NCBI GenBank assembly: GCA_009777535.1
Contig: WRLP01000014.1
Span: forward strand, 1-64,000
Source of the DNA: Treponema sp.
Lineage (GTDB): Bacteria; Spirochaetota; Spirochaetia; Treponematales; Breznakiellaceae
Direction: 5' to 3'
Length of the DNA: 64,000 bases
Shown here: positions 1-64,000 of the stretch, piece by piece
Layout of the letters: each line of letters begins with the position of its first letter
Position numbering within the stretch: the stretch's first letter is position 1
The notes under the pieces: model-generated
Database searches by the model: none
The model's input: the letters and a program-made list of their open reading frames with translations, nothing else
What the model was told of the DNA's origin: nothing
Made by a program: the position numbers and the translations under genes

Positions 1-355
1 AAAACAGCACAAGGTCATAATGCTCATTGATTAAGTACGGCGGCTTGAAGCCATACCCCAAGAGGTTGCCTTCGTTTATTAGCGGGGGTGTTTCAGGTAC
101 GACAACTGCGTCAGGGGTATACGCATCGTCCCAAATTATCTTTACCTGCACAGGATCGGTATCCAGCTTTTCAAATAAAATGTACCTTTCAGGCTCATTC
201 CCCGATCCAGGTTTTAACCTTAAATATGTTTTTCCGGCCGAGGAACTGTTTAGCAATTTTTCCGGTTCCACCAAATTAAATTCCCTTCCCGCCTCAAATA
301 TATCGCGGGCATTCGATTCTTCACCAGAGCCGTCATATACCATTATACCTTTCAT
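1..355 (-). CDS. Partial hypothetical protein, runs off the window
   Basis: An open frame begins at ATG 353-355 on the minus strand and stays open to the window edge (118 codons seen). A GGGGCG stretch just upstream can serve as ribosome binding site; a second in-frame ATG lies four codons in. The protein starts MKGIMVYDGSGEESNARDI, is polar, and shows no signal peptide in the visible part. I do not recognise a family. It lies 19 bp downstream of a decayed FG-GAP-like gene on the same strand, so the two may have shared a transcript. The call rests on an open frame with a plausible start only. Confidence 0.5.
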   Translation of the reverse strand, partial: MKGIMVYDGSGEESNARDIFEAGREFNLVEPEKLLNSSSAGKTYLRLKPGSGNEPERYILFEKLDTDPVQVKIIWDDAYTPDAVVVPETPPLINEGNLLGYGFKPPYLINEHYDLVLF

Positions 356-374
356 TTCGCCCCACAATCAACTC

Positions 375-843
375 TCATTCCTCAACCACTTCGCCAACTT
401 CCACATATTCACTTTTTTCTGCATCCCAGGTGTAAAATATCCATTTACCATTTTTTGGGTTTGGTTCAGAGACATAACCAGAACCACCTGCCACATCGTA
501 TTGAAAGAAAAATACTTTAAACCCGTACATACCCCTGTAGGTTGTAAATTCAACAGGTGCAGGGCCGTTGTGGGCGTCGATGATTTCAAAAGGTATTGTA
601 CAATAAAGATTATCAAAGTCTTCTTTGTCTGTATCATAACCATAAATTGATATATACTTTCCAGCTCCATAAAACCCATATTCAAATATCTCATCAATGC
701 CGTCTCCATTGAAATCCCCAAAAAAACTTGTTGAATTACCTATGCGGGTGCCTGGAATATCCTGCATAATTTTAAAATTGCTACGGTTTTCAATATTGAA
801 ACTGGTTAAGATGTCCGATTCCGGCGTGGCTTCTACTATGTAA
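375..843 (-). pseudogene. Truncated copy of an FG-GAP-like lipoprotein gene
   Basis: The last 130 codons (from ATG at 767) closely match the C-terminal half of the intact lipoprotein at 54898-55683, including the shared stretches MQDIPGTRIGNSTS, FGDFNGDGIDEIFEYGFYG and NPKNGKWIFYTWDAEK. DNA similarity continues upstream of that ATG to about 809 in the same frame (LTSFNIENR), then stops abruptly. The frame meets a stop inside the adjoining foldback repeat, so the signal peptide, lipobox and N-terminal half are missing. A cytoplasmic 130-residue product from ATG 767 cannot be excluded, but loss of the 5' half at a repeat boundary makes a decayed gene more likely. Confidence 0.75.
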
Positions 844-1095
844 GCGTTTCACTGCTTTGGCAATTACAGAAATATATGCCCAAAATATTCAATGTAAGCG
901 GTACGCACAAGCCCTGACGATGGCATGCCCTAAAAAAGTTAAAAAGTAAAAGGAAAAAGGTAAATTCTTATTCGTCATCTTTTCCACTACTTTAGCAAAT
1001 GCAGAAAGATTCCCGGAACAGTTAACTGCGCTCCCGTCGACTAGCCATGTGATCTTTTAGGCATCTTTCTGCGATTGCCAAAGTGGTGGAACGCC
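844..1095. repeat. Foldback repeat element, copy 1 (degenerate)
   Basis: One repeat arm is at 844-881 (GCGTTTCACTGCTTTGGC then AATTACAGAAATATATGCCC). After an A/G-rich linker, a second degenerate arm is at 979-1014 and an inverted arm at 1060-1095, ending GCCAAAGTGGTGGAACGCC. The last two arms can pair over roughly 35 bp. The same arm sequence recurs at 24243-24580 and 26099-26436. No coding capacity is seen. The first arm abuts the break point of the truncated gene at 375-843. Confidence 0.7.
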
Positions 1096-1267
1096 AACAG
1101 ATAGAGGGAAAAGTTAAAGCAACCAGTGTTTGCAGGAATTAACGGTGACAGTCACTCGAATCCGGTAGCGTTTCAAATAAAACCACCGCTATATAGAGCC
1201 AATGCGCCCTCTTACATCTTCCTTTAATTTCTTTTACTATATAGAATAGGAAGTTTTAGCCGCAGCA

Positions 1268-2047
1268 ATGATTCGTCTTAAAAATGAAAAACAGATCGAT
1301 AGCATAAGAAAATCCTGCAAGATGCTTTCCGCCATGTACAGGGAACTGATTCCTCTTGTAAAGCCGGGAAGCCGGCCTGTGGAAATCGACCACTGGGTGA
1401 GGGACTGGATAAAGCGCTCGGGCGGAAAGCCGGCATATCTCGGATATACCGGCGGCGGAAAAGTACCGTTCCCTGCGGCAATGTGCATTTCCATAAACGA
1501 CGAAGTGATCCACGGCGTTCCCACAAAAGAGCGCATCCGCGACGGGGATTTGGTTTCTCTGGACTGCGGCATAGATCTGGGGGGCTTCATTAGCGATCAG
1601 GCGCTGAGCCTGGAAATGGGCAGGGTAAGCAAGGCTGTGCGTGATATCAATATAACAACTGTAGAATGTTTGTACCGCGGTATTACCGCAGTGAAATCCG
1701 GAGACAGGCTTTTACAGATTGCCCGCGCCGTGGAGGGCCATGCCAAAGCAAGGGGCTACGGCGTAGTGCATCAGTTCTGCGGGCACGGGGTTGGTTTCGA
1801 TATTCATGAAGACCCCCATGTGCCCAATGTTCCGCGCGGCGCCAATCCCCGCATGACGGGCGGCATGGTCATTGCCATCGAGCCGATGATTAATCTGGGC
1901 GGTGGCGATGTTCGGGTACTCGATGACGGCTGGACTGTCGTTACAGCCGACGGAAAGTTATCATCCCACTGGGAACATACTGTCGCCATTTTTCCCGATC
2001 GTGCGGAAATCCTGACCGATCCTCTGGAATCTTTTGTGGATTTGTAA
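1268..2047 (+). CDS. map: Methionine aminopeptidase, type I
   Basis: Removes the initiator methionine from nascent proteins in the cytoplasm. At 259 residues it has the usual length for type I enzymes without an N-terminal extension. The five metal ligands of the pita-bread fold are visible as D99, D110, H173, E205 and E236, and the substrate-contacting histidine is H82 in IHGVP. AGGAAG lies about 15 bases before the ATG, rather far. It precedes htrA by 39 bp on the same strand but need not be cotranscribed, since an AT-rich palindrome sits between them. Confidence 0.95.
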   Translation: MIRLKNEKQIDSIRKSCKMLSAMYRELIPLVKPGSRPVEIDHWVRDWIKRSGGKPAYLGYTGGGKVPFPAAMCISINDEVIHGVPTKERIRDGDLVSLDCGIDLGGFISDQALSLEMGRVSKAVRDINITTVECLYRGITAVKSGDRLLQIARAVEGHAKARGYGVVHQFCGHGVGFDIHEDPHVPNVPRGANPRMTGGMVIAIEPMINLGGGDVRVLDDGWTVVTADGKLSSHWEHTVAIFPDRAEILTDPLESFVDL

Positions 2048-2057
2048 CCATTAAGTG

Positions 2058-2075
2058 TATAATAATATTATTATA
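2058..2075. promoter_or_regulatory. Perfect 18-bp AT palindrome before htrA
   Basis: TATAATAATATTATTATA is a perfect palindrome directly upstream of the htrA ribosome binding site (AGGAG at 2077-2081). It contains TATAAT on both strands and could be a -10 element, an operator, or both. No good -35 is visible 17 bp upstream, so its promoter role is uncertain. Confidence 0.4.
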
Positions 2076-2086
2076 TAGGAGCTATT

Positions 2087-3592
2087 ATGAATGTCTTAAA
2101 CAAATTATCTTCCAGGAATTTATTCGTTTTTAATCTGGTTTTTATCGGAGTTATAGTCGGCTTTTCCCTGGCCTTTTTGTCGTTTTCGTGTTCGACACCC
2201 GGGGCGCGCAGCGCAAGGGCCCAGGAAAGCCAGGTTATTATTCCTGAAAATGCCCTGGCGATTGCCGAGGGGCTGCAGGTTGTTTTCCGCGGAGTAACGG
2301 ATAAGGTGCTTCCTTCCGTGGTGGAGCTGAATACAGTTTCTGTCAGGCGCCAGCAGATTCCCAACTTTAACGGGATTCCCTGGGAGTTTTTTTTCGGACC
2401 GCGTGAAAGAAGGGGCAATGACGGGCAGGAGCGGGAATACCGTTCGCAAGGCCTTGGTTCGGGAATTATTGTCCGTAACAGAGACGGCGTTTATTATGTG
2501 CTAACCAACAATCATGTTGTTGACAACACGTCGGAGATTTCTGTTGCAATGAAGGACGGCAAGGAGTATCCGGCAGAGATTGTAGGAAAAGATTCACGCA
2601 GGGATTTGGCCCTGGTTTCCTTTAAGACCAATGATTTTTATCCTTTGGCAGTCCTGGGCGATTCGGACAGTTTAGCTGTCGGGGATTTCGCGATTGCCAT
2701 GGGCAACCCGCTGGGACATCAATTTTCATTTTCGGTAACAATGGGAATAGTAAGCGCTGTTGGCCGTACCGGCGGACCCGGCGGAAATATAAACGACTTT
2801 ATTCAAACCGATGCTTCCATAAATATGGGCAATTCCGGCGGCCCGCTTGTAAACATAAAGGGAGAGGTAATCGGCATTAATACATGGATTGCAAGTAACA
2901 ATGCCGGCGGCAATGTCGGGCTGGGTTTTGCCATTCCAATAAACAATGCCAAGCGAACTATAGACGAATTTATCAGTTCCGGTTCCATCAGTTACGGCTG
3001 GCTCGGTGTATCATTAACCGAACCCGACAGGGAAACCGCCGTCAACCTGGGTCTCGACGGCAGGCGCGGTGCACTGGCCTCCCAGGTCTTCCTGGGCTCT
3101 CCGGCCGACAGGGGCGGAATAAAACCCGGTGATTTTATTACCCATGTTGACGGCAGGGAAGCCAGGGGCGTTAATCAGCTTACCATGATGGTCGGCGATC
3201 TAAAGCCCGGCGACCGCGCTACGTTCACCGTTATAAGGGACAGGGCGCCGAGGGACATTCAGGTTCGTATCGAGGCGCGTTCAGATCAGGTAGCTTCGGA
3301 CAATAAAAACCTGTGGCCGGGCGTTACGGCGGTTCCACTGAACGATCAAATCAGGGATAGCCTAAGCCTGGACAAAGATGCCGGCGGCCTTTATGTGGCA
3401 TTGGTCATTACGGGAAGCCCGTCGGACATTATCGGTCTTAGGCAGGGCGACAGGATTGTGTCCATAAACGGCGAAAACATAAGAGATATCGCGTCGTATT
3501 ACAGACTGTTACGCGAAAGAACCGACAGCGAGCTCTGGTTTGGCCTGATAAGGGGCGAGTCAACGCTGGAAACGCTCAAGTTTAAGCGTTAG
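2087..3592 (+). CDS. htrA: HtrA/DegP-like periplasmic serine protease
   Basis: A Do-type protease and chaperone for protein quality control in the cell envelope. Residues 11-33 form a signal or anchor segment, ending FSFSC with a poor lipobox. The trypsin-like domain follows, with the catalytic triad H143 (NNHVVD), D173 (RRDLAL) and S250 (GNSGGPL). Two PDZ domains follow at roughly 290-385 and 405-500. The 501-residue length is normal for DegP/DegQ. The ATG has AGGAG at good spacing. The gene converges on the minus-strand lipoprotein gene with only 3 bp between the stop codons. Confidence 0.93.
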   Translation: MNVLNKLSSRNLFVFNLVFIGVIVGFSLAFLSFSCSTPGARSARAQESQVIIPENALAIAEGLQVVFRGVTDKVLPSVVELNTVSVRRQQIPNFNGIPWEFFFGPRERRGNDGQEREYRSQGLGSGIIVRNRDGVYYVLTNNHVVDNTSEISVAMKDGKEYPAEIVGKDSRRDLALVSFKTNDFYPLAVLGDSDSLAVGDFAIAMGNPLGHQFSFSVTMGIVSAVGRTGGPGGNINDFIQTDASINMGNSGGPLVNIKGEVIGINTWIASNNAGGNVGLGFAIPINNAKRTIDEFISSGSISYGWLGVSLTEPDRETAVNLGLDGRRGALASQVFLGSPADRGGIKPGDFITHVDGREARGVNQLTMMVGDLKPGDRATFTVIRDRAPRDIQVRIEARSDQVASDNKNLWPGVTAVPLNDQIRDSLSLDKDAGGLYVALVITGSPSDIIGLRQGDRIVSINGENIRDIASYYRLLRERTDSELWFGLIRGESTLETLKFKR

Positions 3593-3595
3593 CGT

Positions 3596-4747
3596 TTACA
3601 TCTTTCTAAGGACGGCCAGGAATTCATTTGCCCTGATCGGCTCGGCCGGATGGAAGCTGCGGCCGTCGGGCAGCGAGAGCAGTTCCGTTTCCACGCAGCC
3701 CAGGACCGAATCGAAGAAGGGCGAAAGGGCCGGAATGTCGGCAATGGGGCTGCGGGCGCCGCCCCCAAGCGAGTAACGGGCTGAATATCTTGACAGCATG
3801 GCCCTGTCTGCCATGGCTTCTGCTCGCAGATGCCAGATTAGCCAGGCAGCACCGGAGCGGAAGACCAGGTCTTCGGGCCTCGGCCTGGCTGCCGGCCATT
3901 CGCTCAATGTAACATCCTGGGTATATGGAATAAAAGAGCGATCCAGAAGACGGTTGAAGATTTCGGTTTCGCTTAAATCCCTGCCGGCGGTCAGAAACCT
4001 TAAAAGCTGGGTTTCGTTTTTTATCAGGGTAATGCTGTCTTTCCAGGTGAGTCCGCCGCGTTCCAGGATTTCAAAAGTTCCGCCGGAGGCTTCGGCATAA
4101 CGCAGTTCCCATGCCCTGTCCCGCGCATTACGATAGCTTTCGGAATAAACACTATCAATGCCGGAAGCGAAGGCGATATCGAATGCGCCGGCGGCCTCGC
4201 TGAATCTGCGAAGCTCCGAGAGTGTTCTGCCTCTTTCTATTTGCAGCTCACCATTGCCGGATGAAAAGGAATCCAGCCGGCTTCCCGCCAGGGCAAGCTC
4301 GCCGTCGATTATATCCAGCCGCTTTTCCGGATCGCCTTCGAGCCTTATTCCGAGAATGATCGATGGAATGTTGCCGGCTGAAAGATCGATCGCCTGCTGA
4401 TACAGCCGCCGTCCTTCGCTGTATCTGCCCTCCATTATTGCAAGCCTGCCCGACCATGCCGCAAGCCGTCCGGCATAATCAGCATCCGCCGCCGTTTCTT
4501 TCTCCATTTCGTTTATTGTATTCCGCGCCTGGGCAATGTCTGCCTGCCTGCCTCCGCCTGTCGACGGCTCATTTGCCCTTGCTTCCAGCGGCACTATCAT
4601 TCGTTCCAGTTCCAGCAGGTTAAGCTCCATCCGCTCCCTGGGGCTCGATATGGCGATTTCCCTTTTCAGAGACAGGCATGAAACAAACAGCGCCGCTGTC
4701 AGCAGCGGTAAGAATATTTTTGACAATTTGCGAATTTCCGGATTCAT
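3596..4747 (-). CDS. Exported lipoprotein, helical repeat-like
   Basis: Product of about 383 residues. The start is taken as the ATG at 4745-4747 because it overlaps the stop of the upstream gene as ATGA, a sign of translational coupling; a longer start at 4759 exists. The N-terminus is a lipoprotein signal peptide ending ALFVSC. The rest is alpha-helical in character with repeated Ala/Leu/Arg segments reminiscent of TPR-like folds, but I see no firm family motif. It probably acts in the envelope together with the large anchored protein encoded upstream. Confidence 0.75.
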   Translation of the reverse strand: MNPEIRKLSKIFLPLLTAALFVSCLSLKREIAISSPRERMELNLLELERMIVPLEARANEPSTGGGRQADIAQARNTINEMEKETAADADYAGRLAAWSGRLAIMEGRYSEGRRLYQQAIDLSAGNIPSIILGIRLEGDPEKRLDIIDGELALAGSRLDSFSSGNGELQIERGRTLSELRRFSEAAGAFDIAFASGIDSVYSESYRNARDRAWELRYAEASGGTFEILERGGLTWKDSITLIKNETQLLRFLTAGRDLSETEIFNRLLDRSFIPYTQDVTLSEWPAARPRPEDLVFRSGAAWLIWHLRAEAMADRAMLSRYSARYSLGGGARSPIADIPALSPFFDSVLGCVETELLSLPDGRSFHPAEPIRANEFLAVLRKM

Positions 4748-7431
4748 TTGAACTGCCACCTGTATAACAATCTGTCCATTCCCACGCCTGCAATTTCGGT
4801 TTTACCGTTTCCGTTTAAGTCTCCAAAGAAAGGCTGCCCCCAAATTGGCAGCGGGAAGCCCTCCAGGGCGCGGAAATTTCTTGTGTACCCGTAAAGGGCA
4901 TTGCCGTCGCCTGTTACAAAAACGGCGGGAGAGCCGTCTATGTTATGTGTAACAATAAAGCCTTCTTCCCTTGCCGAAAAGTTGGGAATGTTATGCTGCA
5001 GAACTTCCCCGTTAAGCGCTGCCCTGAAAAGATCGCCTCCTGCCGATATAAGCCACAGGTATTCGCCGTCGAACACCGGCTGTACTAAAAATACTCCGTC
5101 AATTTCAACGGGGAAGGGCGGCAGGACGGCAGCGCCTTCATCGTAGACTGTCAGTTCCCCGGCCTGTGTTACAAATGCAGCCAGCGTTTGCCTGTTATGT
5201 GCAAATAAAACCGGCGAACCAAAGGCGATGCCGGAAACCGGTACCGGCCAGCCGGGCAGCGCCCTGCCTTCTGTATCGAGAATCCATATTTCACCCAGGA
5301 AACTTTTCGGGTAAACGGCAGCAAGGCTTGTTATATTACGCTGGCTTCCCTGCCTTTGTAAAAATGAAGGCGGAGAGCGAAGCGCGGCGAAAAAAGCCGT
5401 TTCCCAGTGCGTTATTGCTCCCTTTGAATCAACGGTCAGCACTCTGCCGTCTTCTCCGCTGAGGAACAGCAGTCCCCTGTGCGCTGCCGGCTGGGCGGAA
5501 AGCCTTAAACCGGTACTGAGCGGGAAGCCCGCCTCTGTTTCCATATTGCCGTTTACAAGCGTTACGCGCCCCTGGGCGCTCACCACCCATGCGCATGGGT
5601 CATCGGCGCTTTTTACATCGAACCCTTCGGCGGGAATGATCCAGGTATTACCCTGTCTCTGCCCTTCCATTTCGTAAATTGTATTGTCCGCCGTGTTAAT
5701 CGAAATCGCCGCCCCGTCCCTGATCATGATTAACCTGTTTTCTGTTGGCTTATTCGATAGTATGCCGTATACCTGATTATGCGGATTTCTCCCCACAGAA
5801 AGCGGATAACCGCTTGCCGGTGTAAGCCCCTGGCCGGATCCCGGAATCATAGACAGCGAAAGCTTGATTGTATTGCGATCGAAGGCCATTCTTGCAAGGC
5901 CCTGCCTGTAAACTCCAAGAATTGAACTGATTGTTGTGTTCCCCCTCAGAAAAAACGGAAGGGATCGATCCAGCGAATAGTATAAACTGAAGGCGCTTGC
6001 CTCCGATCGCTGCCCTGCTAAATACCGCCATGCCTGGCTCCCCGGAAGAACATCATTTCTCTGAATTGCCCTAACGGCTGAAAGAAGGGCTTCGGCGGAT
6101 TCACTTGCCAGCAGAAAATCCCTGTGAACCGTGTAATAGGGAGATGGAAGCCGGATATCCCAGCGGCGCAAAAGAGCCTGTAAAAAATCGGGTACTTCGA
6201 TTCTTGGAATGCGCATGCCGTCGAGATTTAACTGAACATTTTCATTGATCGCGATTGTTTTGAATGCCCTGTTAAATACTTCCTGCCGCTTGCGTTCATC
6301 GGCAATTTGTATCGCATAGACGGGATGCGGCCTGCCTTCAAGTCCAATAACTGCGAATTCCGTCCCCGGCCAGGAAAAAATCAGTTCTTCCAGGTTCATG
6401 CCCAGAATTAATCCGGAAGATCTGTCGGCCTGCATCAGGCTGTCGTCCAGTGAAGGGCCGGTAAAAACCACCGCTGCATCATAAAGCTGCGAAAGGCTTC
6501 CGACAGAAAGAATCGTGCTGTACTGGGATGCGGCAGGAAGCATTTCTGCGATATTGGGAATTTGCGATCGCTGTTCGAGCATCCATGCGAACGCCGGATT
6601 TCCAGAGGAAGCTCTCGCGCTCAGATGAAGTTCAAGTTTGTCAGGAGATACTGAAAAGCCGGCTTCGATAAACGAGGGAAATACAATTTCTTTTAATACA
6701 CCGGCAATATCCTCGTTCTGTTCGGCCAGAATTCCGCTCAGCCAGGAAGGTGAAAACAGAAAAACCGCATCGTATCTCGCCGGATTAAGGGAACCCCTTT
6801 CAAAGAAGCCTTCGTCATCACCGGAATCGAAGGGATCCTCTGCACCGCTGATTAAGGCTTCGAATATTTTTTGATCATTGCAGATAACAAGCAGATTTCT
6901 CCTGGAGCCTATATAGATAACCTTTCCGCCTTCGGTGCGGTATTCAAAGCGGGAAAGTTTTCCGGCTTGCACATAATACAGTCCGGGAAATGTTACAAAC
7001 CTCGAAAAGAAGGGGAGAAACCTGAGCAGGGGCGAAAGAAAGCCGGAGTCCCATGCGGCTGCGAAAGCGCCGGTTTGTTCATATATTCCCGCCGGCATAA
7101 ATACTTCAGCCCTGCCCCTGAGTGCAAGGCGCATGAGCGGGTTTTTCAGAATTGACTTTTCCTGCACAGCGGTGATTACGGGTACCGCCGGGGCAAGCGC
7201 CGGATCGGATATGAGCCGGGGCAGGGCTTCGTGCTCCGACAGCCGGTCAAGCAGCCGCACCGGATTGTTTATCCTTGCCCTGAAAACCCAGGAATCAGGA
7301 ACAATCGAGGCTGGGCTTCGGCGGCCGACAAGGGAAAAAATAACCCAGCCAAGAGAAAGGGCCAGCAGGATTAAAAAGAAAACGAGTAATTTCCGCGGGC
7401 GCTTTGAACTATTGGGATTGTTTTTGCTCAT
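4744..7431 (-). CDS. Large membrane-anchored protein with propeller-like C-terminus
   Basis: An 895-residue protein with one N-terminal membrane segment (about residues 14-34, after a basic KRPRK stretch) and a long presumably periplasmic portion. The C-terminal third has repeated blade-like segments (GRVTLVNGN, GEDGRVLTVDSKG, AGELTVYDEG, GGDLFRAALNG) and ends with an FG-GAP-like FGDLNGNGKTEI, suggesting a beta-propeller. I recognise no named family. Its stop overlaps the start of the lipoprotein gene downstream. No Shine-Dalgarno is visible, and a TATAAT lies only about 5 bp before the ATG, so the message may be leaderless. Confidence 0.8.
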   Translation of the reverse strand: MSKNNPNSSKRPRKLLVFFLILLALSLGWVIFSLVGRRSPASIVPDSWVFRARINNPVRLLDRLSEHEALPRLISDPALAPAVPVITAVQEKSILKNPLMRLALRGRAEVFMPAGIYEQTGAFAAAWDSGFLSPLLRFLPFFSRFVTFPGLYYVQAGKLSRFEYRTEGGKVIYIGSRRNLLVICNDQKIFEALISGAEDPFDSGDDEGFFERGSLNPARYDAVFLFSPSWLSGILAEQNEDIAGVLKEIVFPSFIEAGFSVSPDKLELHLSARASSGNPAFAWMLEQRSQIPNIAEMLPAASQYSTILSVGSLSQLYDAAVVFTGPSLDDSLMQADRSSGLILGMNLEELIFSWPGTEFAVIGLEGRPHPVYAIQIADERKRQEVFNRAFKTIAINENVQLNLDGMRIPRIEVPDFLQALLRRWDIRLPSPYYTVHRDFLLASESAEALLSAVRAIQRNDVLPGSQAWRYLAGQRSEASAFSLYYSLDRSLPFFLRGNTTISSILGVYRQGLARMAFDRNTIKLSLSMIPGSGQGLTPASGYPLSVGRNPHNQVYGILSNKPTENRLIMIRDGAAISINTADNTIYEMEGQRQGNTWIIPAEGFDVKSADDPCAWVVSAQGRVTLVNGNMETEAGFPLSTGLRLSAQPAAHRGLLFLSGEDGRVLTVDSKGAITHWETAFFAALRSPPSFLQRQGSQRNITSLAAVYPKSFLGEIWILDTEGRALPGWPVPVSGIAFGSPVLFAHNRQTLAAFVTQAGELTVYDEGAAVLPPFPVEIDGVFLVQPVFDGEYLWLISAGGDLFRAALNGEVLQHNIPNFSAREEGFIVTHNIDGSPAVFVTGDGNALYGYTRNFRALEGFPLPIWGQPFFGDLNGNGKTEIAGVGMDRLLYRWQFK

Positions 7432-7436
7432 GGGTG

Positions 7437-7442
7437 ATTATA
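7437..7442 (-). promoter_or_regulatory. Candidate -10 element immediately before the start codon
   Basis: TATAAT on the minus strand ends five bases before the ATG at 7431. A weak -35-like TGGCAA lies 17-18 bp upstream. If used, transcription would begin at or near the start codon of the 895-residue protein gene. Confidence 0.4.
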
Positions 7443-7478
7443 GCCCGACTGTAATAATTTTGCCAGAACAAAAAGAAA

Positions 7479-7506
7479 CCTGACCACTTACTTGTAAGTG
7501 GTCAGG
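7479..7506 (-). terminator. Intrinsic terminator after flaB
   Basis: A perfect 13-bp stem (CCTGACCACTTAC paired with GTAAGTGGTCAGG, 2-nt loop) is followed on the minus strand by TTTCTTTTTG. It lies about 30 bp beyond the flaB stop codon and separates flaB from the 895-residue protein gene. Confidence 0.85.
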
Positions 7507-7537
7507 CAGCTTTCCGAGAGACGTCTTCGCAATAAAA

Positions 7538-8398
7538 CTATTGCAGAAGCTGAAGAACCGATTGACCTCTTTGATTGGCCTGCGCCAGCATGGCTGTGCC
7601 AGACTGGGTAAGAATCAGGTTCTTGGTGTACCAGACTGTCTCGTTAGCCATGTGAGCGTCGCGGATTCTTGATTCTGAAGCCTGCATATTTTCGGCTCCA
7701 ACATCCAGTCCGCGGACAACATGTTCAAGGCGGTTTTGATAGGCGCCAAGATCAGCACGTTGTTTGTTTATGATCTTTAACGCTTTGTCGAGAGTTCCAA
7801 TGGCACTGTTGGCACTGTCCGGAGCGGACAGTGAAATAAAAGTATCGTCACCGACATTCCGGATACCAAGACCCTTTGCTGTCATTGTGCCGATAAACAC
7901 CTGTTTCCTGTGATCCATATTCGCACCAATATGAAACCACATGGAGGCGGTAACCACATTTTCGCCGATGGGCCTGCCGAAGCGGCCTGTAAGCAGGTTC
8001 ATTCCGTTGAATTGGGCGTGAGATGCAATTCTGTCGACTTCGTCGACTAACGCCGAAACTTCAATCTGGATGTACAGCCTGTCCTCGTCGGAATAAATAC
8101 CGTTCGAGGCCTGCACTGCCAATTCACGGAGACGCTGGAGAATGTCCTGGGATTCCTGAAGGTAGCCTTCCGTGGTCTGAATGAATGAAATACCATTCTG
8201 GGCATTTGTCGATGCCTGATTCAAACCGCGAATTTGAGACCGCAATTTTTCTGATACAGCTAGTCCCGAAGCATCATCACCGGCTCGATTGATGCGCAGC
8301 CCGCTCGACAGTTTCTCCATATTCTTGTCCAGGTATACCTGGGTGACTTTGAGGGACCTGTCGGCAAACATTGCACTTAAGTTGTGATTAATTATCAT
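7538..8398 (-). CDS. flaB: Periplasmic flagellar filament core protein FlaB
   Basis: A 286-residue flagellin, the short spirochaete type lacking the D2/D3 surface domains. The N-terminal helix domain starts [14 protein letters not shown] and contains the conserved [17 protein letters not shown]; the C-terminal helix ends [18 protein letters not shown]. The start at 8398 is chosen because it has AAAGGAG at ideal spacing and matches the FlaB N-terminus; an upstream in-frame start would add ten residues not typical of the family. Spirochaete filaments lie in the periplasm. The leader is about 310 nt, with a sigma-28-like promoter and GGA sites that could bind CsrA. Confidence 0.96.
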
Positions 8399-8524
8399 AA
8401 TACACTCCTTTGGTTTTTTCCGGCGCACTTCTGTCGTCGACAGTTTTCAGCGCCGCGGCTTCCTTGCCGTTTTTGAGTCTTTCCTTTGGAAAAACTCCCG
8501 TACTGTTTGCGGATATTCATAAAA

Positions 8525-8540
8525 CACAAATATCCATGTG
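8525..8540 (-). promoter_or_regulatory. Possible CsrA-binding hairpin in the flaB leader
   Basis: On the minus strand CACATGGATATTTGTG can fold with CACA paired to TGTG, leaving GGA in the loop. It resembles the CsrA consensus at 9 of 12 positions, counting the preceding G and C. A second GGA lies in the Shine-Dalgarno (AAAGGAGTG). This mirrors the two-site arrangement known for CsrA control of flagellin messages; function here is inferred only. Confidence 0.3.
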
Positions 8541-8711
8541 CCACTGTGTTTCCCATTGGGAAACACAAAGAACCCTCGACCCACCCGTTCCCGGAAGGGT
8601 GAGGATACACGGAAAACCCATGGATTCCCGACGGGCTCACGGCTTCTCCGGGGGAAACTCTCCTGCGAGTTAAATTTTCATGCCACAATGGAGTTTCCCG
8701 TTTCATTTTTA

Positions 8712-8738
8712 ATATCGGAATTATTAAATTTTGCTTTA
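8712..8738 (-). promoter_or_regulatory. Sigma-28-like flagellar promoter for flaB
   Basis: TAAA (minus strand, 8735-8738) and TCCGATAT (8712-8719) are separated by 15 bp, close to the FliA consensus of TAAA, 15 bp, GCCGATAA. It would give a leader of about 310 nt. The leader holds a perfect GTGTTTCCC/GGGAAACAC hairpin. Confidence 0.6.
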
Positions 8739-8805
8739 GAAGTATTATTCGTGTTATTTTGTACAGGCTATTGCCATAGTTTTGAAAAAGCTCCACAATA
8801 ATTGC

Positions 8806-10152
8806 ATGAATGACGCTTTGTCCCAGGTGGATCTAATCCGCGAAGCCTTCTATTATCAGAGCCGCTTTGCCGGAGCCACCATGGTATTCAAAATTGATTT
8901 TCCCGTAACCGGGGATCCATGTTTTCCGGGGCTTATGAAGGATTTATCGCTTCTGGCTCAGACAGGATTCAAAGTGGTAATTGTCCCCGGAGCTAAAGAA
9001 CGTATAGACGAGGTTCTTAAGCAGCAGGATATTACATCTTCGTTCAGGGATGTGTCAGGTTTTCCTTTGCGTATCACGGGTGCTGGGGCGATTCCTTTTG
9101 TGGAAATGGCTGCCTTTAATGCGGCAACGTACTTTATGACTATTCTTGCCGGCAATAAAGTAACCGCATTAATCGGCAATTTTGTACGGGCAAGGGGCCT
9201 TGGTGTAATAAACGGCGTTGATATGGAGCATACCGGTACAGTTGATAAAATTTATACGGATTCGATCTGCCGCGTATTAAACCTGGGGATGGTGCCGATT
9301 TTACCCTGCATAGGCTGGAGCCCCGCAGGGAAGCCTTACAATGTATCCAGCGACGAGATTGCCCTTGCAGTTTCTGCGGCGCTGGGTGCAAGTAAATTAT
9401 TCATCATTTCTGCCCACGGATCTTTACGCCTGGATTCCATCACTTTGAACGAAAAACCCGGGATCAGGGAGGACGGAAGCATTATCCGGCTTACTCCGCA
9501 GGAAGCGGAAACGATCATCAAAGCCAATGATATTTCAGGCACGGGAAATGACGGCAGTGTGCAGATGCTGCGGGAGTTAAAACTTGCGTTAAAGGCCTGC
9601 CGTTCCGGTGTTGACCGTGTGCATCTTATCGATGGCAGGGAAGAGGGCGTTGTCCTTAAAGAACTGTTCTCCAATCTTGGCGTTGGAACAATGATTTACT
9701 CTGATAAATACGAATCGATCCGTCCCTTTCAGTCCGGCGATTTACCTGATGTCCTCCGTTTGATGGAGCCCTTAATGAAAAACGGATTTCTTGTAAGAAG
9801 AAGCGCCGATCAAATAGAAGAAAATAAAGATGATTATGCGGTTTTTGAAATTGACGGCTCAATTCATGCGTGCGGTGCCCTGCACAATTGGGGCGAGCAT
9901 CAGGGGGAAATTGCGGCTATTGCCACGGATCCTCTGTATAAAGACCTCGGTCTGGGCCGGCGGATTGTGGGCTTCTTTATCGAAAAAGCCCGTAATATGG
10001 GACTGCGCCGGGTCTTTGCACTGACCACCCTCTCTCAGGACTGGTTTGAAGCTCTTGGTTTTACGGAAACACAGGTGGAGAGTTTGCCTGCCCAAAAGCG
10101 GAAGGTTTATGATCAGAGCCGGAAAAGCAAGGTTTTCGCCCTTGACCTGTAA
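8806..10152 (+). CDS. argA: N-acetylglutamate synthase (ArgA type)
   Basis: Catalyses acetyl-CoA plus glutamate to N-acetylglutamate, the first step of arginine synthesis. The 448-residue protein has the classic two-domain ArgA layout: an amino-acid-kinase fold over about residues 20-290 and a C-terminal GNAT acetyltransferase domain with the acetyl-CoA loop LGLGRR at 381-386. The ATG at 8806 is preferred over a TTG eight codons upstream; neither has a strong Shine-Dalgarno. The gene is divergent from flaB and is followed by recO after 9 bp. It is the only arginine-pathway gene in the window. Confidence 0.88.
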   Translation: MNDALSQVDLIREAFYYQSRFAGATMVFKIDFPVTGDPCFPGLMKDLSLLAQTGFKVVIVPGAKERIDEVLKQQDITSSFRDVSGFPLRITGAGAIPFVEMAAFNAATYFMTILAGNKVTALIGNFVRARGLGVINGVDMEHTGTVDKIYTDSICRVLNLGMVPILPCIGWSPAGKPYNVSSDEIALAVSAALGASKLFIISAHGSLRLDSITLNEKPGIREDGSIIRLTPQEAETIIKANDISGTGNDGSVQMLRELKLALKACRSGVDRVHLIDGREEGVVLKELFSNLGVGTMIYSDKYESIRPFQSGDLPDVLRLMEPLMKNGFLVRRSADQIEENKDDYAVFEIDGSIHACGALHNWGEHQGEIAAIATDPLYKDLGLGRRIVGFFIEKARNMGLRRVFALTTLSQDWFEALGFTETQVESLPAQKRKVYDQSRKSKVFALDL

Positions 10153-10161
10153 TAATGTGCT

Positions 10162-10899
10162 ATGCCGCGGACAGTTGTTTATTCGGCGCTTGTTTTAAGA
10201 AGCCGTCACTGCGGCGAAAACCGCGAAGTGTGGCTGCTAACCGCCGAGGCTGGAATTATCAGGGCCACGGTATTTGGCGGGCCGAAGAGCAGGCTTAGGT
10301 CTCATGCCGCTCCCTTTCATTCAGGGCAGGTCTGGGCTTACTGCGATCCGGTAAAGGATACCAGAAAAATCACCGATTTTGACGTACAGTCGTGGCGGCC
10401 CGGAATACGGGAGCTTTATGAGCGGACAATGGCCGGTGACGCCGTTGCGGAAACCATTCTGGCCGCCCACGGCGGCGGCGGTAACTGGGCAGCTTCCCTG
10501 CATCTTGCCGAAGAAGTGCTCGATGTCATTGAAAACTCCAACGAGGAATTATGCAGCCTGGCGCTGGTTTATTTTTTATGGAGCTGGGCCGGCTTGCTGG
10601 GAGTACAGCCCCAACTGGAACGCTGTGCAGCCTGCGGCGGGGAAGCTGCTGCCGGCCTGTTATGGTATTCAACAGGCGAAGGGGGCGCTCTTTGCGGGAA
10701 CTGTGCCGGCGGTGAAAAAGAGGGGCTGCTGCCTCTTAATCCTGGGTGCCGCCGCTGGTTCGAAGCTGTCAGAACGCTTGAACCTTCACAGGTGAGCTCC
10801 TACACGATGGATAAAAAATCATTTAGCGAGGCAAAAGCGCTTACCTGCGCCATTCTCGCGGAAATACTCGGTAAACGCCTTGCAAGCTGGGATTGGTAG
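10162..10899 (+). CDS. recO: DNA repair protein RecO
   Basis: RecO helps load RecA onto SSB-coated single strands in the RecFOR pathway. The 245-residue protein has an N-terminal OB-fold region (VLRSRHCGENREVWLLTAE) and a zinc-binding knuckle with C155, C158, C178 and C181 in two CxxC pairs, as in bacterial RecO. It follows the ArgA-like gene by 9 bp, suggesting a shared transcript, and precedes an outer-membrane protein gene that has its own possible promoter. Confidence 0.9.
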   Translation: MPRTVVYSALVLRSRHCGENREVWLLTAEAGIIRATVFGGPKSRLRSHAAPFHSGQVWAYCDPVKDTRKITDFDVQSWRPGIRELYERTMAGDAVAETILAAHGGGGNWAASLHLAEEVLDVIENSNEELCSLALVYFLWSWAGLLGVQPQLERCAACGGEAAAGLLWYSTGEGGALCGNCAGGEKEGLLPLNPGCRRWFEAVRTLEPSQVSSYTMDKKSFSEAKALTCAILAEILGKRLASWDW

Positions 10900-10911
10900 A
10901 TGCGATTTACC

Positions 10912-10940
10912 TTGAAAAAAGACTGGCAATTTGGTACCTT
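10912..10940 (+). promoter_or_regulatory. Candidate sigma-70 promoter
   Basis: TTGAAA (10912-10917) is 17 bp from TACCTT (10935-10940). A small hairpin, GGTTTTT/AAAAACC, follows just before the Shine-Dalgarno of the next gene. The -10 is weak. Confidence 0.35.
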
Positions 10941-10986
10941 ATTACTTATTAACGGTTTTTATGAAAAACCATAAAGGAGTATGAAG

Positions 10987-11688
10987 ATGAATAAAAAACG
11001 GATAGTTGTATTTTTAATTTTTATTTTGGTATTGATGGCAGCCAATGTCTCCGCCCATGACAAGGGGGACCTGATGCTTCATATAGAGCCGCAAATAGGA
11101 TATACGGTTCCTGATATCAGTATAAAATCCGGCGGCATTGCTTTGGATAAAGACATGAATACCCTGTCGTTTGGTTTCAATTATGCTTTAATGGGAACGG
11201 TACATTATTACTTTGTTAATTTCTTTGGGGTTAATGCGGGAGTTGGTTATTCCGGCTTTGTCAGTTTTTATAATATTTCAGATGATGATATTAATTTTGA
11301 CCAGAGTGTTTTCTTCAGCGCCTCATATTTTACAATTCCGTTTGGGGTCCGGTTCTCTCTAGGGGCGCTTGCTGTCGGCGCCGGACTTACAGGAAATTTT
11401 CCGATGGGTGGCGGCTCCAGTTGGCTGGGAGACACTGATTTTGAAGACAAAAAATTTGAATTAAATTCCTATTTGGGCTGGTATGCTGATATTGGTTTTG
11501 ATATGTCCGGCAGGAAGGGACGCGGAGGCGGTTTTGGTATACTTTTCCGTTTCAGCGGCTCGACAACCGGCCCAATCGCCAGTACCGGCAGATCCGGCAT
11601 TGATTATGATCGTTTCGATATTTTCTCCATGTCTTTGGTATTTTCACCTGCTATCCAGTTAGCCAGCCTTCCCATTGGCGGCAAGTAG
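10987..11688 (+). CDS. Outer-membrane beta-barrel protein
   Basis: A 233-residue exported protein with a clear signal peptide (VVFLIFILVLMAANVSA, cleaved before HDKG). The mature part is rich in Gly, aromatic residues and alternating hydrophobic strands, and ends with strands typical of small porin-like barrels. The second ATG (10987) is chosen because AAGGAG is seven bases before it, while the first ATG (10981) is only one base from that sequence. No specific family is recognised. It is followed closely by recJ (11 bp). Confidence 0.75.
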   Translation: MNKKRIVVFLIFILVLMAANVSAHDKGDLMLHIEPQIGYTVPDISIKSGGIALDKDMNTLSFGFNYALMGTVHYYFVNFFGVNAGVGYSGFVSFYNISDDDINFDQSVFFSASYFTIPFGVRFSLGALAVGAGLTGNFPMGGGSSWLGDTDFEDKKFELNSYLGWYADIGFDMSGRKGRGGGFGILFRFSGSTTGPIASTGRSGIDYDRFDIFSMSLVFSPAIQLASLPIGGK

Positions 11689-11699
11689 CTGCTTAGGCG

Positions 11700-13832
11700 A
11701 TGAAGTGGGAAAAGAAAGAAGTTGCCCCTGAACTGGTAAAGGACATAGCCGCCAGGTATAACTGCGATTTACTTACAGCCTCAATTTTTGCCCGCCGTGG
11801 AATTTGCGGCGGAGAATCAATTCGCTACTTTCTGGAAAACGATCTGCTTCATTTGCGCAATCCTTTTGCCATGCCCGGAATGGAAGAAGCCGTAGAGCGT
11901 ATTCTTGCCGCGAAGGATGAAGGTGAAAAGGTTTTGGTTTTCGGCGACAGGGATGTCGACGGCATTACCGGAACGGCTCTGCTGACCGGATGCCTTGAAA
12001 GTCTTGGTATCGAAGTAAGCTGGCGCATTCCTGCCGAAGACGAGCCTTACGGCCTTTCTTTCAAGGCGGTGGAAGAATTTTCCGCTGCCGACGGAACATT
12101 GATCATTACCGTGGATTGTGGAATTTCGCAGCTTGCTGAAATAAAAAGCGCAGGCGAAAAATATGTTGATGTTATCGTAACCGATCATCATGAACCGCAG
12201 GAGGAACTGCCAGAGGCCATGGTAATTCTGAATCCGAAATTAAAGGATTCTGCCTATCCGTTCAGGGATTTATCCGGATGCGGCGTTGTCTTCAAACTGG
12301 TAAGCGCCCTTCGTTTCGCGAATAAAAGCGAACTCTACGGACAGCCGGTCTCTCTCCTGAACACAAGGCCTGTTAATGATGCGTGGATTGTTGAGATTGC
12401 CAAAATGCGCAACCTGCTTGTTGTCGACACTCTTGTTGAAACCATTGTGCCGGGGATGGTTTCCATAAGTGATACACGGATTCCCTCTTTTCTTGAAGGG
12501 CAGCAGATTCTTGTATGGGATGCCCAGCTTGTAACACGTACTTTTACAAAACTTTTCGGTCAGGGTGTATCTGTGGGAATGCTGGATATTGCTCCCCAGG
12601 TGGGCAGGGAAATTCCTCAGGTTTCCGGTCAGAGTCTGCTTCGTATAAAAGAACTTTCAAAAATAGCCAGATATTCGGAAAAGGAATTAACCGAGCTAGA
12701 TGTATTGATAAATCTGTTTACGTCTTATGTGCGAAGCCGGGAAAAAAATAAAGAAGATTCCGCGCGTGAAAAAGAAAATTTACAGCTTGCAGCTATTGGT
12801 ACCATCGGCGATGTAATGCCCCTGATAGACGAAAACCGGATACTGGTGCGCAAGGGTCTTGAAGCGCTGGCGATAAAACCAATTCCGGGTATTTCGGAAC
12901 TGCTGTATAAGCTGGAAATGGCAGGCCGCCCCTTTGATGCAAAGGACATTTCCTGGAAACTCTCTCCCGTCATTAACGCAGCCCGCCGAATGGGAATGCC
13001 GGAAGTTGCGGCGGCCCTGTTTTTTGAAAAGGATCCCAAAAAGCGGAACAGCCTTGCTTCTGAATTAGTCAAACTTAATGATAAACGCCGGCTGCTGGAG
13101 GAAGAAAACTGGTGTATTTCCGAGCCAATGGCATATAAAAGTTTTTCTGATTACGGTGAAAAACTGGCTGTAGTCCATGGCGAGGAAATAAATAAGGGCG
13201 TTGCCGGCCTTATGGCCCAGCGCATGGCCCGCCGTTTTAACGTACCGGCAATTGCTGTTTCCTTTAACGGCGATACCTGTACCGGCTCCATTCGTTCCGC
13301 AAGGGGCTTTAATGCCTGCGCACTGCTGGAACAGTGCGGCGATCTTTTTTTGGATTGCGGCGGGCATCAGGCGGCGGCAGGTTTCACCATGGAAAGGAAA
13401 AACTGGGATTCCCTTTTGGAACGGCTGAAAACAGCAGCCCAATCAATTGAATTCGCCGAAGGTGATGGTGAACAAACAATTCAGATTGATGCAGAGCTCC
13501 CGCCGGAATATCTTTCGCTGGATATATTCAGGCTGGTGGATCGTTTTGAACCATACGGCAAAAATAATGATCCGCTGAATTTTCTGGCAAGGAACATGTC
13601 GATAAGGGAAATTAATTTTATCGGCAAACCGGATTCAAAACACCTTAAAATGACTCTGGAAGCGGGAAAACATAAATGGCCGGCCCTCTACTGGCAGGCC
13701 GCCGATAAGGTTTTGAACAAGGAGTTCGGCCCGGGCGACAAGGTTGATGCTGTTTTTAATTTTTCCCGCGATTATTACAAGGGAAACGAGACACCCCAAA
13801 TGCTGATCATAGATTTAAGAAAGAGCGGGTAG
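11700..13832 (+). CDS. recJ: Single-strand DNA exonuclease RecJ
   Basis: A 5'-3' single-strand exonuclease of recombination and mismatch repair. The 710-residue protein has the DHH phosphoesterase motifs: GDRDVDG at 82-88, D139 in VDCG, and DHH at 162-164. The C-terminal DHHA1 signature GGHQAAAGF follows, then an OB-like tail. The GDRDVDG motif has Arg where many RecJ proteins have Tyr or His. A long insert between the DHH region and the DHHA1 part makes it larger than E. coli RecJ (577 residues). Confidence 0.92.
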   Translation: MKWEKKEVAPELVKDIAARYNCDLLTASIFARRGICGGESIRYFLENDLLHLRNPFAMPGMEEAVERILAAKDEGEKVLVFGDRDVDGITGTALLTGCLESLGIEVSWRIPAEDEPYGLSFKAVEEFSAADGTLIITVDCGISQLAEIKSAGEKYVDVIVTDHHEPQEELPEAMVILNPKLKDSAYPFRDLSGCGVVFKLVSALRFANKSELYGQPVSLLNTRPVNDAWIVEIAKMRNLLVVDTLVETIVPGMVSISDTRIPSFLEGQQILVWDAQLVTRTFTKLFGQGVSVGMLDIAPQVGREIPQVSGQSLLRIKELSKIARYSEKELTELDVLINLFTSYVRSREKNKEDSAREKENLQLAAIGTIGDVMPLIDENRILVRKGLEALAIKPIPGISELLYKLEMAGRPFDAKDISWKLSPVINAARRMGMPEVAAALFFEKDPKKRNSLASELVKLNDKRRLLEEENWCISEPMAYKSFSDYGEKLAVVHGEEINKGVAGLMAQRMARRFNVPAIAVSFNGDTCTGSIRSARGFNACALLEQCGDLFLDCGGHQAAAGFTMERKNWDSLLERLKTAAQSIEFAEGDGEQTIQIDAELPPEYLSLDIFRLVDRFEPYGKNNDPLNFLARNMSIREINFIGKPDSKHLKMTLEAGKHKWPALYWQAADKVLNKEFGPGDKVDAVFNFSRDYYKGNETPQMLIIDLRKSG

Positions 13833-13845
13833 GGGCGGGGTGTAT

Positions 13846-14529
13846 ATGAATAAAATTATGGGAATGGCCCGCATATTGCTTAGAAAAATGTATGTGGCGT
13901 TTGGGATAACAGCAATGCCGTATTTGGTTTATGCTGCGTATGGAATGCGTGAACCGGATCCCGGCAGCTACACGGTTCCGGTTCAGGGGAGAGTTATCTC
14001 TGAAGAAACGGGCGAGTTTATTACAGGAATTCATGTTATATATGACAGATTCATTTCTGTTGATACTGATAGTGAGGGACGTTTTTTCTTCTATTTACCC
14101 GAAGAAGAATTATATCATATCAATTTCATTGATACAGACGGTTTTGAAAATGGCGGATTTTTTTTGCAAAAACAAATTAATATTTCGCGGGATGAAGCAG
14201 GGGATTTATTAAAAATTAGTCTACGTATGGAAAGCAAGATTACGGTTGTCCGCGGGATTACACTCTCTAAAGAAACCGGTGGGCCGGTTTCGGGAATTAA
14301 AGTTTCAGTTTTCTCCGGAGGCAATGACTCTACTGCCGGATTTAACGATTCTGGTTTTACAGTTTTCTCGGACAGTGATGGACGATTTAGTATTCAGGTT
14401 CCTGAACGAGATTCTTATTATATCAGATTTTCTGATGTCAGCAGTATGTATCAATGGAAACAAATGGAAGTTAGTTCCGGCGATATTAAAAATCCGTTGA
14501 GGGTTGATTTAGAGTACTTGAACCGATGA
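13846..14529 (+). CDS. Exported partner protein of the radical SAM enzyme
   Basis: A 227-residue protein with an N-terminal hydrophobic export segment and two repeats of a carboxypeptidase-regulatory or CnaB-like beta-sandwich. Each repeat has GR or RG, SxETGxxxxGI, then a DSxGRF turn. The start YGMREPDPGSYTV and the adjacent radical SAM gene match what I recall of the lipoprotein partner in the radical SAM/lipoprotein pairs of Bacteroidetes and treponemes (NCBI families TIGR04133/TIGR04134). Oddly, no cysteine is present at the expected lipobox, so it may be secreted or anchored rather than lipidated. The ATG at 13846 follows a GGGGCGGGG stretch. Confidence 0.65.
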   Translation: MNKIMGMARILLRKMYVAFGITAMPYLVYAAYGMREPDPGSYTVPVQGRVISEETGEFITGIHVIYDRFISVDTDSEGRFFFYLPEEELYHINFIDTDGFENGGFFLQKQINISRDEAGDLLKISLRMESKITVVRGITLSKETGGPVSGIKVSVFSGGNDSTAGFNDSGFTVFSDSDGRFSIQVPERDSYYIRFSDVSSMYQWKQMEVSSGDIKNPLRVDLEYLNR

Positions 14530-14550
14530 ATAAGAAAGGTTGCGGTTAGA

Positions 14551-15618
14551 TTGTCACATTTCCTTTTTAATCAATTCAGAAAAAATGAGATCCGTATTCA
14601 TCAACTTACATATCTTTTTTGGGAATGTACACAACGGTGTAATTTAAAATGTCTTCATTGCGGTTCTGACTGTTCTGCTGATAATAGAATAAAAGATATG
14701 CCATTTGATGATTTTTTGACTGCTATTTTGCCTTTAAGGGAAGTGTACAAGCCTGACAGTATAACTGTTGCAATAACCGGAGGTGAACCTCTTATGCGGG
14801 AGGATTTGCCGGAGTGCGGAAGAAAACTGAGGGAACATGGGTTTCTCTGGGGAATAGTTACCAATGGCTATGACTACACCCCTCATGTACATGGCAGGCT
14901 GCTTGCGGCTGGTATGGGGTCAATTACCTTAAGCCTTGATGGATTGGAGCCTGCCCATAACTGGCTCAGGGGAAATGATCAAGTTTTTAAAAGGGCAGTC
15001 AAAGCCTTAACTTATATTACTTCTTCCAAACACCTTACATATGATGTTGTAACCTGTGTTAATAAAAAAAATATTTACGGGCTGGAAGAATTTATGCGTT
15101 TTTTAATTGCAAATAATGTTAAAGCCTGGAGGCTTTTTACTATTTGGCCAATTGGGAGGGCGGCGTATAATGAAGATTTGTTTTTAAGCAGCGTACAATT
15201 AAAATATCTTATGGATTTTATTGCCAGTTCCCGGTTTAACAACAGTATCAGTGTTACGTTTAGCTGTGAAGCCTATACAGGAAAATATGAAAAAAAAATC
15301 CGGGATACATACTTTTTTTGCCATGCCGGAATAAATATTGCTTCAGTTTTGATTGATGGTTCCATTTCGGCATGCCCCAATATAAACAGAAATTTTGTTC
15401 AGGGAAACATATACCGCGATTCCTTATTGGATGTTTGGAATAACAGATATAAAATCATGCGGGATCGCAAATGGGCAAAAACAGGGATATGCAAAAACTG
15501 TAAAGAATACCGTAACTGTTCGGGTGGAGCCATGCATTTATGGGATGAGAAGAAAGATGGCATTTTAACCTGTGTCTATAACCGGCTGCAATCCCTCCAC
15601 ACCCTTACGGGTGCGTGA
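14551..15618 (+). CDS. Radical SAM/SPASM domain enzyme
   Basis: A 355-residue radical SAM protein. The 4Fe-4S motif is C30-xxx-C34-xx-C37, in QRCNLKCLHCG. The C-terminal SPASM region has clustered cysteines, including CKNCKEYRNCSGGAMH, for auxiliary clusters. SPASM enzymes modify peptides or proteins or mature enzyme partners; the natural partner here is probably the exported protein encoded just upstream. The start is a TTG, since no in-frame ATG or GTG precedes the CxxxCxxC motif after the upstream stop; a weak AAAGG lies about 11 bases before it. The 3' end reads into GGGTGC-rich repeats near tRNA element A. Confidence 0.85.
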   Translation: MSHFLFNQFRKNEIRIHQLTYLFWECTQRCNLKCLHCGSDCSADNRIKDMPFDDFLTAILPLREVYKPDSITVAITGGEPLMREDLPECGRKLREHGFLWGIVTNGYDYTPHVHGRLLAAGMGSITLSLDGLEPAHNWLRGNDQVFKRAVKALTYITSSKHLTYDVVTCVNKKNIYGLEEFMRFLIANNVKAWRLFTIWPIGRAAYNEDLFLSSVQLKYLMDFIASSRFNNSISVTFSCEAYTGKYEKKIRDTYFFCHAGINIASVLIDGSISACPNINRNFVQGNIYRDSLLDVWNNRYKIMRDRKWAKTGICKNCKEYRNCSGGAMHLWDEKKDGILTCVYNRLQSLHTLTGA

Positions 15619-15659
15619 GGGTGCGTTCATGTGCACTTGCGGGTGCTAGTGTTTGTTGT

Positions 15660-15802
15660 GCCCAGAAGAAGACTCGAACCCTACACCCCTCAACATCCTG
15701 TTTCGGGGTTCCGGGTCCGCCTTCGGGCGCTGGCGGCGCACATCCTGTGCGCCTTCCCTCCCTACCGGTCGGCGCGCCCTCGGAAGTTCGAGTCTTCTTC
15801 TG
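15660..15802 (-). mobile_element. tRNA-linked structured element A (tRNA-Leu)
   Basis: Reading the minus strand after tRNA-Leu, an inverted 17-bp copy of the tRNA 3' part (CAGAAGAAGACTCGAAC, 15802-15786) is followed by 106 bp of hairpin-rich DNA and a direct 20-bp copy (15679-15660, ending CTTCTTCTGGGC). The two arms pair perfectly. The interior holds hairpins GGCGCAC/GTGCGCC (15753-15735) and ACCCC/GGGGT (15709-15685). The first has the loop AGGAT and the second a longer loop containing it. Sequence blocks are shared with the elements at 27010-27212 and 59683-59951. No coding capacity is evident. The terminator at 15811-15845 lies between the tRNA and this element. Confidence 0.65.
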
Positions 15803-15810
15803 TTCTAATA

Positions 15811-15845
15811 CAAAAAAATAACCGCCCGTGAAACGGACGGTTATT
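15811..15845 (-). terminator. Intrinsic terminator after tRNA-Leu
   Basis: AATAACCGTCCG pairs with CGGGCGGTTATT (one mismatch) around a 5-nt loop and is followed on the minus strand by seven T residues. It would end transcription from deoD and tRNA-Leu before element A. Confidence 0.75.
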
Positions 15846-15959
15846 GCGCACTGACGGATGCCTAAAGGCACCCTTACTTTTGTTCATCTTGTTTACGTTT
15901 TATGGTGCTACAACGTTTAGCATTTAATCATCCGCACCCTTGCGGGTGCTATTGCTTGT

Positions 15960-16043
15960 TGCCCAGAAGAAGACTCGAACTTCCATACCACTGAAGGCAC
16001 TAGTACCTGAAACTAGCGTGTCTACCAATTCCACCATCTGGGC
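15960..16043 (-). tRNA. tRNA-Leu (anticodon CAG)
   Basis: An 84-nt class II tRNA. The acceptor GCCCAGA pairs with TCTGGGC, the D-arm contains GAATTGGTAGAC, the anticodon loop TTCAGGT has CAG at positions 34-36, and the variable arm is long (GTGCCTTCAGTGGTAT). The T-loop is TTCGAGT. CCA is not encoded. It lies downstream of deoD on the same strand. Its 3' 20 nt are duplicated at 15660-15679. Confidence 0.95.
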
Positions 16044-16087
16044 CTGTAGAAACAGATTAGCCGTATTTCAGACAATGGTCAATGGCT

Positions 16088-16792
16088 TTAGCTTACAGCC
16101 GCTTCCAGGGCTATTTCCATCATTTGTGTGAAAGTAACCTGCCGCTCTTCGGAAGTGGTAGTTTCACCGGTAACAAGACTGTCGGAAATTGTCAGTATGC
16201 TTAGGGCTTCACGGCCGTATTTGGCAGCCAGGGTATAAAGCTCGGAGGTTTCCATTTCAACGGCAAGGCAGCCGAATTTTGCCCAAAGTTTCCATTCTTC
16301 CGGGTCTTCGGTGTAAAACATATCTGTTGAGATAACGGTTCCAACCCTGAGCTGCCAGCCTTTTGCTTCAGCGGCATCCCAGGCCTTTTTTAACAGAGAA
16401 AAAGACGCCGTGGGGGCAAAATCCCTTCCCCCGAAACGGATTTTGTTGGAGGCGGAGTCTGTGCAGGCCGACATCGCAATAACCATGTCCCGAATTTTTA
16501 CATCCGCCTGGAGGGAACCGGCAGTCCCGATGCGGATCGCCCTCTTAACTCCGTATTCCCGAAATAACTCATTCACATAAATCGAGATCGACGGGATTCC
16601 CATTCCGGTTCCCTGAACAGATACTTTTTTTCCGTTATATGTGCCGGTATAACCCAGAATGTTACGGACTCCCGTGTACTGTACAGAATCTTTCAGAAAA
16701 TTTTCTGCAATAAATTTTGCCCGCAGGGGATCCCCCGGAAGCAGAATCGCCTCGGCAATTTCACCGTTTTTCGCCGCAATGTGTATCGACAT
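16088..16792 (-). CDS. deoD: Purine nucleoside phosphorylase, DeoD type
   Basis: Cleaves purine (deoxy)ribonucleosides with phosphate to base and pentose-1-phosphate; a cytoplasmic salvage enzyme of the hexameric PNP family. The 234 residues match DeoD in length and motifs: [20 protein letters not shown] at the N-terminus, [20 protein letters not shown], the GTAGSL phosphate-binding region, [10 protein letters not shown] and the late [13 protein letters not shown] is just upstream of the ATG. A related uridine phosphorylase gene lies at 56751-57500. Confidence 0.94.
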
Positions 16793-16832
16793 AAGTTCTC
16801 CTTTGTAGTTTGGTTTCTTGGGTTTTATACCG

Positions 16833-17066
16833 CTACTGCCGCTCCCGGCTTTCCCTTATAGCGGCAAGAATATCATTCATTGAAATATTAGTTTTTATCC
16901 CTTTTATGTGTTCCAGCGGAGACTCTTCCTTTTTTTTGCCTTCATTTATCGAGGTTAATTTAAATTTGTTTCCATCTTTCCTTGTAATTACAACTTCTTC
17001 TTTTAATGCAGTATTTAGCACTGTCGAAAAATTTTGCCTTGCTTCTGAGTAATTAAATATTTTCAT
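16833..17066 (-). CDS. Phd/YefM-like antitoxin
   Basis: A 77-residue protein starting [20 protein letters not shown], the helix and strand signature of Phd/YefM antitoxins that bind DNA at the N-terminus and the toxin with the C-terminal tail (here charged, RESRERQ). It overlaps the 3' end of the PIN-domain toxin gene by 14 bp and follows it, the reverse of the commonest order. It should neutralise the toxin and repress the shared promoter. Confidence 0.8.
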
Positions 17067-17472
17067 CCTGTTCCTCCCCTGGTCTATTCAAAACATCTAT
17101 CTTGAGATCTATTGCCACTCTTTTCATTGCTTCATCAAAAGTTATCAGCGGTATTTTTAATCTGCAAGCTGTCTCTAAATAATATGCGTCATACGCACAC
17201 ATTTTATATTTACAGGCAATTTTTAATGCCTTTTCAATATCTACTTTAATTATTCTGACAGGCAGTGTAACGTATTTTCTGTATCCCAATAATAGTTTTT
17301 CTTCTGTGATCTTCTTCCTTTTGAACAAATTTATCAAGGCATTTCCTATCTCAAAAGAAATTACTTCCGGAGTCAGAAGCGATGCGCTTTTGGTTAATTT
17401 AATAACTTTATTTCTATTTGGCTCATCAAGAATTACGGCCATTATCGCACTTGCATCCAGTAGAACACTCAT
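17053..17472 (-). CDS. PIN-domain (VapC-like) toxin
   Basis: A 139-residue PIN-domain ribonuclease. The acidic metal-binding residues are D6 (LLDASA), E41 (SFEIGNAL), D95 (AYDAYYLE) and D113 (TFDEAM). VapC toxins cleave tRNA or rRNA; the target here is unknown. The ATG at 17472 is preferred over an upstream TTG. The gene and its antitoxin are AT-rich relative to deoD, consistent with transfer. A strong promoter ends about seven bases before the ATG, so the toxin message may be leaderless. Confidence 0.85.
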   Translation of the reverse strand: MSVLLDASAIMAVILDEPNRNKVIKLTKSASLLTPEVISFEIGNALINLFKRKKITEEKLLLGYRKYVTLPVRIIKVDIEKALKIACKYKMCAYDAYYLETACRLKIPLITFDEAMKRVAIDLKIDVLNRPGEEQDENI

Positions 17473-17479
17473 ATTGTAC

Positions 17480-17508
17480 AATGTACTTCATGTGATATTA
17501 TTTGTCAA
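17480..17508 (-). promoter_or_regulatory. Sigma-70 promoter of the toxin-antitoxin pair
   Basis: On the minus strand TTGACA (17503-17508) is 17 bp from TACATT (17480-17485). The overlapping palindrome TTGTACAA (17474-17481) between the -10 and the ATG is a good candidate operator for the antitoxin complex. Confidence 0.7.
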
Positions 17509-17640
17509 GCGGCTGGCTTTCAGGTTAAAAGATTGCAACTATGGAAGCGAGCAGTATAATATACTTGACGTATTTTATCATATTGTTGTATTATGTATTT
17601 AATGAGTCGAAAAACTGCCTATTATAGACAGAATCCCCCC

Positions 17641-17715
<75 letters not shown>

Positions 17716-17907
17716 CGCAATTATATCATATATACCAATAGATTCGTGTCAACTAACTAACAGTTTAATTTTAATCCAACTATCCGTATGTCTATTCTCT
17801 TGGTGTAATTGTCGTTATTATGCTTTCGTTATCATCCCTGCCCTTGAGGGCAGTTGAGGTAAAGTCATTGTCCGCTCATTAGGGCATGCGATCAAGAAGG
17901 AGTTTTT

Positions 17908-18348
17908 ATGAAAAAGTTGAGTTTTATTTGTTTTGTTTTATGGGCTGTGACAATTTGTGGATGTGTGACTCATCCAGCCATTGTTTGGAATGAATCACTG
18001 CCTGATGAAGAAATGGTTACGATTTATTGGATTACGGCAGGGGTTAATCCCGTTTCGTATAATGGTATAAATATTGATTGGAATTTAAAAAAAACAGGTT
18101 GGAATCCAATTAAAATTCCGGAAGGTGTTGTTACATTTGAGCTGAAGGGGAAACAGTACGATAGTGGTCCAGGTTATCGATATGTATATAATTGGGATGG
18201 GATTTCTTTTTCTTTTAATTTTGAAAAAGGAAGGGAATATACTGTTTCACCTTTGTACGCAACGATAAATGTCTATGATGGTAAATCAAACGGAATGGGG
18301 AAGAAAAATCTAATTGAGGCGATAAGACCTGAATGGGAGCGAAAATAA
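17908..18348 (+). CDS. Small lipoprotein, first of a tandem trio
   Basis: A 146-residue protein with an N-terminal signal peptide ending ICGC, a lipobox with the cysteine in the right place. The mature part contains YNGINIDWNLK and a later KGREYTVSP. The next gene encodes a clear paralogue, and even the leader (AAGAAGGAGTTTTTATG) is identical in the two, so they arose by duplication. No enzyme motif is seen; probably an envelope lipoprotein of unknown role. AT-rich compared with surrounding housekeeping genes. Confidence 0.75.
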   Translation: MKKLSFICFVLWAVTICGCVTHPAIVWNESLPDEEMVTIYWITAGVNPVSYNGINIDWNLKKTGWNPIKIPEGVVTFELKGKQYDSGPGYRYVYNWDGISFSFNFEKGREYTVSPLYATINVYDGKSNGMGKKNLIEAIRPEWERK

Positions 18349-18376
18349 TTACCTGCTCAATTTGGGCAGGTAATTA
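18346..18376 (+). terminator. Hairpin between tandem lipoprotein genes
   Basis: TAATTACCTGC (starting at the stop codon) pairs perfectly with GCAGGTAATTA at 18366-18376 around a 9-nt loop. There is no T-run, so it may stabilise or attenuate the message rather than terminate it. Confidence 0.4.
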
Positions 18377-18389
18377 AGAAGGAGTTTTT

Positions 18390-18848
18390 ATGAAAAAGAT
18401 GGGCTTTGTTTGTTTTGTTTTTTCACTATTATCATGCACGACAAGCGCAAAAATTGTATACGATGATACTGTTCCATTGGAAAGCACATCATGGCTTTCT
18501 TTGTACAATGTTGGTACTGTTATCGCATACAATGGAATGGGCGTTAACTGGAAGTTAGGAGCGACCAAAATGCTTCAAATACCAGCAGGCGATACAATTT
18601 TGGAGGTAGATCTTAATAGTATGCGCAGAGGCACTACTTACGGAGATAATATAATGCTTTTTGCTTACGTTTTTGAGCCGCAAAAGCAATATTTTTTTGA
18701 GTTAAACAGAAGTATGTCCACGCGGGGTTTAAATATTTATAAATATGACTTTGGAGAAAAGATTCCAGTTTCATATAAAAAACATAAGGAGCATTATTTT
18801 GAATTCGTTCCGTTTTTAAATGCTCCTGGTAGAATTATCTTAAATTAA
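18390..18848 (+). CDS. Small lipoprotein, second of the trio
   Basis: A 152-residue lipoprotein with signal peptide ending LLSC. It shares with its upstream neighbour the pattern KIVYDDTVP, YNGMGVNWKLG and a following IPAGDTILEV strand. The same kind of IP/VP-x-G-D segment occurs in the third protein. Function unknown; it probably sits on the outer face of a membrane. AAGGAG precedes the ATG at good spacing. Confidence 0.75.
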   Translation: MKKMGFVCFVFSLLSCTTSAKIVYDDTVPLESTSWLSLYNVGTVIAYNGMGVNWKLGATKMLQIPAGDTILEVDLNSMRRGTTYGDNIMLFAYVFEPQKQYFFELNRSMSTRGLNIYKYDFGEKIPVSYKKHKEHYFEFVPFLNAPGRIILN

Positions 18849-18861
18849 CAGGGAGTAAAAA

Positions 18862-19371
18862 ATGAAAAAAACAGTATTGTACACTTTAATAATTGTTGGA
18901 ATTACAACGTTGCTGCTATCTTGCATCGGTCTAACTCATAAAATAGTTGTTGATGAAAATAATCCCGTGGATCAAAATGCTGTAATAACATTTGTCAGCC
19001 ATCGCGAAAAGGGGGTTTTTTTAATAAAAGACTGGAATAATATCAATGTTATGGAAAGTTTTTACGGGGGAAAAGCCATATCAAGTAATGATAGGCACAT
19101 GTTTACAGTTCCTTCTGGAGATAGTACTTTTATATTCGATGTTAGGTACACATTTGATTCTAATTATACATCAACTGCCTACACCATTGAGAATGTGGAG
19201 TTGCAGTTCTATTTGGAAGCCGGAAAAAATTATCAAGTAAGAGGAAGATATAAAGGATTAGGTCTCTTTAAGGGGCATGAATTATTCGTGGAGATTTATG
19301 ATATGACAAATAGTTCTACATTGTTACGCGAGTGGAAAGTAGGAGAAACAGGAGTAGGAATTAGATTGTAA
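18862..19371 (+). CDS. Small lipoprotein, third of the trio
   Basis: A 169-residue lipoprotein (signal peptide ending LLLSC). It is the most diverged of the three but keeps KIVVDENNP at the start of the mature region, a DWNNINV segment and VPSGDSTFIFDV. It follows the second gene by 13 bp, with GGGAG before the ATG, so the genes probably share a transcript. No known family recognised. Confidence 0.7.
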   Translation: MKKTVLYTLIIVGITTLLLSCIGLTHKIVVDENNPVDQNAVITFVSHREKGVFLIKDWNNINVMESFYGGKAISSNDRHMFTVPSGDSTFIFDVRYTFDSNYTSTAYTIENVELQFYLEAGKNYQVRGRYKGLGLFKGHELFVEIYDMTNSSTLLREWKVGETGVGIRL

Positions 19372-19408
19372 TTAAAGGATCAGTATTATTAAAGGAAATA
19401 TAGTACCC

Positions 19409-21121
19409 ATGAAACGCCATTTTTTAACTGTTTTCTTTATCTTAACCCTTCTCTCCCCCGTTAACATTTTTTCACAGCAGGCGCCTTCTGCCGGCGTGCT
19501 GCGGGATTATGTGGGTTTGATCAATCAAACCTACCATCCCGGCATTGTTGCATATTTCGAGAAGATGAAGGACGACCTCGATAGAAGGGGGGAAAGCAAT
19601 GCCGTTAAGGGGATCGAGATTTTTCTTAGGGGAGCGACAGGTTCGGGTTTTATTATTGAAGACGCTCAGGGAAACCTTTATGTGATTACCAACAATCATG
19701 TAATATCCCAGGCCCATTCCCTTTCGATAACATTTGAGCGTCAGGACGGTTTTAAAAAGCAGCTTGATAATCTTAGAATTATTGCCGCCGATGAGGAGGC
19801 TGATCTGGCGCTGCTGGCATTTGCCGACGGAGACAAACCCATGGATCGTGGTTTGAGTTTTCTCAGCCGTTCGATAGATGAGGGAGAAGATGTATATGCC
19901 GCTGGTTTTCCAGCGCTGGGGGCAACGTCTCTGTGGCAGTTCAGCCGGGGCATGGTATCCAATGCCTTCGCAAGATTTCCCAAAAGCGTTTTCGATGAAA
20001 CCCTGATAGGGCCGTTCATTCAGCATACCGCTCAGATTGATCCCGGCAATTCCGGCGGTCCCCTTCTGGTAATTCAACAGAATGTTCCGGCGGGGTATGC
20101 CGTTGCGGGTATCAATACCCTAAGCGGTCTGCGGAGGCAGGCGGCGAACTATGCCGTTCCGGCCGGTACCGCCCAAACCTTTATTGACAGTGCCCTTAAC
20201 CCAAAACCGGAAACCTACAGGGCTGCCCTGGATCAGCGGCTTACCCAATTTGTGGAAGGCCTGGGGGTTAACAGGGCGGTATATCCCCATATCGCAGAAT
20301 ATCTTTCAACAGTTTGTGTGGGCGAAAACGCAGAATACGCCATGTCGGAATTGTACGAAAGGGGCAATGTTTCGGTCAGACGTGCCTTTATCGACAAATT
20401 TGAAGACAGTGTGGTAGGCGCAATGGGTTATGCTGTCGCATGGGTAATTGAGGGAAGCATACGCAGCCAGGGCGTACTCAGATCATCGGTAAAAGAAGTA
20501 ACCGGAGACGGCGAAGAATACACTGTGGTTTTTTCCGTTAACGACAATGATCATGAATCCAAATGGTTACTGGAACACGGCAACTGGCGGATTAGAAGTT
20601 TTGGCAGTCTTGCCGCAGGGGATCAAACCCTGATTAGCCGGAGACAGGCCAGGCAGAGAACAAGGGATAGGCTGCGGCTCGACAGCGATGCCCATATCGA
20701 AATCGGTTATGCCAATCTTTTTGATAAGGCCCCCGCCGCTATGTATCTTTCCGCCGACTTTTTCAGCGGTGTTTTTGGAGCCAAATTGATAATTGCCTCA
20801 GCGGATTTCTGGAGTCTCGGATGCTTTGTTGGTTACCGCCCCGAATTTTCCGCAGGGAAATTTGGCATAATGCCTTATGCGCGGATAGGTATTGACTTTC
20901 AGCATGATCAAGAATGGACGGACTATGAGAACCAGGAATGGGGTGCACTCGGTTTTCCGCTCGTATTTATGGGACAGGCCGGCCTTAAAATAACCAGTTC
21001 CTATGCGCCCGGCCTCTTTTTTGGTATGGCATTCCAGTATAACATCTTTAATCTTATGGACTTTAAATATGATAAAGCAATGAAAATGGCTCTCAGCGTA
21101 ACTATTGGTTATGCATTTTAA
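19409..21121 (+). CDS. Secreted trypsin-like serine protease with C-terminal extension
   Basis: A 570-residue exported protein (signal peptide to about residue 22). The S1 peptidase domain spans about 75-270 with the triad H97 (NNHV), D132 (ADLALL) and S215 (GNSGGPL), like HtrA enzymes but without a visible PDZ domain. The C-terminal part from about 430 has alternating strands (ARIGIDFQHDQ, QAGLKITSSYAPGLFFGMAF) and ends YAF, suggesting a small beta-barrel or autotransporter-like domain. This is distinct from the housekeeping HtrA at 2087-3592. Substrates unknown. Confidence 0.8.
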   Translation: MKRHFLTVFFILTLLSPVNIFSQQAPSAGVLRDYVGLINQTYHPGIVAYFEKMKDDLDRRGESNAVKGIEIFLRGATGSGFIIEDAQGNLYVITNNHVISQAHSLSITFERQDGFKKQLDNLRIIAADEEADLALLAFADGDKPMDRGLSFLSRSIDEGEDVYAAGFPALGATSLWQFSRGMVSNAFARFPKSVFDETLIGPFIQHTAQIDPGNSGGPLLVIQQNVPAGYAVAGINTLSGLRRQAANYAVPAGTAQTFIDSALNPKPETYRAALDQRLTQFVEGLGVNRAVYPHIAEYLSTVCVGENAEYAMSELYERGNVSVRRAFIDKFEDSVVGAMGYAVAWVIEGSIRSQGVLRSSVKEVTGDGEEYTVVFSVNDNDHESKWLLEHGNWRIRSFGSLAAGDQTLISRRQARQRTRDRLRLDSDAHIEIGYANLFDKAPAAMYLSADFFSGVFGAKLIIASADFWSLGCFVGYRPEFSAGKFGIMPYARIGIDFQHDQEWTDYENQEWGALGFPLVFMGQAGLKITSSYAPGLFFGMAFQYNIFNLMDFKYDKAMKMALSVTIGYAF

Positions 21122-21143
21122 GGTTTTTCTGTTGTATTAGTGA

Positions 21144-21149
21144 TATAAT
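21144..21149 (+). promoter_or_regulatory. Candidate -10 element
   Basis: TATAAT lies 28 bp before the ATG of the long repeat lipoprotein, with AGGAGGG between them. No convincing -35 is seen. Confidence 0.3.
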
Positions 21150-21177
21150 GGTAAATATATCCATCAGGAGGGTTATT

Positions 21178-24177
21178 ATGTTTGGAAAGAGAAAAGCGCA
21201 TGTAATATCGTGCGTGGCGGTTCTGTCATTGGCGCTGGTATTTGCCATCACGACCATTGGCTGTCCCACAAGCGGCAGCGGAGGCGGAGGAGGGGGAAGA
21301 GGCAATACATGGAAAGCCCCGGATGGTACGGAAATAACCATTTCCGGCAGTACTTTTACAATAATAGTCCCATCTGCCGGGGACGGATTTGTTTCTGCCA
21401 GGAGTAATATCAGGGGAAATATAAACCAACGCACCGATGAAGAGATGGAAATTACAATAACCCGGTACTCTATAAACGGGGGTAGGTCCTGGTTAAGCAA
21501 AGAACAGTTTATAGACGAACTGATAAAAGACAATGTGGGTGAATCTAATTGGAACTCAATGACCAACGAACAGAAAAATATTCTTAGAGAGAGTTCTGTG
21601 TATACTGGTTCATCTAATGTCAGAAGTCTTCCGGTCTTCTTAAAATTGGCATACTATGAATTGCCTGATGTAAATCAGCTTGTCATAACGCAAACTGTTA
21701 CAACCACTACCACTTCCAATCCTACCAGTACCAGTAACGACACTATAGTTTTTCAACAAGCAGGTACAAGGACGGTTCCTGCCAACCTTGAAGGTCGCTG
21801 GGTATATGAAAGCGCTCCAAACACAATTTTACTGGATTTTACTATTAACCAGTTAGTCCGTAGGCCTGCAGGCGGCGGTTCAACTTTGACTTTCTATGTA
21901 GAGGAAGCCAATGGAAAACTTGAAATAGGCACAAGCCCCGGCATATTTACGCAAACATTCTGCGAATCCTACGCAATAAGCGATGGTGTTCTTACCTTTA
22001 CAGGCGGTCAAAGCGAATCATGGTATCCTGGCGGTGAATTTACAAAATATATATTTCCACCTGCAAACGTTACAATCCTCCCGCTTACTTTTGATCAGTG
22101 GGCAAGCGGTAATATTCCCAATTACAATGTAGAGCAATGGTTCAGCTTTGTTGCTACTGCCGCGACACAGTATATACATATTAATTTTGGCACTTCGAGC
22201 GATTTATATGTACAGGTTTATGACAGAGATGCGGAAACAGTAGGCAGTGAAACAAATTTTTGGGGCAACACTAGCCGTACATCCCGAACATTGATACCAG
22301 GGCAAACCTACTATATCAGGGTAAGAGCATCATCATCCGGTACTTATTCTATTTTATTTAATGCGTCGACTACAGCCCCGGAATATACATGGACGGCGCC
22401 AACCAATGCAGTTCCTCTTACCGCGGGTACTTGGCTTGACAGCAGCATTGCAACTGTAGGCGGCGATGCCTGGTACTCATTTAATGTTACTGCCGCAAAT
22501 ACATACCGTATTTGGTGGAATGACTCCGGACAAGGCAATGGAGTGAAAACCCAAAATGTTAGTGTAACAGCCTTTAACCCAGACGGAACTACAAGATTTA
22601 CAAATCTTGATTCCGCGTGGTCATCAAGCAATGCGGCTACTAATGGTTTTACTCCCACTGCAGACGGTACGATTTATCTTCAGGTAACCGCTACAGCAAC
22701 ACCCGGAGGAACTTATGGCATTGTTTATACCGAAAATGACAATAATAGACCGGTTGCACCCTTTTCTCCGCCTAATGTCACACAGCTTACAGACAGCCAA
22801 TGGAGAGATGACGAGATTACTTCAGCATCTGGCAGCGTTATGTGGTACTCTTTCCCTGTTACCAACGGGACATACCGCATCTGGTGGAATGAAAGCGGCA
22901 GTAATGGCGATGGAACAAAAACTCTGGATGTCAGCGTAGCCGGTTTTTTCAGCGATGGAAGCGAGGCTTTTGCCAGCCAGTCAACAGGCTGGACAACAGC
23001 CCGAACTATTACAGTAGCTGCTCCTGACACTGTCTATCTTAGGGTTACCCCGGCCTACTCAGGGGAAACGGGCACATTCGCAATCATTTACAGCAGTACC
23101 CTTACTGCAAGGCCCATTGAGATTCCTGCCGCCGCTACGGCTCTTACCGCGAATACATGGGTAAATGGCGAAATAACCGAAGCATCAGGTAATGTATTAT
23201 GGTACTCTTTCCCTGTTACCAACGGAACATATTACATATGGTGGAATGAAAGAGGCCTTACCAATGGAAACGGATTAAAAACTCTGGATATCAACGTAGC
23301 CGCCTATTTCGGTGATGGAAGCCAGGCTTTTGCCACCCAGCCATCCGGCTGGTCAACTCCCAGAAGCGTAACAGTGGCGGAGACCGGTACTGTCTATCTT
23401 AGGGTTACCCCTGCTTCCACCGGGGCAACAGGCACGTTTGGAATTGTTTTCAGTACAACAAGCACAAGGCCGACCGGGTCTTTCAGTCCCTTGCCTGTTT
23501 CTACTGCACTAACTGCCGATACATGGGTGGACGGCGAAATTACTGCGGCATCAGACGGTGTAGCATGGTATTCTTTCCCTGTTTCCTATGGATCATATTA
23601 TATCTGGTGGAATGAAGGCGGCTATACCAATGGAAACGGCTTAAAAACCCTGGATGTCAACGTAATCGGCTATTACAGCGATGGAACAGAGGCTTTTTCC
23701 AGCCAGTCAACCGGCTGGTCAACACCTCAAGCTATTACCGCAACTGCTTCTGATACTGTTTATCTTAGGGTAGCTCCTGCTTCAAGCGGGGCAACAGGTA
23801 CGTTTGGCATTGTTTTTAGTGCAATCAATACAAGGCCGTCACTACCCTTTAATCCCCCAGATGTTACCACGCTCACTGAGGGATTTTGGGCAAATGGTAA
23901 TATTCCTGTTGCAAACGGCAGTCAATGGTTCAGCTTTGTTGCTACTGCCGCAACTCAATATATACATGTTGGCTATCTTACGTTGACCGATTTGTATATA
24001 CAAGTTTATCAAATTGATGGAACAGCAGTAGGAGAGGAAACAAATCTCTATAATACTGCTACAAGCATTAACCGGACGGTAATGCCCGGGCAAATGTACT
24101 ACATCAGGGTAAGGCCATGGAGTCCTAATAACTCCGGTACCTACAATATCAAGTTTAGCACATCTGCGACTCCTTAA
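21178..24177 (+). CDS. Large repeat-containing surface lipoprotein
   Basis: A 999-residue protein with a lipoprotein signal (TTIGC at about residues 25-29) and a Gly-rich linker. The second half has four tandem repeats of about 100-120 residues, each with WYSFPV or WYSFNV, then YxIWWNE or YRIWWND, then TVYLRVTPA or IYLQVTA. Two further beta-sandwich units flank them, with QWFSFVATAATQYIH and GQTYYIRVRA or GQMYYIRVRP, which resemble bacterial pre-peptidase C-terminal (PPC) domains. The ATG at 21178 has AGGAGGG upstream and begins a normal signal peptide, so the earlier start is not used. Probably a surface-exposed adhesin-like or binding protein; function unproven. Confidence 0.8.
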   Translation: MFGKRKAHVISCVAVLSLALVFAITTIGCPTSGSGGGGGGRGNTWKAPDGTEITISGSTFTIIVPSAGDGFVSARSNIRGNINQRTDEEMEITITRYSINGGRSWLSKEQFIDELIKDNVGESNWNSMTNEQKNILRESSVYTGSSNVRSLPVFLKLAYYELPDVNQLVITQTVTTTTTSNPTSTSNDTIVFQQAGTRTVPANLEGRWVYESAPNTILLDFTINQLVRRPAGGGSTLTFYVEEANGKLEIGTSPGIFTQTFCESYAISDGVLTFTGGQSESWYPGGEFTKYIFPPANVTILPLTFDQWASGNIPNYNVEQWFSFVATAATQYIHINFGTSSDLYVQVYDRDAETVGSETNFWGNTSRTSRTLIPGQTYYIRVRASSSGTYSILFNASTTAPEYTWTAPTNAVPLTAGTWLDSSIATVGGDAWYSFNVTAANTYRIWWNDSGQGNGVKTQNVSVTAFNPDGTTRFTNLDSAWSSSNAATNGFTPTADGTIYLQVTATATPGGTYGIVYTENDNNRPVAPFSPPNVTQLTDSQWRDDEITSASGSVMWYSFPVTNGTYRIWWNESGSNGDGTKTLDVSVAGFFSDGSEAFASQSTGWTTARTITVAAPDTVYLRVTPAYSGETGTFAIIYSSTLTARPIEIPAAATALTANTWVNGEITEASGNVLWYSFPVTNGTYYIWWNERGLTNGNGLKTLDINVAAYFGDGSQAFATQPSGWSTPRSVTVAETGTVYLRVTPASTGATGTFGIVFSTTSTRPTGSFSPLPVSTALTADTWVDGEITAASDGVAWYSFPVSYGSYYIWWNEGGYTNGNGLKTLDVNVIGYYSDGTEAFSSQSTGWSTPQAITATASDTVYLRVAPASSGATGTFGIVFSAINTRPSLPFNPPDVTTLTEGFWANGNIPVANGSQWFSFVATAATQYIHVGYLTLTDLYIQVYQIDGTAVGEETNLYNTATSINRTVMPGQMYYIRVRPWSPNNSGTYNIKFSTSATP

Positions 24178-24200
24178 AGCGGGGTAAAGCAATGTAAAGC

Positions 24201-24232
24201 AAGCGGCTCGCAACAGCGGGCCGCTTTTTTTT
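24201..24232 (+). terminator. Intrinsic terminator
   Basis: AAGCGGCTCG pairs with CGGGCCGCTT (one G-T pair) around a 6-nt loop and runs into eight T residues counting the stem end. It ends the repeat lipoprotein transcript. Confidence 0.9.
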
Positions 24233-24242
24233 CTTTACCGCA

Positions 24243-24580
24243 GGCGTTCCAATACTTTGACAATTGCAAAAATATATGCCCAAAAAAAGGTAAAAAGTAG
24301 AAGGTAAAAGGTAAAATTCGCAGGCGTTTCACTACTTTGGCAATTACAGAAATGTGTGCCCAGAATAGGTAATTGAAGCGATGTGCAAAGCCATGCCAGA
24401 GGCATCGGCGTGGTTATAAAAAAGCGATTTACACAATAATGAATCTCGATGTTTGTTAATCTGGTTTTGCTTAAAAAAAGTATGTCTATCAGACCGTCAG
24501 CCTCTGGCATGGCTTTGCACATCGCTTTATGTTATGTTTTAGGCACACATTTCTGTAGTCGCCATAGCCGTGGAAAAGCC
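24243..24580. repeat. Foldback repeat element, copy 2, with 28-bp internal palindrome
   Basis: Arms in direct orientation lie at 24243-24281 and 24323-24361, linked by an A/G-rich spacer; the inverted arm is at 24541-24580. Inside, 24376-24403 (AAGCGATGTGCAAAGC...) is perfectly inverted at 24500-24527, so nested stems can form. The inverted arm stops one base short of the AAA ATPase stop codon. No coding capacity is seen. Confidence 0.8.
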
Positions 24581-24581
24581 C

Positions 24582-25892
24582 TCATAAAAATATCGCCATA
24601 TATAACGGAAGCTTATCAACTTTTTCCGATACGCTTACATTGTTTGACGATAACTTAATTCCGTATTGAACTCCGTAATTTTTTATTATATTGTCCATTG
24701 ATTTTGATTTTGTATTCCCTGCGGATTTTACTTCTACCGCAGCTGCCTGGGATTTACACCTAATAAAGAAGTCTATCTCTATTTGATTGCGGTATTGATA
24801 GTAATAAAGTTTTTTCCCCTGTTTACCAAAAATGTCGGCGATTATGTTTTCGTAAAGCGCGCCCTTATATATACCAAGCCTGCCGTCAATTATATCCGCC
24901 TGGGAGCCGTCTTCCAGCATGGCGGTTAACAAGCCGGTATCACGCATATAGACCTTGAATGAATCGTTTATCGCATTGCCTTCGAGGGGAAGTTCCGGGG
25001 TACGAAGATTATAACAAAAATTGATTATTCCGGCTTCATATAGCCATTCCAGGCTGCCAGCAAATTTTCTGGCTGTTCCATTTCTTTCAACAGTACTGTA
25101 CTGGAACTTTTTGTAATCCTTTGCAAGCTGTTTTGGAATGGAACGAAAACAGGAGCGGGCTTTTACTTTCTCGCTGCCTTCCGCATATTTGCCAATGTCT
25201 GTTTCATAATCGCTTAAAATGCCCCTTTGCAATTTAAGAACTGAACTGAAATTACCGGTATCTGCAAATTCCTGCACAACCCGGGGCATTCCGCCTACAG
25301 CTATATATTCACGAAAAAACTCCATCATGCGATCATGCATGGCATGGGGAACTTTTTCTTTTAGTTCAAAATATCCCTTTATGTCCATGATGGATTGTTC
25401 TGAAACGCCCCGTGCCCACAGGTATTCCTCAAAATCGAGAGAATACATTTCCAAATGCTCAACATGACCCACCGGATACGACGGTATCTCCTTTATCTTG
25501 ATACCCAGCAAAGAGCCGGTCGCTATACATTCAAAACGGCCATCCAGGGTGATGAACTTTAGCGCAGTCTGCGCATTGGGGCAGTTTTGAATTTCGTCCA
25601 GAAAAATCAGAGTTTTACCGGGAATCAGACTGGTTTTAGGAACACGAAGGGATATTTGCCTGACCAGGGTATTAATGTCCAAATCACCGTCAAAAATTGC
25701 TTTGTAGCCAGGATTCTCATCAAAATTGATATATACGGTATGCTGATACTGCTCCCGGGCAAATTGTAAAATGCTGAAGGTTTTGCCAACTTGCCGGGCG
25801 CCTTTTACAATTAGGGCCATTTTTTGGGGTTTACCATTCCATTCCAAAAGCTGGTTATATACCTTTCTTTGTAGCATATTTTTAATATGCAT
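24582..25892 (-). CDS. AAA ATPase of the AAA_14/DUF4143 type
   Basis: A 436-residue protein. Walker A is GARQVGKT at 31-38 and Walker B is LIFLDEIQ near 95-102. The C-terminal DUF4143 part ends with a nuclease-like YYYQYRNQIEIDFFI and VEVKSAGN (the DUF4143 tail often resembles a restriction-endonuclease fold). The family is common in anaerobes and spirochaetes, and its role is not settled. Two near ATGs (25892 and 25877) are possible, without a strong Shine-Dalgarno. Three motif copies of period 33 lie directly upstream, and foldback repeats flank the gene on both sides, so it lies in a mobile region. Confidence 0.85.
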   Translation of the reverse strand: MHIKNMLQRKVYNQLLEWNGKPQKMALIVKGARQVGKTFSILQFAREQYQHTVYINFDENPGYKAIFDGDLDINTLVRQISLRVPKTSLIPGKTLIFLDEIQNCPNAQTALKFITLDGRFECIATGSLLGIKIKEIPSYPVGHVEHLEMYSLDFEEYLWARGVSEQSIMDIKGYFELKEKVPHAMHDRMMEFFREYIAVGGMPRVVQEFADTGNFSSVLKLQRGILSDYETDIGKYAEGSEKVKARSCFRSIPKQLAKDYKKFQYSTVERNGTARKFAGSLEWLYEAGIINFCYNLRTPELPLEGNAINDSFKVYMRDTGLLTAMLEDGSQADIIDGRLGIYKGALYENIIADIFGKQGKKLYYYQYRNQIEIDFFIRCKSQAAAVEVKSAGNTKSKSMDNIIKNYGVQYGIKLSSNNVSVSEKVDKLPLYMAIFL

Positions 25893-25973
25893 ATTTTTAC
25901 GGCGAATGTCAATGATTTATTACATATATTTACGGCGAATATCAACATCAAGTTGCATGTTTTTACAGCGAAA
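25891..25973. repeat. Three direct repeats of period 33 before the ATPase gene
   Basis: The motif TTTACGGCGAA occurs at 25896-25906 and 25929-25939, and as TTTACAGCGAA at 25962-25972, exactly 33 bp apart each time. On the coding strand it reads TTCGCCGTAAA and the copies begin at the start codon. The layout looks like an operator array (about three helical turns per copy). The bases 25974-26098 hold only A/G-rich linker sequence. Confidence 0.6.
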
Positions 25974-26098
25974 AGGTGATCCAAAAAAGGTAAAAATTAT
26001 AAATTAAAAGGTAAATTCTAGTCCGCAATCATTGTTTGTTTCCATCGTTTGGCATCTTTTCCCTGTTAACTTTTACTTTTTCCCTCTCTATATTCGTA

Positions 26099-26436
26099 GG
26101 CGTTTCACCACTTTGGTATTGCCAAAATGCATGCCTCTACGCCGGCGTTTCACTGCTTTGGCGATTGCAGAAATGTGTGCCCTAAAAAAGGTAAAAAGTA
26201 GAAGGTAAAAGGTAATATTCGTCAGCGTTTCACTGCTTTGGTATTGCCAAAATGCATGCCTCTACGCCGGCGTTTCACTGCTTTGGCTAATGCAGAAATG
26301 TGTGCCCAGAATAGGTAACGGGGGGTGTCAGGGGGTAAAAATGGCATGCTTGCATGACATTTTTACCCCTCTGACGGGTCCCCCATTTCCGTATTTAGGC
26401 ACACATTTCTGCTGCTGCCATAGCCGTGGAAAAGCC
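26099..26436. repeat. Foldback repeat element, copy 3, with tandem duplicated arms
   Basis: Four direct arms (26099-26135, 26144-26182, 26224-26260, 26269-26307) form two two-arm units of period 125 bp. An inverted arm follows at 26398-26436. Between the last two lies an imperfect palindrome, GGTAAAAATGGCATGC against GCATGACATTTTTACC, flanked by G- and C-runs (26321-26394). There is no gene here. Confidence 0.8.
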
Positions 26437-26459
26437 CCTCTTGATCATTTTTCTTATTT

Positions 26460-26489
26460 TTGATAACTTTATAGAACTGCGAATGATAT
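26460..26489 (+). promoter_or_regulatory. Candidate promoter for the tRNA-Thr / rpmG / secE operon
   Basis: TTGATA (26460-26465) and TGATAT (26484-26489) are 18 bp apart and lie about 31 bp before tRNA-Thr. The -10 is weak, but no better candidate lies between the repeat element and the tRNA. Confidence 0.4.
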
Positions 26490-26520
26490 TCAGCGGAAAA
26501 ACCGGTGTTTTTACGAAAAT

Positions 26521-26593
26521 GCCCTTGTAGCTCAGTTGGCAGAGCACATCCATGGTAAGGATGCGGTCAGCGGTTCGATTCCGCTTGAGGGCT
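26521..26593 (+). tRNA. tRNA-Thr (anticodon GGT)
   Basis: A 73-nt cloverleaf with acceptor GCCCTTG paired with TGAGGGC (two G-T pairs), D-arm GCTC...GAGC, anticodon loop ATGGTAA (GGT) and T-arm AGCGG/CCGCT with loop TTCGATT. CCA not encoded. It begins the ribosomal/RNA polymerase operon region. Confidence 0.95.
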
Positions 26594-26673
26594 GGAGATT
26601 TTTACTATGTAAAACTCGGTAGTTTAGCGGTAAAACGGGGTTTTCCCTTCAAAATGTAACAGGAGAGGCCATT

Positions 26674-26847
26674 ATGGCAAGCAAAAAAACAGCGGTAGAA
26701 CTAATAGCTCTTCAGTGCAGTGAATGTAAGCGGCGGAATTATACCACCAGCAAAAACCGGCGTAATATCCAGGAAAAGCTGGAATTCAAAAAATATTGTC
26801 CTTTTGACCGTAAACATACGCCTCACAAGGAGAGCAAAATTAAGTAA
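26674..26847 (+). CDS. rpmG: 50S ribosomal protein L33
   Basis: A 57-residue L33, a small ribosomal protein near the E site. The N-terminal part is [18 protein letters not shown] and the end is [10 protein letters not shown], typical of the family. The zinc-ribbon form needs two CxxC pairs; here the first (C15, C18) is intact but the second is C42-P-F-D45, so one ligand is replaced by Asp and zinc binding may be altered. AGGAGAGG precedes the ATG. It lies between tRNA-Thr and tRNA-Trp, as in other treponemes. Confidence 0.93.
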
Positions 26848-26870
26848 AACCGTAAGGTTTTTATAAAACA

Positions 26871-26943
26871 AGGCGTATAGCTCAGCTGGTAGAGCGGCGG
26901 TCTCCAAAACCGCAGGTCGCGGGTTCGAAGCCTGCTGCGCCTG
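26871..26943 (+). tRNA. tRNA-Trp (anticodon CCA)
   Basis: A 73-nt cloverleaf: acceptor AGGCGTA with TGCGCCT, anticodon stem GCGGT/ACCGC with loop CTCCAAA (anticodon CCA), T-loop TTCGAAG. Bases 26926-26949 are repeated at 27195-27218 (23 of 24 identical) across element B. Lies in the usual position before secE. Confidence 0.96.
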
Positions 26944-27009
26944 AAGTGGTTTACGTGCCACTAAGGTTGAAGGCTTAATGTAAACCAGTATTTGTTACAT
27001 TTTGGATTT

Positions 27010-27212
27010 GCAGGCTTCGAAGCCTTTCAGCCGCCGACCAAATGGGAGGAAAAGGCGCCATGGTTGGCGTGCACCGCCGTATGGCGGTGCTTAGAATCGT
27101 TCCTATCGGCACGCATCCCAAAGGGATGCGCTGGCGCCGGCAGGCTGAAAGGCCGGCCTGGAATGAGCAAACAAGGATGTTTGCGAATGGAAGGCGAAGC
27201 CTGCTGCGCCTG
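27010..27212 (+). mobile_element. tRNA-linked structured element B (tRNA-Trp), inside the secE operon
   Basis: An inverted copy of part of the tRNA-Trp 3' arm (GCAGGCTTCGAA, 27010-27021) starts the element and a direct 18-bp copy (CGAAGCCTGCTGCGCCTG, 27195-27212) ends it. Between them are nested stems: CCTTTCAGCC with GGCTGAAAGG, GGCGCCA with TGGCGCC, GCACCGCC with GGCGGTGC, GCATCCC with GGGATGC, and GCAAAC with GTTTGC around the loop AAGGAT. GCCGACC, GGGAGG and AAGGCGC blocks match element A. It sits between tRNA-Trp and secE, so it should be transcribed with the operon. No credible gene; the short open frames here follow the repeat, not codon usage. Confidence 0.65.
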
Positions 27213-27220
27213 GAGTGGCA

Positions 27221-27249
27221 TTGGCGCTGTGGAGAAAATAGTATAGTAT
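27221..27249 (+). promoter_or_regulatory. Weak promoter-like sequence before secE
   Basis: TTGGCG and TAGTAT are 17 bp apart just beyond the element B tRNA copy and about 19 bp before secE. It could supply local transcription, but the match is weak. Confidence 0.25.
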
Positions 27250-27267
27250 TGAGTAGCAGAGGAGAGC

Positions 27268-27447
27268 ATGAAGAAAATCGTTCAATTTGTTAAAGAATCA
27301 TACGCCGAACTAAGAAAGGTAATCTGGCCTGGAAGGGACGATGTTATTAGTTCGGTTAAAGTTGTACTTATCTCTACCGTAATTGTAGCATTGGCTTTGT
27401 GGCTGGTGGATATGCTATTACTTTTCGGCATCAGGGTAATGTTTTAA
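27268..27447 (+). CDS. secE: Preprotein translocase subunit SecE
   Basis: A 59-residue single-membrane-span subunit of the SecYEG channel. It starts MKKIVQFVKESYAELRKVIW with the conserved amphipathic helix and WPxR (WPGR) motif, followed by one transmembrane helix over about 31-57. GGAG is well placed before the ATG. It is short, as expected for SecE outside enterobacteria. The stop is 17 bp before the nusG start. Confidence 0.95.
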   Translation: MKKIVQFVKESYAELRKVIWPGRDDVISSVKVVLISTVIVALALWLVDMLLLFGIRVMF

Positions 27448-27464
27448 GGGCAGTAAACAAAACA

Positions 27465-28028
27465 ATGGCAACAGGCTGGTATGTCCTGCATACGTATTCA
27501 GGATATGAGAAAAAAATAGAAAAAACCATCCGCATGATGACTGACAAGGGGGAGTTGGACAAGGATGTCGTCCGTGATGTGAAAGTTCCTTCGGAAGAAG
27601 TGGTCGAGGTACGGGACGGCAAGAAACGGACACAGACAAAGAAATTCCTTCCGGGTTATATCCTTGTAGAAATGGATCTTCCTGATGCGGATATGGGATG
27701 GAAACTGCCCTGTTCAAAAATAAAAAAAATACAGGGTGTTACCGGATTCGTTGGAACTCCGGCGGATCGTAAACCGCAGCCCTTATCGGGCGATGAAGCC
27801 CGGGCTATTTTACAGAAGTCCGGTGAAATTAAGGGTGAGCGCCCTGTGCGCACCCGCCAGACTTTTTCTCCGGGGGAACAGATCAAGATTATCGACGGGC
27901 CCTTTGAGTCATTTACGGGAACCATCGAAGAGGTTAATCAGGATAAGAATAAATTAAAAGTGATGGTGGGTATTTTTGGAAGGAATACGCCTGTGGAAGT
28001 TGATCTTTTACAGGTAGAAAAAGTTTAA
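27465..28028 (+). CDS. nusG: Transcription termination/antitermination factor NusG
   Basis: A 187-residue NusG. The NGN domain starts MATGWYVLHTYSGYEKKIEK and contains LPGYILVEMDL; the KOW domain near residues 135-165 has PGEQIKIIDGPFESFTG. It binds RNA polymerase and links it to Rho or the ribosome. The start is the ATG that yields the family N-terminus; an in-frame start 22 codons upstream overlaps secE and is not needed. The spirochaete protein has a slightly longer NGN domain than E. coli NusG (181 residues). Confidence 0.95.
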   Translation: MATGWYVLHTYSGYEKKIEKTIRMMTDKGELDKDVVRDVKVPSEEVVEVRDGKKRTQTKKFLPGYILVEMDLPDADMGWKLPCSKIKKIQGVTGFVGTPADRKPQPLSGDEARAILQKSGEIKGERPVRTRQTFSPGEQIKIIDGPFESFTGTIEEVNQDKNKLKVMVGIFGRNTPVEVDLLQVEKV

Positions 28029-28149
28029 AAGCGCATAGCGTTTTTATATACAGAAGTGGGAGCCTGCCCGCTGAAACCGGATAAACATCTCCGGTTTTTA
28101 TGGGCAGACGTTAGCTGGTTGCCGCCGGCATACCACGAGGGAGAAATGA

Positions 28150-28581
28150 ATGGCGAAGAAAAAAGTTACAGCTTTTATAAAGCTGCAATGTCCGGCCGGT
28201 AAAGCTACTCCGGCGCCGCCGGTTGGACCTGCGCTCGGTCCGCATGGGGTCAGCGCTCCTCAGTTTGTTCAGCAGTTTAACGACCGGACAAAAAGCCTGG
28301 AACCCGGGCTTATTATCCCGGTAGTTATCACCGTTTATGCGGACAAGTCTTTCAGTTTTATTCTTAAAACTCCGCCGGCATCGGTGCTGATTAAAAAGGC
28401 GATAGGACTGGAAAAGGGATCGGCGGAATCCCACAAAACCAAGGTTGGTAAAATTTCCAGGGAAAAAATTGAAGAAATTGCCAAAACGAAGATGGCGGAT
28501 CTTTCAGCTAACGATATCGAAGCTGCCGTTAAGATTATTGCCGGTTCCGCCAGGTCGATGGGTGTCGAGGTAGAGAAATGA
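28150..28581 (+). CDS. rplK: 50S ribosomal protein L11
   Basis: A 143-residue L11, component of the GTPase-associated centre of the ribosome. Recognised from the N-terminal [20 protein letters not shown] and the C-terminal [19 protein letters not shown]. Start at the ATG 28150 rather than the ATG four bases earlier in another frame. Its stop overlaps the rplA start as ATGA, indicating coupled translation. About 120 bp separate it from nusG, with no gene between. Confidence 0.97.
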
Positions 28582-29258
28582 AACGCGGAAAAAAATACAA
28601 CGAAAGCGCAAAAAAATATACCGTCGACAATGCCTATCAACTTTCAGAAGCTCTGGGTCTGGTAAAAACGATGGCTTATGCAAAATTCGACGAGACTGTG
28701 GATCTTTCAGTAAAGCTCAACTTAAAAAAGAATCAGTCTGTCCGTGATACTGTTGTTCTTCCCAACCAATTCCGCGGCGAGAAAAAAATTCTTGTTTTCT
28801 GCAAACCCGAAAAAGAAAAAGAAGCGCAGGAAGCCGGCGCCGCTTTTGTCGGAGCTGATGACTTGGTCGAAAAGGTAAAAGGCGGCTGGACGGAATTTGA
28901 CGTGGCAGTAGCAACGCCGGACATGATGAAGGAAGTGGGCAAGCTGGGCATGGTGCTGGGACGCAAGGGGCTGATGCCTAACCCCAAAACCGGAACTGTA
29001 ACATTCGATCTTAAGGGAACTCTGGCTGAACTCCAAAAGGGCCGTGTGGAATTCAGGGCCGATAAAACCGGTGTGGTACATCTTGCGGTGGGCAAGGTTT
29101 CCATGGAAAGCGAAAAGGTTGCGGAAAATGTCATGGCAGTGGTTACGGAGATTAAGCGAAAACGTCCGGCGGACGCAAAGGGCGAGTTTATACATACCGT
29201 TTCAGTGGCATCCACAATGGGTCCCGGTGTTTGGGTTGCCATTAGGGACCAGGAGTAA
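28578..29258 (+). CDS. rplA: 50S ribosomal protein L1
   Basis: A 226-residue L1, which binds 23S rRNA at the L1 stalk and, in many bacteria, represses its own L11-L1 operon by binding the message. Family hallmarks are [24 protein letters not shown] and a late [17 protein letters not shown]. It overlaps rplK by 4 bp. A hairpin with a T-run overlaps its stop codon. Confidence 0.97.
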
Positions 29259-29304
29259 AAAACCCTGCGGGTTTTTTACTTTGGAGTTTGCTGTGCAAAC
29301 TCCA
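29254..29304 (+). promoter_or_regulatory. Two hairpins between rplA and rplJ (L10 leader)
   Basis: First, AGTAAAAAACCC pairs with GGGTTTTTTACT (29254-29280), an intrinsic-terminator-like hairpin that spans the rplA stop. Then TGGAGTTTGC pairs perfectly with GCAAACTCCA (29282-29304). In other bacteria this spot carries the L10 autoregulatory leader and an attenuator. Confidence 0.6.
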
Positions 29305-29326
29305 TGAGTAAAGATGAGGAGAAATT

Positions 29327-29857
29327 ATGGCTATAATAGCGAAAAAATTACAGGAAAGTAAAACAAAGGCCATCGGAGAGTTAAAAGAATCACTGGGTAA
29401 TACAAATGATTATATTTTTACCAATTACCGCGGTCTTACCGTTGAGCAGATAACCAATTTAAGAAAACAGCTCCGCGTAAAAGAAGTTGAATACAAGGTT
29501 GTAAAAAACAACTTTGCAAAAATTGCTTTCCAGCAGCTTTCAACTCCCGATGTTTCCGCGTACCTTGTGGGTCCTACGGCGGTTGCGATAACCCCCAGGG
29601 ATTCAAACGAGGTTGCGAAGATACTCTATGATTTTTCGAAAGAAGCTCCCGCCCTTCAGGTAAAGGGAGCGCTGGTCGGGGAAACAGTGTACAGCGCCGC
29701 CCAAACCGAGGCTTTCTCGAGATTGCCGGGCAGGCTGGAACTTATCTCCATGCTCATGTCGGTGATAAACGCCCCTGTAAGGAATCTGGCCGCAGCGCTC
29801 AACGACATTCCTTCGCGGCTGGTGCGTACGGTAAAAGCCGTCGCCGACAAAAAATAG
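29327..29857 (+). CDS. rplJ: 50S ribosomal protein L10
   Basis: A 176-residue L10, base of the ribosomal stalk that anchors L7/L12 dimers. N-terminal features include IGELKESLGNTNDYIFTNYRG (split here for reading: IGELKESLGN, then YIFTNYRGLTVEQ) and VVKNNFAKIA, as in other L10 proteins. The C-terminal helix binds L7/L12. GAGGAG precedes the ATG. It typically represses its own leader; paired hairpins lie just upstream. Confidence 0.96.
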   Translation: MAIIAKKLQESKTKAIGELKESLGNTNDYIFTNYRGLTVEQITNLRKQLRVKEVEYKVVKNNFAKIAFQQLSTPDVSAYLVGPTAVAITPRDSNEVAKILYDFSKEAPALQVKGALVGETVYSAAQTEAFSRLPGRLELISMLMSVINAPVRNLAAALNDIPSRLVRTVKAVADKK

Positions 29858-29949
29858 GGATCGATGCCCGTCAGACTTCATGCTGCTGTTCTGTCGGGTA
29901 AAAACGCATTTCGTATGAGGTGCATAATTTTTGATTAGGAGAAGATAAT

Positions 29950-30336
29950 ATGGCAGCCACAAAAGAAGAAATTTTAGAAGCGATTGCGTCCATGACAGTT
30001 CTGGAAGTGTCGGAACTGGTAAAAATGATGGAAGAAAAATTCGGCGTTTCCGCCGCCGCTCCGGTTGCGGTTGCGGCAGTTGGAGCCGGCGGCGCTGCTG
30101 CGGCACCTGCGGCTGAAGAGAAAACGGAATTTAACGTCATTCTTAAGGCTTTCGATGAATCCAAGAAAATTGCGGTTATCAAGGAAGTCAGGGCTGTAAC
30201 AGGGTTGGGCCTGAAAGAGGCGAAGGACCTTGTTGAAGGTGTTCCCAAGCCGCTGAAAGAAGGCGTTTCCAAGGAAGAATCAGCGAAAATTAAGGATGCC
30301 GTTACCGCAGCAGGCGGTACAGTCGAAATTCAGTAG
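29950..30336 (+). CDS. rplL: 50S ribosomal protein L7/L12
   Basis: A 128-residue L7/L12, the mobile stalk protein that recruits translation factors. N-terminal dimer domain, then an Ala/Pro/Gly hinge ([12 protein letters not shown]), then the C-terminal domain with [32 protein letters not shown] and [11 protein letters not shown]. It follows rplJ by 92 bp with AGGAGA before the ATG. An attenuator-like structure lies between it and rpoB. Confidence 0.97.
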
Positions 30337-30361
30337 CAACAGCTTCTTTTTATGGAAGCCG

Positions 30362-30419
30362 GGGGTGTCCGAATGGGTTTTTTACCTTTAGGACACCGCC
30401 CGGGGTTTATTTTCCGGGC
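30362..30419 (+). promoter_or_regulatory. Attenuator-like hairpins between rplL and rpoB
   Basis: GGTGTCC (30364-30370) pairs with GGACACC (30391-30397) across a T-rich loop. GCCCGG then pairs with CCGGGC (30398-30419). A partial terminator between rplL and rpoB is usual in bacteria, reducing RNA polymerase subunit expression relative to stalk proteins. Confidence 0.55.
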
Positions 30420-30510
30420 GGCGGTTAAAATTCAGCGGTTTTGCTGCCGCGCTTGAATTAGAATTTAGTATGTAAAAAATATAAAAACAGAATTGGAAGG
30501 GGAGTGCGAA

Positions 30511-33500
30511 GTGAAAGTAAAATCAGCGGATAAACGTATATACATCGGGAAGGAAATTCAGGATGTAATGGAATTGCCCGATCTTATCGACATTCAACTT
30601 AGTTCATACGAACGTTTTTTACAAAGGGAAAAAATCAGAAACCGCGAGAAACCGGCCCCGCAGGGTCTGGAAGAGGTTTTCAAATCCACTTTCCCGATAG
30701 AGAGCCCCAATGGGGACATGGTTCTTGAATATGAATACTACACATTCGATGAAGACAATATAAGAGTATCGGAGCTTGACTGCAAACAAAAAGGAATCAC
30801 TTACTCGGTTCCCCTTAAAGCACGCGTCAACCTGGTTTTTCAGCAAACAGGCGAGATACGACAGAAAGATATTTACATGGGCGATATCCCGATTATGAGC
30901 GAGCGGGGTACCTTCATCATTAATGGCGCGGAGAGAGTCGTGGTTTCGCAGATTCACCGTTCTCCGGGCGTCATCTTCAGCCACGAGAAGGGGATTTTTT
31001 CTTCAAGGATTATTCCATACCGCGGAAGCTGGCTTGAATTCGAAATCGATCAGAAAAGGGAATTGATATACGCCAAGGTGGATCGTAAAAAACGAATTCT
31101 GGGAACAATTTTTCTGCGCGCCCTGGGCTTTACAAGCAGGGAAGACATTATTCGTGCCTTCTACACCACCGAGACTTTCAAAATCAGGGATGATCGCGAA
31201 ACGAGGGAAAAAATAACCGGCCGTGTTCTTGCGGAAGCGGTGTGGGTTAAGGATGATGAGTATGCTTCGCAGGCATCAGAAGGAAATGATGACGCCGAGC
31301 GCAAGGGGATGAAAAAATTCTACCGTGCGGGGGAGAAACTTCATCCGCACAATGTTGATGAGCTTTTGGTTCATGGGATCAAATCCATCGAGCTGATCGA
31401 TTTCGATGATGAAAAATCCCTCGATTCTACGATGCTCCTTAATTGTTTTGAGCGGGAAGAAATTAAATTTGTTAAAGACGATTCCGGTAAAGATGAACCG
31501 TCCAGGGAAGAAGCCCTTATCAATGTATACTCAGTTTTGATGCCCGGGGAGTCCATCACCGTGGATCAGGCGGAAAAAGACCTAACGGGAATGTTCTTTA
31601 CCAGCCGGCGTTACGATCTGGGCAGGGTGGGGCGTTACAAACTGAACAAAAAGTTCGACCATAAGCCCCCGCTTGAAGAGTTTACCCTGACGAGGCAGGA
31701 TGTAATCGCCACAATGAAGCACCTGATAAAGGTTTATGTCGGCGACGAATATATTGATGATATTGATCATCTTGGAAACCGGCGCATACGTTCTGTCGGT
31801 GAATTGATGGCAAATCAAATGAAGACTGCATTCAGCCGCATGGAAAGAATTGCAAAAGAGCGGATGAGCCTGAAAGAAACCGACACCATCAAGCCCCAGG
31901 AATTAATCTCCATAAAACCAATTGTTGCGGCGATAAAGGAATTCTTCGGTTCAAGCCAGCTTTCCCAGTTTATGGATCAGGTAAACCCGCTTGCGGAACT
32001 TACACACAAACGCAGGCTTAACGCTCTTGGGCCCGGCGGCCTTTCCCGCGATCGCGCAGGCTTCGAGGTGCGTGATGTGCATTACACCCACTACGGCAGA
32101 ATGTGCCCCATCGAGACCCCCGAAGGTCCCAACATCGGGCTTATCGTATCCTTGGCAAATTACACAAGGGTTAACGAATACGGCTTTCTGGAGACTCCGT
32201 ACCGCAGGGTGAGCAAGGGCGTAGTTGCCAGGGATGTCGAGTACCTTTCTGCAATGGACGAGGATCGTTATTACATCGCCCAGGCTTCGGCCAGACTGAA
32301 CAATAACGGCTCCTTTGCCGACGATCAGGTTTCATGCCGCCGTCAGGGCGACTATACAACCCGCGCTCCGGAAGACATTCAGTACATGGACGTATCACCC
32401 AAGCAGATCATTTCCGTGTCTGCGTCCCTTATTCCCTTTCTTGAACACGACGATGCAAACCGCGCCCTTATGGGTTCCAATATGCAGCGCCAGGCAGTGC
32501 CACTGGTTTTTCCGGAGGCGCCGCGTGTCGGAACCGGAATGGAAGGGAAATGCGCCTACGATTCGGGCGTACTTGTAAAGGCTCGCAGAAGCGGAACTGT
32601 TGTGCGCGTAACGTCCAGGGAAATTCTTGTAAAGCCGGAAAAACCCGGCGGTTCAAAACATTCACCCCAGGCGCAGATTGATGACAGCGGGAATGATGTG
32701 TACAAACTGGCGAAATTTCACCGCACCAATCAGGATACCTGTTACAATCAGCGGCCGATTGTCAGAGTCGGCGATAAAGTTACGGCAGGACAGGTTATCG
32801 CAGACGGGCCTGCTACCCAGAACGGAGAGCTTGCCCTTGGCAGAAATATCATGGTCGGTTTTATGCCATGGAACGGTTACAACTTCGAGGATTCCATTCT
32901 TATCTCCCAGCGGGTGGTTAAAGACGATTTGTTCACATCAATTCATATAAAGGAATTTTTAATTGAAGTAAGGGAAACAAAACTTGGCCCCGAAAAAATA
33001 ACACGGGACATTCCCAATACTTCCGAGAAGAGTCTTGATAACCTGGACGGCGAGGGCATTATCCGTGTCGGCGCCAAGGTGCGCTCCGGCGATATACTTG
33101 TCGGCAAGGTTACGCCGAAAAGTGAAACAGAGACCACTCCGGAATTCAAGCTGCTTAACTCGATCTTCGGCGAGAAGGCAAAGGAAGTGCGCGACTCTTC
33201 GTTGAAAGTACCTCATGGTATCGAAGGGACGGTAATCGACATTCAGCGGCTCAAAAGAACAGAGCACGACAGTCTGAGCCCCGGCGTTGATGAGGTAGTA
33301 AAGGTATTAATCGCCACAAAGAGAAAACTCCGCGAAGGTGATAAAATGGCAGGCCGCCATGGAAACAAGGGCGTCGTTGCCAGCATTCTTCCCGAGGAAG
33401 ATATGCCCTATATGGCAGACGGCACTCCCCTCGATCTGTGCCTTACGCCGTTGGGCGTTCCATCGCGTATGAACATCGGCCAGCTCCTGGAAACAGAGCT

Positions 33501-34083
33501 GGGCTGGGCCGGCTCAACCCTCGATGAATGGTACTCATCGCCGGTTTTCCAGTCGCCTTCCGCCGAACAGATAGAAGAAAAGCTGAAGGAGGCGGGGCTG
33601 CCGGTAACCAGTAAAGCCGTACTAAGGGACGGCAAATCGGGCGAACCTTTTGTAAATCCGGTTTTCTGCGGCATTATTTACTTCCTGAAGCTGCACCACC
33701 TTGTAGATGATAAAATGCATGCCCGGTCTACCGGCCCTTATTCGCTTGTTACCCAGCAGCCCCTGGGCGGAAAAGCCCAGTTCGGCGGACAGAGGTTAGG
33801 TGAAATGGAAGTCTGGGCGCTGGAAGCATACGGTGCGGCAAATACTTTACAGGAACTTTTAACAATTAAATCGGACGACATGACCGGACGCTCCAAGATT
33901 TACGAAGCCATCGTAAAGGGCGAGCCTTCCACCACTGCCGGCGTTCCGGAATCTTTCAATGTACTGGTGCAGGAGCTTAGGGGACTGGCGCTGGATCTAT
34001 CAATCTATGATATCAAGGGCAAACAGATACCTCTTACTGAAAAAGATGAAGAGCTGATTACAAAGTCGGGAAGTAATTTCTAA
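30511..34083 (+). CDS. rpoB: DNA-directed RNA polymerase beta subunit
   Basis: An 1190-residue beta subunit. The GTG at 30511 is chosen: it has GGAAGGGGAG about five bases upstream and gives the natural N-terminus [14 protein letters not shown]. The rifampicin region contains [20 protein letters not shown] (residues around 490-510), followed by [18 protein letters not shown]. At the spot where E. coli has Ser531-Ala532, the residues are LGPGGL, so Asn or Pro differs from the usual SALGPGGL context; here it reads LNALGPGGL. The C-terminal [14 protein letters not shown] is typical. It lies 13 bp before rpoC. Confidence 0.97.
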
Positions 34084-34096
34084 CAGGGAGATACCA

Positions 34097-37000
34097 ATGC
34101 GGGACATTCAGGATTTTGATTCGATAATGATACGGCTGGCCTCACCGGACATGATCCGGTCATGGTCTTATGGGGAAGTAAAAAAACCGGAGACTATTAA
34201 TTACAGGACGCTGAGGCCGGAAAAAGACGGCCTTTTCTGCGAGCGTATCTTTGGTACTACCAAGGAGTGGGAATGTTACTGCGGGAAATTTAAATCGATT
34301 CGGTATAAGGGCGTTATATGCGACCGCTGCGGCGTAGAAGTGACACACTTTAAGGTGCGGCGCGAGCGCATGGGCCACATAGAGCTGGCCGCTCCCGTTT
34401 CCCACATCTGGTACTACCGCTCTGTACCCAGCCGCATGGGACTGCTTCTCGATCTTACAACCACAGCGCTGCGCTCGGTTCTCTATTACGAAAAATACAT
34501 TGTAATTGATACCGGCGACACAGACTTAAAAAAATGCCAGCTTCTCTCGGAAGAGGAATACTATGACGCTCAGGAGCGCTATGGCGGCGGCTTTAACGCC
34601 GGCATGGGCGCCGAGGCGATCTATATGCTGCTGGAAAACCTTAATCTGGATCAGATGGCTGGTGAACTGCGGGCAAAGATGATCGAAAAAGGCGCCAAGA
34701 GCGATAAACGGCTTCTTAAACGGATCGAAATCGTTGAAAATTTCCGAAACTCAAAAAACAAGCCCGAGTGGATGATCCTCTCTGTAATACCGGTAATCCC
34801 TCCGGAGCTTCGCCCCATGGTACAGCTTGACGGCGGCCGTTTTGCGACCAGCGATCTGAACGATCTTTACCGCCGCGTGATTAACCGGAACAACAGGTTA
34901 AAGAGGCTGCAAACCCTGAATGCGCCGGACATCATTATACGCAACGAAAAGCGAATGCTCCAGGAAGCGGTAGACGCTCTGTTCGACAATTCAAAGAAGA
35001 AGAAAGTGGTAAAGGGCTCTTCCAACCGGCCCCTTAAATCGATCAGTGATATGCTGAAAGGGAAGCAGGGGCGCTTCCGGCAAAATCTGCTGGGGAAGCG
35101 TGTTGATTATTCAGGCCGCTCTGTTATTACAGTGGGGCCGGATCTTAAGATGTGGCAGTGCGGACTGCCGACCAAGATGGCGCTGGAGCTGTTCAAGCCC
35201 TTTATAATGAAAAAACTTGTCGATAAAGACGTTGTTTACAATATCAAGAAAGCAAAGATGCTTGTAGAGGCGGAGACCCCCGAAGTGTATGCAATTCTCG
35301 ACGAAGTGGTTAAGGAACACCCGGTTATGCTTAACCGCGCTCCGACGCTGCACAGGCTTGGTATTCAGGCATTTGAACCCGTGCTGGTGGAAGGCAAGGC
35401 GATCAAGCTGCATCCCCTTGTCTGCCGGGCTTTTAACGCCGACTTTGACGGCGACCAGATGGCGGTGCATGTACCTCTGACCCAGGCTGCCCAGATGGAA
35501 TGCTGGACGCTGATGCTAAGTGCGCGTAACCTTCTTAATCCTGCAAACGGTGAAACCATCGTATTCCCATCCCAGGACATGGTGCTTGGGATCAACTTTC
35601 TGACAAGGATTAAAGTAAATGCCAAACGGCCCGGCTCCACAAAAACGGAAACAAGGGACAGGATTCCTCATTATTCCTCCGTTGAAGAAGTTATGATGGC
35701 CATGGAATATAAAGCGCTGGATATGGAAGCGGCTGTGCGTGTTAAACCGACCAAATTTCCTGTTTGGGACAAAGTCCGGCGGGAGGCAACCCTCGGCGAG
35801 GACGGCACCATTGTAACCTCGGCAGGGCGGCTTATTTTTAACGAGGAACTGTCGTCTGAACTGCCCTTTATTAACTATGAGTTAAAAGAAAAAGAACTAA
35901 AGGCCCTGATTGAATATGTGTTCAACGAAAAGGGTTCCTGGGTTACGGTCCAGATGCTGGACGCCATTAAGTCGACGGGCTACCGTTATGCGACTGTCTT
36001 CGGCGCTACAATCGGAGTAGACGATATTGTTGTGCCTAAAGAAAAGCCGGATATGATCGAAAAGGCGAACAAGGAAGTTGAATCCATCCAGAAGCAGTGG
36101 CGCCAGGGGCATATAACCCAGGAGGAGCGGTACAACAGGGTTATCGAGGTATGGACAAAGACCAACGAAGAACTTACCAATATTACAATGAAGACCCTTG
36201 AATCCGATCGCAATGGTTTTAACTCAATTTACATGATGGCAAACTCAGGCGCCCGCGGGAGCCGCAACCAAATCCGCCAGCTTGCGGGTATGCGCGGACT
36301 TATGGCGAAACCATCGGGGGACATTATCGAACTTCCGATCCGCTCCAACTTTAAGGAAGGGCTTTCGGTTATCGAATTCTTTATTTCCACCAACGGCGCC
36401 CGCAAGGGACTTGCCGATACGGCCCTAAAAACAGCCGAAGCGGGTTACCTTACTAGGAGGCTTGTTGATATAGCCCAAGATATGGTTGTTAATGAAGATG
36501 ACTGCGGGACAATCAACGGGATCGCTTATTCTTCCATCAAAGATGGCGAAGAAATCGTAGAGGCTTTAAAAGACCGCATTGTCGGGCGCTTTACCCTGGA
36601 ACGGGTCAAGCATCCCATTACCGGTGAAATATTGATTGATGTTAACGAGGAAGTTACCCCGAATATCGCCGTTGAAATTGACGCCGCAGGAGTTGAAACT
36701 GTGCGGCTTAGGACTGTTCTTACCTGCGAAGCCAAATACGGAGTTTGCAAGAAATGCTATGGCCGCAACCTTGCGACAAATCATTCCGTGGATATCGGCG
36801 AAGCGGTGGGAACCATCGCTGCCCAGTCAATTGGCCAGCCGGGTACACAGCTTACCATGAGAACTTTCCATATCGGGGGAGTAGCCACCAAGATAAGCGA
36901 AGAAAACCGCATATTCCTGAAATATCCTGTTTATATCCGTGATGTAATCGGCAACCATGTGGAACTTGATAACGGGCATTGGCTTTTTACCCGAAGGGGG

Positions 37001-38434
37001 CATGCGATTGTTAACAAGGTAATGGGGGAGTTTAAACTTGAACCCAAAGATGCGCTTTTAACGGGAAACGGGAAAAGAATAAACCGGGGAGACGCGATTA
37101 TCAGGCGGGACGGACAGGATATTGTCTCGCCGGAAATTGCATACGCGCTAATCCTGAACAATGGCGATGGGGATTCCCTTTACCTTATCGGTCCCGAGCA
37201 GAAAATTGAAATTAGAAACGGCTCCGACTTTATAGTAAAAAAGGGAACCGTCGTGGAAGGAGAAAAAACAATAGCAACCTTCGATCCTTTTTCCGATCCG
37301 ATTATCGCCGAAGCCGGGGGAATTGTAAAATTCGAAGATGTTATTCCCGGCACAACGTTAAAGGAAGAAATTGACGAAGAAACCGGAAATATCGAAAAGC
37401 GCATAACAGAATTCCAGCTCGAAAACAAGCAGCCCAGGATATTCATTACAGACGAAGCCGGAAATGAGGTTACATCTTATTTTCTCCCCAGCGGCGCCTA
37501 CATTCAGGTCGACGAGGGCGAGAAAATCAACGCCGGCCGTACGATTGCCAAAACATTAAAAGAATCCGCTAAAGCCATGGACATTACGTCCGGCCTTCCA
37601 AGAGTCAGCGAACTCTTTGAGGCCAGGAAACCCAAAAGTCCTGCGGTTCTGGCACAGGTTTCAGGAACCGTATTTTTCCGGGGCATTGTTAAAGGTAAAC
37701 GGAAAGTGTGCGTGGATGATACCTTCGGCAGGGAGTTTACCCATTTTATCCCGATGAACAAGCGTCTTTTGGTAAGGGACGGCGACACTGTGGAAGCCGG
37801 CGAGGCCCTCTGCGTCGGAGCGACCAATCCACACGATGTTCTTAATATTCTCGGTGAAAGTACGCTCCAGCGTTATCTGATGGATGAAATCCAGCAGGTA
37901 TACAGGCTGCAGGGCGTATCAATAAACGACAAGCATATCGGTGTAATAATCAGGCAGATGATGCGTAAAGTTGAAATACGGTCTGTCGGCGATACCAAGT
38001 TTATCTACGGCTCAATGGTTGACAAATACCGTTTCCATGAGGAGAATGCCAGGGTAATTGCCGAAGGCGGACAGCCCGCCATCGCCCAGCCCCTGTTTCA
38101 GGGAATAACCAAGGCCTCGCTTAATATCGATTCCTTCCTATCAGCAGCCAGCTTCCAGGAAACTACCCGTGTGCTTACGAACGCGGCCATTGCCGGAAGT
38201 ACCGACTATCTGCGGGGATTAAAAGAAAATATTATAATCGGTCATCCGATTCCCGCCGGTACAGGTATGAAGCGTTATCGCGACGTAAAACTTTTCGACG
38301 AAGACAGCCAGGACCTGGATGTGTACATGCAGGAGATCCTTGAAAAGCGGAAGCAGGAATCCGAGGAAGCCCTGGCTGAAACTGTTTTTGAAGAATACAC
38401 ACCGGAAGATGATCAGGAAGAACAAACCCAGTGA
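34097..38434 (+). CDS. rpoC: DNA-directed RNA polymerase beta-prime subunit
   Basis: A 1445-residue beta-prime subunit. The N-terminal zinc ribbon has C60, C62, C75 and C78. The catalytic Mg motif NADFDGDQ is at 447-454. A second zinc site near residue 880-895 is [14 protein letters not shown]. The bridge and trigger helices contain [12 protein letters not shown] and [25 protein letters not shown] precedes the ATG. In T. pallidum rpoC is followed by rpsL and rpsG; here a HAD phosphatase gene follows after 6 bp. Confidence 0.97.
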
Positions 38435-38440
38435 CAGGGT

Positions 38441-39280
38441 ATGCTGAAGAAGTTCGATCCGAAAAAAATTAAAGGTCTGGCCCTTGATCTTGACGGTACG
38501 ACTCTGCTGCCCGATACATCCCTGGGGGAGCGTACGGCCTGCTGCCTGAAAAGACTGATTTCTGACGGAGTGCAGGTGATTATCGCTACAGGCAGATCGA
38601 CAGAGAGTGCCGGGCATTACTGCGCCGCTGCCGGTGCGGCCGGTCCGATGGTATTTTATAACGGCGCCGAGGTTGTTGATATGCCTTCCGGTAAAATTAT
38701 GGAAGCTGATTTTCTGGATATTGATGTGGCCGATTTTGGTATTGATCTCGCAAGGGAGATGGGGCTCCACTATCAGATATATTTGCCTGCCAATGGAACC
38801 AATAAAGAAATGCTTCTTTTTGAAAGAGAAGGAGTCGAAGCTGAAATATATTACAGACATACCGGCACTAAACCCGTTGTAAAAGATCTGAAAACCGCTA
38901 TCGCCGGGGTGCCTGGGTGCATAAAGGCCATGTATGTGGTAGACTCCTCCAGGCATGATGAGATCAGGCGAAAAATGAAAGAGCGGTTCGGTGATCGAAT
39001 CAATATAATACGCAGCTCTCCCTCTTTTCTGGAGATACTCAGGTTAGGCGTTTCCAAAGGCAAGGGACTTACGGCAGCAATGCGGCTGCGGGGCCTGAAA
39101 GCGGAAGAGGTAATGGCTTTTGGAGACGAAGAGAACGATTTATCAATGTTCAGCGTAGCAGGATTTTCCGCCGCACCATCAAGCGCTGGAGAAAAGATCA
39201 GGGCCGCCGCCGATTTTAATTATGGATCTGTTGCCGAGGAAGGACTTGCCGCTTTCCTTGAAGAATATTTTTTAAGGTGA
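38441..39280 (+). CDS. Cof-type HAD-superfamily phosphatase
   Basis: A 279-residue HAD-IIB hydrolase of the Cof/YbiV type, acting on sugar or nucleotide phosphates. Motif I is D16-L-D18-G-T, motif II is near ATGRS, and motif IV is GDEENDLSMF; a KGKGLTAAM segment carries the conserved lysine. Substrate cannot be inferred. It begins 6 bp after the rpoC stop and its stop region overlaps the leader of the MetY gene, so it may be cotranscribed with rpoBC. Confidence 0.85.
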   Translation: MLKKFDPKKIKGLALDLDGTTLLPDTSLGERTACCLKRLISDGVQVIIATGRSTESAGHYCAAAGAAGPMVFYNGAEVVDMPSGKIMEADFLDIDVADFGIDLAREMGLHYQIYLPANGTNKEMLLFEREGVEAEIYYRHTGTKPVVKDLKTAIAGVPGCIKAMYVVDSSRHDEIRRKMKERFGDRINIIRSSPSFLEILRLGVSKGKGLTAAMRLRGLKAEEVMAFGDEENDLSMFSVAGFSAAPSSAGEKIRAAADFNYGSVAEEGLAAFLEEYFLR

Positions 39281-39285
39281 AAATC

Positions 39286-40575
39286 ATGATGAATAAAAAT
39301 TACAAATTTGAAACCCTGCAGGTACATGCGGGACAGGAAAATCCGGATCCAGCCACCGGCGCGCGGGCGGTTCCGATTTATCAGACCACATCCTATGTGT
39401 TCCCCAACTCAAAATCGGCGGCGGCCCGTTACGCCCTTACCGAGGCAGGAAACATCTACACCCGGATTATGAATCCAACAACGGATGTTTTTGAGCGGCG
39501 CGTTGCCGCCCTGGAAAAAGGCGCAGCGGCTCTGGCCCTGTCATCAGGTTCGGCAGCGACTACCTGCGCTCTCCAGAACATCACCCGTGCCGGCGATCAT
39601 ATTGTTTCGGACAACCAGATATACGGAGGAACCTACAATTTTTTTGCCACAACTTTTAGGGACATGGGTGTGGATACCACTTTTGTTGACGGCAGCAATC
39701 ATGAAAATTTTGAAAAAGCAATTAAACCGAATACCAAGGCGCTCTTTTTTGAAACTCTGGGAAACCCAAATGCCAGCATTGTAGACATAGAAGCCGTCGC
39801 GAACATAGCCCACCGCCACGGTATCCCGCTCATAGTGGATAATACTTTTGCCAGCCCATTTTTGTTAACGCCAATTGATTATGGCGCTGATATAGTTGTT
39901 CATTCGGCGACAAAATTCATCGGCGGGCATGGCACGTCGATTGGCGGCATAATAGTTGACAGCGGAAAATTTGACTGGGCGCAGAACGATAAATTCCCGG
40001 GGTTGTCTAAACCTAATCCGGCCTTTCACGGCATGGTCTTTACCGATGCCATGAAAAACCAGGCTTATATCAGCAAGGCAAGGTGTACATTGCTGCGTGA
40101 TACCGGCTCATCACTGTCTCCTTTTAACGCCTTCCTTTTCCTGCAGGGACTGGAAACACTTTCCCTGCGTGTAGAGCGGCATCTGGAAAATGCCCTTAAA
40201 GTTGTGGATTTCCTTAAAAACCACCCCATGGTGGAAAGGGTGAATCATCCCTCGTTGAATACTCACAGAGACCACAGGCACTATGGGCGGTATTTTCCCC
40301 GCGGAGCCGGTTCGATTTTTACTTTCGAGATACAGGGCGGCGCCGAAAAGGCCAACCGTTTTACAGAAAGTTTGAGGCTTTTCTCCTTTTTGGCAAATGT
40401 CGCCGATGTAAAGTCCCTGGTCATTCACCCCGCTTCGACTACACATTCCCAGATGAGCGAAAAGGAATTGCTCGAATGCGGCATTAAGCCGGCAACCGTC
40501 CGTCTTTCCATAGGCATAGAACATATTGACGATATAATTGAAGATTTGGCAAATGGCCTGGATGCGGTTAAATAA
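39286..40575 (+). CDS. O-acetylhomoserine sulfhydrylase (MetY-like)
   Basis: A 429-residue PLP enzyme of the Cys/Met metabolism family that joins O-acetylhomoserine with sulfide (or a thiol) to give homocysteine. The PLP lysine is K210 in HSATKFIGGHG, and D185 in VDNTFASP contacts the ring. Other landmarks are the N-terminal ETLQVHAGQENPDPATG and VVHSATK. The length of about 430 favours MetY over the shorter MetB/MetC. The ATG at 39286 has AAGGTGA before it. It ends before a promoter for the OmpA gene. Confidence 0.9.
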   Translation: MMNKNYKFETLQVHAGQENPDPATGARAVPIYQTTSYVFPNSKSAAARYALTEAGNIYTRIMNPTTDVFERRVAALEKGAAALALSSGSAATTCALQNITRAGDHIVSDNQIYGGTYNFFATTFRDMGVDTTFVDGSNHENFEKAIKPNTKALFFETLGNPNASIVDIEAVANIAHRHGIPLIVDNTFASPFLLTPIDYGADIVVHSATKFIGGHGTSIGGIIVDSGKFDWAQNDKFPGLSKPNPAFHGMVFTDAMKNQAYISKARCTLLRDTGSSLSPFNAFLFLQGLETLSLRVERHLENALKVVDFLKNHPMVERVNHPSLNTHRDHRHYGRYFPRGAGSIFTFEIQGGAEKANRFTESLRLFSFLANVADVKSLVIHPASTTHSQMSEKELLECGIKPATVRLSIGIEHIDDIIEDLANGLDAVK

Positions 40576-40601
40576 ACTCCATAAAATTCATGGTGTTTAT
40601 C

Positions 40602-40630
40602 TGGACAAGCGTAAAAAAACAGGTTATAAT
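40602..40630 (+). promoter_or_regulatory. Sigma-70 promoter of the OmpA-like gene
   Basis: TGGACA (40602-40607) and TATAAT (40625-40630) are separated by exactly 17 bp, about 30 bp before the ATG. This is one of the best promoter matches in the window. Confidence 0.75.
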
Positions 40631-40660
40631 GGTTATTACTGAAGCAAAAAGGAGATCATA

Positions 40661-41545
40661 ATGAAGAAATTTTTTGTTCTATTACTCGTTTTTTTACCGT
40701 TGGTTTTTGTTCTCTCCGGTGTAGTTTCCTGTTCATCGCCGCCGCCTGTTCAGGCTCCGCCGCCGCCTCCACCCCCGCCGCCTCCACCCCCGCCGCCATC
40801 GGGCCCGCCGGTTGTTGAGGTTTCCATGACGCCGGAATATTTTAGTCCGGATGGCGATGGTGTGGATGATGTATTGAATATCGCAATTAATGTAAGGGCT
40901 TTTTCGCCGGTAAGTGACTGGCACATTGAAATCCGTGAGCCCATGCCGCCTTATTTGCTGTTTTCTGAATGGAGCGGGGAAGGTAATCCTCCGGCGGCAA
41001 TTCAGTGGGACGGCTTGAGTGCATCCGGAGAACTGGTTCAGTCAGCTTCGGACTATCCGTTCAGCCTGACAGTAACCGACACTAACGGCGATTCAACCGT
41101 AAACGAAGGCGTAATAAAAGTAGATGTGCTGGTTATGCGGGAGGCTAACGGCGTTCTAAGGATATTGGTTCCTTCGATCGTATTTGCCGCCAATTCAAGC
41201 AGTATGACAACCGGTCTTGACCCTGATGTTATTGATAACAACGACTATATTCTGCGGCGCATCGCAGCGGCCCTGGAAAAATTCAGCGAATACCAGGTTA
41301 AAGTTGAAGGCCATGCGAATCCGACCGCTACAAATGCTGCGGCTAGGGAGCGTGAGCAAAGGACGGAACTTCAGCCGCTGAGCGAACAACGCGCCAGGGC
41401 AGTAGTTGATTACCTTGTCAGCCTGGGGGTTACCCGCAGCCGTTTATCTTCAGAAGGTATCGGCGGCGCGCGCACTGTAGTTGAAATCGCAGACCGCGAT
41501 AACTGGTGGAAAAACCGCCGCGTCGAATTTATTCTTGTAAGATAA
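40661..41545 (+). CDS. OmpA-family lipoprotein with FlgD-like Ig domain
   Basis: A 294-residue lipoprotein (lipid cysteine C24 in GVVSC). A proline-rich linker follows, then an Ig-like region with SPDGDGVDDVLNI (calcium-type loop) and a FlgD/FlgE-like fold, and a C-terminal OmpA peptidoglycan-binding domain from about 165 with VEGHANPT and SEQRARAVVDYLVSLGV. It should tie the outer membrane to peptidoglycan. It has a strong promoter and its own bidirectional terminator. Confidence 0.88.
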   Translation: MKKFFVLLLVFLPLVFVLSGVVSCSSPPPVQAPPPPPPPPPPPPPPSGPPVVEVSMTPEYFSPDGDGVDDVLNIAINVRAFSPVSDWHIEIREPMPPYLLFSEWSGEGNPPAAIQWDGLSASGELVQSASDYPFSLTVTDTNGDSTVNEGVIKVDVLVMREANGVLRILVPSIVFAANSSSMTTGLDPDVIDNNDYILRRIAAALEKFSEYQVKVEGHANPTATNAAAREREQRTELQPLSEQRARAVVDYLVSLGVTRSRLSSEGIGGARTVVEIADRDNWWKNRRVEFILVR

Positions 41546-41567
41546 CTGATTACAAAACTACAACAAC

Positions 41568-41609
41568 AACCCAGCGCCTAAATTCTTAGGTGCTGGGTTA
41601 TCTTTTTTC
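41568..41609. terminator. Bidirectional terminator between OmpA and citrate synthase genes
   Basis: AACCCAGCGCCTAA pairs with TTAGGTGCTGGGTT around ATTC and runs into ATCTTTTTT on the plus strand. The stop codon of the minus-strand citrate synthase gene lies at the edge of this structure. Confidence 0.85.
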
Positions 41610-42935
41610 CATCGAAATATAATCCAGCCGGGGCTGTACGCATTTGTAGGCCGGGCGGATAATTTTGCCGCCGGCGATTACTTCTTCCAGACGGTGGGCG
41701 CACCAGCCGGCTATGCGGCTTACGGCAAAGATCGGCGTGAAGAGATCCGGCGGAATTCCCAGCATTCCATAAACAAAACCTGAGTAAAAATCCACATTGG
41801 TGCATATATCTCTGTTCGGGCCCTTGTACTTTTTGAAAACCTCGGGGGTAATGCGTTCAATCAGGCGGTAAAGGTTATATTCCTTAATAATGCCCTTTTC
41901 TTCCGCCAGGGCCTGCGCTTTATCGCGTAACAAAATGGTGCGCGGATCCGTTATGGTGTAGACCGCATGCCCCTGTCCGTAAATCAAACCGGTTCTGTCG
42001 TACGCTTCACCTTGCAGGATTTTGCCAAGATAGGCGGCGACTTCTTCTTCGCTTTCCCATTGCTTTACGTTCTTTTTTATATCTTCCATCATGCCGATTA
42101 CTTTTGAGTTGGCGCCGCCGTGTTTAGACCCTTTAAGAGAGCCGATACCAGCTGCTATGGCCGAGTATGTGTCCGTATCGGCCGATGATACCAGGTGTAC
42201 GGCAAATGTTGAATTGTTGCCGCCGCCGTGTTCAGCGTGAAGAACCAGGGCCAAATCCAGAAGCTCCGCCTCATATCGTGTATACTTCTTGTCCGGCCTG
42301 ATGAGTGAAAGCAATGCCTCGGCCGTGGAACAGGTGGGTTCAGGAAGATGGATAAAAAGGCTTTCATGATTAAAATAATGTTCTTTGGCCATGTAGGCGT
42401 ATGCTGCAATGGTTGGAAAACGGGCAATGAGTTCAATGCACTGACGCAGAACATTTTCTGGAGAACAATCATCGGGGGATTTATCGTAAGAGTATAGCGT
42501 AAGTACGGAGCGTGCCAGTTTGTTCATTATGTCGCGTGATGGAGCCCTCATTATTGCGTCTTCGGCGAAATTCGGCGGCAGTTCGCGGCATTTTCCTATG
42601 AGGGCGGAGAAATCATCCAACTGCCCCTTGTCGGGGAGCTTTCCGAAAAGAAGGAGATAAATGGCTTCTTCAAAACCGAAGCGTCCCTCTTTTTCGGCAG
42701 AGCTGACCAGGGCTTCTACATCAAAGCCCCTGTAATATAACTTTCCGTCTACTGCGACTTTTTCACCTTCGTCCATTATGTAGCCGTGTACATCTCCAAT
42801 TCTGGTAAGGCCGACGAGTACGCCGGTGCCGTCAGAATTGCGAAGGCCCCGCTTTACATTGTATTTCCCGAACATTTCGCTGTCGATACTGTTATTCTCT
42901 GTAACTTGTGAAATATAATCTTTTGTATTCTTCAT
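41598..42935 (-). CDS. Citrate synthase (citrate/2-methylcitrate synthase family)
   Basis: A 445-residue enzyme condensing acyl-CoA with oxaloacetate. Active-site histidine regions are HAEHGGGNNSTF, SLKGSKHGGAN and GQGHAVYTITDPR, and the catalytic Asp is in NVDFYSGFVYG. The GHAVY form, instead of GHRVY, is common in Firmicutes-type enzymes. Substrate choice (acetyl- versus propionyl-CoA) cannot be fixed from sequence. It follows an acyl-CoA synthetase gene by 8 bp, so the pair may activate and condense a carboxylic acid, as in a methylcitrate-like or citrate-forming route. Confidence 0.88.
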   Translation of the reverse strand: MKNTKDYISQVTENNSIDSEMFGKYNVKRGLRNSDGTGVLVGLTRIGDVHGYIMDEGEKVAVDGKLYYRGFDVEALVSSAEKEGRFGFEEAIYLLLFGKLPDKGQLDDFSALIGKCRELPPNFAEDAIMRAPSRDIMNKLARSVLTLYSYDKSPDDCSPENVLRQCIELIARFPTIAAYAYMAKEHYFNHESLFIHLPEPTCSTAEALLSLIRPDKKYTRYEAELLDLALVLHAEHGGGNNSTFAVHLVSSADTDTYSAIAAGIGSLKGSKHGGANSKVIGMMEDIKKNVKQWESEEEVAAYLGKILQGEAYDRTGLIYGQGHAVYTITDPRTILLRDKAQALAEEKGIIKEYNLYRLIERITPEVFKKYKGPNRDICTNVDFYSGFVYGMLGIPPDLFTPIFAVSRIAGWCAHRLEEVIAGGKIIRPAYKCVQPRLDYISMEKR

Positions 42936-42943
42936 TCTATCCT

Positions 42944-44689
42944 CTACGTTTCCGCCGACTTACTGTCTTCATCTCTTATTTGAACCCGGCGTATTTTCCC
43001 GCTTATGGTTTTGGGAAGTTCTGTTACGAATTCCACTATCCTTGGGTATTTGTAAGGAGCGGTTGTTTTCTTTACATGATTCTGCAATTCCAGTTTTATT
43101 TCTTCTGATGCGGTATATCCCTTTGCAAGCACAACTGTCGCCTTTACCACTGTGCCGCGCTCAAGGTCGGGGACGCCTGTAATGGCGCATTCCAGCACCG
43201 CCGGATGCTCTAAAAGCGCGCTTTCAACCTCGAAGGGACCTATGCGGTAACCGGAACTTTTTATTACATCATCGGAACGGCCAACAAACCAATAATAGCC
43301 GTCTTCGTCTTTCCATGCCACATCGCCGGTATGATAAATGTTATCGTGCCACACGCTTTTTGTAAGCGCTTCGTCCCGGTAATAGCCGCCGAATATACCC
43401 GCCGGTTTGCGTTTGTCGGTACGGACAACAATCTGACCTTCTTCGCCCATCGCGCATGGAGAACCATCTTCCTTGATCAGATCGATATCGTAGCCGGGCG
43501 CGGGCTTTCCCATGGAGCCCGGCTTGGGTTTCAGCCACGGCCATGTGCAGAGTGATACTGTAAGCTCTGTTTGCCCGTAACATTCCCTGAGCTTTAGCCC
43601 TGTGCCTGCCAAAAACTGCTCGTAAATTTCCGGGTTCAAGGGTTCACCCGCCACCGTGCAGAATTTCAAGGCGGAAAAATCGTAACTTTTCAAATCTTCC
43701 TTTATGAAAAAGCGGTACATTGTCGGCGGAGCGCAGAAACTTGTCAGCCGGTATTTGCTGATAATTTCCAGTACCACAGACGGAACAAAACGATCGTAGT
43801 CATACACAAATACCGCTGTTTCGCACAGCCACTGTCCGTAGATTTTTCCCCAGGCAGCCTTGGCCCAGCCGGTGTCGGCAACGGTTAGGTGCAAGCCGCC
43901 GGCTTCGGCCTGGTGCCAGTATTTTGCGGTAACAATATGTCCAAGCGGATACACAAAATTATGGCGTACCATTTTCGGCATGCCTGTTGTGCCGGATGTA
44001 AAATACAGCAGCATAATGTCGTCGTTATTGTTTACATGTCCGGGCCGTGCAAAATCCGGCGAAGCCTTTTCCATAAGCGGGCAGAAATCGATCCAGGGAA
44101 CCTGGGATGCATCGGCTTTTGTTTTACTTACCGGATCAAAACCTGCCGGACTGTGAATCGAACGGACAAAGGCTTTGTATTTGATGGGAGAGCCGCCCTG
44201 CAAATTGGGATCGTTTTTCATTTTTTCTTCGGCTTCGTCAATGCGCAGCATCAAATCGGGATCATCTACGCAGATAATTCCTGCGATATCTGCGGCGCAG
44301 CACCTGTAAACAATGTCCTTTGTGGTCAAAAGATGCGTTGCCGGTATTGCGATCGCACCAATTTTGTGCAGAGCCAAAAGCACGGGCCAGTACTGCCAGC
44401 GCCGCTTTAAGATCAGCATTACAGGACTTCCCTTGACAATGCCGGCTTCTTTCAGGACATTCGCCGCCTTGTCTGTAAGGGTCTTTATTTCGCTGTATGT
44501 AAAAGCCGCTTCCGCTCCCTGTTCATCGCACCACTGGAGCGCTCTTTCGCCGCCTTTTTCTCCTGCAAGAGTGTCCATAACATCGTATGCAAAATTAAAA
44601 TTATCCGGAACATTGATCGAAAAATTTTTATAAAAATCTTCGTATGAATCAAATTCGATTTTCGGGAGATATTTTTTAAGTAATTCCAA
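42944..44689 (-). CDS. AMP-forming acyl-CoA synthetase
   Basis: A 581-residue ANL-superfamily ligase. Motifs are YFTSGTTGMPKMVRHN (P-loop), ECYGQTE, YHTGDVAWKDEDGYYWFVGR and a C-terminal PKTISGKIRR with the catalytic lysine. Overall it resembles medium-chain or acetyl-type synthetases. The start is a TTG at 44689: it has GGAG at proper spacing and gives the natural N-terminus, whereas a longer frame would run into the upstream gene. With the XRE-cupin regulator and citrate synthase on either side it forms a small catabolic unit. Confidence 0.88.
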   Translation of the reverse strand: MELLKKYLPKIEFDSYEDFYKNFSINVPDNFNFAYDVMDTLAGEKGGERALQWCDEQGAEAAFTYSEIKTLTDKAANVLKEAGIVKGSPVMLILKRRWQYWPVLLALHKIGAIAIPATHLLTTKDIVYRCCAADIAGIICVDDPDLMLRIDEAEEKMKNDPNLQGGSPIKYKAFVRSIHSPAGFDPVSKTKADASQVPWIDFCPLMEKASPDFARPGHVNNNDDIMLLYFTSGTTGMPKMVRHNFVYPLGHIVTAKYWHQAEAGGLHLTVADTGWAKAAWGKIYGQWLCETAVFVYDYDRFVPSVVLEIISKYRLTSFCAPPTMYRFFIKEDLKSYDFSALKFCTVAGEPLNPEIYEQFLAGTGLKLRECYGQTELTVSLCTWPWLKPKPGSMGKPAPGYDIDLIKEDGSPCAMGEEGQIVVRTDKRKPAGIFGGYYRDEALTKSVWHDNIYHTGDVAWKDEDGYYWFVGRSDDVIKSSGYRIGPFEVESALLEHPAVLECAITGVPDLERGTVVKATVVLAKGYTASEEIKLELQNHVKKTTAPYKYPRIVEFVTELPKTISGKIRRVQIRDEDSKSAET

Positions 44690-44721
44690 TTGATTTCTCC
44701 TATGATAAGTATTAAAACGTA

Positions 44722-45276
44722 TTAAAACACTAACGCTAAAAATTTGGCTGGTTTTCCGCCGACCGCTTTCATTCCGTGCATTTCCTGTGAATCGTAATAC
44801 ACGCAATCACCGGCGCCAAGTTCCATTTCATGGCCGCCGATGGAAATCAGCAGCCTGCCTTCCAGCACATAGTTGAATTCCTGCCCGGGATGGGTGTTCA
44901 GGCTTATCGGTTTGCTTTCCGTTTCCACTGATGCCTCTACAATGAATGGCTCGGCCTTCTTGCGGTGGAAATTGTAAGCCAGGTTCCAGTATGCGTACAT
45001 CGGCCTGCGGCTTACTTCCGGCGCCTGTCCTGCTCTGGTAAGACAAAAAGTTTTTAGTTTAGACGCTGCACCCGATATTAATTCAGACAGATCTACTTTA
45101 AAGCGGGATGCTATTTCGACCAGAGCGCCGACGGGAAAATCCTTTTCTCCGGATTCCCAGGAAATGTATTCGGCAGGATCGAATTTTAATTCTGCGGCAA
45201 GTGTCTCTGCGGATATTCCCTCGATCTCCCGCAGTACACGTACTCTTTCCGTAATGTCTTTTACATTTTCTTTCAT
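44722..45276 (-). CDS. XRE-family regulator with C-terminal cupin
   Basis: A 184-residue protein with an N-terminal helix-turn-helix (RVRVLREIEGISAETLAAEL, then ISWESGEKDFPVGALVEIA) and a C-terminal cupin_2 barrel (NTHPGQEFNYVLEGRLLI, GAGDCVYYDSQEMHG). Such regulators often sense a metabolite through the cupin and control a neighbouring operon; here the acyl-CoA synthetase and citrate synthase genes downstream. The ATG at 45276 is chosen because AGGAG stands before it; the ATG at 45288 overlaps the rpiA stop but has no Shine-Dalgarno. Confidence 0.85.
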   Translation of the reverse strand: MKENVKDITERVRVLREIEGISAETLAAELKFDPAEYISWESGEKDFPVGALVEIASRFKVDLSELISGAASKLKTFCLTRAGQAPEVSRRPMYAYWNLAYNFHRKKAEPFIVEASVETESKPISLNTHPGQEFNYVLEGRLLISIGGHEMELGAGDCVYYDSQEMHGMKAVGGKPAKFLALVF

Positions 45277-45284
45277 ATTGCTCC

Positions 45285-45986
45285 TCATTTTCTTATTTCA
45301 ACCGTTCCGTCTTTGCGGGCAATAAAAACCCTGGGACGAATGCGGGTAAAAAAACCATTTTCTACAACGCCGGGGATCCGGTTTAATTCCGTTTCCAGCG
45401 CGGCCGGATCGACCGGAGAACCAAAGCGGATATCCAAAATGATGTTCCCGTGCTCTGTGACAACGGGCCCTGCCTTGCGCAGACCCTCTCTAAGGCAGAC
45501 ATTCGCACCCAGCTTTTCCAGGGCATTGCCGGCAGTAACCCTGGCTTCGGGAACGACTTCAACCGGAACGGGGAAATTAATTCCAAGGTGTTCGACGATC
45601 TTTGTCTCATCAACGGCAATGGCATAGGATGCCGAAGAATAGGCGGCGATTTTTTCAATCAATAGTGCACCGCCGCCGCCCTTTATAAGGCGGTTACCGG
45701 CATCAACCTCATCAGCTCCGTCAATGGTCAGGTCTAGCCCGCCGGATAATTCCCGCGAGTTGAGGGAATAAAACGGAATCCCCAGCTTTTCACATTCAAT
45801 CTCTGTCTGAAAACTGGTGGCAAAGGCGCTGATATCCCGTAATTTTCCCTGTTCCAGCAGTTCTCCTACCGTGCGAACTACATGAATGGCCGTGGAACCG
45901 GTGCCAAGACCAAGCTTCATTCCCGATTTTACCAGTGCTGCTGCCGCCCTGCCGGCCGCTTCTTTCATTTTTAGCGATAAATCCAT
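45285..45986 (-). CDS. rpiA: Ribose-5-phosphate isomerase A
   Basis: Interconverts ribose-5-phosphate and ribulose-5-phosphate in the pentose phosphate pathway. The 233-residue protein carries the RpiA motifs GLGTGSTA, LTIDGADEVD and IKGGGGALL (phosphate and sugar binding) and the later VPVEVVPEARV. It starts 23 bp after the aroDE stop and its stop overlaps the start region of the XRE-cupin gene, so the cluster is probably one transcript. Confidence 0.95.
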   Translation of the reverse strand: MDLSLKMKEAAGRAAAALVKSGMKLGLGTGSTAIHVVRTVGELLEQGKLRDISAFATSFQTEIECEKLGIPFYSLNSRELSGGLDLTIDGADEVDAGNRLIKGGGGALLIEKIAAYSSASYAIAVDETKIVEHLGINFPVPVEVVPEARVTAGNALEKLGANVCLREGLRKAGPVVTEHGNIILDIRFGSPVDPAALETELNRIPGVVENGFFTRIRPRVFIARKDGTVEIRK

Positions 45987-46009
45987 TCATTCTTTCCGTA
46001 TTATAAATA

Positions 46010-47515
46010 TTAACCAGGATTAATCCGGGACAAAAGCGGCCGGGGGAATTCCCTCCCCATGAATAAAGCATACTGCAGACAGGCCTGATGTATAAACATA
46101 TCATAACCATTGATGGTTCTGCAACCAGCTTCATGTGCCCGCTTCAGAAAGGGTGTTACGGTTGGATTGAATACCAAATCAACTACATCTTCCCTGCCTG
46201 TAAAGGTATAGGCTTCCAGGGGATCAACGGCATCGCTTCCTTGCGTTCCCGCCGGGGTGGTTTGGATAATCATATCGGAGTACCTGCCCATAAGATCAAT
46301 TCCCCTGTTGTCCAGTCCTTCCCATTGAAAATTGTAGGGCAGGGCAATTGAACGTGCTTTATGAGCAGTCCGGTTCAGAATAAGGCATTTTCCGCCGAGG
46401 CGGTGTACTTCGGCGGCTACTGTCTTGGCTGCGCCCCCTGCGCCGATTATTGTAATCTTCTTCCACCTAAGTTTCTTTTTGCCCAGAAATCCCAAAATGG
46501 AATCAGAAAAACCCGGAGCATCCGTATTCTCTCCAAACCACCCTTCAGTACACAGACTCATTGTATTGCATGCGCCAATGGATTGCACCACTGCCGACAT
46601 GCGGGCCAGATGTGGAAGGACGGCTTCCTTGTAAGGGGCTGCAACGGAAATTCCCTGGATTTTAAGGGCTTTGGCAAGTTCCAAAAAATTCGTGATTGAG
46701 TCAGTAGGGAAGGGAACACAAACTGCGTCGGCATCTTCCAAACCAAATACCTTGTTAAAAAAGGCGGGGCTGTAGCTTGTTTCGAGCGGAAACCCCGCTA
46801 CCGCGAAAATTTTTGTGTTTTTACCGATTTTTTTCATACGGTACAGATCGGCCAGTTCCCTGGCATCAATCTGCCCCGCGGCGGCAGTCTCGTTTTCGGA
46901 TAACGCACTGGAGTAACTAAAAACAGATCCAAACCGTTCCGCAAGGATTCTTGTACAAACACCGAGATGCCCCATACAGACAAGAATTTTATCCTGTTTT
47001 TGAAATGATCTTGATGCACGGTAGACTTTCAGCACTTCGGCTGTTGATTTGGCGGTTACGGCTATTTTGATAATATCATTTTCGACACGCTGCATGGATT
47101 TTATCTTTGCGGAAATATTGATGTCTGTTCCGTTTATATTATGGTAGGAACGTATAATTCTGGTGCCGAATGTGCGCGCGGCTTCTTCAAGGCTCGGCAC
47201 ATCAAGATCATCTTCAATATCGACATAGGCGAAATTATTCCTGGTGTCCGCTTCTGCATAGGCAAGCCCTTGCGCAAGCAGTTTTATCCTGGAGCCTTCG
47301 CCGCCTGTAAATTTACCCCCGTCTATATCACGGCGGATTGTCAGTATTACAGGAAGACCGGCAAGCTTTGGAAAGTGCCGTATCCGCAGGCGCTCATCAG
47401 CCGCGAGAAAATCAACCCTGAGTTCCGCGAGGTCAATGCTCCCACGATATTTTTTTAGCGTGTCCAGATTTTTTTCTATGGTAGGCGCTGTCAGGCATAG
47501 GCATATTTTTGCCAC
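46010..47515 (-). CDS. aroDE: Fused 3-dehydroquinate dehydratase / shikimate dehydrogenase
   Basis: A 501-residue bifunctional shikimate-pathway enzyme. The N-terminal type I dehydratase domain (1-220) has the catalytic His in SYHNING and the Schiff-base lysine in IKIAVTAKS. The C-terminal shikimate dehydrogenase domain starts near AVAGFPLETSYSP and contains APYKEAV, GENTDAPGFSDS and the NADP loop GAGGAAKT. Fusion is typical of spirochaetes, chlamydiae and plants. Two substrate-loop residues differ from the usual form (SYSPAFFN, and SVAAPYK instead of NVTxPYK), but the lysine is kept. Confidence 0.92.
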   Translation of the reverse strand: MAKICLCLTAPTIEKNLDTLKKYRGSIDLAELRVDFLAADERLRIRHFPKLAGLPVILTIRRDIDGGKFTGGEGSRIKLLAQGLAYAEADTRNNFAYVDIEDDLDVPSLEEAARTFGTRIIRSYHNINGTDINISAKIKSMQRVENDIIKIAVTAKSTAEVLKVYRASRSFQKQDKILVCMGHLGVCTRILAERFGSVFSYSSALSENETAAAGQIDARELADLYRMKKIGKNTKIFAVAGFPLETSYSPAFFNKVFGLEDADAVCVPFPTDSITNFLELAKALKIQGISVAAPYKEAVLPHLARMSAVVQSIGACNTMSLCTEGWFGENTDAPGFSDSILGFLGKKKLRWKKITIIGAGGAAKTVAAEVHRLGGKCLILNRTAHKARSIALPYNFQWEGLDNRGIDLMGRYSDMIIQTTPAGTQGSDAVDPLEAYTFTGREDVVDLVFNPTVTPFLKRAHEAGCRTINGYDMFIHQACLQYALFMGREFPRPLLSRINPG

Positions 47516-47526
47516 ATGTTTCTCCC

Positions 47527-47970
47527 TTAAAAATCAGAACGATACATAAAGATCGCCGATACAATACCTATGTTTGAAAAGTTGACTCTTAGAGCCAGGG
47601 GCCAGGCTGTTCCCGGCGATGACGGAAGCTGATAAAGCACATAATTTCCGTGATCGGCGGCATTGCTCCCAAGAGTGAGCAGCACTGCCGGTTTGGGATC
47701 GCCGACAGCAATCCCGTGCGCTGATCTTAGCGAGGCCTGCCAAACCCTGTCTCTGTATATGTAAAAATCCCCCTGCGGATATTCAAAAACCACATCGTCC
47801 TGCCAGTGTTCTTCTCCCCTGGCGGCGTAGACGGCTGTGGGCGTCCCAAAACGGCTTAAAACATCTTCAAGACTCATTCCAATGTACAAGACGCCCTCCT
47901 GCTGGGACAACAGCGGGAAAGCGGTTAACAGAAAAAACATTGAAAACGAAAGCCGGATACCTGTCTTCAT
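47527..47970 (-). CDS. Small exported protein, SmpA/OmlA-like fragment
   Basis: A 147-residue protein with a signal peptide (to about residue 22, FPLLSQQ). The mature start IGMSLEDVLSRFGTPT resembles the first helix and strand of SmpA/OmlA-type lipoproteins, but no lipobox is present. Function unknown. It lies 11 bp upstream of aroDE on the same strand and diverges from lysC with 89 bp between the two ATGs. Confidence 0.7.
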   Translation of the reverse strand: MKTGIRLSFSMFFLLTAFPLLSQQEGVLYIGMSLEDVLSRFGTPTAVYAARGEEHWQDDVVFEYPQGDFYIYRDRVWQASLRSAHGIAVGDPKPAVLLTLGSNAADHGNYVLYQLPSSPGTAWPLALRVNFSNIGIVSAIFMYRSDF

Positions 47971-48059
47971 ACTCCAGTTTAGGAAAACTATTTGTTTTAC
48001 TCAAGTGTATAACCGACCGCTTCCCACATTGCCCATCATCTGGTATTTTTAGAATTACC

Positions 48060-49409
48060 ATGATTGTAATGAAATTCGGCGGAAGTTCGGTGGCAAATGC
48101 CGTGCGGATACGCCATGTAGCTGAAATTGTGAAAACTCATCTTAATGCCAAGCCAGTGCTTGTTCTGTCTGCAATGGGAGATACAACCGATCATCTTCTC
48201 GAAGCCGCGGATGCGGCGTACAATACAGGGAAGTTTTCTCTTGATCGCATAAAAAAGCTGCACATGGGAACGGTAAATACTCTGAAGCTGCCCATTCAAA
48301 AAGAGGTTAAAACCCTGATGGATGAGCTTGCCAGCCTTCTTTCGGGAATTTCGCTGATTAGGGAATTAACGCCAAGGACAAAGGACTACCTTGTTTCATT
48401 TGGTGAAAGGCTGTCTGTACGGATTGCAGCGGCTTATATGAAGTCTATTGGTATTAAGGCCGAAGCCTTCGATGCGTGGGAGCTGGGTTTTATCTCGGAT
48501 TCAAATTACGGGCAGGCTGAACTTTCAAAAGAGAGCTGGGATCTTATCCCTAAAAAAATAATTCCCTTAATAAAAGCTGGCACGCTGCCGGTTGTTACCG
48601 GCTTTATTGCACAGGACGCCCAGGGGAGTATCACCACTCTTGGCAGGGGCGGATCTGATCTTACCGCTACAATGATCGCCGCAGCGTGTAAAGCCGCCGA
48701 AGCCCAGGTGTGGAAGGATGTTGACGGGATACTGACCGCGGATCCGAGAATTGTAAAAAAAGCAGGGCCGGTGGAGGCGGTCAGTTACGAGGAGGCCTCG
48801 GAACTGGCTTTCTTTGGCGCGCAGGTGCTTCACCCAAGGGCCATGCAGCCCTGCATGAAAACCGGAACACCGGTGCTTGTAAAAAATTCCTACAATCCTG
48901 CCGCGCCGGGCACCAGGATAATTTCTTCCCTGCGCGATGGCTCGCTCCAGGGCAAAAAAAAGATTTTGCCTGTACGCGCCATTACTGCGCGTTTGAACAT
49001 AACCCTTGTCGATATTGTTTCGACAAGGATGCTTGGGCAGTATGGCTTTCTTGCGGAAGTTTTTTCAATTTTTTCCAGGAATCGAATTTCGGTTGATATG
49101 GTTGCCACGAGCGAAGTATCAGTTTCACTTACCCTGGATGCATCCTATGATCTGGGCGAATTGAAAAAAGAGCTGAGCAGAATTGCCAGTGTGGAAATTA
49201 AAACCGGAAAAGCCATTGTAAGCATCATCGGCAATGTTAAACGCTCTTCGGAAATTCTCAGCAGGGCTTTCAGGACATGCCAGCTTGTAGGCGTACCGGT
49301 GCAGATGGTTTCGCAGGGGGCAAGCAAGGTGAATATAAGTTTTATTGTTAACGATACCGAAGCGGCTGAAGTTGTTAAGGCCCTTCATCTGGATTTTTTT
49401 GAACATTAG
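48060..49409 (+). CDS. lysC: Aspartokinase
   Basis: Phosphorylates aspartate, the entry step to DAP/lysine (and threonine/methionine). The 449-residue protein has the kinase signature KFGGSSV at 5-11, GFIAQDAQGSITTLGRGGSD, and two C-terminal ACT modules (VDIVSTRMLGQYGFLAEVF, VSIIGNVKRSSEILSRAF) for feedback control. The ATG at 48060 is the family start; a longer in-frame start would overlap the divergent gene. It begins the lysC-dapB-dapA-asd-lysA-dapL set, 8 bp before dapB. Confidence 0.93.
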   Translation: MIVMKFGGSSVANAVRIRHVAEIVKTHLNAKPVLVLSAMGDTTDHLLEAADAAYNTGKFSLDRIKKLHMGTVNTLKLPIQKEVKTLMDELASLLSGISLIRELTPRTKDYLVSFGERLSVRIAAAYMKSIGIKAEAFDAWELGFISDSNYGQAELSKESWDLIPKKIIPLIKAGTLPVVTGFIAQDAQGSITTLGRGGSDLTATMIAAACKAAEAQVWKDVDGILTADPRIVKKAGPVEAVSYEEASELAFFGAQVLHPRAMQPCMKTGTPVLVKNSYNPAAPGTRIISSLRDGSLQGKKKILPVRAITARLNITLVDIVSTRMLGQYGFLAEVFSIFSRNRISVDMVATSEVSVSLTLDASYDLGELKKELSRIASVEIKTGKAIVSIIGNVKRSSEILSRAFRTCQLVGVPVQMVSQGASKVNISFIVNDTEAAEVVKALHLDFFEH

Positions 49410-49417
49410 GAGAGATT

Positions 49418-50212
49418 ATGAACATTGCAATTATTGGCTACGGCAAAATGGGGAAGATTGTCGAGGAAATAGCGTGCGCCCAGGGGCATGTAATTGTCGC
49501 GGTTGTTGATAATGCGGCAAAGGGGAGTTCTTTCAGAACAAATGTGAAAATAAGCAGGAGCATTGCAGAGGCGGAAAACCTTGAAGTCGCCGATGTAGCA
49601 ATCGAGTTTACCCAGCCTGGCTCGGCTCTTGGGAATATTATCGCGCTGGCTGAAAGAAAAATCCCTTCGGTAATTGGAACAACCGGCTGGCATGATAAAA
49701 TAGACGAAGCAAAGAAAGCGGTACAGGCCAATCAAAGCGCAATGCTTTGGGCAAATAATTTTTCCATCGGAGTGAATCTGTTTTTTTCCATTGCCTGGTA
49801 TGCGGCAAATCTGGTTAATGAATTTTCTGAATTCGATGTGGGCGGTTTTGAAGCTCATCATAATAAAAAATTGGACAGCCCGTCCGGAACCGCCAAAACC
49901 CTGGTGGAAGGAGTTCTTTCAAGGGTAAGCCGTAAAAAGAATGTAGTTTGGGAAACCATGAACCGCAGACCGGAGCCGGATGAGCTTCACTATCCCAGCC
50001 TTAGAATGGGAACCATTCCCGGGCTGCACAGCCTGTTTTTGGATTCCGCGGCGGACACAATCGAAATAACCCATACCGCCCGCAGCAGGGAAGGCTTTGC
50101 CACCGGTGCAATACGAGCCGCCCAATGGCTGATATCGGCTGGGCAGGACGGCGAAAAGCGCCGCGGGGTTTTCACGATTGACGAAATGCTTGCAGAAATG
50201 GGATGCTTTTAG
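49418..50212 (+). CDS. dapB: 4-hydroxy-tetrahydrodipicolinate reductase
   Basis: Reduces the DapA product with NAD(P)H in DAP and lysine synthesis. The 264 residues have the nucleotide loop GYGKMG at 7-12, the GTTGW segment at 87-91, and the active-site EAHHNKKLDSPSGTA with H147, H148 and K151. AGGAGA precedes the ATG. The gene order lysC-dapB-dapA is tight, with 34 bp to dapA. Confidence 0.95.
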   Translation: MNIAIIGYGKMGKIVEEIACAQGHVIVAVVDNAAKGSSFRTNVKISRSIAEAENLEVADVAIEFTQPGSALGNIIALAERKIPSVIGTTGWHDKIDEAKKAVQANQSAMLWANNFSIGVNLFFSIAWYAANLVNEFSEFDVGGFEAHHNKKLDSPSGTAKTLVEGVLSRVSRKKNVVWETMNRRPEPDELHYPSLRMGTIPGLHSLFLDSAADTIEITHTARSREGFATGAIRAAQWLISAGQDGEKRRGVFTIDEMLAEMGCF

Positions 50213-50246
50213 TATCAGCAAACCCCAAAAGGGAAAGGAGTAATAT

Positions 50247-51152
50247 ATGACAAAGTTTCGGGGGGCGTATACAGCTCTTGTTACGCCAATGAAGGACTCA
50301 GGTGAAGTTGATTACGAGGGCTTCCGAAAACTTATTGCTTTTCAGATTGCTGAAGGCATTGACGGCATTGTCCCTCTTGGTACCACCGGTGAAAATCCAA
50401 CCCTTGATGAAGGCGAGGAAGACATTCTTATCGAAATCGCAGTAGATGAAGCAAGGGGCAAGGTACCGGTAGTCGTAGGAACAGGATCAAACGACACTAA
50501 ACACATGGTAATGTATACAGAACGGGCTAAACGCATGGGCGCGGACGGCGCCCTTGTTGTAACCCCTTATTATAATAAACCAAATGACGACGGGCTTCTA
50601 AAACATTTTGAGGCTGCCGCAAAAGTGGGGATACCGATCATTGTTTACAATATCGCTTCCAGAACTGGCAGGAATATCCCCGCGCCGCTTATGGAAAAAA
50701 TTTCCAGGATACCGGGCATTGCCGGCGTTAAGGAATCATCGGGCGATCTGAACCAGATGGGCGATATTATTAAAGAAGTCGCAGCGCCGCGGAAGGCCGA
50801 AGGCGGTTACTTTACTGTTCTTTCCGGCGACGACAGTTTTAATCTGCCTCTTTTAGCCCTTGGCGGCGACGGCATAGTTTCGGTTATTTCCAATTTGCTG
50901 CCAGGGAAAGTTAAGGCTCTGACAGCGGCAGGTCTTGAAGGAAAATTTGATGAAGCTCGCAGGATTCACTATGAGCTGCTTTCCTTTATGAAGGCGGCCT
51001 TTGTAGAAACCAATCCCATTCCAATCAAGCAGGCTCTTTCGTGGGCGGGGCTTCCCGGAGGGCCGACAAGGCTGCCCCTGGGAAAACTTGCCCCTGCAAG
51101 TGAGGCGGTTCTAAGAAAGGCAATGGTAGATTTGGGCGTCTTATCCAGTTAA
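50247..51152 (+). CDS. dapA: 4-hydroxy-tetrahydrodipicolinate synthase
   Basis: Condenses aspartate semialdehyde with pyruvate through a Schiff base. The 301-residue protein has the catalytic tyrosine Y134 (IIVYNIASRTG), the Schiff-base lysine K162 (AGVKESSGD) and the pyruvate-binding GTTGEN at 45-50. AAGGAG stands before the ATG. Three strong hairpins separate it from asd. Confidence 0.95.
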   Translation: MTKFRGAYTALVTPMKDSGEVDYEGFRKLIAFQIAEGIDGIVPLGTTGENPTLDEGEEDILIEIAVDEARGKVPVVVGTGSNDTKHMVMYTERAKRMGADGALVVTPYYNKPNDDGLLKHFEAAAKVGIPIIVYNIASRTGRNIPAPLMEKISRIPGIAGVKESSGDLNQMGDIIKEVAAPRKAEGGYFTVLSGDDSFNLPLLALGGDGIVSVISNLLPGKVKALTAAGLEGKFDEARRIHYELLSFMKAAFVETNPIPIKQALSWAGLPGGPTRLPLGKLAPASEAVLRKAMVDLGVLSS

Positions 51153-51164
51153 GACATTGTTAGT

Positions 51165-51277
51165 GAATCGCTGATTAACTTGATGCTAATCAGCGATTCC
51201 CTTTGTATTTGCTCATTTCATTGCGCAAATACGGGTAAGAGGCAATGATTAAATCCTCGATTGGATTTAATCATTGC
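51165..51277 (+). promoter_or_regulatory. Three perfect hairpins between dapA and asd
   Basis: Stem 1 is GAATCGCTGATTA with TAATCAGCGATTC (51165-51199). Stem 2 is GTATTTGC with GCAAATAC (51205-51232). Stem 3 is GCAATGATTAAATCC with GGATTTAATCATTGC (51242-51277). Stem 3 ends just before the asd Shine-Dalgarno. None has a full T-run, so partial termination or message processing is likelier than full termination. Confidence 0.7.
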
Positions 51278-51296
51278 TTTATTAAAGGAGAAAAAA

Positions 51297-52400
51297 ATGA
51301 TAAAGATTCCCGTTGGTATTTTAGGCGCGACAGGAATGGTCGGGCAGCAATATATCACCCTTTTAAACGATCACCCCTGGTTTGAAGTGCGTTATGTGGC
51401 GGCATCGCCGCGAAGCGCAGGAAAAAAATATGAGCAGGCTGTTGCCGGCAGGTGGCATCATGTAAAAACTTTTTCCCGTAATGTGGGAGCGATTATGGTG
51501 CAGGATGCAAACGATGTCGGCTGCGCCGCCGTCGCTTTTAAGCGCGGTGATTGTTCCTTTGTGTTTTCCGCCCTGGAAATGGGCAAGGATGAAACCCGCA
51601 GCCTGGAGGAGGCATACGCCGCCGCCGGCATTCCGGTTATTTCCAACGCGTCCGCGCACCGCTGGACAAGCGACGTGCCGGTCTTGATACCGGAAATTAA
51701 TCCCCATCACACCGACATTATTCCGGCGCAGCAGAAGGCGCGCGGCTGGAGCCGGGGCTTTATAGCGGTAAAACCCAACTGTTCAATTCAAAGCTATATG
51801 GCGCCGGTACATGCCCTTGCGCTGGCCGGTTTCCCATCGAAGCGTCTCATTGTAACCACCATGCAGGCGGTTTCCGGCGCGGGCTATCCGGGCGTCCCAA
51901 GCCTGGACATGATCGACAACATTGTTCCCTACATCGGCGGCGAGGAAGAAAAGTCCGAGAAAGAGCCGCTTAAGATTTTCGGCTCCATTGATAACGGCAT
52001 TTTCAAAAATGCAGCCCTGCCGAATATTTCTGCACACTGCAACCGTGTTTCGGTAACAGACGGGCATACTGCCTGTGTCTGCCTGGAGTTCGGCGAAAAG
52101 AAGCCCGCTTCTATGGACGAGATCAAAAAGATATGGGGCGCGTTTAAGGGGCTTCCGCAGGAGGCGGATTTTCCCATGGCCCCCAAACAGCCGATTATTT
52201 ACCGCGATGAAGACAACCGGCCGCAGCCACGCAAGGACAGGGACGCCGACAAGGCAATGGCTGTTGTTATCGGGAGGCTGAGGCCGTGTAATGTTTTTGA
52301 TATCCGTTTTACCGCTCTTTCGCATAACACAGTAAGGGGCGCGGCCGGCGGGGGCATACTAAACGCCGAGCTTTTAAGGCACAGGGGATATTTAAGCTAG
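51297..52400 (+). CDS. asd: Aspartate-semialdehyde dehydrogenase, fungal/archaeal type
   Basis: Converts aspartyl phosphate to aspartate semialdehyde with NADPH. The 367-residue protein is of the type found in archaea and fungi: catalytic C162 in KPNCSIQSYMAP, GATGMVGQ at 9-16, AVSGAGYPG, and HCNRVSVTDGHT. The ATG at 51297 has AAAGGAG upstream; the earlier in-frame start is not needed. It sits between dapA and lysA in the lysine operon, and its stop directly abuts the lysA ATG. Confidence 0.93.
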   Translation: MIKIPVGILGATGMVGQQYITLLNDHPWFEVRYVAASPRSAGKKYEQAVAGRWHHVKTFSRNVGAIMVQDANDVGCAAVAFKRGDCSFVFSALEMGKDETRSLEEAYAAAGIPVISNASAHRWTSDVPVLIPEINPHHTDIIPAQQKARGWSRGFIAVKPNCSIQSYMAPVHALALAGFPSKRLIVTTMQAVSGAGYPGVPSLDMIDNIVPYIGGEEEKSEKEPLKIFGSIDNGIFKNAALPNISAHCNRVSVTDGHTACVCLEFGEKKPASMDEIKKIWGAFKGLPQEADFPMAPKQPIIYRDEDNRPQPRKDRDADKAMAVVIGRLRPCNVFDIRFTALSHNTVRGAAGGGILNAELLRHRGYLS

Positions 52401-53660
52401 ATGAACAGAAAATATTTTCCCCTGGATAAGGCCGCTGTTGAAAAGCTGGCACAGCAGTATCCGACCCCTTTTTATCTTTATGATGAAAAGGGCATTGTCG
52501 AAAATATCCGCCGGATTAAGGCAGCGTTCTCGGTTTTTTCCGGTTACAAGAATTACTTTGCGGTAAAGGCGCTGCCCAATCCCCGTATCTTAAAAATACT
52601 CGCGGCGGAAGGGCTTGGCGCCGACTGTTCCAGTTATACGGAACTGCTGCTCTCTGAGATGGCCGGAATCAGCGGCGAAGACATAATGTTCAGCTCCAAC
52701 GAAACGCCCGCGCGGGAATACGAAACAGCCCGAAAAATGGGCGCGATTATCAACCTTGATGATTTTACCCATATCGGGTTTTTGGAAAAAACCGCCGGCC
52801 TGCCTGAACTTGTTTCTCTGCGCTATAATCCCGGCCCGCTGAAAGAGGGCAATGCCATTATCGGCAGGCCGGAGGAAGCCAAGTACGGCCTTACAAGGGA
52901 ACAGATCGTTTCAGGTTTTGCCCTGTTAAAGGAAAAGGGGGTGGGGCGTTTCGCTCTGCACACAATGGTGGCTTCAAATGAGCTTTCCGTTCCATATCAT
53001 GTTGAAACAGCCCGAATGCTTTTTGAACTTGCCGTAGAGGTAAAAAATAAAACCGGCATAACCTTCGAGTTTATCAATCTGGGCGGGGGCGTCGGTATTC
53101 CCTACAGGCCTGAACAGCAGGCCGTTGAATACGGGGTTTTGGCCGCCGGTATTCAAAATGCGTATAACGAAATAATAAAACCGGCAGGGCTTGATCCATT
53201 AGGTATCCGTACGGAGTGGGGCAGAACTGTAACAGGCCCCCACGGCTGGCTTGTAAGCAGGGCGATTCACAGAAAGGGAATCTACCGTAATTATATAGGG
53301 CTTGATTCCTGCATGGCCGATATGATGCGGCCGGGTCTGTACGGAGCGTATCATCACATAACAATTCCCGGAAAGGAAGACGCTCCGTTAAGCGAAGTAT
53401 ACGATGTGGTGGGCAGTCTCTGTGAAAACAACGATAAATTCGCCGTGCAGCGTAAACTGCCAAAGATAGTTACAGCCGCCGAAGATGCTGCGCACGCCGA
53501 CCTTGTTGTGATACACGACGCCGGGGCGCACGGCAGGTCGATGGGTTTTAACTACAACGGCAAACTGCGCTGCGGGGAATTGCTTCTGCGCCAGGACGGC
53601 TCGGTCGTGCAGATACGCCGCCCTGAAACGGCCGAAGATTATTTTGCCACACTGGAGTGA
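52401..53660 (+). CDS. lysA: Diaminopimelate decarboxylase
   Basis: Decarboxylates meso-DAP to lysine. The 419-residue PLP enzyme of the alanine-racemase fold has the PLP lysine K56 in YFAVKALPNP, the glycine-rich LGGGVGIPY phosphate loop, and ADLVVIHDAGAHGRSMGFNYN in the C-terminal domain. Its ATG directly follows the asd stop, so translation is likely coupled. The sequence is diverged from typical LysA, and related decarboxylases of the same fold cannot be excluded, but the operon supports LysA. Confidence 0.88.
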   Translation: MNRKYFPLDKAAVEKLAQQYPTPFYLYDEKGIVENIRRIKAAFSVFSGYKNYFAVKALPNPRILKILAAEGLGADCSSYTELLLSEMAGISGEDIMFSSNETPAREYETARKMGAIINLDDFTHIGFLEKTAGLPELVSLRYNPGPLKEGNAIIGRPEEAKYGLTREQIVSGFALLKEKGVGRFALHTMVASNELSVPYHVETARMLFELAVEVKNKTGITFEFINLGGGVGIPYRPEQQAVEYGVLAAGIQNAYNEIIKPAGLDPLGIRTEWGRTVTGPHGWLVSRAIHRKGIYRNYIGLDSCMADMMRPGLYGAYHHITIPGKEDAPLSEVYDVVGSLCENNDKFAVQRKLPKIVTAAEDAAHADLVVIHDAGAHGRSMGFNYNGKLRCGELLLRQDGSVVQIRRPETAEDYFATLE

Positions 53661-53662
53661 AC

Positions 53663-54865
53663 ATGATTAAAAGAAATCCGTGTATTGCAAATATCAAGGC
53701 GGGATATTTATTCCCAGAAATCGCCAAGCGCCGGAGGGAATACGCCGCCGCCCATCCCGATGCAAAGATAATCAGCCTGGGTGTTGGAAACACCACCGAA
53801 CCTGTCCTGCCGCACATAAATGCCGGCCTTGTGGAAGGTGCAAAAAAACTGGGAACCGTGGAAGGGTATTCGGGCTATCAGGACGAGGGGCTCATTCTGC
53901 TTAGGGAAAAAATTTCGGCTGTTTTCTACGGCGGCCAATTCGCCGCGGACGAGATTTTTATTTCCGACGGGGCAAAGTGCGACATTGGCCGCCTGCAGTT
54001 GCTGTTTGGAGCGGGAACAAGGGTGGCGGTGCAGGATCCGTCCTATCCTGTTTATGTGGACGGATCGGTTCTTATCGGTGCGGCAGGAGAATTTGCGGGT
54101 GATGGCTACAAGGGCATTACCTATCTTCCCTGCACGGCGGAGAACGACTACTTCCCCGACCTTTCAATGCTTCCGCCAAACTGCCTGATCTATTTCTGTT
54201 CACCTAACAACCCAACCGGCGCGGTTTCTACCCGCGAACAGTTGGGGGCACTTGTAAAGGCCGCGCAAAAGAACGGCTCGTTTATCATTTTCGATGCAGC
54301 ATACTCTGAATATATACGAGACAGCGGCCTGCCCAGGAGCATATTCGAAATCGAAGGGGCAAGAACCTGCGCCATAGAGGTTAATTCATTCAGCAAACCG
54401 GCGGGCTTTACCGGTGTGCGCCTTGGCTGGAGCGTGGTTCCAAAAGAGCTAAAATATTCCGGCGGGGAGAGCGTAAATGCGGACTGGGCGCGGATTGCAG
54501 GTACAATCTTTAACGGTGCTTCCAATATCGCCCAGGCCGGAGGGCTTGCCGCCCTAGACGGCAACGGCCTGAAGGAAGTGCGGGAACTGTGCGACTTTTA
54601 TCTGGGAAATGCCCGTTTAATCAGGGGGACTCTGGAAAAGCTGGGAATAAAATGCGTAGGCGGCGATAACTCGCCCTATATTTGGGCGCATTTCCCCGGG
54701 CAGGACAGTTGGGAAGTCTTTGCCAAAATTCTTGACAGGTGCCAGGTTGTTACAACGCCGGGTTCAGGCTTCGGCCCGGCTGGCCAGAGCTTTATCCGCT
54801 TTTCCGCATTCGGCCACCGCGCCGATGTTGAGCAGGCCTGCCATCGATTATCACTCTTCGAGTGA
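53663..54865 (+). CDS. dapL: LL-diaminopimelate aminotransferase
   Basis: A 400-residue class I/II PLP aminotransferase that makes LL-DAP from tetrahydrodipicolinate in one step. The PLP lysine is K245 in NSFSKPAGFTGVRLGW. DapL hallmarks are the N-terminal SLGVGNTTEPVLP, VEGYSGYQDEGL, IFISDGAKCDIGRLQ and CSPNNPTGAVST. Its presence means DapC, DapD and DapE are not needed. The ATG at 53663 has GGAG upstream. A hairpin overlaps its 3' end. Confidence 0.95.
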   Translation: MIKRNPCIANIKAGYLFPEIAKRRREYAAAHPDAKIISLGVGNTTEPVLPHINAGLVEGAKKLGTVEGYSGYQDEGLILLREKISAVFYGGQFAADEIFISDGAKCDIGRLQLLFGAGTRVAVQDPSYPVYVDGSVLIGAAGEFAGDGYKGITYLPCTAENDYFPDLSMLPPNCLIYFCSPNNPTGAVSTREQLGALVKAAQKNGSFIIFDAAYSEYIRDSGLPRSIFEIEGARTCAIEVNSFSKPAGFTGVRLGWSVVPKELKYSGGESVNADWARIAGTIFNGASNIAQAGGLAALDGNGLKEVRELCDFYLGNARLIRGTLEKLGIKCVGGDNSPYIWAHFPGQDSWEVFAKILDRCQVVTTPGSGFGPAGQSFIRFSAFGHRADVEQACHRLSLFE

Positions 54866-54870
54866 TAATC
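54846..54870 (+). terminator. Hairpin at the end of the lysine operon
   Basis: GATTATCACTC pairs perfectly with GAGTGATAATC around TTC; the dapL stop codon is inside the stem. The following TTCT is a short T-tract, so termination is plausible but not strong. Confidence 0.5.
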
Positions 54871-54897
54871 TTCTACGGAAAAAAGGATGAATTTGTC

Positions 54898-55683
54898 ATG
54901 AAAAGAAAAAATTATTTATTATTATTTGTGTTGATATTATTTTTTTTGTCATGTTTTGGGAATAAAACAAATACCACCACTAGTGTATCATCTTCATCAC
55001 AAGTAATAAAGCAAAATGATTTACATGAGACAGGTGATAGCCACTCCAATGTATCTTTAAGTTCTGAAGATTTGATAGAATTTTTACGCAAAAATGAAAG
55101 AAGGATTATAGAACGAGATCTTGATGTTGTTTTTATTGAAAAAGCAAAATTTGGGATACCCGGAGGAGACAATTGGATTGTTCAATTGAGTGACCGTAGT
55201 GGAATACTCATTTATGCTATTAGTGATGACAAAATAGAAAAAAGGTATTATTTAACCAGTTTTAATCTTGAAAACCGTAGCAGCTTTAACATAATGCAGG
55301 ATATTCCTGGCACCCGTATAGGTAATTCAACTAGTTCTTTTGGAGATTTCAACGGAGACGGCATTGATGAAATATTTGAATATGGATTTTATGGACGTGC
55401 GTTTGAGATAATTGTTTGGGGTTATAACGTGGAGAAAGATGATTTTATACCATATTGTACAATACCTTTTAGAATCATTGACTCCGAGTACGGCCCAGCG
55501 CCCGTTGAGTTTATGACTTACAATGGCATGTACGGGTTTAAAGTGTTTTTTTGGCAGAACGAAGTTGCAGGCGGCCCCGGCTGGGTTCCCGATCCAAATC
55601 CAAAAAATGGTAAATGGATATTTTACACCTGGGATGCAGAAAAACGGGAATATGTAGAAGTTGGAGAAGTAATTGAGGAATGA
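54898..55683 (+). CDS. FG-GAP-like lipoprotein
   Basis: A 261-residue lipoprotein (signal peptide ending FFLSC). The mature N-terminus is Ser/Thr-rich and the middle holds a calcium-type FG-GAP/VCBS turn, DFNGDGIDE. The C-terminal half matches the truncated copy at 375-843 almost residue for residue. The next gene encodes another paralogue with a C-terminal membrane anchor. The gene is AT-rich compared with dapL. AAGGATG precedes the ATG. Function unknown; a cell-surface or periplasmic role is inferred. Confidence 0.8.
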   Translation: MKRKNYLLLFVLILFFLSCFGNKTNTTTSVSSSSQVIKQNDLHETGDSHSNVSLSSEDLIEFLRKNERRIIERDLDVVFIEKAKFGIPGGDNWIVQLSDRSGILIYAISDDKIEKRYYLTSFNLENRSSFNIMQDIPGTRIGNSTSSFGDFNGDGIDEIFEYGFYGRAFEIIVWGYNVEKDDFIPYCTIPFRIIDSEYGPAPVEFMTYNGMYGFKVFFWQNEVAGGPGWVPDPNPKNGKWIFYTWDAEKREYVEVGEVIEE

Positions 55684-55764
55684 GAGTAGTTCGTGAGGTT
55701 AGTGGTAAAAAATATTTCTTCTTTGCGTCTTTGCGTGAGGTAACAGGAGGATAAACAAATTAAA

Positions 55765-56724
55765 ATGAAAAAGATATTAGGGCTAGCGTCTCTGTTTATA
55801 TTTATTTCTGTTTTTTCTTATACACAGGATAAAGAACAGGTGATAAATCTATTGTACGAGATTGACACAAGAAGGACGAGGGGAGACGAAATCGTATTTA
55901 TTGAAGAATTTAACTTTGGCATTCCTGGAGGTATAAATTGGCTTGTCGGGTGGTATAGATATGATAGTGACGACGCACGTAGAAATAGAAATCTTATAGG
56001 TCTTTTTATTTATATTGTTGACATTGGCAACAAAGAAATTGTTTTTAGAGAAATGATTCTTTTGGATAATACAAATATACCGGTATATTATACTTCATGG
56101 TATCAAAGCTTACAGGGTGTTGTTATAAGTAATGGGTTATGTATAATCAATGATTTTAACGGAGACGGTTTTGATGAAATATTACAATTTGTTGCTGGCA
56201 TTAGTACTACATTGGATATATGTGGATACGAGCCGCAAACCAATAAAATAAAGTGGTATTGTGAAGCGCCTATTTATATTAGCCGTCAAGATGACCAGCC
56301 TCCACCAGTTGAATTTATCACATACAAAGGTATGTACGGGTTTAGGGCGCAATACCACGAAGGGCCTCAAGTAGCAGGGGGGCCGGACTGGGTTCCCGAT
56401 CCACCAAGCCCCAGAAACAACAGATGGTTTTTCTACACCTGGAATGAAGACAGGCGGGAATATGTCGAGGTAGAGGAAGTAAACCCCGCCTACATTGAGG
56501 AAACTTATGTTAATACAGGAGAATGGCGAAACATACAGCCGGTATTCCCATCTGTTTTAGCTGCCGCAGAAACAGAGGTTGTTGTTGGTGACTCTGCCTC
56601 TGCAATTTCCGAAAACAGCGATGAGCCCAATAACCGGCAGATGCCTTTCTGGGTTTGGGCGGCCATTGGCAGCGGGGCGTTGTTAATTGTTTGTGTTGTG
56701 GTTATTATTAAGCGGAAAAAGTAA
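55765..56724 (+). CDS. FG-GAP-like protein with C-terminal membrane anchor
   Basis: A 319-residue paralogue of the preceding lipoprotein, sharing DFNGDGFDEI, PPPVEFITYKGMYGFRA, the VAGGPDWVPD segment and FFYTWNEDRREYVEVEE. It has a cleavable signal peptide rather than a lipobox and ends with a membrane helix (MPFWVWAAIGSGALLIVCVV) and a basic tail, so it is probably anchored with the bulk outside. AGGAGG lies 14 bases before the ATG, a long spacing. Function unknown. Confidence 0.8.
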   Translation: MKKILGLASLFIFISVFSYTQDKEQVINLLYEIDTRRTRGDEIVFIEEFNFGIPGGINWLVGWYRYDSDDARRNRNLIGLFIYIVDIGNKEIVFREMILLDNTNIPVYYTSWYQSLQGVVISNGLCIINDFNGDGFDEILQFVAGISTTLDICGYEPQTNKIKWYCEAPIYISRQDDQPPPVEFITYKGMYGFRAQYHEGPQVAGGPDWVPDPPSPRNNRWFFYTWNEDRREYVEVEEVNPAYIEETYVNTGEWRNIQPVFPSVLAAAETEVVVGDSASAISENSDEPNNRQMPFWVWAAIGSGALLIVCVVVIIKRKK

Positions 56725-56750
56725 GGTAAAGCAAGCAACCAGGAGTTAAG

Positions 56751-57500
56751 ATGGAAAAACAGTATCACATTGGTTTTAACAGCACGCACGGTGCGTTATA
56801 TGCAATCCTCCCCGGGGATCCCGGACGAGTGGAAAAAATCGCCTCGTATCTGGAAAATCCCCGTTTTCATTGTCAGAACAGGGAGTACACCACCTGGCTG
56901 GGCGAACTTGCCGGCAAGACGGTGATGGTAATATCCACCGGAATGGGAGGGCCGTCTACTGCTATCGCAGTGGAAGAACTATTTTCGACAGGCGTAAGGA
57001 ATTTTATCAGGGTCGGTACCTGCGGAGGCATGGCGCTGCCCATAACAGGCGGAGACCTGGTTATTGCCACCGGCGCAATACGCATGGAAGGCACCACCAG
57101 GGAATATGTTCCCATTGAGTTCCCTGCCGTGGCAAATCTGGACATTACAAACGCCCTCGTGGAAGCGGCGAAAAATATGAAAGCACGGTGGCATGCGGGG
57201 ATTGTGCAATGCAAGGATTCATTTTACGGCCAGCACAGTCCCGCCCGTATGCCGGCCGGTTATGAGCTTAAAGACAAGTGGGACGCATGGATAAAGGCCG
57301 GCTGCCTCGCCTCGGAAATGGAAAGCGCCACCCTTTACATTGTAAGCCAAATTCTCGGCGCGCGTGCCGGCTGTGTTCTTAATGTAATATGGAACCAGGA
57401 ACGCGAGCGCAGCGGAATGGACAACCCCCACTGCCATGACACCAGCCTTGCGATACAAACTGCTGTTGAGGCAGTGCGGATTTTGGTTAAAAGCGGGTAA
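56751..57500 (+). CDS. udp: Uridine phosphorylase
   Basis: A 249-residue nucleoside phosphorylase family member, paralogous to the DeoD gene at 16088-16792. Motifs are ILPGDPGRVEKIA, GMGGPSTAIAVEEL, RVGTCGGMA and a CLASEMESATLYIVSQI substrate segment. It splits uridine (and possibly deoxyuridine) with phosphate. It lies 26 bp after the membrane-anchored protein gene and has AGGAG before the ATG. Confidence 0.9.
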   Translation: MEKQYHIGFNSTHGALYAILPGDPGRVEKIASYLENPRFHCQNREYTTWLGELAGKTVMVISTGMGGPSTAIAVEELFSTGVRNFIRVGTCGGMALPITGGDLVIATGAIRMEGTTREYVPIEFPAVANLDITNALVEAAKNMKARWHAGIVQCKDSFYGQHSPARMPAGYELKDKWDAWIKAGCLASEMESATLYIVSQILGARAGCVLNVIWNQERERSGMDNPHCHDTSLAIQTAVEAVRILVKSG

Positions 57501-57511
57501 CTTGCTAAAAT

Positions 57512-58054
57512 TTATATATAAGTGATAGGTCCCTTGTAAGTTCCTTTTACTGTTCCGGCTGGTTTTTCATCATCGTCTTCTAGGGTGCAGTCAATTGTTA
57601 TGGTATATGTAGCATTTTCCCCTTTTCCCGAAACAGTTACTTTTACAGTTCCTCCGGAGACATAATAATAATTCGAGTCATCTTTTGTGTTCATATCCAC
57701 ACAACCAAAGTCAAAAGTAAATGGCTTGTTTGTTTCAGACATGTTGTATGTCCCTGCAACCAATACATCACTATTTTCGGGGCCATACAAATCAAATTCA
57801 ATAATGATGTAGAGATCTTCTGTTTGCTCTGTAAACAGGCACAGGCTAAACTCCGAACCGTAGTCCTGTATTTCACCTTCCTGGCCAAACGTATAAGTTT
57901 TGCCTCTCAACGTGAAATTACCGTAATTGGAACCGCCCGATGGAACGTATCCAGAACCGTCCGATGAGCCTCCACCCGAGGGACAGGCAATCATTGTAAA
58001 CCCGGCCGCCGTTATAAGGGCGATTAATCCAATCAGCTTTACCAGTTTTTTCAT
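57512..58054 (-). CDS. Small lipoprotein of unknown function
   Basis: A 180-residue lipoprotein with signal peptide ending FTMIACPS. The mature part begins with a Gly/Ser-rich linker and consists of beta-strand-rich segments, ending GTYKGPITYI. The ATG at 58054 has AAAGGAG upstream; an earlier in-frame start would extend into non-signal sequence. It has no recognised domain. Its 3' end converges on udp with 11 bp between stops. Confidence 0.7.
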   Translation of the reverse strand: MKKLVKLIGLIALITAAGFTMIACPSGGGSSDGSGYVPSGGSNYGNFTLRGKTYTFGQEGEIQDYGSEFSLCLFTEQTEDLYIIIEFDLYGPENSDVLVAGTYNMSETNKPFTFDFGCVDMNTKDDSNYYYVSGGTVKVTVSGKGENATYTITIDCTLEDDDEKPAGTVKGTYKGPITYI

Positions 58055-58146
58055 ACAAAACTCCTTTAGCTGTATAATAGCACGCTCTGTTTTAGTGTCA
58101 AGAGCATATGAGCATAACGCCTGAAACCATGTACACAAGAGGCCAT

Positions 58147-58191
58147 TTGCTTTTTGCACAGAATTTCACTTGCTTTTTGCCAAGTTTTCAC
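58147..58191. repeat. Two direct repeats of period 23 before the second ATPase gene
   Basis: TTGCTTTTTGC occurs at 58147-58157 and 58170-58180, each followed about ten bases later by TTTCAC or TTTTCAC. It lies 25-70 bp upstream of the AAA ATPase ATG. A regulatory array is possible, as at 25891-25973. Confidence 0.5.
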
Positions 58192-58215
58192 GTAAGGTTT
58201 AAGCAAGGGGATCTT

Positions 58216-59490
58216 ATGTCTTTGAAAAGAGAAGGCTATAAAACCAGGCTTGTCGATAAAAAACTTAGGGAATATCTAAAATTATTCGGCGCTGTTTCCG
58301 TAGAGGGGCCTAAATGGTGCGGAAAAACATGGACATCCCTTAACCACGCGAATAGTATCACGTATATTATGGATCCAGCCGGTGATTACAACAATAAAAC
58401 AAGGGCAGAGCTTAACCCTTCTCTCGTGCTGGAAGGAAAGACACCCCATGTCATAGATGAATGGCAGGAAGTTCCCGGTATTTGGGATGCAGTCAGATTT
58501 AATGTTGATCAAAACCCAGGTTTTGGGAAGTACATTTTAACCGGCTCTGTTACCCCTCCTCGTGAATCGTACAAGCACAGCGGGGCGGGCAGGATTGCCA
58601 TAGTACGGATGCGCCCCATGACACTGTATGAGTCCGGTGATTCTGATGCTGCAGTGTCTTTAATTTCATTGTTTTCAGGTAAAAAAATTAATCCATTTAC
58701 TGCGGATATTGACCTTGTACATCTTATAGATATTACTATTCGCGGCGGTTGGCCGCAGACACTTAATTTGCCTCTCGAAAAGGCCGGGAGCGTTTCTGTT
58801 GAGTATATTAACGCGCTTCTTAAAAATGATTTATTCAATGATAATTTTTCAAAACGAAATTCGTCAAAGTTGCATGTTCTTCTGCGCTCATTGGCCAGGA
58901 ATAATGCTACAACAGTCAGTGACGCTACTTTAACCAGAGATATTGCCGGTAATGATACAATGCTTTCACGCAACAGTATCGCAGATTATACAGCCGATCT
59001 TAAACGTATATTTGTAATAGAAGAAATTCCAGGTTGGATGCCGGGTATCCGCTCTAAAACCAGGATTCGGATGTCTGGGAAATTGATATTTGCCGATCCT
59101 TCTCTGGCTATCGCAGCCCTTGGTATTGGAAGGCAGCGCTTGCTCGAAGATCTTAATACCTATGGTTTTATGTTTGAAAATCTTTGTCTGCGTGATCTGT
59201 ACGCATACGCTGAATTGCATGGCGCATCTCTGTATCATTACAGGGATAACAGTAATCTGGAAGTTGACGCAATCGTTGAAATGAAAGACGGCGCATGGGG
59301 AGCCTTCGAAATAAAACTCGGCGAAAACCAGGTTGAAGGTGCCGCCCAGACCTTGCTCAGGCTAAAGAAGAAAATTGTGTCTGATGGGGCAAGAGAACCC
59401 TCATGCCTTGTGGTTATGACAGGCGGCGGTTTGGGCTGGAAACGCGAAGACGGTGTTTATGTAATACCGGTGAATGCATTAAAGCCATGA
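58216..59490 (+). CDS. AAA ATPase of the AAA_14/DUF4143 type, second copy
   Basis: A 424-residue ATPase distantly related to the one at 24582-25892. The P-loop is GPKWCGKTWT at 31-40 and Walker B is HVIDEWQEV. A DUF4143 C-terminal part includes YRDNSNLEVDAIVEM and FEIKLG, nuclease-fold-like segments. The ATG at 58216 has AAGGGG upstream and gives the expected N-terminus; the open frame upstream carries repeated non-family sequence. Role unknown. It is followed by tRNA-linked element C and repeats. Confidence 0.82.
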   Translation: MSLKREGYKTRLVDKKLREYLKLFGAVSVEGPKWCGKTWTSLNHANSITYIMDPAGDYNNKTRAELNPSLVLEGKTPHVIDEWQEVPGIWDAVRFNVDQNPGFGKYILTGSVTPPRESYKHSGAGRIAIVRMRPMTLYESGDSDAAVSLISLFSGKKINPFTADIDLVHLIDITIRGGWPQTLNLPLEKAGSVSVEYINALLKNDLFNDNFSKRNSSKLHVLLRSLARNNATTVSDATLTRDIAGNDTMLSRNSIADYTADLKRIFVIEEIPGWMPGIRSKTRIRMSGKLIFADPSLAIAALGIGRQRLLEDLNTYGFMFENLCLRDLYAYAELHGASLYHYRDNSNLEVDAIVEMKDGAWGAFEIKLGENQVEGAAQTLLRLKKKIVSDGAREPSCLVVMTGGGLGWKREDGVYVIPVNALKP

Positions 59491-59589
59491 CACAGTCGAT
59501 GTGCGTATTCAGAATTTAAACGGTTGACAACATTGATACGCCATGTTCAGAAAAACATTTGGAGCATACCGCCGCCCTCCACGACTGTT

Positions 59590-59618
59590 GTTTGAGATCA
59601 CAATTTGTGATCTCAAAC
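59590..59618 (+). terminator. Perfect palindrome after the AAA ATPase gene
   Basis: GTTTGAGATCACAA is mirrored as TTGTGATCTCAAAC around a single T. There is no clean T-run (TTTCC follows), so it may be a weak terminator or a protein-binding palindrome. Confidence 0.45.
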
Positions 59619-59682
59619 TTTCCTATTCATCTTAAGCATGACCTTCTGCCCGCGAATTTCGTGAATCATGTTTTTAATTGTG

Positions 59683-59951
59683 AGCCAAGACGGGGAATCG
59701 CCTTCCGCCCCTCAACATCCTGCTTCGGGGCTCCAGGCCGTCTTTTTTGCTAAACCGGTCGTCCGAGCGCGCTGTTCAGGCTAAAGCCTTCACGCAAATC
59801 CTGTCTTGATGGCATTTACTTAGCGCTACGCCGTGCGGCATTATACATCTACACAGCTGTCGCTGTGCTTTATTTGGGCGCCCTGCCGGTTTACCGGTTT
59901 AAGGCTGCGATGTCTCGCCTTAAACCGGCCGCAAAAAAGTTTCGATTCCCC
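59683..59951 (-). mobile_element. tRNA-linked structured element C (tRNA-Thr)
   Basis: Reading the minus strand after tRNA-Thr, a 9-bp inverted copy of the tRNA 3' arm (GGGGAATCG, 59951-59943) is followed by 242 bp and then a direct 18-bp copy (CGATTCCCCGTCTTGGCT, 59700-59683). The interior contains a 12-bp perfect stem CCGGTTTAAGGC/GCCTTAAACCGG (59894-59928) and a GCCCC/GGGGC hairpin with AGGAT in the loop (59707-59731). The last 33 bp before the tRNA copy closely match element A, with a compensatory change in the closing base pair. No coding capacity is evident. Confidence 0.65.
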
Positions 59952-60014
59952 AAGTTATCATTCAGCGTTGCATTTATCACTTTTTCAAAGTTTCAAAAAT
60001 AGAAAAAAAATTAC

Positions 60015-60087
60015 AGCCAAGACGGGGAATCGAACCCCGGACCTGCACATTACGAGTGTGCCGCGCTACCGACTGAGCCATCTTGGC
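60015..60087 (-). tRNA. tRNA-Thr (anticodon CGT)
   Basis: A 73-nt cloverleaf: acceptor GCCAAGA with TCTTGGC, D-arm GCTC...GAGT-like, anticodon stem GCACA/TGTGC with loop CTCGTAA (CGT), T-loop TTCGATT. Its 3' 18 nt are copied at 59683-59700. A T-rich tract follows immediately. Confidence 0.95.
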
Positions 60088-60092
60088 TAAAT

Positions 60093-60432
60093 AACAGCGC
60101 CGCGTTAAGCGGCGTTATTACGAATGAAATTATACAGCCCAGGCACCAACAATGGCTACCATGGCTTATAATGTGAGCCCACCTTTAGGTGGGCGACAGT
60201 GCCGCTTCGAGAAACGGCAGCATCCAAAGAAAACCCATCCGCCTTGGGAGGCGGTATTAACTCCGGAAACCTGTAACAGCGCCGCGTTAAGCGGCGTTAT
60301 TACGAAAAAATTTATACAGCCCAGGCACCAACAATGGCTACCATGGCTTATAATGTGAGCCCACCTTTAGGTGGGCGACAGTGCCGCTTCGAGAAACGGC
60401 AGCATCCAAAGAAAACCCATCCGCCTTGGGAG
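60093..60432. repeat. Tandem 182-bp repeat between galK and tRNA-Thr
   Basis: Two 158-bp copies (60093-60250 and 60275-60432) differ at about three positions and are offset by 182 bp. Each holds several hairpins: CGCCGC/GCGGCG, GCCCACC/GGTGGGC and TGCCG/CGGCA. Each also has a TATAAT- or TATAAA-like box on the minus strand, the first 42 bp before tRNA-Thr. The regular structure suggests a duplicated small RNA or tRNA promoter region. Confidence 0.75.
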
Positions 60433-60488
60433 ATGGTAATCACTCTGAATTATACAGCTTTGGCGCCTACAATGACTACGCCGTGCTG

Positions 60489-61859
60489 TCAAAATATCAA
60501 CTCAACCGCGCCTATGGGCCTGATGCGCAGAATGGTTACCGAACCACTTCCAAATGCCGGCTCGATAAATTTCCGGTAGGCATCCACGGCATCCAACGGG
60601 ACGTATGCCTGTATTGTACCGGCAAAACCTCCGCCGTGGACTCTGGCGGCGCCAGGTAATTTTTGGTTTTTAAGAAAACTTTTACTCAGCGCAAGCGCAA
60701 CGCTGATACCCTGAATTTCAGGATTGCCCGGAGAATACACGTTCTGTAATAATTCCCAAGAAGAATCCCCGGACTCATTTACCAAGTCGAGGTATTGGCA
60801 AAAGATTTGCAGTTTTTTATCCTGTCCGCCCGCTTCGTCCATTTTCGCGAGCGCGGCAGCCATTGCGTCAACCCGTTCGTTTTCATTAAAAAAATGAAGC
60901 GCTCTCAAAAACGCCCTGTCTCCAAGGGTATTTCGCAGTTCCTTTGCGCTTGTCAATATTGCTTCCCGATTAATTTCATTGAGTACGGATTTACCAAAAA
61001 AAGCCGCTACAGATTTCATTTCTGCGGGGATTGAAGCATAATCGGGAGTTAAATCAGCATGACTTCCGTGGGTATTTACCACACATAGCGCATATCCGAT
61101 TCCTGAAAGATCGAAGTTGATTTCTTTTACTTTTGGATTGGCGGCATCAGCAAAATCAATGGCGACAGCACCGCCGGTGGCGCAGGCTGTTTGATCCATA
61201 AGGCCGCACGGCTTGCTGAAAAAAACATTCTCTGCAATCTGCCCGATTTGGGCCGTTTCCAGGGGGCTTCGTTTTCCTTCACCGTACAGGCAGTCGAAAA
61301 TGCGTGCAAGAAGCACTTCCACGGCCGCTGACGATGAAAGCCCCGATCCGGGCAGCACCGTAGAATCAGCGTTAGCTGAAAAGCCCCCGGCGCGGCAGCC
61401 GCGTTTTTTTAATTCCGCTGCAATGCCGCGGACAAGGGCATCGGTCTTTCCGTGTTCTTCCGTCCTGGGATCCAAATCTGGCGTTCCGCTTGAATCCACA
61501 AGAGAGACCTTAGCATCTGGATAACCGGTTGAGCGGAAGAACACGGTATTGTCAGCGCGCGAGCGCACCATGGCGACATTATCAAGCTGAATTGACGCAG
61601 CCAGTACCCTGCCGCGGTTATGATCCGTATGATTGCCGCCCAGCTCGGTTCTGCCGGGGGCGCTGAAAACCCGGATATTTCCATCAGTTTCAGCAAGTTC
61701 AGTTTCGGGGAAACCGGCTTGTCCGTTTTCTCTCATTCCATCAATAAGGGCTTTGTAACGCTGCCGCGCGGTATTCACTTCTTCCGCACCGTAAAGCCCG
61801 CTGAATATTTTCTCACCGGAAGATGAATCAATTTTTGCCAGAAGTTCCTTATCTGTCAT
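60489..61859 (-). CDS. galK: Galactokinase
   Basis: A 456-residue GHMP kinase that phosphorylates galactose. Motifs are the substrate-binding GRTELGGNHTDHNRG, the ATP loop LPGSGLSSSAAVEVL, and the C-terminal GGGFAGT. It is longer than E. coli GalK (382) by N-terminal residues and an insert. No other Leloir-pathway gene is in the window. Its transcript runs towards the tandem repeat and tRNA-Thr. Confidence 0.9.
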   Translation of the reverse strand: MTDKELLAKIDSSSGEKIFSGLYGAEEVNTARQRYKALIDGMRENGQAGFPETELAETDGNIRVFSAPGRTELGGNHTDHNRGRVLAASIQLDNVAMVRSRADNTVFFRSTGYPDAKVSLVDSSGTPDLDPRTEEHGKTDALVRGIAAELKKRGCRAGGFSANADSTVLPGSGLSSSAAVEVLLARIFDCLYGEGKRSPLETAQIGQIAENVFFSKPCGLMDQTACATGGAVAIDFADAANPKVKEINFDLSGIGYALCVVNTHGSHADLTPDYASIPAEMKSVAAFFGKSVLNEINREAILTSAKELRNTLGDRAFLRALHFFNENERVDAMAAALAKMDEAGGQDKKLQIFCQYLDLVNESGDSSWELLQNVYSPGNPEIQGISVALALSKSFLKNQKLPGAARVHGGGFAGTIQAYVPLDAVDAYRKFIEPAFGSGSVTILRIRPIGAVELIF

Positions 61860-61950
61860 AATTACTGCATTTTATCCCTGCAAGTGATGAGGATCAATCA
61901 CTAATTCACATATTTGATATGCCGGTGTATTATATAATCAGGAGCGCTTG

Positions 61951-62655
61951 ATGATACAGCTTGTTGCCTTCCTTGGCAATCCTGGTACTGAATATTCCCG
62001 TAACCGGCATAATGCAGGCAGGATGCTCGCGGAAGTCCTTCCATTTTTTGATTCCCTGAGCTGGCAGAAAAAATATGGTGGCTGGTATACAGCAGTAGAC
62101 AACGGGAGGATTATTTCCAGTATTCAGGAAAGATTTCCGTTAGACGAAATTCCCGCCGGACAGAAAAATCAGGAATCTCCAAATGCGAAGATTCACTTCC
62201 TGATGCCGGAAACCTACATGAACCTTTCGGGGAAGTCAGTTTTCGGCGTGGCGTCTTTTTTCAAAATTAGGCCTGAGAAAATTCTGCTGGTTCATGATGA
62301 GCTGGAGCTTCCCCTTGGAACCATTTCACTGAAATTTTCCGGCGGCCTTGGGGGGCATAATGGCCTGCGCTCCATGAAATCAGTTTTCGGAACCGCTGAT
62401 TTTTGGCGGCTGCGCATCGGTATAGGCCGGCCTGATGACAGGAAGCCCGGCGAAGGCGGGCGGGTAGGAAGCGGGAAAAATATAGCCGGCTGGGTTCTTT
62501 CAGATTTTTCAGATACTGAATGGGAAATGCTTGTTCCGGTACTGGATGCCGGTGCCGATCTTTTAATGCGTGTTCTTGTCTGCGAACCGGAAACATTGCT
62601 GCCATATTGGGCGAAAAAGAAAATTTCCACAGAGGGGCAGCATGAAAGCAGATGA
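61951..62655 (+). CDS. pth: Peptidyl-tRNA hydrolase
   Basis: Releases tRNA from peptidyl-tRNA that drops off ribosomes. The 234-residue protein has the catalytic residues N10 (GNPG), H20 (RNRHNAG) and D116 (VHDELELPLG). Length is above the usual 190 or so, because of an insert near residues 50-78 and a C-terminal tail. The ATG follows AGGAG; an adjoining upstream TTG is not used. Its end overlaps mazG by 14 bp. Confidence 0.93.
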   Translation: MIQLVAFLGNPGTEYSRNRHNAGRMLAEVLPFFDSLSWQKKYGGWYTAVDNGRIISSIQERFPLDEIPAGQKNQESPNAKIHFLMPETYMNLSGKSVFGVASFFKIRPEKILLVHDELELPLGTISLKFSGGLGGHNGLRSMKSVFGTADFWRLRIGIGRPDDRKPGEGGRVGSGKNIAGWVLSDFSDTEWEMLVPVLDAGADLLMRVLVCEPETLLPYWAKKKISTEGQHESR

Positions 62656-63466
62656 ATCTTTTAAGGCGCTGTACGATGTTGTGGCAAAACTGCGGGGGCC
62701 GGACGGCTGCCCATGGGACAGGGAACAAAATCCGGCGGCACTAAGAGAGGCCTTAATCGAGGAGTGTTATGAATGCATAGAGGCCATTGATGAAAAGGAG
62801 CCTGCGCACATTGCCGAGGAGCTGGGGGATATTTTTTTGCTGGCGACAATGCTTTCGTATATGTACGAGGAAGACAGGGCGTTTTCTGTAGCCGATGCTT
62901 TGACGGGAGTTACGGATAAATTGATACGCCGTCATCCTCATGTATTCGAGAACCTAAAAGTGAAAGACAGCGCAGAAGTGCTTGATAACTGGGCAAAAAT
63001 AAAAATTGAAAAGGAAGGCCGCAAGGCAAAAGATTCGATTCTTGATGAGGTAAGCCGCTCCCTTCCTCCACTGGATCGCGCCTGGAAGCTGCAGAAAAAA
63101 GCGGCAAAGGCCGGCTTTGACTGGCCTGATATTGACGGGGTGATTGCAAAAGTGCAGGAGGAGCTGCGAGAGGTGAGGGAAGCCGTGAATTGTGTTGCGC
63201 ATAACACAGATGCAACCGAGACTTCCCGTGAAAAAATTGAGGAGGAGCTGGGGGATCTCCTTTTTTCAGCTGTAAACTTGAGTCGTTATCTGAACATAGA
63301 GCCTTCGCTGGCTCTCCGCAGAACAAACAGCAAGTTTACTGAACGTTTTAAGTATGTGGAGAAAAAAATGAAAGAAGCGGGGCATGAGATGAAGAAAGAA
63401 AATCTGGCGCAGATGGATGCAATTTGGAATGAGGCAAAAACTGAAAAAACGCCACTTGAGAAATAA
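62642..63466 (+). CDS. mazG: Nucleoside triphosphate pyrophosphohydrolase MazG
   Basis: A 274-residue MazG that hydrolyses NTPs to NMP and pyrophosphate, removing damaged or excess nucleotides and (in E. coli) lowering ppGpp. Two tandem helical MazG repeats are visible: an N-terminal one with REALIEECYECIEAID and HIAEELGDIFL, and a C-terminal one with EEELGDLLFSAVNL. The ATG at 62642 lies inside the end of pth with GAGGGG before it; an upstream start would lie entirely within pth. Confidence 0.92.
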   Translation: MKADESFKALYDVVAKLRGPDGCPWDREQNPAALREALIEECYECIEAIDEKEPAHIAEELGDIFLLATMLSYMYEEDRAFSVADALTGVTDKLIRRHPHVFENLKVKDSAEVLDNWAKIKIEKEGRKAKDSILDEVSRSLPPLDRAWKLQKKAAKAGFDWPDIDGVIAKVQEELREVREAVNCVAHNTDATETSREKIEEELGDLLFSAVNLSRYLNIEPSLALRRTNSKFTERFKYVEKKMKEAGHEMKKENLAQMDAIWNEAKTEKTPLEK

Positions 63467-63485
63467 TATCCGTTGAACATATAAT

Positions 63486-64000
63486 ATGGTTATGGGAGAA
63501 AAACGCACCAGCGTTACCAAAACCTTCGGTATTCTTACAGCCGGAGGCGATTGCCCCGGGCTGAATGCCGCCATCAGGGGAGTGTGCAGGGCGGCGTACA
63601 ACCGTTACGGCATGAGCATTATCGGCATTGCCAATGGTTTCACCGGTCTTATTGAAGAAAATGCACGGCTGTTAAAACCAGGTGATTTTTCCGGCATATT
63701 GACGCAGGGCGGAACGATCCTTGGGGCGAGCAGAGAGAAACCTTTCAAACATGAAACGTATGAAGCGGGTGATATTGTCGGCGATAAGGTCTTGGCTATC
63801 AAGGATACATACCATAAACTCGGCCTGGACTGTCTGGTATTGCTTGGAGGCAATGGAACCCATACTACAGGATACAAACTTGCCTGTGAAGGGCTGAATA
63901 TAATCGGCCTTCCCAAAACCATAGACAACGACATCGTCGGCACTGATCGTTCTTTTGGTTTCCATTCCGCATTGTCAATCGGAACTGAAGCCATTGACCG
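63486..64000 (+). CDS. 6-phosphofructokinase, partial (runs off the window)
   Basis: The first 171 codons of a phosphofructokinase. GGDCPGLNAAIRG is the N-terminal loop, GGNGTHTT takes the place of the GGDGS segment, and PKTIDNDI contains the catalytic region (T, D, D). A glycine at the ATP-site position suggests ATP use, while the Lys in PKTIDND is seen in the PPi-dependent and some ATP-dependent subfamilies, so donor specificity is open. The start is the ATG at 63486, with a second ATG two codons later; neither has a strong Shine-Dalgarno. It begins 20 bp after mazG. Confidence 0.88.
   Translation, partial: MVMGEKRTSVTKTFGILTAGGDCPGLNAAIRGVCRAAYNRYGMSIIGIANGFTGLIEENARLLKPGDFSGILTQGGTILGASREKPFKHETYEAGDIVGDKVLAIKDTYHKLGLDCLVLLGGNGTHTTGYKLACEGLNIIGLPKTIDNDIVGTDRSFGFHSALSIGTEAID

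What the first reader, a model, noticed from the sequence alone, without database searches (positions are those of the whole stretch)
15660..59951. Three tRNA-linked elements form one family and carry CsrA/CsrB-type hairpin loops
On the tRNA strand every copy has a hairpin with AGGAT or AAGGAT in the loop: GGCGCAC-AGGAT-GTGCGCC and ACCCC/GGGGT in A, GCAAAC-AAGGAT-GTTTGC in B, GCCCC/GGGGC in C. Stems differ but remain paired (A-T against G-C in the closing pair). The shared core ACAGGATGT, or ACAAGGATGT in B, matches the CsrA consensus RUACARGGAUGU, whose GGA must sit in a hairpin loop as in CsrB. Either these are small mobile elements recognised by hairpin loops, or CsrA-titrating RNAs attached to tRNA transcripts. 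I know of no described family with this layout.
Basis: partly seen in the sequence, partly recalled or inferred. Interest (0 to 1): 0.9.

Follow-up and report, generated by a model that had tools for sequence, protein, structure and literature searches.

The report
RNA elements inserted behind tRNA genes
Spirochaetes carry many copies of a small structured-RNA element that sits only just behind tRNA (or tmRNA) genes, has end arms copied from whichever tRNA it sits behind, and shows two loops of the kind bound by the regulator CsrA; I found no described family that matches it.

Summary
The three elements are real and belong to one family. A covariance model of the shared 3' hairpin finds 20 matches (about 18 copies) in the window's genome, each behind a tRNA on the same strand, and matches in 116 of 221 near-complete genomes of the order. 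A sequence-only scan of 85,000 genomes gave 61 hits, and all 54 that could be judged follow a tRNA or tmRNA. The core (95-125 nt) is a structured RNA: P1, P2, a GGA-loop hairpin and P3, with heavy compensatory change and wobble bias on the tRNA strand. Its arms come from the local target: an inverted copy of the T-arm (nt 56-65) and a direct copy of nt 56-73, joined at T55|C56. Orthologous empty sites and exact duplications of 79-80 bp show insertion. Two GGA loops match published CsrA motifs (P3 CAGGANG in 88%; body loop in 119 of 128). csrA is present here and in 202 of 221 genomes, but outside one family it does not track the element. Mobility with target-derived arms is well supported. CsrA binding is plausible and untested. 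The mobilising enzyme is unknown, and a standard reverse transcriptase is unlikely. Not in Rfam.

The parts
15960..16043 (-). tRNA-Leu(cag), host gene of element A; its nt 56-73 are the source of both arms
15787..15802 (-). Element A inverted arm (CAGAAGAAGACTCGAA), reverse complement of the tRNA-Leu 3' part; complementarity continues through CTTCC at 15782-15786
15678..15781 (-). Element A core: structured RNA
15735..15753 (-). Element A body hairpin with AGGAT loop
15678..15716 (-). Element A P3 hairpin: ACCC-GGA-ACCCC-GA-AACA-GGA-TGTT-GA-GGGGT-GTA-GGGT
15659..15676 (-). Element A direct copy (tail2) of tRNA-Leu nt 56-73, identical over 18 nt
26871..26943 (+). tRNA-Trp(cca), host gene of element B (rpmG - tRNA-Trp - element - secE - nusG)
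27010..27021 (+). Element B inverted arm GCAGGCTTCGAA (reverse complement of tRNA-Trp T-arm)
27022..27194 (+). Element B core; body hairpin around 27054-27069 has a degenerate loop (ATGGTT)
27155..27195 (+). Element B P3 hairpin with AAGGAT loop (inner stem 27167-27184)
27195..27212 (+). Element B direct copy of tRNA-Trp nt 56-73, identical over 18 nt
60014..60088 (-). tRNA-Thr(cgt), host gene of element C
59941..59951 (-). Element C inverted arm GGGGAATCGAA
59701..59940 (-). Element C core (P2 = CTTTTTTGC/GCAAAAAAG type); body GGA loop interrupted by a second repeat at about 59765-59882
59700..59739 (-). Element C P3 hairpin, loop CAGGATG (inner part 59707-59731)
59683..59700 (-). Element C direct copy of tRNA-Thr nt 56-73, identical over 18 nt

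Best explanation
This is a family of small, non-autonomous mobile elements whose product is a structured RNA and whose only target is the T-arm of tRNA and tmRNA genes. SHOWN: the core is joined to target sequence at T55|C56. About 80 bp of target (nt 56 to about +62) is duplicated in recent copies, so the upstream tRNA stays whole. The core ends up between an inverted copy of the target T-arm (nt 65-56) and a direct copy of nt 56-73; both belong to the local tRNA, so the arms are made from each new target. The sense RNA folds into P1 (arms), P2, a GNRA or short hairpin, a GGA-loop hairpin and P3 with a second GGA loop. INFERRED: the inverted arm arises because the core is attached to both strands of the cut right half of the tRNA gene, like a hairpin cap, or by snap-back copying at the palindromic TTCGAA of the T-loop. 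The RNA is transcribed behind the tRNA. The two CANGGANG/CAGGANG loops are the binding sites of a dimeric GGA-loop protein, for which CsrA is the leading candidate, so the copies may together act as a tRNA-linked CsrA sponge.
For: Location: all copies in the own genome are behind tRNAs; exceptions elsewhere are tmRNA, tRNA 3' halves or contig ends; 54/54 evaluable hits of a sequence-only scan follow tRNA/tmRNA. Arms: inverted arm complementary to positions 1-9 of the tail at 0.88-1.00; tail2 90-100% identical over exactly 18 nt while flanking trailers of 82 old copies are at chance. Insertion: tRNA-Trp/secE locus has complete elements in 5 of 30 genomes, the rest empty or with remnants; exact duplications of 80 bp (G013 Trp) and 79 bp (G011 Ala). 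Cores 85-90% alike at different tRNA species keep locally matching arms. RNA: compensatory change in P1, P2, body hairpins and P3; about 30 GU versus 1 AC outside the loop-closing pair in P3, and sense more stable than antisense in 108/110. GGA loops: P3 GGA in 131/149, body loop GGA in 119/128. CsrB repeats are CAGGA(U/A/C)G (PMC7652899) and an AAGGAU hexaloop fits the ANGGAN motif (PMC3791407). csrA in own genome.
Against: No mobilising enzyme was identified, and only a few insertions are fresh enough to show the full duplication. Reverse transcriptase (PF00078) is undetected in many element-rich genomes, including the own genome and G032 (22 copies). Tail2 conservation beyond the P1 pairing (nt 66-73) is not explained by RNA folding or by one-way insertion. 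The spacing of about 92 nt from C56 to the core is typical of the genus but shorter elsewhere. For CsrA: P3 loop CGA in 17/149; csrA presence does not predict the element outside family f4 (Fisher p=0.74); four near-complete genomes without detected csrA carry copies, mostly with intact GGA loops; no expression or binding data.
Confidence: 0.6

Rival explanations
1. CsrA-titrating regulatory RNAs attached to tRNA transcripts, kept for that function; movement is secondary.
For: Two GGA loops per element match published CsrA/Rsm motifs and stay fixed while stems covary; csrA in the own genome and 202/221 genomes; in family f4 all 8 csrA+ genomes have the element and all 10 csrA- genomes lack it.
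Against: The f4 contrast is phylogenetically few events; no association outside f4 (p=0.74); copies with GGA loops in four near-complete genomes without detected csrA; several same-genus genomes with csrA have no copies; a pure sponge needs neither tRNA-matched arms nor the conserved nt 66-73 copy.
Confidence: 0.35
2. Cassette-like elements moved by a site-specific (tyrosine) recombinase acting at the T-arm: tail1 and tail2 are attachment sites, units [tail-trailer-inverted arm-core] can excise and reinsert, and tail2 is kept tRNA-like because excision fuses it to the tRNA 5' part.
For: Junction exactly in the T-loop; 18-nt identity block ending at nt 73 kept after flanks have decayed; tandem arrays of identical or near-identical units (L060, L062, L067, L251).
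Against: Such integrases normally have fixed attachment sites, yet copies occur at nearly every tRNA species with newly matched arms; no recombinase gene in any copy; integrase distribution was not tested.
Confidence: 0.3
3. Enzyme-free spread: ectopic template switching or gene conversion between T-arms that share TTCGAA/CGAATCC, moving cores among tRNA loci while arms stay local.
For: Junctions fall in a palindromic microhomology shared by most tRNAs (TTCGAA); cores shuffle among tRNAs.
Against: Several switches at exact points would be needed each time, plus a duplication of constant length near 80 bp.
Confidence: 0.2
4. The element is an intron-like or alternative 3' end of the tRNA: RNA processing can join nt 1-55 to tail2, so both tails stay functional.
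For: Tail2 is a complete tRNA 3' part (nt 56-73), 55 of 69 tested copies identical to the tRNA over 18 nt, conserved beyond the P1-paired stretch.
Against: An intact tRNA lies directly upstream, so no splicing is needed; no splice-site or known intron features; Rfam finds no intron.
Confidence: 0.08
5. Chance hairpins in unrelated tRNA trailers.
For: In the window alone GGA hairpins are only slightly above chance.
Against: Genome- and order-wide homologous copies, covariation and arm copying.
Confidence: 0.01

Closest known systems
CsrB/CsrC and RsmX/Y/Z CsrA-sponge RNAs
   Same: GGA in hairpin loops with CAGGAUG or ANGGAN sequence; more than one site per RNA
   Different: Those are single-locus, stress-regulated RNAs with many sites (CsrB 22 GGA); these are dispersed tRNA-linked copies with two sites each, with tRNA-copied arms, in spirochaetes; no binding shown
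3'ETS-leuZ-type tRNA trailer sponges (own knowledge; related papers listed)
   Same: Regulatory RNA carried in the trailer of a tRNA transcript
   Different: 3'ETS-leuZ pairs with sRNAs and is a single trailer; this is a repeated, structured, inserted element
Mini integrative elements at tRNA T-loops (tyrosine-integrase attachment sites; own knowledge)
   Same: Junction in the T-loop, copy of the tRNA 3' end, tRNA kept intact
   Different: About 0.1 kb, no genes, hits nearly all tRNAs and tmRNA, arms made from each target, RNA-level structure
REP/BIME, MITE and Rickettsia palindromic elements (own knowledge)
   Same: Small dispersed palindromic repeats without genes
   Different: Those are not confined to tRNA genes, and their ends are their own, not copied from the target
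Integron attC cassettes (own knowledge)
   Same: Imperfect hairpin with inverted arms, tandem arrays of units
   Different: No IntI-type gene or attC consensus seen; arms are tRNA sequence; wobble bias points to RNA

Membership tests
CsrB/Rsm-type CsrA sponge | GGA motifs in hairpin loops matching CAGGANG/ANGGAN | tested here: met
   P3 GGA 131/149; body loop 119/128; motifs
CsrB/Rsm-type CsrA sponge | CsrA encoded in the same genome | tested here: met
   own genome; 202/221 in the order, but 4 element-bearing near-complete genomes have none detected
CsrB/Rsm-type CsrA sponge | Binds and antagonises CsrA | not testable with these tools
   needs in vitro binding and genetics
CsrB/Rsm-type CsrA sponge | Sequence/structure match to the Rfam families of CsrB, CsrC, RsmX/Y/Z | tested here: not met
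   no such hit in elements A, B, C at E up to 1
Transposable element (any) | Occupied and empty orthologous sites with target duplication | tested here: met
   tRNA-Trp/secE locus; 80-bp and 79-bp exact duplications
Transposable element (any) | Identified transposase, integrase or reverse transcriptase | tested here: not met
   no enzyme gene in any copy; RT undetected in most element-rich genomes; integrases and HUH enzymes not tested
Tyrosine-integrase tRNA integrative element | Identity block from T-loop to tRNA 3' end restoring the gene | tested here: met
Tyrosine-integrase tRNA integrative element | Encodes or depends on an integrase with a fixed attachment site | tested here: inconclusive
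   cores contain no gene; copies at nearly all tRNA types
Known Rfam RNA family | Match at gathering score | tested here: not met
   only tRNAs in the window; tmRNA only in related loci tested

The most novel reading that the evidence does not exclude
A class of RNA-structured mobile elements that hop between tRNA and tmRNA genes without damaging them and rebuild both of their termini from each new target, so that the inverted arm acts as a built-in complement of the tRNA it sits behind; the element RNA also carries a conserved pair of CsrA-type loops that ties it to the host's global regulator.
Probability: 0.35. Interest if true: 0.95.

Novelty: categorically new. Interest (0 to 1): 0.82.

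Why it matters
No described family that I could find combines exclusive tRNA/tmRNA linkage, target-derived end arms, a long target duplication of similar size and a conserved structured RNA. If confirmed, it implies an unknown mechanism that copies target DNA into element ends, a new way for small elements to use tRNA genes safely, and possibly the first spirochaete CsrA-binding RNAs of this kind, carried by a large share of the tRNA genes of a genome. The family is common (about half of the near-complete genomes in the order) and occurs in complete single-contig genomes, so it should be testable in culture.

Tried and rejected
Rfam at gathering and relaxed thresholds: nothing relevant. Reverse-transcriptase mechanism: PF00078 undetected in the own genome, G008, G032, G007, G040, G043, G045, G048, G051 and G057 despite copies; not favoured. 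Trailer as part of the mobile unit: trailers at different tRNAs share no sequence beyond chance. Acceptor-stem compensation in tail2: too few differences to judge. Viral, phage and plasmid carriage: none, within the limits of exact patterns and one blastn query. Literature searches for a described spirochaete tRNA-linked repeat or a CsrA-tRNA link returned nothing matching, within an open-access library. First model R1 had a shifted structure line; R2 was rebuilt with the correct pairing and replaced it.
Full report
WHAT WAS CHECKED. The window is contig C14 of a 2.77-Mb, 47-contig genome. ARAGORN and Rfam see four tRNAs and nothing else. One detail is wrong: C reads GCAGGATGT, not ACAGGATGT. 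Counted in the window alone, GGA-loop hairpins are only modestly above chance, so the case rests on further copies.

THE FAMILY IN THE OWN GENOME. A covariance model of the shared 3' hairpin (P3) found 15 matches, and the improved model R2 found 20 (about 18 distinct copies, the rest being parts of one array) in the genome, all downstream of tRNA genes on the same strand. Host genes include Leu, Trp, Thr, Ser, Gln, Arg, Ala, His, Lys and Glu tRNAs. By a rough estimate a random site has about a 0.6% chance of lying there. P3 on 13 copies: 11 of 15 pairs have changes on both sides, 84.6% of cells paired, and 0 of 500 shuffles reach either the count of both-side pairs or the covariation score. 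P3 is built as GCCT-[GGA]-stem-[GA]-stem-loop-stem-[GA]-stem-[GGA]-AGGC, where the tandem G.A step sits after 5 or after 2 pairs but the total is 11 in both forms.

DISTRIBUTION. 46 of 60 relatives and 116 of 221 near-complete genomes of the order have copies, up to 22 per genome, while some same-genus genomes have none. A sequence-only pattern scan of about 85,000 genomes gave 58 stretches with 61 matches, in Treponema or other Spirochaetota records apart from one Tannerella-labelled bin; 54 have a tRNA or tmRNA just upstream on the same strand and the other 7 begin too near a contig end. The few copies without a recognised tRNA lie behind tmRNA (L038, L046) or behind a tRNA 3' half (L070, L075), or at contig ends or in short stretches. 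None were found in viral contigs, phages or plasmids with the patterns used.

ANATOMY. Each unit reads: tRNA - trailer - inverted arm - core - direct arm. The direct arm starts at C56 and copies nt 56-73 of the adjacent tRNA; the inverted arm is the reverse complement of T-arm nt 56 to about 65 plus the TT of the T-loop. Averaged over 110 copies, the direct arm is 92-99% identical to its own tRNA for exactly 18 positions and then drops; in 82 copies whose trailers have decayed to chance it is still 90-100% identical. The inverted arm matches through position 9 or 10 and then falls to chance in this genus, though it extends further in some copies, mainly of other families. The core is usually 95-125 nt. 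The distance from C56 to the core peaks at 89-97 nt in this genus but is shorter in, for example, G091. A minority, including element A, have the left junction a few bases further into the T-arm.

IT INSERTS. At the conserved tRNA-Trp-secE locus, 5 of 30 genomes carry complete elements (G000, G011 with two, G013, G014, G022); the others, judged by eye, are empty or hold remnants. In G013 the 80 bp from C56 are exactly duplicated on both sides of [inverted arm + core]; in G011 tRNA-Ala the exact duplication is 79 bp. Cores of one type (for example ACTTTTTTGCGG... with GCAAAAAAG) occur behind Met, Arg, Trp, His, Ala and other tRNAs with 83-90% identity while the arms match each local tRNA. The arms are therefore target-derived and the core is what moves. 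Trailers at different tRNAs share no sequence. Tandem arrays occur.

IT IS AN RNA. In three core types the predicted P1, P2, body hairpins and P3 are 95-98% paired, well above shuffles, with both-side changes in 20 of 22, 28 of 46 and 25 of 31 pairs. In P3, outside the loop-closing pair, there are about 30 G-U against 1 A-C, and the sense strand folds better than the antisense in 108 of 110. GNRA-type loops are common. This favours RNA; single-stranded sense DNA is not strictly excluded.

THE GGA LOOPS. The P3 loop is GGA in 131 of 149 copies, CGA in 17 and other in 1. A second hairpin with GGA in the loop is found in 119 of 128 cores, typically C-A(N)GGAN-G. These equal the CsrB repeat CAGGA(U/A/C)G (PMC7652899) and the ANGGAN motif, with AAGGAU as the RsmZ-2 hexaloop (PMC3791407). 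The own genome encodes an intact CsrA. Across 221 genomes csrA is present in 202; the element is in 112 of 202 with csrA and 4 of 19 without (p=0.007). This is carried by family f4 (8/8 against 0/10, probably few independent events); outside f4 there is no association (p=0.74). The CsrA link is thus plausible, not shown.

MECHANISM, BEST GUESS. Shown: junction at T55|C56, duplication, target-derived arms, RNA structure. Inferred: the element core becomes joined to both strands of the right half of the cut tRNA gene (hairpin cap), or snap-back copying at the palindromic TTCGAA does the same; opening of the cap a short way in leaves the inverted arm, and repair against the intact tRNA leaves the duplication. 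The enzyme is unknown; a standard reverse transcriptase is undetected in many carriers. The conservation of nt 66-73 in the direct arm, which P1 does not use in this genus, is best explained if tail2 must stay usable as a tRNA end, for example because the unit excises. This remains the main open observation.

VERDICT. Observation confirmed with corrections; interpretation partly supported; no matching family found in Rfam or in the searched literature.

Noticed in passing
window 59765-59882 (-): A second, unrelated small repeat (GCGCCCAAATAAAGCACAG...GCACGGCGTAGCGC...GAAGGCTTTAGCCTGAACAGCGCGCTC) interrupts the body GGA loop of element C; similar sequence interrupts the element in L013 at the same loop and occurs in or beside L018, L009 and L080.
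   Followed up: partly
L038 and L046: Copies of the element sit behind tmRNA genes, which share the T-arm/acceptor with tRNAs.
   Followed up: yes
L070:390-860, L075:1120-1590: Element copies lie behind a tRNA 3' half whose 5' half is missing (Thr, Pro), as expected at one end of a larger integrated island.
   Followed up: no
family f4 genomes: All 10 genomes lacking csrA also lack the element and all 8 with csrA have it; co-loss in one clade, cause unknown.
   Followed up: partly
window 26319-26385: Long near-perfect palindrome (GGGGGGTGTCAGGGGGTAAAAATG...CATTTTTACCCCTCTGACGGGTCCCCC) upstream of tRNA-Thr(ggt).
   Followed up: no
L191: Element P3 pattern on a contig binned as Tannerella; probably a misbinned Treponema contig from the same gut sample.
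   Followed up: no
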